DNA from: Lachnospiraceae bacterium
GTDB lineage: Bacteria > Bacillota > Clostridia > Lachnospirales > Lachnospiraceae
Direction of reading: 5' to 3'
DNA: 41,751 nt
Assembly (NCBI GenBank): GCA_017514845.1
Contig: JAFWIM010000050.1
Coordinates: forward strand, 1 to 41,751
Part shown: piece by piece, positions 1 through 41,751 of the stretch
How positions within the stretch are numbered: position 1 is the stretch's first letter
Layout: each line of letters opens with the position of its first letter
Notes under the pieces: model-generated
What the model saw: only the letters and a program-made list of their open reading frames with translations
Databases searched by the model: none
Told to the model about the DNA's origin: nothing
Program-made: the position numbers and the translations under genes

Positions 1-498
1 ATGAGAGGAATGTGCAAAACAAATTCGTCTTCAACATGGGTTTAAAGCCCTGTGTTGAAGATTGAGCCTCCGGCGGATCGCAGAGCTGCGCGAAGGAAGA
101 CGCACAGAGTGCGTCGCGCAGCTCGCGCGCGATCAGAGATCGCGATTTACAACCGAATTCCTGCGATCTCCGCTTCGGACAGGCTTTTAGGTCTGTCGAA
201 ATAATCTACCACGTAAATGGCAGGATATTATGGACTTTTAAAAAATCCATTTACATAATATTCCTAATCTGCTACTCTTTTAACACTTAATAAGGCAAAT
301 CTACCTATATTCCCAGACAATTTTCCCGATCATTTATACAGGCTGAAGACCTGCCCGAAGGGCTTTGGCGCATGACCGCTCATGGATTCACGAATCCGTA
401 GGCTTTATTTCCTGTACCCATTTTTATCTATTTTCGCAGGATTACTGTGCCTTTGCCCTGAGAAAAACGCGTAAAAAGAACCTCATGGAGACTCACGT
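1..498. other. Gene-free segment rich in inverted repeats
   Basis: No convincing coding frame precedes the sortase. The stretch holds several inverted repeats. Positions 29-60 form a stem of about 12 bp. Positions 83-91 pair perfectly with 116-124 and enclose a nested 7-bp hairpin (99-105 with 109-115). Positions 128-134 pair with 138-144. An AT-rich imperfect hairpin at about 221-272 is followed by a short T-rich run and could terminate an upstream gene. A multi-stem block at 337-416 is listed separately. No clear sigma-A promoter is visible. CGGCGGATCGCAG at 71-83 recurs at 12559-12571. Confidence 0.6.
337..416 (+). other. Possible structured leader upstream of the sortase gene
   Basis: TACAGG (337-342) pairs perfectly with CCTGTA (411-416), closing a block that contains the small hairpins CCCGAAGGG (354-362) and GGATTC/GAATCC (384-397). 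This closed multi-branch layout 80 bp before the sortase start resembles a leader RNA or riboswitch. I could not match it to c-di-GMP, cobalamin or SAM riboswitch conserved cores. It may only be repeat-derived palindromic DNA. Confidence 0.3.
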
Positions 499-1479
499 AT
501 GAAAATTCATGAAAAGAAACTCACAGGTATTGCTATTCTTCTTGTGCTGACGCTTGTCTTAGCAGCGGGAGCGTATCTGATTTACCGAGCATGGGATTAC
601 TGGTCCGCGGATCAGACATACGCTGACATGGGGAGAAGCTCTGTCAGGAAAGTGAAAATGACAGAAAAGGCGGACAAGAATAGCGAGGCGATGTTCTTCG
701 ACGGCGCGGAAAACACAGGTGAAGTCGGAGACGCTCTCGGACCACTAAAGGCGAGCAGCGGTGATAAAGAAGGGCACGAGAGTGATGATGAGGACTTTGC
801 GGCAAATTACATCGAAGGGGCAGCAATACCGGACAGGCCTGTCATTGATTGGGATGAGCTCACGAAATCGGGCAGGGATATTGTCGCCTGGCTCGATATA
901 CCCGCGCTTGGCATTGCCTATCCAGTAGTCCGGGGCGATGACAATGAGTTTTATCTTCATCATCTTCCGAACGGAGAATACAAAAACGCAGGTTCCCTGT
1001 TCATGGAAACAGCCAACAGTCCCGACCTAACAGACATCAATACGGTCATCTACGGACACAACATGGATAACGGCAGCATGTTCGGCAAGTTCAGATCTAT
1101 GACTGTGGATGACTACAGCAGGCAGCCCTTCCTGTGGCTCTGCACGAGAGAGAAAGCATGTCTCTATGCGATGATCTCACTGCATATTTCCCACGTCGAT
1201 GATGAGAGCTACACGCTGTTCGAGAGTACCGGAAGAGCGCCGGCTGCAAATGGCGCAGGCTCATGCCTTTTCGATTCCGCCGACAGCACTGTGACAGGGT
1301 GGATCTTTGATGAGAACCGGAGATCCTACATCAATATGCCGATCCCGAAGTCGGCCCTCATAAGGATCGTCACGCTGAGCACCTGCGCTTCCTTAAGTGA
1401 TGAGCGGCGTGTTCTTCAGGCAATACTCGTGCGTGAAGTGAAGAATACAGTTGAGCGAAATGAAGGACAGATAAAGTGA
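499..1479 (+). CDS. Class B sortase
   Basis: Membrane-anchored transpeptidase that cleaves a C-terminal sorting motif and links the protein to peptidoglycan. It is 326 residues with an N-terminal membrane anchor (about 10-30), a variable acidic stalk to about 110, and a catalytic domain. The triad is visible: His in VIYGHNM, Cys in TLSTC, and Arg in DERRVLQA. The YGHNM-NGSMFG block and the spacing are typical of class B. GGAG lies 8 nt before the ATG. The next gene, 107 bp downstream, encodes a wall protein with an SPKTG signal, its obvious substrate. In Clostridioides difficile SrtB is known to use (S/P)PxTG motifs, which fits. The symbol srtB is likely but left blank because class B sortases have several subtypes. 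Confidence 0.9.
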   Translation: MKIHEKKLTGIAILLVLTLVLAAGAYLIYRAWDYWSADQTYADMGRSSVRKVKMTEKADKNSEAMFFDGAENTGEVGDALGPLKASSGDKEGHESDDEDFAANYIEGAAIPDRPVIDWDELTKSGRDIVAWLDIPALGIAYPVVRGDDNEFYLHHLPNGEYKNAGSLFMETANSPDLTDINTVIYGHNMDNGSMFGKFRSMTVDDYSRQPFLWLCTREKACLYAMISLHISHVDDESYTLFESTGRAPAANGAGSCLFDSADSTVTGWIFDENRRSYINMPIPKSALIRIVTLSTCASLSDERRVLQAILVREVKNTVERNEGQIK

Positions 1480-1586
1480 AAAATACATTTGACCGAATTA
1501 CGAGCCAGACAGCGAGGCCGCCCTGACACGATTCCCCGGCGGCTATCGAAAAACTCTCAGCAAAAATTACGAAAGGAATCAGAATC

Positions 1587-4500
1587 ATGAATATGAAAAG
1601 CATTATAAGAAGCATCATTTCTCTGATAATGGCAATACTCTGTGTGCTGGCCGGCACTCCTTCCTGTGTACAGGCCGCAGGAACATATACGCTGCATTTC
1701 GTGGATGATCTGCAGAATACAGATGCGCTCTACAGTGAGTTTGCAGGGAAAAATGATCTCTCGATCGGGTATATCACAAACCTCAAATCTCCTATATGGA
1801 AAGTCATGAGCAGCACCTTCAAGACCGCCACCTCGGGCACGATTACGTATCTGTATGCCTCGTCGTCCGTTCTGCCTAAGGAGACGGGAAGATCTCATGC
1901 TGTCACCTGGTCCAATGTAGCCAGTGTCACATATAAAGATGCAGGATACTATGGGAAAGATAAAAACAATACATTCGATATTGTCTTTACTCTCTCAAAA
2001 ATCATGACTATGAAACCCACCTACGACGAGTACCATATGACGACCGCCCCGATTTATACAGTGGCACTCACAGATAATTCAACGGGAACCATATGTGCAA
2101 ACTCCTATATGCGAGCTGCCGATTTTTCGCTGAATGGCTCCTACCCCAGTCCGTTCACAGTGGAAAACTGGAGCATAAAAATTCTCGACAAGAACGGAAA
2201 TAAGCTCTCCAATGTTCTTCTCACACAGACATACAGGGATATTGATATATCGCGTTCATCGAATGACTCCTCATTTATATCATTTAACGAAGGCTTTTAC
2301 TTTGCGGGCGGCTACGCGGATGACACATATATGCTGAAGGACCATCTGGTTGCCGTATATGACAGGGATGGCAAGACGAACGCGAGGTATGAGACAGGAC
2401 AGAAGTATCATGGCGATCTGTCAACGGACGATCAGCGTGCGTGGGTCGTCGCAGCCATAAAGGAAGGGGAGGCTTCGCTCGAGTGGACCGGACAGGCCTG
2501 CGGAAGCTTTATTGCCAATACAGTTTCAAAAGAGTATCCCAATCTCCCTGCGCCGGTCAAGGCGGCGAACAAGCAGTATGTGAAGGCAAATGAAGTGATC
2601 GAGTACACTGTAACGGAAGAGTTCCCGGTCATAAACCCTTCGAATTGTCCCAAAGCAATTACAGTGAGCGACACGTTCGATGATTGTCTTGCAATAGGCA
2701 AGAGCATAAAAGTGACCTGCGGCGGAAAGGATGTCACGGATGACTGGACGGTCAGAGTCGAAGGACAGACGGTAATTGCGGAAGCCAATTCTCCGGGCAG
2801 CGTTGAGGGTACTTATGTCTTTACGTTCCCGGTCACTGTCAGGGATGAAAACCTGGACGGCAGGACGCTGGTCGTAAAGGAAGGCAAAACCTACGCTGAG
2901 ATCCCGAACAAGGCTTATATAAAAGTTAGGGACCAAAACGACAAGGATATTGAGCACGTTACGCCTAAAATCACAGTCTTGGAAGAGGGGACAGATATCA
3001 GCCTGACAAAAGATGTTGACCGTTCAACGATTGAAAGCGCAAAGGCGGGTGATACACTGAAGTACAGTTTCAGAATTAAAAATACAGGCAAACTAACTCT
3101 TCACAAAGTCGCGCTAACTGACACTCTGCCGGTCAAAAATATGACTGTTGAATGGGATAAAAGCACGGATATGGCGACCGGAGAGGGTGTCCTGGCCCCC
3201 GGCGAGGAGGTGACAGCATCTGCCTCATATGCGCTGACTTCCGGGGACATTATCAATGGTAAGGTGATCAATAAAGCCTCCGCCACGGGCCTTGACCCGA
3301 AGGATAATGCGGTCTCTGCCGAAGATGATGCCGAGACCGCGATTGTCGCAGAACCTTCTATCTCAATCAGCAAGACGGCAGATCCCAACAAAATGACAGA
3401 CCCGTCTTCCGGCGATAGCATTTCCTATGATTTTGTTATTGCAAATACAGGCGATGTTCCTCTGAGAGAAATAGAATTTGAGGACGATCATGAACTGGTC
3501 GGGCTTGAATGGAATAAGGAACTTGCTGGCGCGGAACTTGGTATCGGTGAAAAGATCGAGGGACATGCTTCTTACCAACTGAAACAAAGTGACATTGATG
3601 CCGGCTCGGTGCTCAATAAAGCGACTGTCACAGCTGTCGGCGGCAGCGGTAAGACTGTGACAGACCACGCGGAAGATACCACGGTCATTGACGCTGCGCC
3701 GTCGATTATGTTGAAGAAGACCACCCCGACAGCAGTCCTCACCGATGTGAGGAAGGGAATGCCGGTCGTCTGGAACTTTGAACTAAAAAACACCGGCAAA
3801 AATACGCTGAAAAATGTGGAGATCACAGATCACCTTGCCGGGGTCAGTGAAGTCACATATGACTGGAAGGGAAGCTCCGACAGCGCGACAGAGGCCGGCG
3901 TGCTTTCGCCCGGCGAGACAGTGACAGCAGAAGCGACGTACAAGCTGACGGAGGAGGACATCACAGCTAAAGAGGTCACTAACACAGCAACGGGTAAAGG
4001 CACTGACCCGAGAGGAATCGATGTCACATCGGACGCTAATACCAAAGTCAGGATCAAATATGAGCCCAAACTCATAATCGATAAGACGACGGATACATTA
4101 GATTACACGGGAGCGAAGGCCGGTGATGTGATCACGTACACACTGAGCCTCACAAATGACGGAAATGTTGATCTGACCGATGTCGAACTTGTCGACCTTA
4201 AGGAGGGCGTGAAAGTCAAAGAGTACAGCTGGCCTTCCAGAGAAGGATTTCTGGCCGCAGGCGAGACGGTGACCGCAATCGCCGAGTATGTGCTCACGCA
4301 GGAAGATATCGATGTGACAGTACTTAAAAATGAGGCTTCCGGGAAGGGCAGAGCTCCCGACGGAACATGGGTAAATGCTGAGATACCGAACATAATCACG
4401 AAGGAGCTGCACCCGGAGATCACGCTTGTGAAAGACGTTGATATCGATGAGATCGGGGAGGCGAAAGCGGGCGATACTCTGACCTACACGGTCACAGTGA

Positions 4501-6050
4501 CCAACACCGGCGATGCCACACTGCACGATGTCACGCTGACGGACAGCATGGCGGATGTCCTTTCCGATGTCGTCTATGACCGGGAGACACCCACTCTGGG
4601 ACCTTCGGAGAGCTTTGTCATGACAGCCAATTACGCACTCACTCAGGAGGACATCAATAAGGGAACTGTCACAAATACAGCGAAGGTGACTGCGAAAGAT
4701 CCGGAAGAAACAGAAATCTCGTCGCAGGACGAAGCGGTGACCAAGTTGGGACAGAGCGCATCCTGCACGGTGACCAAGAAGGCATCCATGACAAAAATAT
4801 CGTCAGCTGACGCAGTGGCGGGTTACGAGATCAGGTATGATTTCACAGCCTCCAACACCGGAAACACGACCCTTAGTGATGTGACATTTGCGGACGCGCT
4901 GCTTGAATCAGCAGGTTCGGAAATTGCATGGGACTGGCAGAATAAAGGAACCCTTCTTCCCGGCCAGACAATAATAGGTCATGCTGTTTACTCACTGACA
5001 CAGGATGACGTAAGCGCGGGACAGGTCACGAATGCGGTGATCATGAACGCAAAGGATCCGAAAGGCGATCCCCTCGAACCTGTAAAAGCCGTAGTCACTA
5101 CGATCGTTGAGAAGTGCGCGGCCCACAAAGTGGAAAAGACAGTCGACAGAGACATTATTGAAAAGGCAAAGGCGGGAGATACCCTGACCTATACGATGGT
5201 TTACAGAAATACAGGTAATGTGCCCTTAAGAGACATCTCATTTACTGATGAAATGTTAAAGGAAGCCGGCATCGACATCCGCTGGGACTGGCCAGAGACA
5301 GCATTGCGCGGCGAGACGAAGGTCCTTGGCCCCGGGGAAAGCGTCACAGGAAAGGCGACGTACAAAATCACGCAGGCAGATATAGACAGAGGTGAAATTA
5401 CGAATATGATCGCGGCCTATGCATCGGATTCTGACGGCAATCCGCTTGATCCTGCCACAAGTGAAGTGAAAACGCAGATCTCGCGAATCTCAAGGCTCAC
5501 CGTAAAAAAGAGTGTGGATAAGGCATCACTGAACAACCCGAAGGAGGGAGCACAGCTCACCTACATCTTCAGTATTGCAAATGAAGGCAGCACGACACTC
5601 AGGGACATCACCCTCGTTGATTCTCTGACCGGACACGGACTTTCGGAGATCAGGATGAAGTACCCGGAGGCGTCACGAGAGCTCCTGCCCGGCACCACAA
5701 TGAGCGCGACAGCCACGTACACACTGACAGCGGCGGATATCAAGGCCGGCAAAGTCCTGAACTCGGTCTACGCGATTGCTAAAGACCCGTCCAAAAAGGA
5801 TGTGACATCTGAAAAATCGTCTGTGACGACAACAATCATAGTCCCGGTGACACCTACACAGGCACCGACAAAGACACCGACTCCGGTACCGACAATTCAG
5901 CAGACCAGATATTCGACCCAGACGGTGACATCGCCGAAGACGGGTGACAATACGGCGGGAATCATATTTGCACTCATAGTGCTGGCGGCAGCACCTGTGC
6001 TGTTCACTGTTCTTATAAAAAGATATCAAAACGCGGGAAAGACAGAGTGA
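1587..6050 (+). CDS. Cell-wall-anchored repeat protein with SPKTG sorting signal
   Basis: A 1487-residue surface protein. It has a signal peptide (1 to about 31, ending CVQA), a unique N-terminal region to about 320 that I do not recognise, a domain at about 330-460, and then eight DUF11/DUF7507-like repeats starting near residues 470, 590, 705, 827, 943, 1058, 1180 and 1303. Each repeat carries a lysine-rich first strand, an AGDTLTYT-like strand, NTGNxxLxDVxxxD, and a closing LTQxDIxxGxVxNxA. A Pro/Thr stalk leads to SPKTG (1449-1453), a hydrophobic helix and the basic tail IKRYQNAGKTE, the standard sortase signal. The first-strand lysines and NTG asparagines would suit intramolecular isopeptide bonds, which is inference. 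It lies downstream of the class B sortase and ends before a strong terminator. Ligand unknown; adhesin or stalk role likely. Confidence 0.88.
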   Translation: MNMKSIIRSIISLIMAILCVLAGTPSCVQAAGTYTLHFVDDLQNTDALYSEFAGKNDLSIGYITNLKSPIWKVMSSTFKTATSGTITYLYASSSVLPKETGRSHAVTWSNVASVTYKDAGYYGKDKNNTFDIVFTLSKIMTMKPTYDEYHMTTAPIYTVALTDNSTGTICANSYMRAADFSLNGSYPSPFTVENWSIKILDKNGNKLSNVLLTQTYRDIDISRSSNDSSFISFNEGFYFAGGYADDTYMLKDHLVAVYDRDGKTNARYETGQKYHGDLSTDDQRAWVVAAIKEGEASLEWTGQACGSFIANTVSKEYPNLPAPVKAANKQYVKANEVIEYTVTEEFPVINPSNCPKAITVSDTFDDCLAIGKSIKVTCGGKDVTDDWTVRVEGQTVIAEANSPGSVEGTYVFTFPVTVRDENLDGRTLVVKEGKTYAEIPNKAYIKVRDQNDKDIEHVTPKITVLEEGTDISLTKDVDRSTIESAKAGDTLKYSFRIKNTGKLTLHKVALTDTLPVKNMTVEWDKSTDMATGEGVLAPGEEVTASASYALTSGDIINGKVINKASATGLDPKDNAVSAEDDAETAIVAEPSISISKTADPNKMTDPSSGDSISYDFVIANTGDVPLREIEFEDDHELVGLEWNKELAGAELGIGEKIEGHASYQLKQSDIDAGSVLNKATVTAVGGSGKTVTDHAEDTTVIDAAPSIMLKKTTPTAVLTDVRKGMPVVWNFELKNTGKNTLKNVEITDHLAGVSEVTYDWKGSSDSATEAGVLSPGETVTAEATYKLTEEDITAKEVTNTATGKGTDPRGIDVTSDANTKVRIKYEPKLIIDKTTDTLDYTGAKAGDVITYTLSLTNDGNVDLTDVELVDLKEGVKVKEYSWPSREGFLAAGETVTAIAEYVLTQEDIDVTVLKNEASGKGRAPDGTWVNAEIPNIITKELHPEITLVKDVDIDEIGEAKAGDTLTYTVTVTNTGDATLHDVTLTDSMADVLSDVVYDRETPTLGPSESFVMTANYALTQEDINKGTVTNTAKVTAKDPEETEISSQDEAVTKLGQSASCTVTKKASMTKISSADAVAGYEIRYDFTASNTGNTTLSDVTFADALLESAGSEIAWDWQNKGTLLPGQTIIGHAVYSLTQDDVSAGQVTNAVIMNAKDPKGDPLEPVKAVVTTIVEKCAAHKVEKTVDRDIIEKAKAGDTLTYTMVYRNTGNVPLRDISFTDEMLKEAGIDIRWDWPETALRGETKVLGPGESVTGKATYKITQADIDRGEITNMIAAYASDSDGNPLDPATSEVKTQISRISRLTVKKSVDKASLNNPKEGAQLTYIFSIANEGSTTLRDITLVDSLTGHGLSEIRMKYPEASRELLPGTTMSATATYTLTAADIKAGKVLNSVYAIAKDPSKKDVTSEKSSVTTTIIVPVTPTQAPTKTPTPVPTIQQTRYSTQTVTSPKTGDNTAGIIFALIVLAAAPVLFTVLIKRYQNAGKTE
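2997..5850 (+). repeat. Eight in-frame tandem repeats in the surface protein
   Basis: The coding sequence repeats with a period of about 345-370 bp (115-123 residues). Copies are diverged at the DNA level but share the protein pattern KAGDTLTYT, NTGNxxLxDV, LxPGExVxxxAxYxLTQxDI and NxAxxxxxDP. Repeats 1, 5 and 7 are most alike. Such arrays can change copy number by recombination, so length variation between strains is plausible. Confidence 0.85.
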
Positions 6051-6082
6051 AACTGCCTGTGACCTCATAATACAACAGATGA

Positions 6083-6118
6083 GAGAGAAATGACTCCGGG
6101 CATTTCTCTCTTTAATTT
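6083..6118 (+). terminator. Rho-independent terminator after the surface protein
   Basis: GAGAGAAATG (6083-6092) pairs perfectly with CATTTCTCTC (6101-6110) across an 8-nt loop, followed by TTTAATTT. It lies 33 bp after the stop and separates the sortase module from the polA group. Confidence 0.85.
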
Positions 6119-6138
6119 GCAAATGAAGACAAATTGTA

Positions 6139-6168
6139 TTGCTATAACTCGCAGATTGAAACTATAAT
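6139..6168 (+). promoter_or_regulatory. Probable sigma-A promoter for the anti-sigma-like gene
   Basis: TATAAT at 6163-6168 with a weak -35 TTGCTA at 6139-6144, spacer 18. The -10 is perfect and the site lies between the terminator and the start at 6221. Confidence 0.55.
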
Positions 6169-6220
6169 TAGTGTGTACGTCTTGAGATCTGTCATAATGC
6201 CATAGGCGCGGGAGTTATTT

Positions 6221-6604
6221 ATGGACTGCAAGGAAGCGAAGAACAGAGTAAACGGCTATATCGAGGGTACACTTACGGACAAGGAGTGTTCGGAGTTCAT
6301 TGAGCATGTCCGCTCATGTCCTGACTGTTATGAGGAACTTGAGACTTACTTTATTATCGGCTATACACTGGATTATCTGGATTCAAAGGACGGTATGGAG
6401 CGTTCTTTTGATATGAATAAGCTTCTTGAAGATGATCTTCGCAGATGCGAGAGAAGGATCTCGGGCTTAAAGCTGATGAAAAACCTGACCAGGGTGTGCG
6501 TCACCATATCTGAGATGAGTCTCGCGGTCGGCTTTGTTGTCACGGCTATCCCTGGCGCTGAGGAGTTCGTTATCAATCTTCTGAAGCTGTTCAAATCACA
6601 GTGA
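6221..6604 (+). CDS. Zinc-finger (anti-sigma-type) membrane protein
   Basis: A 127-residue protein. The N-terminus has the zf-HC2 pattern: Cys3, then HVRSCPDCYEEL with His-x3-Cys-x2-Cys, as in ZAS-domain anti-sigma factors that bind zinc and hold a cytoplasmic sigma factor. The C-terminal third has one moderately hydrophobic segment (about 95-118) that could be a membrane helix. No sigma factor gene lies next to it, so the anti-sigma role is by family resemblance only. polA starts 44 bp after its stop, so the two are probably co-transcribed. Confidence 0.7.
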   Translation: MDCKEAKNRVNGYIEGTLTDKECSEFIEHVRSCPDCYEELETYFIIGYTLDYLDSKDGMERSFDMNKLLEDDLRRCERRISGLKLMKNLTRVCVTISEMSLAVGFVVTAIPGAEEFVINLLKLFKSQ

Positions 6605-6648
6605 GCACAAGGCAGCATGACCGTTCTGAAACCGAAAGGACAATACAC

Positions 6649-9330
6649 ATGAATAAGAAGATACTGCTGGTTGACGGATACAGTATACTGTTCAGGGCAT
6701 TTTACGGAATGCCGCTGTCGATGACCACTCCGGATGGTGTTCACACCAACGCTGTCTACGGATTTCTGGCCATTTTGCGAAAAGTGATCGAGGAGGAGAA
6801 GCCGGACTACATTGCGGTCGCATTTGATAAGAAAGCGCCGACGTTCCGGCACAAAATGTATGAGGCCTATAAAGGCAACCGCCAGGCAGCCCCGCCGGAA
6901 TTCCACGAGCAGGTGCCGCTGGTAAAGGAGCTCCTTGAGTCGATGGACATCACACACCTCTCACTTGAAGGATGGGAGGCCGACGATATCCTCGGCACGC
7001 TGTCGAGAAAGGCTGAGTCGGAAGGCATCGACGTTTCTCTCGTATCCGGAGACCGCGATCTTCTGCAGGTCGCGACTGACCGAACCGAGATCATCATCCC
7101 GAAGACATCCAAAGGACAGACGACATATGAGCATTATTATGCCCAAGACGTCTACGATTCCCTCGGTGTTACTCCGCTTGAGTTCATCGATATGAAAGCC
7201 TTAATGGGTGACTCATCAGACAATATACCGGGTCTGCCCGGTGTAGGTCCGAAGACCGCCTCGGCGATCATCAGTACCTACCATTCAATTGAGAACGCGC
7301 ATGAACACGTGGATGAGATCAAGCCTAAGAAAGCCCAGACCGCGATGCGAGAGCACTTTGATCTCGCAGTTCTCTCAAAGGACCTGGCAACGATACGGCT
7401 GGATGCTCCCATCGATGTCAATATCGAAGATCTCACTGTGAAAAACATTTACAACGAGAGATCCTACGATGTCATTAAGAAGTTGAATTTTAAGTCGCTC
7501 TTCAAGTTTTTTGAGAGCGAGTCGACGGATAAGGCGCCGGAAGCGGTCATCAACGTTGTGACCGGGAAGTCGGAGTGTGATCATATCTATGCGGATGCCT
7601 TCTTCTTCCTCATGAATCCTTCGGTCAAAGGCCGGACGATCGGTCTCGATGTCGTCTGTGAGCGCCACAAGGCCTATGCCTACGGACTTGCCTACGATGA
7701 CAAATACTACGGGATAGTTATAAACGATGAGATTACCGGGGAGTATCTCGCCGAAAAGAGCAGAGACCTGATGCTTGACGCTGCGAGGTGCGGTGTGCGT
7801 GTCGCGACCTGCAACGGAAAATCTCTCCTGAAGCTTACGGGAATACCCGCGGCAGAGACTCTGTTCGATTGTATTGTCGCTGCCTACCTCATTGATCCGC
7901 TGAAGTCCGACTGGAAGTTTGATGATGTTGCGTCGGGCTATATGCAGAGAACCGTGAAATCAGAGGAGGAGCTGATTGGCAAGAAGGGTCCCGCGGCCTT
8001 TATTAAGGCAGAGCCGGAAAAGGCGGACGTTCTGGCTTCGATTGCTGGTCTCTCCGCCTATGCGGCGGCCGGAAGTGCAGAGAGCCTGCTGAAACGACTT
8101 AAAGAGGAGGAGATGGACAACCTCTTTGAAACCATAGAGATGCCGCTCGTCAGTGTTCTGGCCTCGATGGAGTGCGAGGGCATTCTGGCGAGCCGAGAAG
8201 AACTTAAAAAGTACGGAGACCGTCTGCTTCAGCGCATTGAAGAGCTGACAAAAGAAATCTATGAGGAGGCGGGCGAGGAATTTAATATAAACAGTCCCAA
8301 GCAGCTGGGTGTGATTTTATTTGAAAAGTTGAAGCTTCAGGGCGGAAAAAAGACCAAAACCGGGTATTCAACTGCGGCAGATGTCCTGGAAAAACTAGCT
8401 CCCGACGCAAAGATAGTCGCAAATATTCTGGAGTACCGCACTTACAGCAAGCTCAAATCCACATATGCTGACGGTCTTCAGAACTGCATCGAGGAGGACG
8501 GCAGAATCCGCACGACCTTCAATCAGACAATTACGGCGACAGGCCGACTTTCAAGTACGGATCCGAACCTGCAGAATATTCCTATGAGAGAAGATCTTGG
8601 CCGCAGGATCCGCAAGTGCTTCTACCCGAAAGAGGGGAATGTGTTCGTCGATGCCGATTATTCGCAGATCGAATTGCGCATACTTGCCCATATGTCCGGG
8701 GACGAGAAGCTGATCGAAGCCTACCGCGAAGCCAAGGATATACACGCCGCAACGGCATCTCAGGTGTTCCATGTCCCCTACGAAGAGGTGACAGACCAGC
8801 AGAGAAGGAACGCCAAAGCCGTCAACTTCGGCATTGTGTACGGGCAGAGCAGTTTCGGTCTCTCCCAGGGACTCTCGATCTCAAGAAAAGAGGCACAGGA
8901 TTATATAAACGACTATTTTAAGACCTACCCGAAGATCAAAGCCTTTTTAGACGGGCTGGTGTCCAGCGCAAAGGAAAAAGGCTATGCGGTCTCCGTCTTC
9001 GGACGAAGACGTCCGGTGCCGGAACTCAAAGCATCCAATTTCATGCAGAGATCATTCGGCGAGCGCGTGGCTATGAACAGTCCGATTCAGGGAACTGCCG
9101 CGGATATAATGAAAATAGCGATGAACCGGGTCTACGGAAGACTCATGAGGGAAGGGCTTAGGTCCAGACTCATTCTGCAGATCCACGATGAACTTCTGAT
9201 AGAGGCTCCCACAGAGGAAGCTGAGTACGCCAAAAAGATCCTCGAGGAGGAAATGAAGGCGGCAGCGGACCTGTCTGTTGCCCTCGAGACTGATTGTCAT
9301 ATAGGAACAGACTGGTACGAAGCAAAATAA
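6649..9330 (+). CDS. polA: DNA polymerase I
   Basis: Fills gaps and removes RNA primers during replication and excision repair. 893 residues from the ATG at 6649, with AAAGGA 8 nt upstream; a longer frame from GTG 6601 would overlap the previous gene and lacks a good ribosome binding site. Domains: 5' nuclease (1 to about 290, starting KKILLVDGYSILFRAFYG), a 3'-5' exonuclease-like domain (about 310-490), and the polymerase. Motif A is DADYSQIELR (about 667), motif B RRNAKAVNFGIVYG (about 719), and motif C LQIHDEL (about 841). The exonuclease DxE metal motif is degenerate (LDVVCE), so proofreading is probably absent, as in Bacillus and Thermus Pol I. Confidence 0.97.
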   Translation: MNKKILLVDGYSILFRAFYGMPLSMTTPDGVHTNAVYGFLAILRKVIEEEKPDYIAVAFDKKAPTFRHKMYEAYKGNRQAAPPEFHEQVPLVKELLESMDITHLSLEGWEADDILGTLSRKAESEGIDVSLVSGDRDLLQVATDRTEIIIPKTSKGQTTYEHYYAQDVYDSLGVTPLEFIDMKALMGDSSDNIPGLPGVGPKTASAIISTYHSIENAHEHVDEIKPKKAQTAMREHFDLAVLSKDLATIRLDAPIDVNIEDLTVKNIYNERSYDVIKKLNFKSLFKFFESESTDKAPEAVINVVTGKSECDHIYADAFFFLMNPSVKGRTIGLDVVCERHKAYAYGLAYDDKYYGIVINDEITGEYLAEKSRDLMLDAARCGVRVATCNGKSLLKLTGIPAAETLFDCIVAAYLIDPLKSDWKFDDVASGYMQRTVKSEEELIGKKGPAAFIKAEPEKADVLASIAGLSAYAAAGSAESLLKRLKEEEMDNLFETIEMPLVSVLASMECEGILASREELKKYGDRLLQRIEELTKEIYEEAGEEFNINSPKQLGVILFEKLKLQGGKKTKTGYSTAADVLEKLAPDAKIVANILEYRTYSKLKSTYADGLQNCIEEDGRIRTTFNQTITATGRLSSTDPNLQNIPMREDLGRRIRKCFYPKEGNVFVDADYSQIELRILAHMSGDEKLIEAYREAKDIHAATASQVFHVPYEEVTDQQRRNAKAVNFGIVYGQSSFGLSQGLSISRKEAQDYINDYFKTYPKIKAFLDGLVSSAKEKGYAVSVFGRRRPVPELKASNFMQRSFGERVAMNSPIQGTAADIMKIAMNRVYGRLMREGLRSRLILQIHDELLIEAPTEEAEYAKKILEEEMKAAADLSVALETDCHIGTDWYEAK

Positions 9331-9366
9331 TGTGATACAATAATTTTTTGACTGATGGGAGTGAAT

Positions 9367-9978
9367 ATGATAATTATCGGAGTTACCGGAGGTATGGGTG
9401 CCGGAAAGAGTCGTGTGCTTGCCTACCTTGAAGAAAAATGGAATGCGTGCACGATCCGTCTGGATGATATCAGCAGAGACCTGCTGGCAAGAAACGGCCG
9501 CTGTTATGAGCAGACAATACATATCTTCGGCGAAGAGATCGTGAAGCCCGACGGAGATCTTGATCGGGCACTGATCGCCAGAATGATATTTGAAGATTCA
9601 CGGCTAAGGGACAGGCTGAATGCCCTTGTCCACCCTGCAGTCAAAGCAGAGGTGCGATGGATCGCCGAGGAGATGCGGCAGCTGGATGCAGGGCTCCTCG
9701 TTGTTGAGGCGGCTCTCCTTATCGAGGGCGGCTATCGTGAGATCTGTGACGAACTCTGGTATATTTACGCGGACGAGGCTGTAAGGCGGGAGCGACTTAA
9801 GTCCAGCCGCGGGTATACCGATGAGAGGATCGACGGAACATTTGCAACGCAGCTGTCAGACAATGCATTCAGAGCATGTGTCGACTTCGTGGTCGACAAC
9901 AGCGGATCCTTTGAGGACGCTGCCCGCGCGATTGACAGTCATCTCATGAAGATCACAGGGGAATATTCTGCGCAATGA
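9367..9978 (+). CDS. coaE: Dephospho-CoA kinase
   Basis: Phosphorylates the 3'-hydroxyl of dephospho-CoA, the last step of coenzyme A synthesis. The protein is 203 residues from ATG 9367, chosen over the ATG at 9355 because GGGAG precedes it with correct spacing and because MIIIGVTGGMGAGKS is the usual N-terminus. The P-loop GGMGAGKS departs slightly from the common GGIGSGKS. Later motifs include VHPAVK and VVEAALLIEGG. It follows polA by 36 bp; polA-coaE adjacency is common in Firmicutes. Confidence 0.93.
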   Translation: MIIIGVTGGMGAGKSRVLAYLEEKWNACTIRLDDISRDLLARNGRCYEQTIHIFGEEIVKPDGDLDRALIARMIFEDSRLRDRLNALVHPAVKAEVRWIAEEMRQLDAGLLVVEAALLIEGGYREICDELWYIYADEAVRRERLKSSRGYTDERIDGTFATQLSDNAFRACVDFVVDNSGSFEDAARAIDSHLMKITGEYSAQ

Positions 9979-10018
9979 GCATCGGAATAATTACATTTGC
10001 ATATGAACGGAGCGATAC

Positions 10019-10816
10019 ATGAAGTTTTGCAGCATATCGAGCGGGAGCAGCGGGAACTGTATTTTCGCCGGTACATCCGGAACATCGGTACTTGTTGATG
10101 TCGGTATTTCCGGAATAAGGGTCGAGCGCGGCCTGAATGAAATTGATATGACGACCAGAGATGTTGACGCAATTCTGGTGACCCATGAGCACGCCGATCA
10201 CATTAAGGGACTCGGAGTGCTTGCCCGGAGATACGGGATCCCGATCTACTCGACAGAGGGTACGATCAGGGCAATAAAAGACAATACGTCCGTAGGAAAA
10301 ATACCGGAAGGACTTATCCATGTCATCCGCGCGGATCAGGAATTCCTGATCGGCGATATAACCGTCAGGCCGTTCGAGATATCCCACGACGCTGCGGAGC
10401 CGGTCGGCTTCAGAATGGAGCATGACGGAAAGAGTGCCGCAATCGCTACGGACCTCGGCTGTTATGACGATTACACGGTCAAATATCTGACAGGGCTCGA
10501 TGTCCTGCTTCTGGAATCGAACCACGATGTCCACATGCTGGAGGTCGGCAGATATCCGTATTATCTGAAGAGACGTATTCTGAGCGAACACGGACATCTG
10601 TCAAATGAGACGGCGGGACAGCTTCTCGGGACGCTTCTTCACGATGATGTGAAGCATGTATTCCTCGGGCATCTGTCACAGGAGAACAATTACGAAGCCC
10701 TGGCTTATGAGACCGTATGCCAGGAAGTGACAATGGGGGACAATCCCTATTCATCCGGGGATTTTAATATTACTATAGCGCATCGCGACCGCATATCTGA
10801 GGCGGTCATCTGGTAA
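10019..10816 (+). CDS. MBL-fold metallo-hydrolase, WalJ/YycJ type
   Basis: A 265-residue metallo-beta-lactamase-fold protein. The metal motif THEHADH (about residues 59-65) is intact, and the N-terminus SSGSSGNC and the later NHDVHML and GHLSNE blocks match the YycJ/WalJ family of putative 5'-3' exonucleases linked to the WalRK operon and DNA metabolism. It is not next to walRK here but downstream of polA-coaE, which suits a nucleic-acid role. CGGAG lies 6 nt before the ATG. Confidence 0.87.
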   Translation: MKFCSISSGSSGNCIFAGTSGTSVLVDVGISGIRVERGLNEIDMTTRDVDAILVTHEHADHIKGLGVLARRYGIPIYSTEGTIRAIKDNTSVGKIPEGLIHVIRADQEFLIGDITVRPFEISHDAAEPVGFRMEHDGKSAAIATDLGCYDDYTVKYLTGLDVLLLESNHDVHMLEVGRYPYYLKRRILSEHGHLSNETAGQLLGTLLHDDVKHVFLGHLSQENNYEALAYETVCQEVTMGDNPYSSGDFNITIAHRDRISEAVIW

Positions 10817-10831
10817 GGAAGGTTAATACAC

Positions 10832-11104
10832 ATGCAGAAGACAATAATAACAGTTGTAGGAAAAGATACTGTTGGCATCATTGCCAAAGTCTGCACTTAT
10901 CTGGCCGACAATCAAATCAACATTCTTGATATTTCTCAGACGATAGTCGACGGCTTTTTTAACATGATGATGATCACAGACACAGAAGAGTGCACTAAGG
11001 ATCTGGCGAAGCTTCGCCATGAACTGCATCAGGTCGGTCAGGAGATAGGTGTTAATATCCACATTCAGCATGAAGAAATCTTTGAGATGATGCACAGAAT
11101 CTGA
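10832..11104 (+). CDS. ACT domain protein (UPF0237 family)
   Basis: A 90-residue single ACT domain, MQKTIITVVGKDTVGIIAKV onward, matching the small UPF0237 family related to GcvR-like amino-acid sensors. No catalytic domain is present. It sits 15 bp after the WalJ-like gene with AAGGAAGG upstream. In many Firmicutes this gene directly precedes the UPF0210/PFL gene, as here, so the pair probably acts together, perhaps with the ACT protein as ligand-binding partner. Biochemical role not established. Confidence 0.87.
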   Translation: MQKTIITVVGKDTVGIIAKVCTYLADNQINILDISQTIVDGFFNMMMITDTEECTKDLAKLRHELHQVGQEIGVNIHIQHEEIFEMMHRI

Positions 11105-11188
11105 GCCTCTTATGTGATCACCCGGACGGTCATGGATTACTTTGCCCCGGACCGCCGGGCAAATCCGAGTGTGAAAATTGGAGAATTT

Positions 11189-12553
11189 ATGATAACCAGA
11201 CTTGAAGTTGATGAGACTAACAAAATGATACGGCAGGAGAACCTTGATGTCCGAACAATCACCCTGGGCATCTCCCTCCTTGACTGTATCAGCGATGACC
11301 TTGAGAAACTCAAGGAAAATATCAGAAATAAAATCTGTACAAAGGCCGCCCGGCTTGTCGAGACCGGCAGGGAAATTGAGGGTCTGTACGGCATACCGAT
11401 CGTCAACAAGCGCATCTCGGTGACGCCGATCGCTCTTGTCGGCGGCGCTGCCTGCAGAACTCCGGAAGATTTTGCGGAGATCGCCATAGTCCTTGATGAG
11501 TGCGCCAAGACTGTCGGCGTTAACTTTATCGGCGGTTACACTGCGCTGGTCTCGAAGTCGATGACACGAGCGGATGAACTGCTGATCAGATCAATCCCGA
11601 AGGCCCTTGCATCGACTGACCGCGTCTGTTCGTCAGTAAATGTTGGATCGACGAAGACAGGTATCAATATGGACGCTGTCATGCTGATGGGTCGGGTTAT
11701 TAAGGAGGCTGCATGGGAGACCCGCACTCACGATTCGATGGCGTGCGCGAAACTGGTCGTCTTCTGCAATGCTCCTGACGACAACCCGTTCATGGCCGGC
11801 GCTTTCCACGGAGTGACAGAGGGCGATTCGGTCATCAATGTCGGTGTCTCCGGACCGGGAGTGGTCAAGGCCGCCCTGGAACACTGCCGGGATTCCAATT
11901 TTGAAGTTCTGTGCGAGACAATAAAGAAGACAGCGTTCAAGATCACGCGTGTCGGTCAGCTCGTCGCTCAGGAAGCATCAAAGAGAATGGACGTTCCGTT
12001 TGGTATCGTGGATCTCTCGCTTGCGCCCACGCCGGCGATTGGAGATTCCGTCGCTGACATCTTAAAGGAAATCGGTCTTGAACATCCCGGTGCACCGGGA
12101 ACGACTGCAGCCCTTGCCCTGTTGAATGATCAGGTAAAGAAGGGCGGAGTTATGGCATCCTCCTATGTCGGAGGTCTGTCCGGAGCGTTTATTCCGGTCA
12201 GTGAGGACCAGGGAATGATAGAGGCGGTCTGTGCAGGCGCCCTGACACTTGAGAAGCTCGAGGCAATGACCTGTGTGTGCTCAGTGGGTCTCGATATGAT
12301 CGCAATACCGGGCGATACCTCGGCTGCGACCATATCCGGCATCATCGCCGATGAGATGGCAATCGGTATGATCAATCAGAAGACGACGGCCGTGCGCCTT
12401 ATACCTGCTGTGGGCAAAGCTGTCGGTGACAGCGTCGAGTTCGGCGGACTTCTCGGATATGCGCCGATAATGCCTGTGAACAGGTTCAGCTGTGAGAGAT
12501 TTATCGGAAGGGGAGGAAGAATTCCGGCTCCGGTCCACAGCTTTAAGAACTGA
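11189..12553 (+). CDS. PFL-like family protein (UPF0210/DUF711)
   Basis: A 454-residue protein of the UPF0210 family, sometimes annotated as PFL family because of a pyruvate formate-lyase-like fold. Recognisable blocks are [78 protein letters not shown] and the C-terminus [10 protein letters not shown]. The ATG at 11189 has GGAG 5 nt upstream and gives the family's usual length; an in-frame start at 11114 would add 25 unconserved residues. It pairs with the ACT gene upstream. Function is unknown. Confidence 0.9.
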
Positions 12554-12585
12554 GGCACGGCGGATCGCAGCCGCACAATGATGAA

Positions 12586-12634
12586 GGTGTTTCGCACTTT
12601 GCGCGGCGAGGCAAGAACGCCGAGGCATTCTTGA
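12586..12634 (+). repeat. Short interspersed repeat, copy 1 (family 2)
   Basis: The sequence from GGTGTTTCGCAC to GCATTCTTGAT matches the segment after ftsY (25114-25163) over about 50 bp with scattered substitutions. It lies 32 bp after the PFL stop. Small hairpins are possible: GTG/CAC at the start and AACGCC/GGCATT at 12617-12628. Confidence 0.7.
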
Positions 12635-12706
12635 TAATATAAGAAAAAGATAGGAAGCCATTCTTGAATAAGGTGTCCATAATCCAACGAAAGAAGGAGC
12701 GTGTAT

Positions 12707-14647
12707 ATGGAATTAAAAACTCCAATGGTATTTGTTAAGCACATAATTGCGGCACAGCGCGGGAATGCTCAGAGCATCCAGTATCTGTGTGAACGCACAT
12801 CCGGACAGTTTGTAAAAATCTGCCGGAAATACGATCTGTCGAACAGCGAGATCGAGGCGGTGCTTGCCAAGGCCTACGGACTCATATTTGCAGACATAAA
12901 GTCTGTCAGGAACCCGCAGACATTCATGAGCTGGGCAGGTGATATCGTAGAAAAATGCTGCGTCGAGATTGCGGGACCCAGGGGAAAAGCGTCGGAACCG
13001 GCTGTGCCGTCAGCCCCGGAACCGGTTGCTGAGGAGGTTAAACCGGCTGCCGTAACACCTTCAATTTCAGCGCAGGTGACAGAAGCACCCGTGGAATCCG
13101 GGAAAAAACCGACAGCTTTTTATGATGAAAACGCGTATGTTCAGCCGTCCGGCACGTTTCACGCGGAAGTCAACTATGCAGATGAGGCCGCTTTAGAGTC
13201 CAAGCCGGCTGATAAACGAGTCATACCGGTCGATGAACTTGTCTATCGCCCGGATGCCAATTATATAAGCAGCGGTGAACCTGCCGCACCGTCGGATGTG
13301 CAGGAGCCGATTACCCGGGATACCACAGATGAAGACAAGGCAAAAGCATCTGTTCCGGATCCTTCCGTATATGCGAGCATACCGACATTCGCGTCCTCAT
13401 ATGAGGAAGAAGCTGTATTTCAGGATGTGTATCCCACGGAAGCTGATAAGCCCGGATACTTAGAGAGCAAAGCGACGGCGGATAACACTGCTGTGGGAAA
13501 TCAAGCGTCCTATACAGATGTTCCTACCGATCACATGCCGGCAGCGGCAGAAAAGCCAGTAGCAGCAAAGGAGCCTTCGCCAGCCGAAGATGTCGAAGCA
13601 GACAGGCAGGAAAAAATCACTTCCGATTCTTCGAAAGACAATACGGATGCCGACGAACCGGACCGCGATCTCGTCGAGAAAGAGGAGACAGAGCAGAATC
13701 AGGATGATGCCCATTTAGGATCCGCGGATTCTGAATATGATGAGGATGATGACGAGGATGACGAGGAGCTCCAGAGCGGTCTCGCATTCCGCACAAAAGT
13801 ATTGATCGGACTCCTCTGCGTGTTCATTTTCGGTGCCTGCGTCGGCATAGGATATGCTATTTCGAAAGGCATGACAGCGCGGGATAACTCGTCTGTCGCT
13901 CCGGGAACTGTGGAGACGCTCGCTGACACAATTGATGAGACTGAGCCGGAATCCCTGGTGGATTCTCTGATTGAGTCGGTGATTGAGTCTCTTGCCGAAA
14001 GCAGTGCGGCTCAATCTGTCAGCTCAAGTGACGCATCCACCGCAACTGACACCAACACAACAGATAACACAGATACAGCAGGCGGTCAGACTACGGAATC
14101 CGCATCCACAGATACAGCAGGCGGTCAGACCACAGAATCACAGGCAGCTGATCCGGCAGCGGGAGCAGGCGGTGAAGTGACCGCGAGAGCGGATATCGCC
14201 ACATATCTCGGTGGGACATTTGCGTCTGTATTCAGAGATTATCCGGATATTCCGAGATCAGTGTATCGGGGAGAACTGTCTCTGGCAGATTCGCATATCG
14301 GTTTCATCGGTTCTTATGATGCCACTCAGCCTGTAAGCTCGACAATTGTTGAGTCTGTCTCGCTTCTCGGGGAGGGCGGTAATTATAATATCAACGGGTT
14401 CTATGTTGGAATGACTGCAGAGGATGCCGAATCACTTGCCGCAGCCGGCGGTTATATCTCCCTTGAGATGACGGCGGAATCCAGCCGCGAGTATCTAGAT
14501 GAGCAGGACAATACGCTGTCACTGACAATTGACGGTGGGGTGGTAAAGAGTATCACGCTTCGATCCTCAACTGCCGACAATGTCACGATGGAGACGGCTG
14601 ATGAAGTGACAGAAGAGATTCCGGGTGAGGAAGGCGGAGTGGGCTGA
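12707..14647 (+). CDS. Membrane protein with sigma-region-2-like N-terminus
   Basis: A 646-residue protein I do not recognise as a named family. Residues 1 to about 88 resemble region 2 of ECF sigma factors: an AQRGNAQSIQYLCERT opening, a helix with KYDLSNSEIEAVLAKAY like the AEDLxQE helix, and a FMSWAGDIVEKCC ending. A 260-residue low-complexity acidic linker follows, with a dense Asp/Glu run just before one transmembrane helix (about 364-386). Outside lies a Ser/Thr/Asp-rich stalk containing DTAGGQTTES twice (14068-14136), then a compact domain (about 495-646) of unknown fold. The ATG at 12707 has AAGGAG 7 nt upstream. No sigma region 4 is present, so it is unlikely to be an active sigma factor. 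Confidence 0.7.
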   Translation: MELKTPMVFVKHIIAAQRGNAQSIQYLCERTSGQFVKICRKYDLSNSEIEAVLAKAYGLIFADIKSVRNPQTFMSWAGDIVEKCCVEIAGPRGKASEPAVPSAPEPVAEEVKPAAVTPSISAQVTEAPVESGKKPTAFYDENAYVQPSGTFHAEVNYADEAALESKPADKRVIPVDELVYRPDANYISSGEPAAPSDVQEPITRDTTDEDKAKASVPDPSVYASIPTFASSYEEEAVFQDVYPTEADKPGYLESKATADNTAVGNQASYTDVPTDHMPAAAEKPVAAKEPSPAEDVEADRQEKITSDSSKDNTDADEPDRDLVEKEETEQNQDDAHLGSADSEYDEDDDEDDEELQSGLAFRTKVLIGLLCVFIFGACVGIGYAISKGMTARDNSSVAPGTVETLADTIDETEPESLVDSLIESVIESLAESSAAQSVSSSDASTATDTNTTDNTDTAGGQTTESASTDTAGGQTTESQAADPAAGAGGEVTARADIATYLGGTFASVFRDYPDIPRSVYRGELSLADSHIGFIGSYDATQPVSSTIVESVSLLGEGGNYNINGFYVGMTAEDAESLAAAGGYISLEMTAESSREYLDEQDNTLSLTIDGGVVKSITLRSSTADNVTMETADEVTEEIPGEEGGVG

Positions 14648-14668
14648 TTGCCTGCCAAGGGAGGAAAT

Positions 14669-15169
14669 ATGGCTATCGAAATGAAGTATTGCATGCAGTG
14701 CGGTGAGAAGCTTACGGAAAAGATGCTTGAAGGCGAAGGAATGGTTCCCTGGTGTCCATCCTGCGGTGATTTCAGGTTTCCAATCTTCAACACAGCGGTC
14801 AGCATGATCGTCATGAACGAGGCAAAGTCAAGAATAATCCTGATCAAGCAGTACGGACGTCCCGATTACATCCTTGTTGCCGGTTATATCAATAAGGGCG
14901 AGGATGCTGAGGATGCAGCTAAGCGCGAAGTTTTTGAGGAGCTCGGTCTGCATGTGAAGGATCTGCATTTCAATCATAGCCATTATTTTGCTCCGTCCAA
15001 CACGCTTATGCTCAATTTTACCGTGACTGTGGAGGGCGAGGAGCCGACACCGAACCGTGAGATCGATTCATACTCATGGTTCTCACCTGAGGACGCTAAA
15101 GCGAATATAAAGCGAAATTCGTTGGCTCAGAGGTTCCTTAACTGGTACCTGGACGGCGGAGAGTTTTGA
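14669..15169 (+). CDS. Zinc-ribbon NUDIX hydrolase
   Basis: A 166-residue protein. An N-terminal zinc ribbon (CMQCGEKL, then CPSCGD) is followed by a NUDIX domain with the full signature Gly-x5-Glu-x7-REVFEELGL. The layout resembles NADH pyrophosphatase-type enzymes that cleave nucleoside diphosphates linked to another group, but the NudC-specific tail motif is not evident, so the substrate is open. The ATG at 14669 has GGGAGG upstream; a TTG at 14648 opens a longer frame without support. It starts 21 bp after the membrane-protein gene and is probably co-transcribed. Confidence 0.88.
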   Translation: MAIEMKYCMQCGEKLTEKMLEGEGMVPWCPSCGDFRFPIFNTAVSMIVMNEAKSRIILIKQYGRPDYILVAGYINKGEDAEDAAKREVFEELGLHVKDLHFNHSHYFAPSNTLMLNFTVTVEGEEPTPNREIDSYSWFSPEDAKANIKRNSLAQRFLNWYLDGGEF

Positions 15170-15176
15170 GAACCAA

Positions 15177-15200
15177 GGAACGCCGAGGCGTTATTGAAAT
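15177..15200 (+). repeat. Short interspersed repeat, copy 3, truncated (family 2)
   Basis: GGAACGCCGAGGCGTTATTG matches the 3' half of the family-2 repeat seen after the PFL gene and ftsY. It begins 7 bp after the NUDIX stop. AACGC and GCGTT can pair around CGAG. Confidence 0.55.
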
Positions 15201-15214
15201 GATAATTAAGGGAT

Positions 15215-15244
15215 AAAAAAGCAGGTGCGCGCACCTGCTTTTTT
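15215..15244. terminator. Bidirectional terminator between NUDIX gene and tmcAL
   Basis: An A6 run, the perfect 18-bp palindrome GCAGGTGCGCGCACCTGC, and a T6 run. Both strands therefore have a stem followed by U residues, which suits the convergent genes on each side. Confidence 0.92.
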
Positions 15245-15265
15245 GGTAGAGAGGCACTATCAGAA

Positions 15266-16456
15266 TTAAACTGTGATCAGCCTCCGCGACATCTCATTTT
15301 TGATTTCCTGTCCGCTTCGCCGACTGACCAGAATGTTGTAGAGGTTTGAGAGGTGTATCTCCTCGTTGAAAAGAGATCTGACACTGTCATCAAGATCCGT
15401 CAGTTCTCTCGCAGGTCTCATAATGACAGGTATTTTGGATGACTCCATAATGTGTGCGGCGAGTGGTCCGGCTTCCTTTCTCATTCCAAGGATGTGGGCG
15501 AAATCAGCCGCCGGTCGATCTTTTTCAATTCTGAGCGCCATATGCAGAAGAGCCCTGCTCACATGCGTATAGGTCAGAGACCGATTTTTAAGGAGCATCG
15601 CATAATCTGTGAAGGAAAGACATTTTTCTCTTGATGACCAGGCTGCATTGGCCAGCGTATCAGTCACGGATACGTATTTAGTGAGCTCTTCGGAAGAACC
15701 TGCCTCCCACAGCGTTGACGCCAACATAAATGACAGATCATTTTCATGAATCAATCTGTTGTTCTCATATTCATCTTCTAATAGAGCACAGGCAGGTGCA
15801 GGCATATAAGCTGAAACCCGGGAAGGTGAAGATCTAAGAAGATCCCTGATCGCTGTCGCGGACGCATACTCGCCTGACAGTACTGAGCTGCCGTGGCTGA
15901 CTCCGACACGACTGCATGTCTCTGGCCGGATATTGTATTTTCCACGCAGAATAGCCTTGATGTACTCGATACCGAGAATGTTGTTGGGCTTGTCAAGAAG
16001 GTCTTCGAATTGTGGAAGCGCAAGTGCACGCGCTCTCGGAAATGATAGGCCTTGTTTCAGATAATCCCTGAGATGTTCTTTATATTCATCAGTTTCAAAA
16101 GCCAGGACCCTGGCCGCATCTGTCAATCTCTCAATATCGCCGATCTCCGAGCCAAAAAAGAGTAAATCTACGCATCCCAGAGAATCGGCAATTCGAAGCG
16201 CGTTAGACGCATACTCTTCTGCAGAGCATGCAGCATACCTGGTCGGGAGTGCAATGATCAGATCGATACCGGAGGAGAGAGCCATTTTCGCCCTTACATA
16301 TCGGTCCACGACCGCAGGTGCCCCGCGCTGCACAAAGTCGCCGCTCATAAGAGCGATGACATAATCCGAGCCTGTGACTTCTCTGGCTTTTTTGGCTATA
16401 TATTTATGTCCGTTGTGATACGGATTGAACTCCGCGACAATGAGAGCGGTCTTCAA
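15266..16456 (-). CDS. tmcAL: tRNA(Met) cytidine acetate ligase
   Basis: Makes N4-acetylcytidine at the wobble position of elongator tRNA(Met) by activating acetate with ATP (TmcAL/YlbM family, formerly DUF795). The protein is 396 residues. The nucleotidyltransferase signature is clear: AEFNPYHNGHKY with the HxGH motif near residue 16, then ALMSGDFVQRGAPAVVDRY and LPTRYAACSAEEYA. The start codon is TTG (complement of 16454-16456) with GGAGG 8 nt upstream, giving the family's normal N-terminus. It is divergent from pta-ackA, which handles acetyl phosphate and acetate; whether this neighbourhood is functional is inference. Confidence 0.93.
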   Translation of the reverse strand: MKTALIVAEFNPYHNGHKYIAKKAREVTGSDYVIALMSGDFVQRGAPAVVDRYVRAKMALSSGIDLIIALPTRYAACSAEEYASNALRIADSLGCVDLLFFGSEIGDIERLTDAARVLAFETDEYKEHLRDYLKQGLSFPRARALALPQFEDLLDKPNNILGIEYIKAILRGKYNIRPETCSRVGVSHGSSVLSGEYASATAIRDLLRSSPSRVSAYMPAPACALLEDEYENNRLIHENDLSFMLASTLWEAGSSEELTKYVSVTDTLANAAWSSREKCLSFTDYAMLLKNRSLTYTHVSRALLHMALRIEKDRPAADFAHILGMRKEAGPLAAHIMESSKIPVIMRPARELTDLDDSVRSLFNEEIHLSNLYNILVSRRSGQEIKNEMSRRLITV

Positions 16457-16505
16457 ATTTTTATCCTCCGGTATGATATAGAAATCTCAAGTCTGATTGT
16501 ACAAC

Positions 16506-16575
16506 ATTTAGTACCTAATGTGTCGAACTAAATACAAGTATTGTACTTGTTCACAAAATTTTTGTAGGGTATAAT
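16506..16575 (+). promoter_or_regulatory. pta promoter with two inverted repeats
   Basis: TATAAT at 16570-16575 with TTGTTC at 16547-16552, spacer 17, reads toward pta. Two inverted repeats flank or overlap it: ATTTAGT (16506-16512) with ACTAAAT (16527-16533), and ACAAGTA (16534-16540) with TACTTGT (16544-16550). The second covers the -35 and looks like a repressor site. The regulator is unknown. Confidence 0.7.
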
Positions 16576-16605
16576 ACAACTAGTTATGTATATTTATTAG
16601 ATGTG

Positions 16606-16632
16606 GTCTGAGCAGTGTCTGACCGCTCAGAC
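16606..16632 (+). promoter_or_regulatory. Hairpin in the pta 5' leader
   Basis: GTCTGAGC (16606-16613) pairs perfectly with GCTCAGAC (16625-16632), 11-nt loop. It lies in the transcribed leader, about 50 bp before the start codon, with no U-tract, so it may stabilise the mRNA rather than terminate. Confidence 0.6.
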
Positions 16633-16682
16633 TCCATCAGATGCTATTAATGCCACAACGTTACGAAAGAGGAGATGCAGCT

Positions 16683-17681
16683 ATGAGTTTTATTGAACAG
16701 ATCAAAGCACGCGCAAAACAGGACATTAAGACAATTGTACTTCCGGAGTCAGAAGACATCCGTACATACAAGGCAGCTGAGCAGATTCTGAAAGAGGGAT
16801 TTGCCAAAGTCATCATTATCGGTTCTGAAGAAGAGATCGCCGCAAACAAGCAGGATACAGATATCACAGGCGCAATCATTGTAGACCCGGCTAAATGTGA
16901 CAAGACACCGGCTTACATTGACAAGCTGGTCGAGCTTCGCCAGAAGAAGGGTATGACTGTTGAGAAGGCAACAGAACTTCTTCTTAAATCCTACACATAT
17001 TATGGCGTCATGATGGTCAAGATGGGCGATGCAGACGGCATGGTCTCCGGTGCCTGCCATTCGACCGCTGACACTCTTCGTCCGAGCCTCCAGATCCTTA
17101 AGACAGCTCCGGGCACAAAGCTTGTTTCTTCCTTCTTCCTGATGAACGTTCCGGATTGTGAGTTCGGCAATCACGGCACATTCGTATTCTCAGACTGCGG
17201 ACTTAACCAGAACCCGACAGCTGAGGAGCTTGCAGCTATCGCAAAATCTTCCGCAGATTCCTACAGGTCCCTTACCGGTGATGAGCCGAAGGTCGCTATG
17301 CTTTCCTACAGCTCATTCGGATCCGCTAAGCACGACGATGTAACAAAGGTTCAGGAAGCTACAAGAATCGCCAAGGAAGAAAATCCGGATCTCGCGCTTG
17401 ACGGCGAGCTTCAGCTTGACGCAGCTATCGTTCCGTCTGTCGGCGAGTTCAAGGCTCCGGGCAGCAAGGTAGCAGGTCATGCCAATACACTTATTTTCCC
17501 GAACCTTGATGCCGGCAACATCGGCTACAAGCTTGTCCAGAGACTTGCAAAGGCTGAAGCTTACGGCCCGATGACACAGGGTCTCGCAGCTCCGGTCAAT
17601 GATCTGTCCCGCGGCTGCTTCGCAGAAGACATCGTAGGTGTTGTAGCTATCACAGCAGTTCAGGCTCAGATGCAGGGCTGA
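16683..17681 (+). CDS. pta: Phosphate acetyltransferase
   Basis: Converts acetyl-CoA and phosphate to acetyl phosphate, first step of the ATP-yielding acetate pathway. 332 residues from ATG 16683 (AGGAG 8 nt upstream), the short Firmicutes form without the regulatory N-terminal domain of enterobacterial Pta. Blocks seen include IVLPESEDIRTYKAAEQI, GMVSGACHSTADTLRP, DGELQLDAA and NTLIFPNLDAGNIGYKLVQR. ackA follows after 27 bp, the conserved operon order. Codon choice in pta and ackA is more uniform than in neighbours, consistent with high expression. Confidence 0.96.
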   Translation: MSFIEQIKARAKQDIKTIVLPESEDIRTYKAAEQILKEGFAKVIIIGSEEEIAANKQDTDITGAIIVDPAKCDKTPAYIDKLVELRQKKGMTVEKATELLLKSYTYYGVMMVKMGDADGMVSGACHSTADTLRPSLQILKTAPGTKLVSSFFLMNVPDCEFGNHGTFVFSDCGLNQNPTAEELAAIAKSSADSYRSLTGDEPKVAMLSYSSFGSAKHDDVTKVQEATRIAKEENPDLALDGELQLDAAIVPSVGEFKAPGSKVAGHANTLIFPNLDAGNIGYKLVQRLAKAEAYGPMTQGLAAPVNDLSRGCFAEDIVGVVAITAVQAQMQG

Positions 17682-17708
17682 TCATATATTAAAGGAGATA
17701 GTAATTCT

Positions 17709-18908
17709 ATGAAAATCTTAGTTATCAACGCAGGAAGTTCCTCACTCAAGTATCAGCTGATCGATATTACAGACGAGTCCGTAAAGGCCAAGGGTCTCTG
17801 CGAGCGTATCGGTATTGACGGCTCTGTTCTGACACATAAAGTGCCGGGCAAGGAAGACTATGTATGCGAAGCTCCGATGCCGACACATAAGCAGGCAATC
17901 GAGATGGTCCTTGAAGCTCTCGTAGACAAGGATCACGGTGTTGTCACCAATGTCGATGAGATTACAGCGATCGGACACCGCGTCCTCCATGGCGGTATCA
18001 AGTTCACAGAGTCCTCACTTGTCGATGACAAGGTCAAGGAAGTCATCAAAGAGTGCTTCCCGCTCGGACCGCTTCACAACCCGGCAAACCTTATGGGTAT
18101 CGAAGCATGCCAGGCAGCTATGCCGGGCAAGCCGAACGTAGCCGTATTCGATACAACTTTCGGTATGGGCATGGAGCCGTATGCTTACATGTACGGTATC
18201 GATCCGAAGTACTATGAGAAGTACTCCATCCGCCGCTATGGCTTCCACGGAACAAGCCATATGTTCGTATCCGCAGAGACAATCAAGTACGCTAAGCTTC
18301 CGGAAGGAAATCAGAGAGTCATCGTCTGCCACCTCGGCAACGGCTCCTCAATCTCCGCATCCATCGGCGGCAAGTGCGTAGATACATCCATGGGTCTTAC
18401 ACCTCTTGAAGGCCTTATCATGGGAACACGTTCCGGTGATGTGGACCCCGCAGTTGTTCAGACGATTGCCAACGGCGAAGGTCTCACTGTAGACGAAGTC
18501 CTTAACATCCTGAACAAGAAGTCCGGCGTTCTCGCTATGTCCGGCGTATCCTCTGACTTCCGTGATCTCGGCGCTGCAGCTGCTGAAGGCAATGAGCGCG
18601 CTAAGCTCGCTCTTGACGCTTTCAAGCATCGCGTTGTCAAGTATATCGGCGCGTACGCAGCAGTTATGAACGGCGTTGATGCTATCTCCTTCACCGGTGG
18701 TATCGGCGAGAACGACGTCACAACACGCGGCGACATCATCAACCGTCTTGGCTACCTCGGCATCATTCCGGATCCGGAGAAGGCCAATATCCGCGGCAAG
18801 AAGGCAGAGCTCACAACACCTGAATCCAAGGTCCGCGTATTCTGCCTGCCGACAAACGAAGAGCTTGCAATCGCACGTGAAACGGTCCGCGTAGCAGGCC
18901 TCGCATAA
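17709..18908 (+). CDS. ackA: Acetate kinase
   Basis: Transfers phosphate from acetyl phosphate to ADP, making acetate and ATP. 399 residues, normal for the family. The signatures are present: MKILVINAGSSSLKYQL at the N-terminus, RRYGFHGTSH in the middle and GTRSGDVDP. GGIGEN (about residue 328) lies in the nucleotide-binding part. AAAGGAG lies upstream of the ATG. Its transcript runs straight into the long-stem element at 18922, 13 bp after the stop. Confidence 0.97.
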   Translation: MKILVINAGSSSLKYQLIDITDESVKAKGLCERIGIDGSVLTHKVPGKEDYVCEAPMPTHKQAIEMVLEALVDKDHGVVTNVDEITAIGHRVLHGGIKFTESSLVDDKVKEVIKECFPLGPLHNPANLMGIEACQAAMPGKPNVAVFDTTFGMGMEPYAYMYGIDPKYYEKYSIRRYGFHGTSHMFVSAETIKYAKLPEGNQRVIVCHLGNGSSISASIGGKCVDTSMGLTPLEGLIMGTRSGDVDPAVVQTIANGEGLTVDEVLNILNKKSGVLAMSGVSSDFRDLGAAAAEGNERAKLALDAFKHRVVKYIGAYAAVMNGVDAISFTGGIGENDVTTRGDIINRLGYLGIIPDPEKANIRGKKAELTTPESKVRVFCLPTNEELAIARETVRVAGLA

Positions 18909-18921
18909 TAAGACATAATAC

Positions 18922-19114
18922 TAGTTCAGGCAGGCTGCCTTGAAGTTTTAAGCCTGTCGCAAACATCATCTTCATCGAAAAACGCAGGTCCTGCTTTGAG
19001 CTTAAAAGATGCTCATGCATCTTTTGATCTCTCGGTCAGACCTGCAATGTTTTTCTCACGAAGATGAATGCTTTGCGCCGATTGCCAAATTATTCAAGCA
19101 GCCTGTCTGAACTA
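18922..19114 (+). repeat. Long-stem palindromic element, copy A (family 1)
   Basis: A 193-bp imperfect palindrome. The outer 17 nt (18922-18938) pair with 19098-19114 with one G-T wobble. A middle stem pairs the CATCTTCATCGAAAAA side (about 18958-18982) with GTTTTTCTCACGAAGATG (about 19049-19077). GCAGGTC (18984-18990) pairs with GACCTGC (19039-19045), and the tip AAAAGATGC (19004-19012) with GCATCTTTT (19017-19025). The unpaired core GATCTCTCGGTC (19026-19037) is identical in copy B. Folding as RNA downstream of ackA is likely. No coding frame is supported. Confidence 0.85.
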
Positions 19115-19134
19115 AATTGCGGCTTTAGACCCGC

Positions 19135-19172
19135 CGCAAACATCACATTGTTTAGCAGCCTACATGAACTGT
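19135..19172 (+). repeat. Internally deleted remnant of the long-stem element
   Basis: CCGCAAACATCAC (19135-19147) repeats the 5' interior of copy A (18958-18968), and AGCAGCCTACATGAACTG (from 19155) repeats its 3' end (19097-19112) with two changes. The middle of the element is missing. This looks like a deletion derivative lying directly after copy A. Confidence 0.5.
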
Positions 19173-19214
19173 AAAAAACACAGACACAAGTCTGAAAATT
19201 TATAAAATTTGCAG

Positions 19215-19244
19215 TTGACAAGTGTCGAGCCTTCTATGTATAAT
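19215..19244 (+). promoter_or_regulatory. Consensus sigma-A promoter for rpmF
   Basis: TTGACA at 19215-19220 and TATAAT at 19239-19244 with an 18-nt spacer, about 35 bp before the rpmF start. Both hexamers are perfect, as expected for a ribosomal protein gene. Confidence 0.9.
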
Positions 19245-19278
19245 AGTGCAGATGTCTAAAGGATAGGAGGTGTTAAGT

Positions 19279-19467
19279 ATGTCCATTTGTCCGAAGAATA
19301 AACATTGTTCTGCAAGACGTGACAAGTCCAGAGCAGGTCATTGGAAGATGACAGCTCCGACACTGGTCAAGTGCAGCAAGTGTGGTGCTCTGACAGTACC
19401 GCATCGCGTCTGCAAAGCCTGCGGATCTTATAATAAAAGAGAGATCATTAAACAGGATGTAGATTAA
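19279..19467 (+). CDS. rpmF: 50S ribosomal protein L32
   Basis: A 62-residue large-subunit protein. It has the zinc-ribbon form of L32 with CSKCG and CKACG pairs. The ATG at 19279 has TAGGAGG upstream. The usual neighbour DUF177 (YceD), normally just before rpmF, is missing; the ackA-rpmF gap instead holds the long-stem element, its remnant and a consensus promoter. The gene ends at its own terminator (19531-19561). Confidence 0.95.
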   Translation: MSICPKNKHCSARRDKSRAGHWKMTAPTLVKCSKCGALTVPHRVCKACGSYNKREIIKQDVD

Positions 19468-19530
19468 TTTTCGTAAATGTTTAACTGTGCACAGTAATAT
19501 AAGTTCAACGTACGAAGAGCAGACCAGAAG

Positions 19531-19561
19531 GCTGCCGCCGGGTTCGGCGGCAGCTTTTTTG
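19531..19561 (+). terminator. Terminator after rpmF
   Basis: GCTGCCGCCG (19531-19540) pairs perfectly with CGGCGGCAGC (19545-19554) around a GGTT tetraloop, followed by T6. It isolates rpmF from acpP. The next 140 bp to acpP show no clear promoter and only weak pairing. Confidence 0.95.
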
Positions 19562-19702
19562 TAACATTAATACGTCAAAACCATCCGTGTACGCGCGAAG
19601 CGGCTTTGACCGGCACAGTAGGATTCCGGCGAGTCAGAACAGATCCTTAGGGCGAGGTCTGTCCGCAGGAGCCATTCTGGTATAGATGCAGGGAGGTCCA
19701 TT

Positions 19703-19933
19703 ATGGAGTATGAGAAGATCGTCAGAATAATCCATGAGGTAATGGGAATCAGAGAAGAAGAAATAACCCTAAGATTGTCCTTTTACGACGACCTCGGAGC
19801 GAACTCTCTGGATGTGTATCAGATCGTCACAGCGCTGGAGGATGCATTTGACCTTGAAATCTCGACTGCCGATGTAGAGCATATCGACACCGTCGAGGAT
19901 GCGGTGCGGGCGCTGAAGTCCGCAAGGGGATAA
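19703..19933 (+). CDS. acpP: Acyl carrier protein
   Basis: A 76-residue carrier of growing fatty-acid chains on a phosphopantetheine arm. The attachment serine lies in DDLGANSLD (Ser about 36). Most ACPs have GADSLD; here Asn replaces the Asp just before the serine, a residue often contacted by the transferase, so a specialised or second ACP is possible. GGGAGG precedes the ATG. rnc starts 8 bp after the stop. The plsX and fab genes often found here are absent. Confidence 0.9.
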   Translation: MEYEKIVRIIHEVMGIREEEITLRLSFYDDLGANSLDVYQIVTALEDAFDLEISTADVEHIDTVEDAVRALKSARG

Positions 19934-19941
19934 TCTGATCG

Positions 19942-20640
19942 ATGAGAAAAGACATTAGAAAACTAATGGGGAAAATCGGCTACGAGTTCAAGAATGTCGA
20001 TCTCCTGAAGACGGCGGTGACACATACATCGTATGCCAACGAACACCGGCGGGAAAACGTTAAACACAACGAGCGCCTCGAATTTCTCGGGGATGCAGTC
20101 CTCGAGACTGTAAGCTCGGAATACTTATACAGACTGTATCCGGATAAGGGAGAGGGTGAACTCTCGACCATGCGGGCCAGTATGGTATGTGAGCCTTCTC
20201 TTGCCATCTGCGCCAGGGATATGGGACTCCCTGATTTTCTGCGCCTCGGAAAAGGAGAGGAGCTGATGCGGGGACGCGAGAAGGACTCGATCACATCGGA
20301 TGCGACAGAGGCAGTCATCGGGGCAATCTATCTCGATGGCGGATTCGAGGAGGCCAAGAAATTTGTCCTTGAATTCATACTCGGAGATCTGAAGACCGAG
20401 GACCTCTACAGGGATACGAAGACAGAGCTGCAGGAGATTGTCCAGAATTTCGGCAGCCATGTTGATTATGAGCTGGTCTCGGATGAGGGACCGGATCACG
20501 CCAAGACATTTGTAATCAGAGCGGTCGTCGACGGAAATGTCATAGGGACCGGAAGCGGAAGGACAAAAAAACAGGCCTCAAAGAACGCAGCCAAGGCCGG
20601 AGTGGAGTATTACAGACAGAATGTACTTAAAACGGATTGA
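19942..20640 (+). CDS. rnc: Ribonuclease III
   Basis: Cleaves double-stranded RNA in rRNA and mRNA maturation. The protein is 232 residues. The signature NERLEFLGDAVLE sits near residue 43 and DATEAVIGAIYLDGG near 113, giving the acidic metal ligands. The C-terminal double-stranded RNA-binding domain (about 157-228) ends with the KKQASKNAAKAGVEYY helix. The last 20 bp overlap the start of smc, so the two are translationally linked. The nearby long-stem elements would be natural substrates, which is inference. Confidence 0.96.
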   Translation: MRKDIRKLMGKIGYEFKNVDLLKTAVTHTSYANEHRRENVKHNERLEFLGDAVLETVSSEYLYRLYPDKGEGELSTMRASMVCEPSLAICARDMGLPDFLRLGKGEELMRGREKDSITSDATEAVIGAIYLDGGFEEAKKFVLEFILGDLKTEDLYRDTKTELQEIVQNFGSHVDYELVSDEGPDHAKTFVIRAVVDGNVIGTGSGRTKKQASKNAAKAGVEYYRQNVLKTD

Positions 20641-23600
20641 AATGCAGGGCTTTAAGTCCTTTGCCAACAAGATGGTCTTCGAGTTCCCGGAAGGAATCAC
20701 CGGCATCGTCGGTCCCAACGGGAGCGGCAAATCCAATGTCGCCGACGCGGTCAGGTGGGTTCTCGGAGAGCAGAGCGCCAAGCAGCTGCGAGGCGGCAAT
20801 ATGCAGGACGTCATATTTGCAGGCACAGCGGCCAGAAAGCCGCAGAGCTTCGCGTCGGTGGCAATCACATTTGACAATCATGACAAGGCGCTTGAAATCG
20901 GCTTTGAGGAAGTGACAGTCATGCGCCGGCTTTATCGGTCCGGCGAGAGTGAATACAAAATAAACGGACAAACAGTGCGTCTGCGCGATATACATGAGCT
21001 CTTCTACGACACCGGCATCGGAAAGGAAGGCTACTCCATCATCGGGCAGGGCCAGATCGAGAGGATTATTTCCGGCAAGGCCGACGAGCGTCGAGAGCTC
21101 TTCGACGAGGCGGCAGGAATCGTCAAATTCAAGAGACGTAAGGCTACGGCGCTCAAAAAGCTTGCCGAGGAACAGCAGAATCTGCTCCGCGTCACGGATA
21201 TTCTGACCGAGCTGACAGGACAGCTGGAGCCCCTGAAAAAGCAGTCAGAGGTTGCGAAAATCTATCTGGATAAGAGAGAACAGCTCAAGGGTCTGGATAT
21301 CAATCTTTTCCTCATCGATGACGAGAATATCGGAGGTCAGCTGGCTGAGATCGAGGAGAAAGCGCAGATCACTGACGGCGATATCGAAGAGACGACTAAA
21401 GCTCTCGATGACACAAAAGCCGAGTACGAGCGTATTGAAAATGAACTTTCGGAGCTCGACACTGAAATCGCTGAATTGAACAGTCGCGCTTCGCACAACA
21501 CGCTGATCCAACAGCAGTTGGCAGGCCAGATTGATCTGCTCAATGAGCAAATTCACGCTGTCAATCAAAACAGATCCCACTTCCTGGCAAGGCGTGAGAC
21601 AATCACTGAGGACTCGCGTAAGAAGCAGGAAGAACTTCGAGGACTCAAGGAAGAACTGAAAGAACTGAGGAAAACTGTTCAGGATTCGGAGGAGAATGAG
21701 CGCCGTGAGGAGCACAAACTCTCCGCAATCGAGATGGAGCTTTCGGATGTAAATGCGCAGATCTCAAAAGCCCAGAGCGACGTGATCGGAATGCTGAACA
21801 GCCGCGCGTCTGTCAAGGGAAAGATGCAGCGCTATGATGCTATGCTCGAGCAGATCGACATCAGGAAGAGCGAGCTCGGAAACCGCATGATTCGGTTTGC
21901 GGAGGAGGAAAATGACGCGAAGGTCAGGATTCAGAAGGCTGAGGAAACTCTGAAGGAAATAAAGGATCGAATTGCGAAGCTGCGCGAGGAGACCGCCGCA
22001 AAGGAGACCCAGGTAAACGCTTTGCAGGACCAGATACGGGAACTCAGCGAGGCGTATGAGCAGAATCAGACCGAATATCACCGGGATTCTTCGAGACTTG
22101 AATCGCTGAAAGCTCTGAGCGAGCACTATGAGGGCTACGGCAATGCCATCAAGAAAGTCATGGAGCAGAAGAAGCGAAATCCGGGAATTCATGGCGTGGT
22201 GGCTGACCTTGTATTTGCAGAACAGAAATATGAGGTGGCTATTGAGACAGCCCTCGGAGGAAGCCTTCGAAATATTGTCACGGACAATGAGAGCACGGCC
22301 AAGTATCTGATCGAGTATCTGAAGACGAACCGCTATGGACGGGCGACGTTCCTTCCGCTGACCAATGTGCGCGCAAGACGCAAGTTCGACAGACCGGAAG
22401 CGCTCAGGGAACCGGGTGTGATTGGTCTTGCAAATGAACTCTCCACCTCCGAACCCCGCTATGACGACCTCCGGGCACAGCTTCTCGGCAGAACGCTTGT
22501 CGTTGATACGATCGACAGCGCGATAAAAATCGGGCGAAAGTACAACCATCAGCTCTACATGGTCACCCTCGCCGGAGAATCCTTCTCACCGGGCGGCTCC
22601 ATCACCGGCGGTGCGTTCAGGAACAAGGACAACCTGCTCGGACGAAAGCGGGAGATCGACGAGCTTGAAAAGAGTGTGCGCAAGCTTGCTAAGACAATGA
22701 GCAAAGAGCAGGCTGAAATAGAGGAGAAGCGCAGGGAGCGAAATGCGCTGCGGGATGAGATCGTCGGGATCAGCAATAAGCTGCACGGAGAGAGCATCCG
22801 AGAGAATACAGCACAGATGTCGAGGAAACAGGCAGAGGATCAGATCCGAATGACCAGGCTCGACCGTCAGTCTCTCGACCGGGAGAATGTAGAGATCGAA
22901 ACGCAGATCAGTCAGATCAAAAAGTCTTCGAGCACTATTGAGCAGGAGCTTCTCGAGTCCGAGAAGGCTGAGAAATTGATCACACAGCAGAGTGCGGAGC
23001 TTGAGAAACGGGCGGAAAAGCTCATGGCTGACCGCGACAGCCAGACATCCGTGTTGGAGAATGTCCGTGTAAGAGCTGCCGCCCTTATGCAGAATAAAGG
23101 CTTTATCAGCACGAATATAGACCGACTCACTGGCGAACTAAAAGCTCTTCGGGAGGAGGATGCCGACATAACTGTAAATCTTGATGCAGGGACACTAGAT
23201 GAGAAGGAGAAACTTGAGCGGATCGAGACCATCAAGGGAACTATTGAAGCGGCCAAAGAAGAATCCATCAAAGATACCGCGAAGGCAGAGGAACTTGTAG
23301 CCAAGAAGAAAGAGCTTAATGACAGCCATAAGGGCTTTTTCGTGAAGAGAGATGAGCTATCTGCACGACTTGCGGAGCTTGACAAAGAGAGTTTCAGACT
23401 TCACACGCGCAAGGAAAAGATGGAAGAGTCAATGGAAGCGTCCGTTGCGCACCTCTGGGAAGAGTATGAGCTCACGCCGAACCAGGCAAGAAAGTTCCGT
23501 GATCCCGAGATGACGGACAGAGCTGCTATCCGCAGAGATATATCAAAGCTCAAGGAAGCGATAAAAAGGCTCGGCAACGTCAACGTCAACGCGATAGAAG

Positions 23601-24181
23601 ACTATAAGAATGTGGTAGAAAGACACACATTCCTGTCATCTCAGCACGCTGATCTCGTTGAGTCGGAAAAGCAGCTTGAGGGTATCATAAATGAGCTGGA
23701 TCGGGGAATGCGCAGGCAGTTCAATGAGAAATTTGCCGAGATCCGCAATGAATTCGACAGAGTCTTCAAGGCACTGTTCGGAGGTGGAAACGCTACCCTG
23801 GAGATCGACAAGGAGGCTGACGTGCTTGAGGCGGCGATCTCGATCATCGCTGAACCTCCGGGAAAGAAGCTTCAGAATATGATGCAGCTCTCCGGTGGGG
23901 AGAAGTCGCTGACGGCAATCTCACTGCTATTTGCAATACAGAATCTGAAACCGTCACCGTTCTGCCTTCTCGACGAGATTGAGGCGGCTCTGGACGATAA
24001 TAACGTTATCCGGTTCGCGGAATATTTGCATCGATTGACAAAAAGTACACAATTTATTGTCATTACGCACAGACGTGGTACAATGCAATCAGCGGATCGT
24101 CTCTACGGCATAACGATGCAGGAGAAGGGCGTGTCGGCGCTGGTGTCTGTCAACCTGATTGAGGATGAGCTTACTTCATAA
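20621..24181 (+). CDS. smc: Chromosome segregation ATPase SMC
   Basis: The core ATPase of bacterial condensin, compacting and aligning chromosome arms. 1186 residues, standard length. The Walker A GPNGSGKSN lies near residue 32, followed by a long coiled coil, a hinge (about 505-670, starting YGNAIKKVMEQKK), a second coiled coil, the ABC signature LSGGEKSLTAISLLFAI and Walker B CLLDEIEAALDD. The start overlaps the end of rnc by 20 bp. ftsY follows with a 13-bp gap. The partner genes scpA and scpB are not in the window. Confidence 0.98.
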   Translation: MYLKRIEMQGFKSFANKMVFEFPEGITGIVGPNGSGKSNVADAVRWVLGEQSAKQLRGGNMQDVIFAGTAARKPQSFASVAITFDNHDKALEIGFEEVTVMRRLYRSGESEYKINGQTVRLRDIHELFYDTGIGKEGYSIIGQGQIERIISGKADERRELFDEAAGIVKFKRRKATALKKLAEEQQNLLRVTDILTELTGQLEPLKKQSEVAKIYLDKREQLKGLDINLFLIDDENIGGQLAEIEEKAQITDGDIEETTKALDDTKAEYERIENELSELDTEIAELNSRASHNTLIQQQLAGQIDLLNEQIHAVNQNRSHFLARRETITEDSRKKQEELRGLKEELKELRKTVQDSEENERREEHKLSAIEMELSDVNAQISKAQSDVIGMLNSRASVKGKMQRYDAMLEQIDIRKSELGNRMIRFAEEENDAKVRIQKAEETLKEIKDRIAKLREETAAKETQVNALQDQIRELSEAYEQNQTEYHRDSSRLESLKALSEHYEGYGNAIKKVMEQKKRNPGIHGVVADLVFAEQKYEVAIETALGGSLRNIVTDNESTAKYLIEYLKTNRYGRATFLPLTNVRARRKFDRPEALREPGVIGLANELSTSEPRYDDLRAQLLGRTLVVDTIDSAIKIGRKYNHQLYMVTLAGESFSPGGSITGGAFRNKDNLLGRKREIDELEKSVRKLAKTMSKEQAEIEEKRRERNALRDEIVGISNKLHGESIRENTAQMSRKQAEDQIRMTRLDRQSLDRENVEIETQISQIKKSSSTIEQELLESEKAEKLITQQSAELEKRAEKLMADRDSQTSVLENVRVRAAALMQNKGFISTNIDRLTGELKALREEDADITVNLDAGTLDEKEKLERIETIKGTIEAAKEESIKDTAKAEELVAKKKELNDSHKGFFVKRDELSARLAELDKESFRLHTRKEKMEESMEASVAHLWEEYELTPNQARKFRDPEMTDRAAIRRDISKLKEAIKRLGNVNVNAIEDYKNVVERHTFLSSQHADLVESEKQLEGIINELDRGMRRQFNEKFAEIRNEFDRVFKALFGGGNATLEIDKEADVLEAAISIIAEPPGKKLQNMMQLSGGEKSLTAISLLFAIQNLKPSPFCLLDEIEAALDDNNVIRFAEYLHRLTKSTQFIVITHRRGTMQSADRLYGITMQEKGVSALVSVNLIEDELTS

Positions 24182-24194
24182 AGAAAGGGGAGCC

Positions 24195-25109
24195 ATGGGA
24201 TTTTTTGATAAATTAAAGGCAGGTCTTACCAAATCACGCTCGAATGTGGGCGAGGGAGTCAACACTGTTTTCAGCACCTATGATAAGATAGACGATGATT
24301 TCTATGACGAGCTGGAAGAGATTCTTGTCATGGCTGACGTAGGTATCAAGACGACAGATATAATTCTTCAGAACCTGAAGAAAAAAGTCAAGGAGCAGCG
24401 CATTAAGAGCGCGCATGAGTGCAAGAAGCTGCTCATGGACACGATCAAGGAGCAGATGCGGGTCAACGAGGCAGACTTTGCTTTCGAGAGAGAAAAGACT
24501 GTTCTCCTGATGATCGGCGTCAACGGTGTCGGCAAGACGACTACTGTCGGCAAGCTTGCCAACCTCTACCGCAGGCAGGGAAAGAAAGTGCTTGTCGCCG
24601 CTGCGGACACATTCAGAGCCGGAGCCACAGAGCAGCTGCTTGAGTGGACGAAGCGCGCGCAGGTCCCATGCATTTCCGCGAGTGAAGGAGCGGATCCCGG
24701 CGCGGTCGTCTTTGACGCGATTTCAGCTGCCAAAGCCCGTGATATAGACATCCTGATGATTGACACAGCAGGTCGTCTCAACAACAAGAAGAATCTCATG
24801 AAAGAGATGAGCAAGATTTACAAGATTCTTGCGAGAGAATACGGCTATGTCCACATTGAGACCCTGATCGTGCTCGACGGCACGACAGGTCAGAACGCTC
24901 TGGCTCAGGCCCGAGACTTTGAGGAGATCACGGCTATCACCGGCATCGTGCTGACAAAGCTGGACGGCACCGCCAAGGGCGGTATCGCGATTGCAATTCA
25001 GTCGGAGCTGGGCTTCCCGGTGAAATACATCGGTGTGGGCGAGCAGATTGACGATATGCAGAGATTTAACTCGGATGAGTTTGTCGATGCGCTGTTTGCG
25101 GATGACTGA
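24195..25109 (+). CDS. ftsY: Signal recognition particle receptor FtsY
   Basis: GTPase that docks ribosome-SRP complexes at the membrane. 304 residues from ATG 24195; an earlier in-frame ATG at 24159 lies inside smc. It consists of the N and G domains only, without the long acidic A domain of E. coli FtsY, as usual in Firmicutes. Motifs: GVNGVGKTTTVGKLA (P-loop), DTFRAGATEQL, DTAGR, TKLDGTAKGG and a C-terminal GVGEQIDDMQRF. The smc-ftsY pair is conserved; the commonly following ylxM-ffh are not here. Confidence 0.97.
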   Translation: MGFFDKLKAGLTKSRSNVGEGVNTVFSTYDKIDDDFYDELEEILVMADVGIKTTDIILQNLKKKVKEQRIKSAHECKKLLMDTIKEQMRVNEADFAFEREKTVLLMIGVNGVGKTTTVGKLANLYRRQGKKVLVAAADTFRAGATEQLLEWTKRAQVPCISASEGADPGAVVFDAISAAKARDIDILMIDTAGRLNNKKNLMKEMSKIYKILAREYGYVHIETLIVLDGTTGQNALAQARDFEEITAITGIVLTKLDGTAKGGIAIAIQSELGFPVKYIGVGEQIDDMQRFNSDEFVDALFADD

Positions 25110-25113
25110 TATA

Positions 25114-25163
25114 GGTGCTTCGCACTATGCGCGGAGCGGCAAAAATGCCGAGGCGTTCTTGAT
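25114..25163 (+). repeat. Short interspersed repeat, copy 2 (family 2)
   Basis: The sequence from GGTGCTTCGCAC to GCGTTCTTGAT begins 4 bp after the ftsY stop and matches 12586-12634 closely. GTGC/GCAC and GGCA/TGCC can form small hairpins. Confidence 0.7.
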
Positions 25164-25183
25164 TTAAATGATTTTTGTGTTGG

Positions 25184-25213
25184 GGCTGTCGCGTTAGTGC
25201 GGCAGTCTCTTTT
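25184..25213 (+). terminator. Terminator after ftsY
   Basis: CTGTCGC (25186-25192) pairs with GCGGCAG (25199-25205) with one G-T wobble, followed by TCTCTTTT. It lies 75 bp after ftsY, beyond the family-2 repeat. Confidence 0.7.
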
Positions 25214-25572
25214 GCTTATTGAGTGGCAGCAGTCGTCTTTGTGCCATGCGGTGCTCTTAGACTCACTATGAACCGGAATGAAGCCGAAGAGTCAGAAGGC
25301 AACTGCAAACTGAAGAAATCAAGAAGATGGTGCCTTTGGAAAAATGTTAGATATATAGAAAAGTTATTACCAGTTAAATATGTGGTTTTGCGGTCTCAGA
25401 TGCGATATACTAAAACAATCTGAATAATATAATTGAAGCTCCATCATTTATAATGCATGTCATATAAAGCATTTAGTATAGTTTACTCTATCAAGTGAAA
25501 AATACATAGTTCCATATTCATAGGAGATGCCGAACCGCATGTGGGTGGAGGCTCATCAGTGGAGACGAATAG
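25214..25572. other. AT-rich spacer before the methionine synthase genes
   Basis: Nothing convincing is encoded; a 66-codon frame at 25223-25423 has no ribosome binding site or family resemblance. The stretch is more AT-rich than its surroundings. A TATAAT at 25449-25454 lacks a well-spaced -35. The last 50 bp (25522-25556) contain GATG...CATC and other weak pairings that could be leader structure. I looked for cobalamin-box and S-box cores and found neither. Confidence 0.45.
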
Positions 25573-26259
25573 TTGAGAACCATGAATGTCGGAAAAATCA
25601 AACTCACACAATTGAATAGAACAGATGCTCTGCGTTACATGGGATATGGAACCCGAGAACCTGACAGCCAGACATCAGCCCTTCTAGATAAATGTGAGAG
25701 AGAGCTCCTCAGAGCAATCGATGGAAAGTATGTCTATAGAGTTTTCTCGCTGACTGACGGGCAAATCCCGGATTCAAAATTTCGTCTTGATGGGTATTCT
25801 GTAAAAAAGCACCTTCAAGGATGTACAAAAGTAATCTTTCTCTGTGCAACTCTCTCAGACGCTGTTGATAGACTCATACGCATAAAACAGATATCAGCAA
25901 TGGCAGAAGCAATCGTAGTTGACGCACTTGCCTCTGCGGCAGTTGAACAGGTATGTGATTTAGCTGAAAATGAAATTCTTCAGGGATTTCCGAATCTCGA
26001 GCATACATGGCGGTTTGGACTGGGCTACGGTGATTTTCCTCTGATCGGTCAAAGTAAGTTTCTTGACATATTGGATGCACCAAAACGTATTGGTGTTTGT
26101 GTCAATGAGAGTCTGCTGCTCACACCTACTAAATCTGTAACATGTGTCTTCGGTCTTGGCCATGACCTGTCTAAAGAGACAATGAAGAGCTGTGATATGT
26201 GCACGCTTGGTGGTCGCTGTACTTTCCGATTGAATGGCGGAACGTGTCAATCTTATTGA
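25573..26259 (+). CDS. Methionine synthase reactivation-domain protein
   Basis: A 228-residue stand-alone version of the vitamin B12-dependent methionine synthase activation domain, which in MetH binds S-adenosylmethionine and rescues oxidised cobalamin. Blocks NRTDALRYMGYG, AVVEQVCDLAENE-like and RFGLGYGDFPL fit the family. The C-terminus has a Cys-rich end (CDMC, GGRC, GGTC) seen in clostridial members and absent from E. coli MetH, which could hold an Fe-S cluster; that is inference. The start is either TTG 25573 (GGAG 8 nt upstream) or ATG 25582. The MetH encoded 175 bp downstream lacks this domain, so the two are a split enzyme. Confidence 0.85.
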   Translation: MRTMNVGKIKLTQLNRTDALRYMGYGTREPDSQTSALLDKCERELLRAIDGKYVYRVFSLTDGQIPDSKFRLDGYSVKKHLQGCTKVIFLCATLSDAVDRLIRIKQISAMAEAIVVDALASAAVEQVCDLAENEILQGFPNLEHTWRFGLGYGDFPLIGQSKFLDILDAPKRIGVCVNESLLLTPTKSVTCVFGLGHDLSKETMKSCDMCTLGGRCTFRLNGGTCQSY

Positions 26260-26434
26260 CCAGGACCTTCCAGGAAAGAATAAATCAAATATGCGTGCCG
26301 GGTGAGGCCATTGTGTAGGTGTGATTCATTGTATGATCGACACGTTATATAGGAAGACAGTCAAAAAAAAGGAAAAGATGACGTGCCATAAGTGGCTGAA
26401 GTGCAGGTGGAATATTGGGTTAGGAGGCAACTCG

Positions 26435-29323
26435 ATGAATATAAAAGAACTTCTCAAAAGTGATTTCGTGATTCTTGATGGTGCTATGGGCACCATGCTT
26501 CAGCAGAAAGGCATGGAGGTCGGCACGGTGCCGGAAACACTGAACATTCTTAAGCCGGAATGGATTGTCGACATACATCGCCAGTACATTGAGGCGGGTT
26601 CCCAGATCGTTTATGCCAACACCTTTGGGGCAAACAGACTCAAAATGGCTAACACCGATTTTTCGGTAGCTGAAATTGTTGAAGCAGCCATAAAGAATGC
26701 CCGCAAAGCCGCGGATATAGTGTATGAAGGGAAAACGGTAAGCGCGGCAGTTGACGGTGCAAATACTGAAACTACAGCAGGTTATCACGCTGCAGGGACA
26801 AGTCTGCCACGTGAAATAAAAAAAGCCGCCGTCGCCCTCGACATGGGTCCCATAGGCCAGCTCCTTGAGCCTACCGGTTCCCTCACATTCGAGGAAGCGT
26901 ACGACATCTATCGTGAGATCGTCGTTGCCGGCAAGGACGCTGACCTTATCATCATTGAAACCATGACAGACCTCTACGAGACAAAGGCTGCTGTGCTGGC
27001 TGCCAAGGAGAACAGCAATCTGCCGGTCTTTGTCACAATGACATTCGAAGAGAACGGCCGAACCTTCACCGGATGCTCTGTCTCCGCAATGTGTCTGACT
27101 CTCTGCGGACTGGGTGTCGATGCGCTGGGTGTCAACTGCTCGCTCGGTCCGAAGGACCTGGTCCCGATCGTCGAAGAGACCTCTAAATGGTCGGACGTTC
27201 CCATCATTGTGAAGCCGAACGCAGGTCTGCCGGATCCGGTGACTAATACATATAATGTGGGTCCGGAGGATTTTGCAAATGCCTGCTCATCCATGCTCAC
27301 CTTCGGCACCAAAATACTCGGCGGATGTTGTGGAACAAATCCGTCCTACATTGCTGCGCTTAAAAGCATGCTTGACAAGGCAATATCTGAACGCGCTGAA
27401 TCAGATCATGCAGTTATAAGTGAAGCAACTGATAATTCAGAAACTGATACATCAAGATCACTGAGTAATTTTGCAGAGAAGAGTCATGAAAACGGACCAA
27501 AGCCCTCTAAAATCCGCGACCTGGCTATCTGCTCACCTCTTAAGACAGTCGTTGTATCCGAACCGCGGATCATCGGCGAACGTATCAACCCGACCGGAAA
27601 GAAGCGCTTCAGACAGGCCCTGAAAGAGGAGGACATGGATTACATCCTCGGTATGGCAATACAACAGGTCGAAGCAGGAGCAGATATTCTCGATGTCAAT
27701 GTCGGAGCACCGGGTATCGATGAAAAGACCATGATGGTGAAGGTCATCAAAGCGCTTCAATCTGTCGTTGATGTGCCACTTCAGATTGACTCGACAAAAC
27801 CGGAAGTTCTCGAAGCAGCACTCAGAGTCTATAACGGAAAGCCGCTTGTAAATTCGGTCAACGGTGAGAAAGCGGTCATGGAGAAAATACTGCCTCTGGT
27901 CGCTAAATATGGTGCAGCCGTGGTTGGTCTCACCCTCGATGAGAATGGGATACCGAAAGATGCGGACGGGAGGATTGCCATCGCTGAGAAGATTGTCGAC
28001 AGTGCCCGTGCTCTTGGCATCAAAAAGGAGAATATTGCGATCGACTGCCTCGTGCTCACAGTTTCTGCCGAACAGAAGGCTGCGATGGAGACGTTGAAGG
28101 CCGTGAGACGGGTGCGCGAAGACCTCGGTCTAAAAAATGTGCTCGGCGTTTCTAATATTTCTTTCGGTCTCCCGAACAGATCGAACATAAACACCACATT
28201 CCTCACGATGGCGCTTTCTGCCGGTCTCGATCTGCCAATCATGAATCCGAATCTTCAGCAGATGATGTGGACGGTGAAGTCCTTCAAGGTACTTGCAGGC
28301 CATGACGCGAATTCTCTCGGATTTATTGAGTACTCATCCGGACACGATCCGATTGATGTGCAGCTTACGGAAGTGAAAAAAGAGCTCGATGAGGCAAGAG
28401 CAGAAATCACCGCCATGAGATCCGGGTGGGCTGAGGTTGCCGGATATGCGGCTTCATTTGCAGGAAAAGACAACGTTTCGCCCGCTGCTCCATCCGCAAG
28501 AGCCATCCCTTCGGTGCCTGCTCTCAATATTACAAATCATCCCGTGGGCTGCATGTGCGAAAAATGTCGTGCCGTAAACAAAGCAAAAGAAGAATTTGCC
28601 GCGCGGAGAACAGCGGAAAGTGTGACCGGGGGCGCAAATGCAGAGCCCGCTCAATCTGCCGGCACGGGAAGCATCGTTTCAGCAGGTCTTACCGGTTCCC
28701 TCGGCGCCGGAATTCTCAAAGCCATGGAACGAGGCCTTAAGAATGACGGCCGTAAGCTGACAGGCGATCTGCTTAAAGAGTGCTCCGCTATGGAGATCAT
28801 CAATGATGTGCTGATACCTGCGCTCGATGTGATCGGGGAAAAGTTTGAAAAAGGGAAGATTTTTCTGCCTCAGCTGATACTCGCGGCGGATGTTGCCAGC
28901 GAATGTTTCGAGGTCATTAAGACTCAGATCGCCGAGAGCGGAGGCTCTTCTGAGTCCCGGGGAAAGATAATATTGGCCACAGTGAAAGGCGATATCCATG
29001 ACATAGGTAAGAACATTGTCAAGGTGATTCTTGAGAACTACGGATATGAAGTGATCGATCTGGGCAAAGACGTAGATCCTTCTTTGGTTGTAAAGGCCGC
29101 AATAGAGAAGGATGTTCACCTCGTCGGTCTGTCTGCACTCATGACAACTACTTTGGGTTCGATGGAGGAGACAATAAAACAGCTCCACGATAATAACGTG
29201 GATTGTAAGATCATGGTCGGTGGAGCAGTGCTGACACCGGACTACGCAAAAAAAATAAAAGCAGATTATTACGCAAAGGACGCGAAGATGAGCGCGGACA
29301 TTGCGAAGGAAGTCCTGGGCTGA
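26435..29323 (+). CDS. metH: Cobalamin-dependent methionine synthase
   Basis: Methylates homocysteine from methyltetrahydrofolate through cobalamin. 962 residues from ATG 26435 (AGGAGG 7 nt upstream). Domains: homocysteine-binding (1 to about 310; zinc cysteines in GVNCSLGP and GGCCGT), a low-complexity linker, pterin-binding (about 379-640, starting IGERINPTGKKRF), a second linker with an unusual CMCEKC motif (about 705), the four-helix cap, and the cobalamin domain with GDIHDIGKNIV, whose His is the lower ligand (about 853). The C-terminal reactivation domain is absent and is supplied by the upstream gene. Confidence 0.95.
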   Translation: MNIKELLKSDFVILDGAMGTMLQQKGMEVGTVPETLNILKPEWIVDIHRQYIEAGSQIVYANTFGANRLKMANTDFSVAEIVEAAIKNARKAADIVYEGKTVSAAVDGANTETTAGYHAAGTSLPREIKKAAVALDMGPIGQLLEPTGSLTFEEAYDIYREIVVAGKDADLIIIETMTDLYETKAAVLAAKENSNLPVFVTMTFEENGRTFTGCSVSAMCLTLCGLGVDALGVNCSLGPKDLVPIVEETSKWSDVPIIVKPNAGLPDPVTNTYNVGPEDFANACSSMLTFGTKILGGCCGTNPSYIAALKSMLDKAISERAESDHAVISEATDNSETDTSRSLSNFAEKSHENGPKPSKIRDLAICSPLKTVVVSEPRIIGERINPTGKKRFRQALKEEDMDYILGMAIQQVEAGADILDVNVGAPGIDEKTMMVKVIKALQSVVDVPLQIDSTKPEVLEAALRVYNGKPLVNSVNGEKAVMEKILPLVAKYGAAVVGLTLDENGIPKDADGRIAIAEKIVDSARALGIKKENIAIDCLVLTVSAEQKAAMETLKAVRRVREDLGLKNVLGVSNISFGLPNRSNINTTFLTMALSAGLDLPIMNPNLQQMMWTVKSFKVLAGHDANSLGFIEYSSGHDPIDVQLTEVKKELDEARAEITAMRSGWAEVAGYAASFAGKDNVSPAAPSARAIPSVPALNITNHPVGCMCEKCRAVNKAKEEFAARRTAESVTGGANAEPAQSAGTGSIVSAGLTGSLGAGILKAMERGLKNDGRKLTGDLLKECSAMEIINDVLIPALDVIGEKFEKGKIFLPQLILAADVASECFEVIKTQIAESGGSSESRGKIILATVKGDIHDIGKNIVKVILENYGYEVIDLGKDVDPSLVVKAAIEKDVHLVGLSALMTTTLGSMEETIKQLHDNNVDCKIMVGGAVLTPDYAKKIKADYYAKDAKMSADIAKEVLG

Positions 29324-29327
29324 TAAG

Positions 29328-29364
29328 AATCGCCCCTACGTGTCAGAGATACGAAGGGGCGATT
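29328..29364. terminator. Convergent hairpin between metH and the MATE gene
   Basis: AATCGCCCC (29328-29336) pairs perfectly with GGGGCGATT (29356-29364). It sits 5 bp after metH and 56 bp from the end of the opposing gene. The U-tract is weak on both strands, so efficiency is uncertain. Confidence 0.65.
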
Positions 29365-29419
29365 TAAGTTATTTATCGTTAAATTGGCTGCGACAGTAGA
29401 AAATCCGACAAAGCAACAT

Positions 29420-30805
29420 TCATGAATTTACCTGCCCTGCGATACTTCCCTCCATCGGCTTCACAATCTCGTTATAAATTTTTCTGAAGAACATTACTGT
29501 AAGAACCATAGAAATGACTTCAGCTATCAAAAATGAGAACCACACATTGGTCAGGACGCCCGTCTGTGCCAGAAGCCATGCGACAGGAATAAGCACGACC
29601 AACTGCCTGCATATTGAAATAATCAGTGAATAGACACTCTTTGAAAATGCCTGGAAAACCGATCCGAGCACGATTCCTACTGCAGCCAGCGGGAAATGAA
29701 TACTGATTATTCGAAGCGCCGGCTCGCCGATCTCCAGCATGTGCTCTGATGCATTAAAGAAGCCAAGCAGCGTTTGCGGTGCCGCATGGAATAGAATTGT
29801 TCCGCAGCACATGATGCCAAATGCAATCGAAACAGAGAACTTCAATGCCTCATCAATTCTCGGCTTATTGCGAGCGCCAAAGTTATAGGCAAGGACAGGA
29901 ATCAGACCGTTATTCAAGCCGAACACCGGCATAAATATGAAGCTCTGGAGCTTGAAATATACACCGAAGACCGCTGTCGCCGTCTCTGAGAAGACCATAA
30001 GGATGCGGTTCATTGAATAGGTCATTATCGAGCCGATCGACATCATCAGGATGGACGGAACGCCCACGTAATAAATCTTCCTAATAATCGCAAAATCCGG
30101 TGTGATAATCGATTCAAACGAGAGCTTGATCTCTGTATTGAACTTGATATTCAGGAAGAGTCCGAGTATTCCCGCGACACTTTGACCTATGACGGTGGCG
30201 ATGGCGGCTCCGGCGACACCCATTTGCGGCATACCGAACAAGCCGAAGATCATGATCGGGTCGAGTATGATGTTGATGATTGCACCTGTCATCTGTGAGG
30301 CCATACTGAAGATTGTTTTTCCGGTCGACTGCAGAAGTCGTTCTGACATGACCTGGAACATGAGTCCCAGAGAACACATACAGACGATTTTCAGATAAGT
30401 GATGGACATCTCAGCGATACTCGCATTGCCTGTCTGGGAGTTGATGAACGGTTTAGCCAGCAACAGCCCCAACAGAAAAAATAAGGCGAAATTGACGAAT
30501 GAGATGAGCAGAGCTGAATTGGCAGCCTTATCTGAACGATCAAAGCGTTTCTCGCCGAGTGATTTGCTTAGAAGTGCATTCACACCTACACCCGTGCCCG
30601 ACGAAACAGCAATCATCAGGCTCTGCAATGGGAAAGCGAGAGTGACCGCTGTCAAAGCGTTCTCACTCAATTGAGCGACGAAGATGCTGTCGACGACGTT
30701 GTATAATGCCTGCACCAGCATCGACGCCATCATGGGCAGTGACATTGTAATGATTAGCTTTTTGACGGGCATGACACCCATCTTGTTTTCCTGTCTGTTT
30801 TCCAT
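29420..30805 (-). CDS. MATE family multidrug/solute exporter
   Basis: A 461-residue membrane antiporter with about twelve helices, of the MATE fold (NorM/DinF/MepA-like). The N-terminal block PVKKLIITMSLPMMASMLVQALYNVVDSIFV and the matching second half (IRKIYYVGVPSILMMSIGSIM) reflect the internal duplication. It would export organic cations or drugs using sodium or protons; the substrate cannot be read. Its ATG directly abuts the stop of the upstream minus-strand gene and its ribosome binding site lies inside that gene, so the two are one operon. Confidence 0.92.
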   Translation of the reverse strand: MENRQENKMGVMPVKKLIITMSLPMMASMLVQALYNVVDSIFVAQLSENALTAVTLAFPLQSLMIAVSSGTGVGVNALLSKSLGEKRFDRSDKAANSALLISFVNFALFFLLGLLLAKPFINSQTGNASIAEMSITYLKIVCMCSLGLMFQVMSERLLQSTGKTIFSMASQMTGAIINIILDPIMIFGLFGMPQMGVAGAAIATVIGQSVAGILGLFLNIKFNTEIKLSFESIITPDFAIIRKIYYVGVPSILMMSIGSIMTYSMNRILMVFSETATAVFGVYFKLQSFIFMPVFGLNNGLIPVLAYNFGARNKPRIDEALKFSVSIAFGIMCCGTILFHAAPQTLLGFFNASEHMLEIGEPALRIISIHFPLAAVGIVLGSVFQAFSKSVYSLIISICRQLVVLIPVAWLLAQTGVLTNVWFSFLIAEVISMVLTVMFFRKIYNEIVKPMEGSIAGQVNS

Positions 30806-33800
30806 TTATACTTCCTGCATCCTCTTTTCCGCAGTCGTCAGCATCAGCTTTATTCGATTGAGCTGATTCACTTCAGAAGCGCCCGGATCGTAGTCGACAG
30901 CGGCTATATTGGCTTCCGGATAGCGGCGGCGAAGCTCCTTGATGACGCCTTTGCCCACGATATGATTCGGCAGGCATGCAAACGGCTGTATGCACACGAT
31001 GTTCGGGACCCCGTTATGTATGAGCTCAAGCATCTCACCGGTCAGGAACCATCCCTCGCCGGTCTGATTGCCAGTGGAAGCGATGGGCTCGGCCATGCGG
31101 GCAAGCTCTCGAATATCCGCGGGTGGACTGAAGTGCTTGCTCTTTTCAAATTCACGCGTCGCTGCGCCCCGTGCCACCTTTATGAACTCAAGACCGGCAT
31201 TAGTAAGGAACGACTTCGACGGCGCGAAACCGAGGTTCTTGACCTTGAACTTAAGGTTGTAGAACGAATAGCTGAAGAAGTCCAGAAGATCCGGGACCAC
31301 AGCCTCCGCACCCTCCTGCTCAAGCAGGTCGACCAGATGGTTGTTGGCTGCCGGTGAGAACTTGACCAGAATCTCGCCTACGATACCAACGCGCGGTTTT
31401 TTCTCATCCGTGATTGGAAGATTATCAAAATCGTGGATGATGCTTCGGCAAAGCTGATTGAACTTTGCAGGCATCGGCCTTTTGCCTGTGAGGAACTTCG
31501 TGCACACGGCATTCCACTTCTCATACATGGCATTGGCGGAGCCCTTCTTCCTCTCATAAGGCCTCATCCTGTAAAGACACTTCATGAGAACATCTCCCAA
31601 AATGAGAGCGTACACTGCCTTGGTAAGGAGCGGTAGTGTGAGCTTGAAGCCCGGCTGCTTCTCCAGACCGCTCATGTTGACGGATATGACCGGAACCTGT
31701 CCCATATCAGCCTTCTTGAGAGCTCTCCTGATAAAACCGATATAGTTTGAAGCACGGCACCCGCCGCCGGTCTGGGTGATGATGACGGCGACCTTGTCAA
31801 GATCGTATTTGCCCGAATTCAGAGCATCCATGATCTGCCCGATGACCAGAAGGGAGGGATAGCAGGCATCATTATTTACATACTTAAGACCTGTATCGAT
31901 GGCCTGACGGTTATCGTTGCCAAGGACGACAAGATTGTAGCCGCAGGATCTCGCAGCGGGTTCGACGAGCCTGAAGTGGATCGGTGACATCTGCGGAGCA
32001 AGGATCGTATAATTCTTTCGCATGTCCTCGGTGAACGGCACGCGCTTAAATTCAGAGGAAACAATGTGACGCTCTGTCGGATTTTCCTTGCGGACGCGAA
32101 TAGCTGCGAGCAGTGAACGGACACGAATCCTTGCAGCGCCAAGATTATTGACCTCATCGATTTTAAGGCATGTGTAGATCTTGCCGCTATTGGAAAGAAT
32201 CTCCTGCACCTCATCCGTGGTAACGGCATCGAGACCGCAGCCGAACGAATTCAGCTGAATAATATCAAGATTATCACGAGTCTTAACAAAATTGGCGGCG
32301 GCATACAGTCTCGTGTGGTACATCCACTGATCATTGACGCGCAGAGGACGCTCGATCTGAGCGAGATGAGAGATAGAATCCTCTGAGAGAACCGCCATGC
32401 CGTAGGAGTTGATGAGCTCCGGAATGCCGTGGTTGATCTCGGGGTCAATGTGGTACGGTCTTCCGCACAGAACGATGCCGTGTCTGCCGGTGTCGCGCAG
32501 ATAAGCGAGCGTCTCCTCGCCCTTGCGCCTGATGTCCTCGCGGCTCTTCATGAGCTCTGCCCACGCATCGGCCGCAGCACCCCTGACATCTTCCTTATTT
32601 ATATCATTGAAAATGTCAACAAGCCTGTCTGTCAGGATTTTTTCGCTGGTGAATGCGAGGAACGGGTCCATGAACTTGATCTCCGGATCGCGCAGTTCCT
32701 CCACATTGTTTTTAATATTCTCCGCGTAGGAGGTGACGATCGGGCAGTTGTAATGGTTGACTGCCCCCTTGAACTCTTCACGCTCATAGGGAACACACGG
32801 ATAGAAAATGAACTTGACCCCGTTCCGAAGGAGCCAGGAAATATGGCCGTGAGCAAGCTTTGCCGGATAGCATTCGGATTCACTCGGGATCGACTCGATG
32901 CCCATCTCATAAATCTTTCTTGTTGAAGTCGGAGAGAGGACGACCTCGTAGCCGAGCTTCGTAAAGAACGTGAACCAGAACGGATAATTCTCGAACATAT
33001 TGAGGACTCTCGGGATACCGACTTTGCCTCGCGGAGCTTTGCGCTTCGGGACGAAATAGCCGTTCTTCATAGAGCCTTCATTTGCAGCACCTGATCCGTA
33101 CGGGGACTCGTAACCGAAGATCCTGTGATACTTAAAATCGTACAGGTTGGGCAGATTCTCCTTGTTTTTCTGCTTGCCGATACCTTTCTCGCAGCGGTTG
33201 CCGGAAATATAGCGTCGTCCGCCGGAAAACTTGTTGATGGTAAGGCGGCAGTTATTGGTGCAGCCGTTGCAGCGCGCATTTGCAGTCGTATAGGTAAACG
33301 CGCGTATCTCATCAATCGAGAGCATGGAGGAGCCCTCTGTCTTGTTCGCACGCTCTTTAGCAATCAGCGCCGCACCGAATGCGCCCATGATGCCGGCAAT
33401 ATCCGGACGAATCACTTCCGCTCCGGCGATCAGCTCGAAGCTTCGAAGGACTGCATCGTTGTAGAATGTGCCGCCCTGCACGACAATGTTCTTGCCGAGC
33501 TCGGAAGCGTCGGACACCTTGATGACCTTGTACAGCGCATTCTTGATGACAGAATATGCAAGCCCCGCGGAGATATCAGCGACAGTAGCGCCTTCCTTCT
33601 GAGCCTGCTTGACCTTGGAATTCATGAACACAGTGCACCGCGTTCCGAGGTCGATTGGATTTTCTGCAAACAGTGCTGCCTTCGCGAAATCCTGAACCGA
33701 ATAATTGAGTGTCTTCGCGAAGTTCTCGATGAAAGAACCGCAGCCCGACGAGCAGGCCTCGTTCAACATGACGTCATCGACAGCGTGATCTTTGATTCTG

Positions 33801-35137
33801 ATACACTTCATGTCCTGGCCGCCGATATCAAGTATGCAGTCGACCTCCGGATCAAAGAACTGGGCAGCATAATAGTGGGAGATGGTCTCGACCTCTCCCT
33901 CATCGAGCATGAGCGCGGATTTGATCAGAGCTTCTCCGTAACCTGTGGAACAGGACCCGGCAATTGTGATGCCCTTCGGCATGTGATCATAGATCTCCTT
34001 AATTGCGTCGATCGATGTCTGCAGCGGATTCCCGTTGTTGCTTCCGTAAGTAGAATAGAGAAGCTCACCGTTCTCGGAAATGAGCGCGGTCTTAGTCGTC
34101 GTACTGCCGGCGTCGATGCCGAGGTATGCTCGACCCTTATATTTTGCCAGATCTCCCTTGGACACCTGATAACGGTCCTGGCGGGCTTTGAATTTATCAT
34201 AAGAAGCTTTGTCCGCAAATAGCGGCGCGAGGCGAGAAACCTCAAACTCCATCTTTATGCCGTCAGAAAGTCTCTTCACAAGGCTCCCGAGAGTCTGTTT
34301 CTCCATCCCATCCACATATTTAATCTCAGAAGTGCGCGCTTCGCTCTTTGCGGCGTTCACGGCCTCCATGGCAGCCCCGCTGGCAGCGAAGAGATGAGAA
34401 TTGTCAGGGATAATGGCATGCTCGTCATCAAGCCTCAGTGTCTCGATGAAACGTACGCGAAGCTGGTCAAGGAAATGCAGCGGACCGCCGAGGAACGCTA
34501 CATGGCCGCGAATCGGCTTGCCGCAGGCAAGACCTGAAATCGTCTGGTTGACTACTGCCTGGAAAATCGAGGCTGCCAGATCCTCCCGGGTCGCACCTTC
34601 GTTGATCAGAGGCTGTATATCTGTCTTGGCAAAAACACCGCACCTTGCGGCGATCGGATAAATCGATTTGTGATGCGCAGCATACTCATTGAGACCGGAT
34701 GCGTCAGTTTGAAGAAGGTCAGCCATCTGGTCGATAAAAGAACCTGTGCCGCCGGCACAGATACCGTTCATTCGCTGCTCAATATTTCCCTTTTCGAAAT
34801 AGATGATTTTCGCGTCCTCGCCGCCAAGCTCAATAGCCACGTCCGTTTTGGGACAATTGGCCTTAAGGCAGGTGGAGACAGCGATAACTTCCTGAACGAA
34901 CGGCACTCCCAGATGCTTTGCCAGGGTAAGTCCGCCGGAACCTGTGATAGCGGGGGAGACAGAAAGATCCCCCAGCTTCTCATAAGCTTCGGCAATCAGT
35001 CTCCCGGCGGTCTCCTGAATTTCAGCATAGTGGCGCTGATAATCGGAAAAGAGGAGAGTATTTGCATCATCAATCACAGCGATCTTGACTGTTGTGGAAC
35101 CGATGTCAATACCGAGGAAATAGTTTTTGTTGCTCAT
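30806..35137 (-). CDS. Fused double acyl-CoA dehydratase activase / DUF2229 protein
   Basis: A 1443-residue fusion. Two BadF/BcrA-type ATPase modules come first ([12 protein letters not shown] and [12 protein letters not shown] as phosphate loops). Each has the Cys positions that, in HgdC-type activases, hold a [4Fe-4S] cluster at a dimer interface (CAGGTGSF...RCGVF and CSSGCGSF...RCTVF), so here both halves may form an internal dimer. A CNGCTNNC cluster follows, then DUF2229 and 2-hydroxyglutaryl-CoA dehydratase D-like regions with further conserved Cys. The family is widespread in Clostridia, but the substrate is unknown; ATP-driven low-potential electron transfer is the likely chemistry. 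The start is ATG 35135-35137 with GAGGT upstream, not the longer frame to 35173. Confidence 0.88.
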
Positions 35138-35272
35138 TTGTACCTCATAATAAAACGTTCGTCCGGCGGTCAAAAGGGGCGTATGATAGCTGTGGTTGTC
35201 ATGCAGGCCTGCCGGATTATCCCCTATGCCTGCAAAAAGCTATACTGCATTCTATATCTGCACAGTATAAGA

Positions 35273-35301
35273 ATTATATAGCTACTCATAAAAAAAGACA
35301 A
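35273..35301 (-). promoter_or_regulatory. Promoter for the activase-MATE operon
   Basis: On the minus strand, TTGTCT (35296-35301) and a perfect TATAAT (35273-35278) with a 17-nt spacer, giving a leader of about 130 nt. The leader shows only modest pairing (GCAGG/CCTGC). Confidence 0.65.
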
Positions 35302-35350
35302 GCGACATATTTCATTCTCTGTCTCAATAAGATGACCCGAGCGGTCTTCA

Positions 35351-35377
35351 TTGACTTTTCTTCACAAACACTATACA
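35351..35377 (+). promoter_or_regulatory. Possible tgt promoter
   Basis: TTGACT (35351-35356) and TATACA (35372-35377), spacer 15, about 65 bp before tgt. The spacer is short, so this is tentative. Confidence 0.4.
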
Positions 35378-35443
35378 CTGATTTGGAATGCATTTGAACA
35401 GCACAAGAATGGAAATATCAGGAAGAGAGAATACTGAAAACTT

Positions 35444-36589
35444 ATGTATGAAGTGATAAAACAAGAAGGAAGAGCCAAAAGGGCAAGACTCACGACTGTC
35501 CACGGCACGATTGAGACCCCGGTCTTCATGAATGTCGGAACTGTTGCCGCTATTAAGGGCGGTGTCTCATCCCCTGAACTGCACAGTCTCAAGACACAGG
35601 TTGAACTGTGCAACACGTTTCATCTGCATGTGAGGCCGGGAGACAAGATCGTCAAACAGCTCGGCGGCGTGAGAAAATTCATGAACTGGGACGGTCCGGT
35701 CCTCACGGACTCCGGCGGTTTCCAGGTCTTTTCACTGGCCAAACTTCGCAAAATCAAGGAGGAAGGCGTGACCTTCCGCTCACACATCGACGGTCACAAG
35801 ATCTTTATGGGACCCGAGGAGAGTATGCAGATCCAGTCAAATCTGGGGTCTACGATCGCCATGGCTTTTGATGAATGCCCGAATGCTCTCGCTGAGAGGC
35901 ATTACGTCGAGCAGTCTGTCGACAGGACTACAAGGTGGCTTGTCCGCTGCAAGGCGGAGATGGCAAGGCTGAACAGCCTTCCGGATACCGTCAACCCACA
36001 CCAGATGCTGTTCGGAATAAATCAGGGAGCAATCTATCCGGATATCCGCATACGCCACGCGGAAGAAATTTCAGCCCTTGACCTCGACGGGTACGGGATC
36101 GGAGGTCTTGCAGTCGGCGAGACTCACGAGCAAATGTATCATATCCTCGATGAGGTCGTGCCTCATTTGCCGGTAAATAAGCCTACGTATCTTATGGGAG
36201 TAGGAACGCCGGCCAACATCCTCGAGGGCGTAGAGCGCGGCGTGGACTTTTTCGACTGTGTATATCCGTCCCGAAACGGGAGACATGGTCACGTTTATAC
36301 GAACCACGGGCATCTCAATCTGTTCAACGCAAAGTATGAGCTGGATGAGCGGCCGATCGAGGAAGGCTGTCAGTGCCCCGCATGCAGGAATCATTCGAGG
36401 GCTTATATCAGGCATTTGCTCAAAGCCAACGAGATGCTTGGCATGCGCCTTGCGGTCATGCACAACCTTTACTTCTACAATAATATGATGGAGGAGATCC
36501 GCGACGCGCTGGATGCAGGCGAATTCGCTTCTTATAAAAAGAGGAAGCTTGCGGGGCTCATGGCAACGGTTCAGACAGGCAGCACCTAA
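35444..36589 (+). CDS. tgt: tRNA-guanine transglycosylase
   Basis: Exchanges guanine 34 for preQ1 in GUN-anticodon tRNAs, the committed step of queuosine insertion. 381 residues. DSGGFQVFSL and the nucleophile region DCVYPSRNGRHGHVYT are intact, and the zinc site reads CQCPAC with a later His. The ribosome binding site is weak (GGAAGAGAG, rather far from the ATG). The last eight codons (VQTGST at the end) coincide with the outer stem of long-stem element copy B, so the C-terminus is partly element-derived. yajC follows after the element, a conserved tgt-yajC order. Confidence 0.96.
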   Translation: MYEVIKQEGRAKRARLTTVHGTIETPVFMNVGTVAAIKGGVSSPELHSLKTQVELCNTFHLHVRPGDKIVKQLGGVRKFMNWDGPVLTDSGGFQVFSLAKLRKIKEEGVTFRSHIDGHKIFMGPEESMQIQSNLGSTIAMAFDECPNALAERHYVEQSVDRTTRWLVRCKAEMARLNSLPDTVNPHQMLFGINQGAIYPDIRIRHAEEISALDLDGYGIGGLAVGETHEQMYHILDEVVPHLPVNKPTYLMGVGTPANILEGVERGVDFFDCVYPSRNGRHGHVYTNHGHLNLFNAKYELDERPIEEGCQCPACRNHSRAYIRHLLKANEMLGMRLAVMHNLYFYNNMMEEIRDALDAGEFASYKKRKLAGLMATVQTGST

Positions 36590-36766
36590 GCTTCATAAAC
36601 CGGCACAAACATTATCTTCATCGAAAAGCGTAAGTCCTTCCCTGCGAGCTGATCAAACGCTTACGCGTTTTCTGATCTCTCGGTCGGACTTACAATGCTT
36701 TTCTCACGAAGATGGATGTCTTGCTGCCGGAATAGCTAAGTGTGAGATGTGCCTGTCTGAACTGTT
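36565..36766 (+). repeat. Long-stem palindromic element, copy B (family 1)
   Basis: A 202-bp relative of copy A (18922-19114). The outer stem 36565-36580 pairs with 36751-36766 (one wobble). GTAAGTCC (36630-36637) pairs with GGACTTAC (36686-36693), and the tip AAACGC (36655-36660) with GCGTTT (36665-36670). The core GATCTCTCGGTC (36674-36685) and the ATCTTCATCGAAAA and TTTTCTCACGAAGATG arms match copy A. The stem sequences differ from A yet remain paired. The first 25 bp overlap the end of tgt. Confidence 0.85.
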
Positions 36767-36808
36767 ACGACTCATGGCGCCAAAGAACATAAAGTAAAAA
36801 TCCTGTCC

Positions 36809-36837
36809 TTTACATAACGAGAAAAACAGTGTATATT
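36809..36837 (+). promoter_or_regulatory. yajC promoter
   Basis: TTTACA (36809-36814) and TATATT (36832-36837) with a 17-nt spacer, 36 bp before the start codon and 42 bp after element copy B. Confidence 0.7.
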
Positions 36838-36873
36838 AGTTGAAGTTATTTTTATAATTTGGAGGAACCCAAT

Positions 36874-37185
36874 ATGTTTATGAATGCACTTACAGGCTCA
36901 CCGGCCGGCGGAAGCATTATTATGTTCGCTTACATGGCTCTCCTGATCGGAGTTTTCTACTTCCTTCTTATTCGTCCGCAGAAGAAAGAGCAGAAGAGAA
37001 TCACCGCCATGCTCAACGACATGGAAGTCGGCGACAGCGTCGTGACGACAAGCGGCTTTTACGGTGTCATCCTTGATATCACAGATGACGATGTCATCGT
37101 AGAGTTCGGCAACAATAAGAACTGCCGTATTCCGATGAGAAAGAGCGCTATCGCTGAGGTCGAGAAGGCAAACGCTGTTGAATAA
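36874..37185 (+). CDS. yajC: Sec translocase accessory subunit YajC
   Basis: A 103-residue single-pass membrane protein that associates with SecDF and SecYEG. One helix (about 12-33) is followed by the family block LLIRPQKKEQKR and a small cytoplasmic domain with MEVGDSVVTTSGFYGVI. The ATG at 36874 has GGAGG 8 nt upstream; an in-frame TTG at 36859 overlaps that site and is unlikely. secD and secF, often next, are absent here: a terminator and serA follow. Confidence 0.93.
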   Translation: MFMNALTGSPAGGSIIMFAYMALLIGVFYFLLIRPQKKEQKRITAMLNDMEVGDSVVTTSGFYGVILDITDDDVIVEFGNNKNCRIPMRKSAIAEVEKANAVE

Positions 37186-37209
37186 GTAATCAGCTATAAA
37201 TAATCGATG

Positions 37210-37236
37210 AAAAATCCGGCTCAGGCCGGATTTTTT
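37210..37236 (+). terminator. Terminator after yajC
   Basis: AAAAATCCGGC (37210-37220) pairs perfectly with GCCGGATTTTT (37225-37235) across the tetraloop TCAG, followed by further T. Confidence 0.95.
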
Positions 37237-37275
37237 ATTCCTCTTAGCCCCCTATGGTTCGCAGTGAATCTTACC

Positions 37276-37307
37276 TTGAAAAACTCACCGATTTGTACTA
37301 ATATAAT
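37276..37307 (+). promoter_or_regulatory. Possible serA promoter
   Basis: A perfect TATAAT at 37302-37307 with TTGAAA at 37276-37281. The 20-nt spacer is long, so the -35 is uncertain. Confidence 0.45.
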
Positions 37308-37315
37308 ATGCTGTA

Positions 37316-37379
37316 GCATTCTGTAAATATATGACAGAATGCAGACTAGCCCGCGGAATACTTCTACATAAGGCGCGGG
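37316..37379 (+). promoter_or_regulatory. Two hairpins in the serA leader
   Basis: GCATTCTGT (37316-37324) pairs perfectly with ACAGAATGC (37334-37342), and CCCGCG (37350-37355) pairs with CGCGGG (37374-37379). They lie between the -10 and the ribosome binding site. No known riboswitch core is recognisable and there is no U-tract. Confidence 0.5.
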
Positions 37380-37405
37380 AAGTAAACAAGAGGAGATTAT
37401 GAAAA

Positions 37406-38569
37406 ATGTTCACCTATCATTGCCTGAATAACATTTCTGAAGTGGGTCTTGAGCATATGCCGGACAACTTCAAGGAAGTAGACTCGATCGGGGAAGCAGA
37501 CGCCATCCTCGTCAGAAGTGCCAATATGAAGGACATGGAACTGCCTGACAAACTTATTGCGATCGGCCGCGCAGGAGCCGGTGTTAATAACATCCCGCTT
37601 GACACATGTTCCGAGAAGGGAATTGTTGTATTCAATACACCCGGCGCAAATGCCAACGGTGTCAAGGAACTTGTCATTGCAGGTATGCTTCTTGCGTCCC
37701 GTGATATCGTTGGGGGCATCGAGTGGCTTGAAAAGCAGGAGAGCACAGAAGATCTGCCGAAAAAAGTTGAGAAGCAGAAACAGCAGTTTGCCGGCAATGA
37801 GATCAACGGAAAGAAGCTCGGTATCATCGGACTCGGCGCAATCGGTGTAATGGTGGCAAATGCAGCCGTCAACCTCGGCATGAAAGTCTTCGGCTACGAT
37901 CCTTTTATCTCTGTTCAGGCAGCCTGGAGTCTTTCCCGAAGTATCCGTCACGTCACGGACATCAACGAAATCTACAGCGACTGTGATTACATCACGATCC
38001 ATGTGCCGCTTTCCAATGACACACGCGGCATGATCGGCAAAGAAGCCATCAGCAAGATGAAAGAAGGCGTTGTCCTCCTCAACTTTGCCCGCGATGCTCT
38101 GGTAGACGAGGATGCAATCATTGAAGGTCTGAAATCCGGAAAGGTGAAGAAGTATGTAACCGACTTCGTCACACCCGCTGTTGCTCACGCCAAGAATACA
38201 CTTGTAACCCCGCATCTCGGCGCGTCCACACTGGAATCAGAAGAAAACTGTGCGGAGATGGCCGTCAACGAGATCGTTGATTACCTCGAGAATGGCAATA
38301 TCAAGAACTCTGTCAATTACCCGGCATGTGATGTGGGTGTATGTACGTCCGTCGGCCGTGTAGCCATCACTCACAAGAACATTCCGAATATGCTGTCAAG
38401 ATTTACCGGCGTTCTCGGCAATGCCGGCATCAACATCAGCTACCTGACTAACAAGAGCCGCGGTGCGTACGCTTACAGCATTATCGACACCAACGACACG
38501 CTCACCGAAGAAGTTGTCGACGGCCTCAATCAGGTCGACGGCGTATTCAAAGTAAGGGTAATTAAGTAA
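37406..38569 (+). CDS. serA: D-3-phosphoglycerate dehydrogenase
   Basis: Oxidises 3-phosphoglycerate, the first step of serine synthesis. 387 residues. Features: NAD-binding GLGAIG (about 142-147), NFARDALVDED carrying the catalytic Arg, TPHLGAST carrying the catalytic His, and a C-terminal ACT domain (about 315-387, RFTGVLGNAGINISYL) for feedback control. The Glu normally found about 29 residues after the Arg is not present at the expected place (region DFVTPAVAHAK), so the His may work without the usual partner. AGGAG lies 10 nt upstream. serC is not nearby. A substrate other than phosphoglycerate is possible. Confidence 0.88.
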   Translation: MFTYHCLNNISEVGLEHMPDNFKEVDSIGEADAILVRSANMKDMELPDKLIAIGRAGAGVNNIPLDTCSEKGIVVFNTPGANANGVKELVIAGMLLASRDIVGGIEWLEKQESTEDLPKKVEKQKQQFAGNEINGKKLGIIGLGAIGVMVANAAVNLGMKVFGYDPFISVQAAWSLSRSIRHVTDINEIYSDCDYITIHVPLSNDTRGMIGKEAISKMKEGVVLLNFARDALVDEDAIIEGLKSGKVKKYVTDFVTPAVAHAKNTLVTPHLGASTLESEENCAEMAVNEIVDYLENGNIKNSVNYPACDVGVCTSVGRVAITHKNIPNMLSRFTGVLGNAGINISYLTNKSRGAYAYSIIDTNDTLTEEVVDGLNQVDGVFKVRVIK

Positions 38570-38596
38570 AACTGCTGTTAATCTGCAGGAGAATTT

Positions 38597-39445
38597 ATGT
38601 ATTTATATTCAATAATTAATTACTATGAGGAGCTTAGAGACTATCTCGAGACGACCGTGCCGGTATTTGCCGGATTCGTTCTCAAAGTTATCTTTGCCAT
38701 CTTAGTATACTGGGTCGGAGCGAGAATCATCGACACGGTGACCGGTCGATCCACAAAACGGATGCTCGACCACGGCTCAGACCCGTCCATGACCGTTTAT
38801 CTCAGATCTTTCCTGAGAATCGCATGCAAGCTTCTGCTGGTCATAGCGCTTCTCGGTCAGCTCGGTGTGAAGGACGCCACAATTGTGGCGGCACTCGGCT
38901 CAGTCGGCGTCGGTATCGGATTAGCCCTGCAGGGCGGCGCGGCAAATTTCGCCGGCGGTGTCCTGATATTGTTCCTGAAGCCCTTTAAGGTCGGAGATTT
39001 CATTGTTGAGGTCAACGAGAACAACCAGGGGACAGTCGTCGCCATCGGCATGTTTTACACGGTACTGGCAGGGAAGGGAGACCGCAAGATCGTCATTCCG
39101 AACTCAAAGCTGACTGACGCCTCTGTCATTAATCTGACGGCGTCCGGCTTCTGGCTCTGTGATATAACTGTCGGTATTTCGTACTCTGACGATATCGACA
39201 AAGCAAGAAGAATCATGATCAGTCAGGCGGAAAATGATTATCGCGTCCTCAAAGACAAGGAGATAATGGTCCTGCTTGCCGAACTCGGAGAAAGCGCCGT
39301 AAAACTCGAGCTTCGATGCTGGACATCGATCGACGATCATTGGCAGACCCTGTGGGATTTGACTGAGAATATCAAGAAGGCATTTGACGAGAATGATATA
39401 ACGATTGCGTTCAACCAGCTGGATGTCCATATTGAAAAGCCCTGA
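38597..39445 (+). CDS. Small-conductance mechanosensitive channel (MscS family)
   Basis: A 282-residue minimal MscS: three transmembrane helices, the pore helix GSVGVGIGLALQGGAANFAGG (about 111-131), then the beta domain (VGDFIV, VIPNSKLTDASVINLT) and the C-terminal alpha/beta domain. It opens under membrane tension to release solutes during osmotic downshock. It starts 27 bp after serA with GCAGGAG upstream, so it probably shares that transcript. Confidence 0.92.
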   Translation: MYLYSIINYYEELRDYLETTVPVFAGFVLKVIFAILVYWVGARIIDTVTGRSTKRMLDHGSDPSMTVYLRSFLRIACKLLLVIALLGQLGVKDATIVAALGSVGVGIGLALQGGAANFAGGVLILFLKPFKVGDFIVEVNENNQGTVVAIGMFYTVLAGKGDRKIVIPNSKLTDASVINLTASGFWLCDITVGISYSDDIDKARRIMISQAENDYRVLKDKEIMVLLAELGESAVKLELRCWTSIDDHWQTLWDLTENIKKAFDENDITIAFNQLDVHIEKP

Positions 39446-39451
39446 GAAACA

Positions 39452-39473
39452 GCCGATTCGTTCTTGATTCGGC
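39452..39473 (+). repeat. Possible fourth copy of the family-2 core
   Basis: GCCGATTCGTTCTTGAT (39452-39468) matches the 3' core GCCGAGGCGTTCTTGAT except for two bases and begins 7 bp after the mscS stop. GCCGA can pair with TCGGC at 39469-39473. The match is short and could be chance. Confidence 0.35.
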
Positions 39474-39514
39474 ATAAACGGAACTAAAACTCGCAGCGCG
39501 CGGGAGGACCGGAT

Positions 39515-40600
39515 ATGAAAAAGATATTTGCAGTATTAATGACAATTATATGCGCAATGACGGTTCTTTCCGCATGCTCATTTGAAGAGTTCGCTGAAGA
39601 CTTCAGAGAGAAAAAGGAGACGATGGCAGAGGAAGAAGGCGAAAAGGAACCGGTCGATGTGACTGTGAAGGACAAATATGCCATAGTCACTCAGAAAGCC
39701 GGCGACCCTTACTTTGATCTTATTGCCCAGGCTTTCAAGTCAGTATGCACTGAGGCTGACAAAGAGTGCATTGTGTGCGCTCCCGAAAAAGGGCTCTCGT
39801 CAGAGCAGATAGAAATAGTTCAGGATCTCATTGACCAGAAGGTTTCCGCGATTGCAATTTCACCTATAGATCCGAAAGCCATCCGGTCTACACTCAAAAA
39901 AGCGATGGGTGCAGGCATCCATGTCTGCTCATATGATACGATGGCGAGACCGTCTGGCAGGGAACTCCATATCAGCGGAAGCGAGATTCAGACGATATCG
40001 GTCACACTGCTTGACTCAATTCTAGATCTTGCGGGCGGCTCGGGAGAGTGGGCTGTCCTTTCGACGAGATCAACAGCATACAATCAGAACCAGTGGATCA
40101 AATCCATGATAAGCCTGTGCGAGGAGGACGAAAAATATAAGCCGCTGACATTTGCACAGACTGCCTACTGTGAAGAAGATTATCAGAAGGCATATGACCA
40201 GACGATATCGATCCTGAGCATGAACCCCGATGTGAAAGTCATAGTCGCTTTGTCGACGACTGCAATGCGAGGCGCGGCTCAGGCAGTCACAGACCAGGAG
40301 TCTCAGGTCTTTGTTACCGGCATAGGTCTTCCGTCGGCACTCGAACAGTACATAGGGAACGATCGTGCCTGCCCGTACATGTTCATGTGGAGTCCTTACA
40401 CACTCGGGAAGGTGACCGCATACACGGCGATCGGCCTCGCGACCGGAAAAATCACCGGAGAGGTAGGCGAGCAGTTCCGCATCGGCGGAGAGGAAGTCTA
40501 TCAGGTGACAGAAGCTCCGGACGAGGCGACAGAAGTAATAGTTGACTATCCGCGACATTATGATTCCGGCAATATCGCCGATCTGGCGGATGACGCATAA
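39515..40600 (+). CDS. Substrate-binding lipoprotein (sugar-receptor type)
   Basis: A 361-residue lipoprotein. The signal peptide ends in the lipobox LSAC (Cys about 21), followed by a charged linker and a type 1 periplasmic-binding fold (about 53-345), similar to the RhaS/LsrB/ribose receptor group: DPYFDLIAQAFKSVCTEADKE, DLIDQKVSAIAISPIDPKAI and MGAGIHVCSYD. No permease or ATPase gene is adjacent; mscS precedes it and mrp follows 22 bp later. It may serve a transporter encoded elsewhere or act as a sensor. Ligand unknown. GGGAGG precedes the ATG. Confidence 0.88.
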   Translation: MKKIFAVLMTIICAMTVLSACSFEEFAEDFREKKETMAEEEGEKEPVDVTVKDKYAIVTQKAGDPYFDLIAQAFKSVCTEADKECIVCAPEKGLSSEQIEIVQDLIDQKVSAIAISPIDPKAIRSTLKKAMGAGIHVCSYDTMARPSGRELHISGSEIQTISVTLLDSILDLAGGSGEWAVLSTRSTAYNQNQWIKSMISLCEEDEKYKPLTFAQTAYCEEDYQKAYDQTISILSMNPDVKVIVALSTTAMRGAAQAVTDQESQVFVTGIGLPSALEQYIGNDRACPYMFMWSPYTLGKVTAYTAIGLATGKITGEVGEQFRIGGEEVYQVTEAPDEATEVIVDYPRHYDSGNIADLADDA

Positions 40601-40622
40601 AAGAACTTAGGAGGAAATAAAG

Positions 40623-41465
40623 ATGGCAGAAAATTGTACCCCTGCAGATTGCAGCAGCTGTGGTGAGGACTGTCCGAGCAGGATGGGACCTCAGAGCCTT
40701 CTTGAGCCTGCAAATGCAGATTCCGACATCAAGAAGGTTATCGGAATCGTCAGTGGCAAGGGCGGTGTAGGAAAATCGCTCGTGACATCTCTTCTTGCAG
40801 TCTCCGCAGCGAGGCAGGGAAAGAAGACAGCGATCCTCGATGCAGATATCACGGGACCGTCTATTCCGAAATTCTTCGGGATCACGGACAAGGTATACGG
40901 CGATGTGAAGGGAAATATTATTCCGGCAACAAAGGACGGAGTCGAAGTTGTGTCCGTGAACCTTGTGCTTGAGGACGAGCGTGACCCGGTCATCTGGAGA
41001 GGCCCGGTCATCGCAGGTGTGGTCAAGCAATTCTGGAACGAAGTGCGCTGGGGCGATATTGACTACATGTTCGTCGATATGCCTCCGGGAACAGGTGACG
41101 TGCCACTGACAGTATTCCAGTCCCTTCCGCTCGACGGCATCATCGTTGTGACATCGCCGCAGGATCTCGTATCTCTGATCGTAGAGAAAGCAGTGCGCAT
41201 GGCTGAGATGATGAACATTCCGGTTCTCGGTGTTGTCGAGAACATGAGCTACTATGTATGTCCGGACTGCGGCAAGAAGCATTATATCTTTGGAGAGGGT
41301 CGTGTGGACAGAGTTGCTGCCGACCACGGTCTTACTAAAGTTGCCCGTCTGCCGATCGAATCCCGTCTCGCGGAGCTCACAGATGCAGGCAAGATCGGCG
41401 ATGTTTCGGATGAGGTGCTTGACGAGTTCAAAGTGTTCTTTGAGGATGACTGCGCACTGGCATAA
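40623..41465 (+). CDS. Mrp/NBP35-type iron-sulfur carrier ATPase
   Basis: A 280-residue P-loop ATPase that assembles and transfers [4Fe-4S] clusters to apoproteins. The N-terminal extension has four Cys (C5, C10, C13, C17: NCTPADCSSCGEDC), as in NBP35. Then come the deviant Walker A GKGGVGKS (about 44-51), DADITGPSIP, and the conserved CPDC pair near residue 217 that bridges the cluster in a dimer. AGGAGG precedes the ATG. Clients could include the Fe-S proteins encoded nearby (the activase), which is inference. Confidence 0.93.
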   Translation: MAENCTPADCSSCGEDCPSRMGPQSLLEPANADSDIKKVIGIVSGKGGVGKSLVTSLLAVSAARQGKKTAILDADITGPSIPKFFGITDKVYGDVKGNIIPATKDGVEVVSVNLVLEDERDPVIWRGPVIAGVVKQFWNEVRWGDIDYMFVDMPPGTGDVPLTVFQSLPLDGIIVVTSPQDLVSLIVEKAVRMAEMMNIPVLGVVENMSYYVCPDCGKKHYIFGEGRVDRVAADHGLTKVARLPIESRLAELTDAGKIGDVSDEVLDEFKVFFEDDCALA

Positions 41466-41495
41466 CACAATTTTGATTTATAGCAAAACAAGCGG

Positions 41496-41555
41496 AGATA
41501 TATGGGATTCGGATCGGAATCATATAGTTGCCGATCCGGATCCTGTCCTATATCT
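41496..41555 (+). other. Long hairpin after the mrp gene
   Basis: AGATATA (41496-41502) pairs with TATATCT (41549-41555), and GGATTCGGATCGG (41505-41517) with CCGATCCGGATCC (41531-41543), one wobble. It lies 31 bp after the stop with no U-tract, and its 3' arm runs into copy C of the long-stem element. Confidence 0.7.
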
Positions 41556-41636
41556 TCATCGAAAAGCGCTGGTCACTACCCTGTGAGCCCAAAATGCTAA
41601 AGCTTTTTGGGTTACCATTCACGGGTTAACCGTTAG
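41552..41636 (+). repeat. Long-stem element, partial copy C (family 1)
   Basis: The 5' half matches copies A and B: ATCTTCATCGAAAAGCG (41552-41568), then GTC, CCCTG and GAGC at the same spacing as in B. The tip CCCAAAA/TTTTGGG (41588-41610) is a new stem sequence. The 3' half (GATCTCTCGGTC and TTTTCTCACGAAGATG) is missing or replaced; only loose pairing such as CCCTGTGA with TCACGGG remains. Confidence 0.6.
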
Positions 41637-41639
41637 CTA

Positions 41640-41672
41640 AAAAAAGCACTTCACTTGCTGAGGTGCTTTTTT
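41640..41672. terminator. Terminator after mrp and element copy C
   Basis: AAAAAAGCACTTCA (41640-41653) pairs with TGAGGTGCTTTTTT (41659-41672), one wobble, 5-nt loop. A and T runs on both sides make it active in either direction. Confidence 0.92.
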
Positions 41673-41682
41673 GGGGCTCTCA

Positions 41683-41748
41683 AAATAGTGATTATATTTA
41701 AAAATAATCACTATTTCTCTTGACAAGTATCTTGAAATAGTGTATAAT
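41683..41748 (+). promoter_or_regulatory. Consensus promoter with operator-like inverted repeats
   Basis: TTGACA (41720-41725) and TATAAT (41743-41748) with a 17-nt spacer read out of the window. AAATAGTGATTAT (41683-41695) is a perfect inverted repeat of ATAATCACTATTT (41704-41716), and a third AAATAGTG (41735-41742) lies between -35 and -10. Three half-sites around a perfect promoter suggest tight repression of the next gene, which lies beyond the window. Confidence 0.85.
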
Positions 41749-41751
41749 ATA

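What the first reader, a model, noticed from the sequence alone, without database searches (positions are those of the whole stretch)
18922..36766. A roughly 200-bp long-stem element in two full copies with compensatory changes
Seen directly: 18922-19114 and 36565-36766 share the same order of arms and an identical unpaired core GATCTCTCGGTC. The stems differ in sequence but stay paired. GCAGGTC/GACCTGC in copy A becomes GTAAGTC/GACTTAC in copy B, two compensated pairs. The A-T next to the GAAAA arm becomes G-C (AAAAACG/TGTTTTT against AAAAGCG/TGCTTTT). The tip is AAAAGATGC/GCATCTTTT in one and AAACGC/GCGTTT in the other. Both copies have the same orientation and lie between a housekeeping gene and the promoter of the next gene. 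Paired covariation plus a conserved loop points to selection on a folded RNA or a cruciform-recognised DNA. I do not recognise it as a named RNA class.
Basis: partly seen in the sequence, partly recalled or inferred. Interest (0 to 1): 0.78.

Follow-up and report, generated by a model that had tools for sequence, protein, structure and literature searches.

The report
Flipping hairpin repeat in rumen bacteria
The two elements are copies of an uncatalogued hairpin-forming DNA repeat that occurs about a hundred times between the genes of a few related gut Lachnospiraceae; its paired arms change together, one part hardly changes, and its inside is often flipped in place between sister species.

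Summary
In detail: copies A and B share one ~190-bp imperfect hairpin with compensated stem changes. A long-tip form (1-23 matches per genome) occurs in six further species of the genus. Nothing turned up among 392 genomes of the order except the window's own, nor in Rfam, viral contigs, phages or plasmids. Covariation exceeds shuffles and slides. Strand relative to genes is random (57/50). In 29 orthologous pairs a 45-nt block is 97% identical, middle arms 76%, flanks 81%; its unpaired columns are 95%. In 9 of 39 orthologous pairs the inside is inverted in place. Compensated arms plus spacer inversion are the published footprint of replication template switching (PMC8604942, PMC8794818), so the covariation alone does not prove a functional RNA; the conserved unpaired block does point to selection. 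Best reading: a clade-specific hairpin repeat of the bcr1/REPIN/MITE kind; what moves it and what reads it are unknown.

The parts
18922..19114 (+). copy A, complete element, between ackA and rpmF
   Evidence: also in this spacer in G003 and G025, not in the seven other species shown
18922..18937 (+). copy A left outer arm (terminal inverted repeat)
   Evidence: family profile GTRRCAGTTCAGACAGGCTG
19099..19114 (+). copy A right outer arm
18958..19076 (+). copy A core used for covariance model R1
18967..18984 (+). copy A 5' half of the near-invariant block (CATCTTC-ATC-GAAAAACG)
19046..19066 (+). copy A 3' half of the near-invariant block (AATG-TTTTTC-TCAC-GAAGATG)
19026..19037 (+). copy A GATCTCTCGGTC, one side of internal loop 2
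36565..36766 (+). copy B, complete element, between tgt and yajC; left arm overlaps the 3' end of tgt
36604..36724 (+). copy B core
36751..36766 (+). copy B right outer arm
41552..41610 (+). degenerate partial copy (profile positions 48-107)

Best explanation
A clade-specific, non-coding, dispersed hairpin repeat, MITE-like or bcr1-like in behaviour. It spread to many intergenic sites, a large share of them before three sister species split (shown: copy number, presence and absence at sites, orthology in samples). An unidentified trans-acting activity moved it (inferred). Once in place, the arms of each hairpin are now and then copied from one another by replication template switching: this makes compensated stem changes, overwrites one internal loop in some copies, and flips everything between the outer arms in place (outcomes shown; mechanism inferred from published signatures). 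On top of this, selection keeps an about 45-nt block with an asymmetric internal loop nearly unchanged (conservation shown; selection inferred). Because orientation to genes is random and changes in place, the block is most likely read in an orientation-independent way, for example by a protein that binds the hairpin or the duplex, rather than as a sense leader or terminator of one neighbour (inferred).
For: Copies: 112 distinct places at E <= 2.5e-14 among the 132 matches listed for G000 (150 of 1549 candidates scored). Site history: the ackA-rpmF spacer has it in G000, G003 and G025, not in G020, G022, G032, G062, G011, G001 or G035. Orthology: the ortholog is the best of 71 G025 copies in 21 of 29 pairs. 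In-place inversion: 9 of 39 full pairs G000-G025, 2 of 15 G003-G000, 1 of 18 G003-G025 (the last lies in a spacer with two copies, so its pairing is uncertain). Alignments show outer arms kept and the inside reversed. The C125 inversion is polarised to G000 because G003 and G025 agree. Loop 2 near-homogenised in 22 of 221 copies. Constraint in 29 pairs: block 0.972, rest of core 0.89, tip 0.851, outer arms 0.82, flanks 0.81 (gaps aside), middle arms 0.756; unpaired block columns 0.949 vs unpaired middle-arm columns 0.756. Covariation: 0 of 500 shuffles reach the score in either alignment. Context: 107 tandem, 19 convergent, 19 divergent; strand 57/50.
Against: No clear target-site duplication and no autonomous partner in the stretches held. 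Y1 transposase matches occur in 8 of 9 carriers against 14 of 33 other genus genomes, which leaves an IS200/IS605- or RAYT-like mobiliser open, though carrier G011 has none. Exchange of cores between copies happens (two inverted pairs have alike middle arms but unlike cores) and could help keep the block uniform. PMC8604942 also reports that short inverted repeats in proteobacteria are more conserved than their surroundings and ascribes it to template switching, so conservation of paired columns is not by itself selection. The loop is not invariant: 38 of 213 copies differ from ATC/TCAC. In 8 of 29 pairs, copy A among them, the ortholog is not the best match. The long-tip form has 98.4% paired cells, more than homogenisation alone need give. 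Private differences are also low in middle arms (14/873) and tip (6/693), so that test is coarse.
Confidence: 0.6

Rival explanations
1. A functional structured RNA (or RNA-protein particle), expressed from many loci, whose fold is kept by selection; copies carry their own activity so orientation to genes does not matter.
For: Strong covariation across species with few broken pairs in the long-tip form (23 of 52 pairs with double changes, 98.4% of cells paired); three conserved asymmetric internal loops in 37 long-tip copies; a single match in G011; mismatches in core helix columns 61-75 are 52 A-C type against 5 G-U type, which would be G-U on the complementary strand.
Against: No Rfam match. 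Columns 80-86 show the opposite bias (124 G-U against 7 A-C type) and the outer arms none (104 against 116), so no strand is consistently favoured. Orientation flips in place. I did not search the element for a promoter of its own, and no expression data are at hand.
Confidence: 0.22
2. Ordinary decaying MITEs: neutral after insertion, alike only because recently spread.
For: Terminal inverted repeats, high copy number, clade restriction, fragments and nested copies; losses and absences at some sites.
Against: The block is 97.2% identical between orthologs whose middle arms and flanks are 76% and 81% identical, its unpaired columns included; its asymmetric loop is exact in 175 of 213 copies and homogenised in none.
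Confidence: 0.12
3. An invertible DNA switch: a site-specific recombinase acts on the outer arms and flips the inside to regulate neighbours.
For: In-place inversion with outer arms retained in 9 of 39 pairs; two tandem copies share one outer arm.
Against: No gene fits inside a ~150-bp interior, and scores of sites would switch; in two pairs read by eye (C153, C125) the breakpoints fall at the inner end of the outer arms, next to GGCTG; no recombinase was identified or searched for.
Confidence: 0.06

Closest known systems
bcr1-bcr3 repeats of the Bacillus cereus group
   Same: Repeat limited to one bacterial group, mobile-element traits, 100-400 bp, bcr1 up to 130 copies (PMC6542083, passages read)
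   Different: bcr mobility is linked there to a TTTAT motif; no such fixed flank seen here; in-place inversion is not in the passages read; sequences not compared; the original bcr papers seen only as references
REPINs / REP doublets with RAYT transposases
   Same: Hairpin of two inverted ends, compensatory changes common on both sides of the hairpin (PMC3116915, passages read)
   Different: REPs are 20-40 bp palindromes tagged GTAG or CGTC (PMC3733652, title and start of abstract in a listing); here ~190 bp with GTRRCAGTTCAG ends and conserved internal loops
BOX, RUP and SPRITE repeats of pneumococcus
   Same: Small interspersed repeats with orthologous insertions across strains (PMC3049150, passages read)
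   Different: Different ends and structure (recalled); in-place inversion not in the passages read
Template-switch mutations at inverted repeats
   Same: Arm homogenisation and spacer inversion (PMC8604942, passages read); multibase compensatory changes (PMC8794818, passages read)
   Different: There yeast genes or rRNA hairpins with inverted spacers of a few bases; here ~150-bp interiors flip, in a repeat with about a hundred parallel copies

Membership tests
MITE | terminal inverted repeats | tested here: met
   GTRRCAGTTCAGACAGGCTG at both ends, 140 copies profiled
MITE | target-site duplication | tested here: inconclusive
   No fixed length; a small excess of 4-, 5- and 6-bp matches over three shuffles (11, 9, 6 against 4-5, 2, 1); some copies lie inside another inverted repeat
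MITE | autonomous transposon with matching ends | tested here: inconclusive
   None seen among 20 arm matches away from elements in the G000 and G025 stretches held; whole genomes not scanned for it
MITE | insertion polymorphism between relatives | tested here: met
   ackA-rpmF spacer; 5 of 14 G025 copies, two of them at one site, absent in G000
REPIN/REP | 20-40 bp palindrome with GTAG or CGTC tag | tested here: not met
   size and ends differ
REPIN/REP | RAYT (Y1) transposase in carrier genomes | tested here: inconclusive
   Y1_Tnp in 8 of 9 carriers and 14 of 33 other genus genomes, none in carrier G011; RAYTs not separated from IS200/IS605
Rfam RNA families | score at or above gathering threshold | tested here: not met
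   whole window 0 matches; copy A stretch and nine related loci at lax E-values, every match below its gathering score
bcr1-type repeat | group-limited, high copy number, shared fold | tested here: met
bcr1-type repeat | TTTAT repetition at the insertion site | tested here: not met
   base frequencies near flat beyond the arms in 140 copies; no separate motif search run
independent ncRNA gene | transcript with defined ends | not testable with these tools
   no expression data

The most novel reading that the evidence does not exclude
A SINE-like bacterial element: a rod-shaped RNA with three conserved asymmetric internal loops, read by a dedicated protein, that has been copied to about a hundred intergenic sites and is kept there by selection on the block, with orientation irrelevant.
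Probability: 0.15. Interest if true: 0.85.

Novelty: new variant of a known kind. Interest (0 to 1): 0.52.

Why it matters
About a hundred related hairpins per genome at orthologous sites in three sister species form a natural experiment: the same structure shows compensated pairs, arm overwriting, in-place inversion and a conserved unpaired block. That lets one ask how much stem covariation comes from mutation by template switching and how much from selection, a question that bears on covariation-based RNA discovery in general. It is also an uncatalogued, genome-wide intergenic repeat of gut Lachnospiraceae.

Tried and rejected
Rfam: nothing at threshold. Phages and plasmids and two exact viral pattern scans: nothing. 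Linked gene: ORFs round long-tip copies from loci L062-L126 (named MAG loci and unnamed-genome loci, some covering the same place) gave recurring clusters that look like ordinary cellular genes by eye, no shared transposase recognised (no family search run on them). Master copy with a partner gene: the lone long-tip copy of G025 lies between secY and adk, that of G011 between tgt and a long CoA-activase-like gene (names by eye from protein starts). Target-site duplications: none clear. Empty sites: of those inspected, C200 is a deletion between short direct repeats that left one arm; the others did not align cleanly. Strand of action from G-U against A-C mismatches: contradictory. The automatic orientation test gave 7 inverted of 29, two on poor flanks (0.49, 0.42); I rely on the flank mapping. 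A first loop-2 count used a faulty pattern and was redone: 22 near-homogenised, 154 asymmetric (5 of them part-way, TCAGTGAA), 34 in other classes and 11 unparsed, of 221. 'Near-homogenised' means the complement of the family's usual 5' arm; in the copy shown the two arms differ slightly.

Sampling: most G025 and all G003 stretches were chosen round elements, so retention is overstated there. It is unbiased only for G025 contigs C1 and C7 (12 G000 elements: 10 full, 1 fragment, 1 absent; two of the 12 are tandem copies mapping to one site) and for G000 contigs C201 and C32 (whole) and C10, C200, C164 (nearly whole) (14 G025 elements: 7 full, 2 fragments, 5 absent, two of the 5 at one site). 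Of the 3 'absent' among 45 one is the secY-adk site, where G025 has its long-tip copy, and one is the C200 deletion scar.
Full report
What is there. Copies A and B are in the sequence as described and fold much more stably than shuffles (z -10.2 and -9.6). A search of the window's own genome gave many further copies on both strands. A covariance model R1 built from 31 cores listed 132 matches in the genome, of which 112 are distinct places at E <= 2.5e-14; the rest are 11 opposite-strand echoes, three weaker places at E < 0.01 and six at E 0.04-0.83 (my count, where 150 of 1549 candidates were scored, so 112 is a floor). The element is about 190-200 bp: outer arms GTRRCAGTTCAGACAGGCTG, variable middle arms, a core, and a variable tip stem. 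Of 161 copies of at least 150 bp in the G000 and G025 stretches, 145 could be placed between two called genes, 15 were at stretch ends and 1 fell inside a called ORF: 107 tandem, 19 convergent, 19 divergent, close to all spacers in these stretches (516, 56, 55). Strand relative to tandem genes is 57 same and 50 opposite; the median distance after the stop codon is 31 bp there (simple gene calls of my own).

Who has it. Of 61 genomes searched first, 9 matched, the window's own included, all in the same genus. With the long-tip model R2, the same 9 of 42 genus genomes matched, and 1 of 392 in the order, that one being the window's own genome (strict filters, so weak matches can be lost). R1 gave 108 matches in G003 and 150 (all that were scored) in G025, opposite-strand echoes included, and 0 in G001, G032 and G062. 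R2 matches in the six long-tip genomes number 1 (G011), 5 (G033), 5 (G035), 7 (G005), 19 (G022) and 23 (G020); G025 has one long-tip copy as well. A pattern for the long tip found 41 stretches among GTDB genomes: 39 in MAGs titled Lachnospiraceae, Clostridiales or Clostridia, and 2 (a Verrucomicrobia MAG and a Sulfitobacter) that I take as chance. One MAG's title says goat ileum; that RUG names mean rumen genomes is recalled. The G025 contig C4 has the same length as a contig of RUG13328. By acetate kinase the carriers fall with G001, G032 and G062 in one group of the genus (81-100% identical to the window's protein; the others with a match 77% or less; 5 of 42 without a match).

Structure. 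In 37 long-tip copies from nine MAGs, 98.4% of cells are standard pairs (shuffles 87.5%), 23 of 52 pairs have changes on both sides, and none of 500 shuffles reaches the covariation score of 0.312 (mean 0.120); sliding the partner collapses it. 'Further pair types' did not exceed shuffles (283 of 500). Of the pattern matches in those loci, two at locus ends were not used and 41 were aligned; 39 distinct cores remained, and two truncated ones were dropped. In 30 copies of the window's form the score is 0.146 against 0.081, 0 of 500 on all five measures. The structures were derived from the same alignments, which favours them over slid versions. The long-tip form has three conserved asymmetric internal loops; the window's form lacks about 57 nt of the tip.

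History at sites. The ackA-rpmF spacer holds the element in G000, G003 and G025 and is without it in the seven other species of the group that were shown. Mapping both flanks of G000 elements onto the G025 stretches gave 45 sites: 39 full, 3 fragments, 3 absent; of the absent, one is the secY-adk site, where G025 has its long-tip copy, and one is a deletion that left an arm. Most G025 stretches were chosen round elements, so this overstates retention. On G025 contigs fetched completely it is 10 full, 1 fragment and 1 absent of 12; in the other direction 7 full, 2 fragments and 5 absent of 14. In 21 of 29 pairs the ortholog is the best match among 71 G025 copies; the other 8, copy A among them (rank 29), have diverged or exchanged their core.

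Inversion in place. In 9 of the 39 full pairs the element points the other way while both flanks are collinear. Six such alignments were looked at; in the two read most closely (C153, C125) the outer arms are kept and everything between them is reversed. G003 against G000 gave 2 inverted of 15 full pairs, G003 against G025 1 of 18, the latter in a spacer with two copies where pairing is uncertain. At the C125 site G003 agrees with G025, which places that inversion on the G000 lineage.

Mutation or selection. Published work shows that template switching between inverted-repeat arms causes both arm homogenisation and spacer inversion (PMC8604942, passages read) and that it can explain multibase compensatory changes in RNA hairpins (PMC8794818, passages read). 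Like outcomes are seen here: inversion as above, and 22 of 221 copies in which loop 2 (CTCTCGGTC) is replaced by the complement of the family's usual 5' arm, nearly that of their own. Conservation speaks for selection elsewhere. In 29 ortholog pairs the near-invariant block is 97.2% identical (36 differences in 1300), against 75.6% for middle arms, 82% for outer arms and 81% for 100-bp flanks, gaps aside. PMC8604942 notes that inverted repeats can be more conserved than their surroundings through template switching alone, so I looked at unpaired columns: 16 differences in 316 in the block (94.9%), 200 in 819 in the middle arms (75.6%), 73 in 204 in the outer arms. The asymmetric loop ATC/TCAC is exact in 175 of 213 parsed copies and homogenised in none. 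Exchange of cores between copies occurs and could help keep the block uniform, but would not obviously hold the block at 97.2% and the rest of the core at 89%.

What reads it is not known. Orientation is random and changes in place, so a job tied to one neighbour's sense transcript is unlikely for the family. Mismatch types gave contradictory strand signals. No linked gene was recognised and no autonomous element with the same ends was seen in the stretches held. Y1 transposase matches are commoner in carriers (8 of 9) than in other genus genomes (14 of 33), but one carrier has none.

Known or new. No Rfam family, and no paper describing it came up in searches, in a library that lacks most subscription journals. 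Of the papers, PMC2267715 was seen as outline and abstract, PMC6542083, PMC3049150, PMC3116915, PMC8604942 and PMC8794818 as passages, PMC3733652 as title and start of abstract in a listing; the original bcr1 papers only as references. It works like bcr1 repeats, REPINs and other small dispersed repeats, but fails the REP definition and meets the MITE definition only in part.

Noticed in passing
G025:C7 148.2-148.5 kb (L153), G025:C18 66.2-66.5 kb (L177), G025:C24 4.1-4.5 kb (L183), G000:C162 3.2-3.5 kb (L203), L277 7150-7560: A second hairpin sequence (~100 bp, GCGTAGGCGACAAGCC...) sits in the tip of some copies, so hairpins nest inside hairpins.
   Followed up: partly
flanks of the copies in L002, L009, L021, L027 and L277: Some copies lie inside or beside another inverted repeat, GGGACGGTTCTTTTCACGTG..CACGTGAAAAGAACCGTCCC or close to it.
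   Followed up: no
G025:C20 61860-62760 (L176): One copy carries about 670 bp of extra sequence in its tip while both arms still pair.
   Followed up: no
L020 1500-1877 (G000:C164): Two tandem copies share one 16-bp outer arm.
   Followed up: no
L275 about 8977 and L200 2919-3097: In the secY-adk spacer G025 has its only long-tip copy and G000 has a short-tip copy; whether this is one insertion or two was not settled.
   Followed up: partly
window 36565-36589: The left arm of copy B supplies the last codons and stop of tgt, so an insertion may have changed the protein's end.
   Followed up: no
G025:C2 about 42.7-43.0 kb (L181): Six outer-arm matches at a 62-bp spacing near an element.
   Followed up: no
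core helix columns 61-75 of the 159-copy alignment: Mismatches are 52 A-C type against 5 G-U type, the reverse of what a plus-strand RNA would favour, while columns 80-86 go the other way.
   Followed up: partly
Y1_Tnp matches, 42 genus genomes: Present in 8 of 9 carriers of the repeat and 14 of 33 other genomes; several matches are fragments at contig ends.
   Followed up: no
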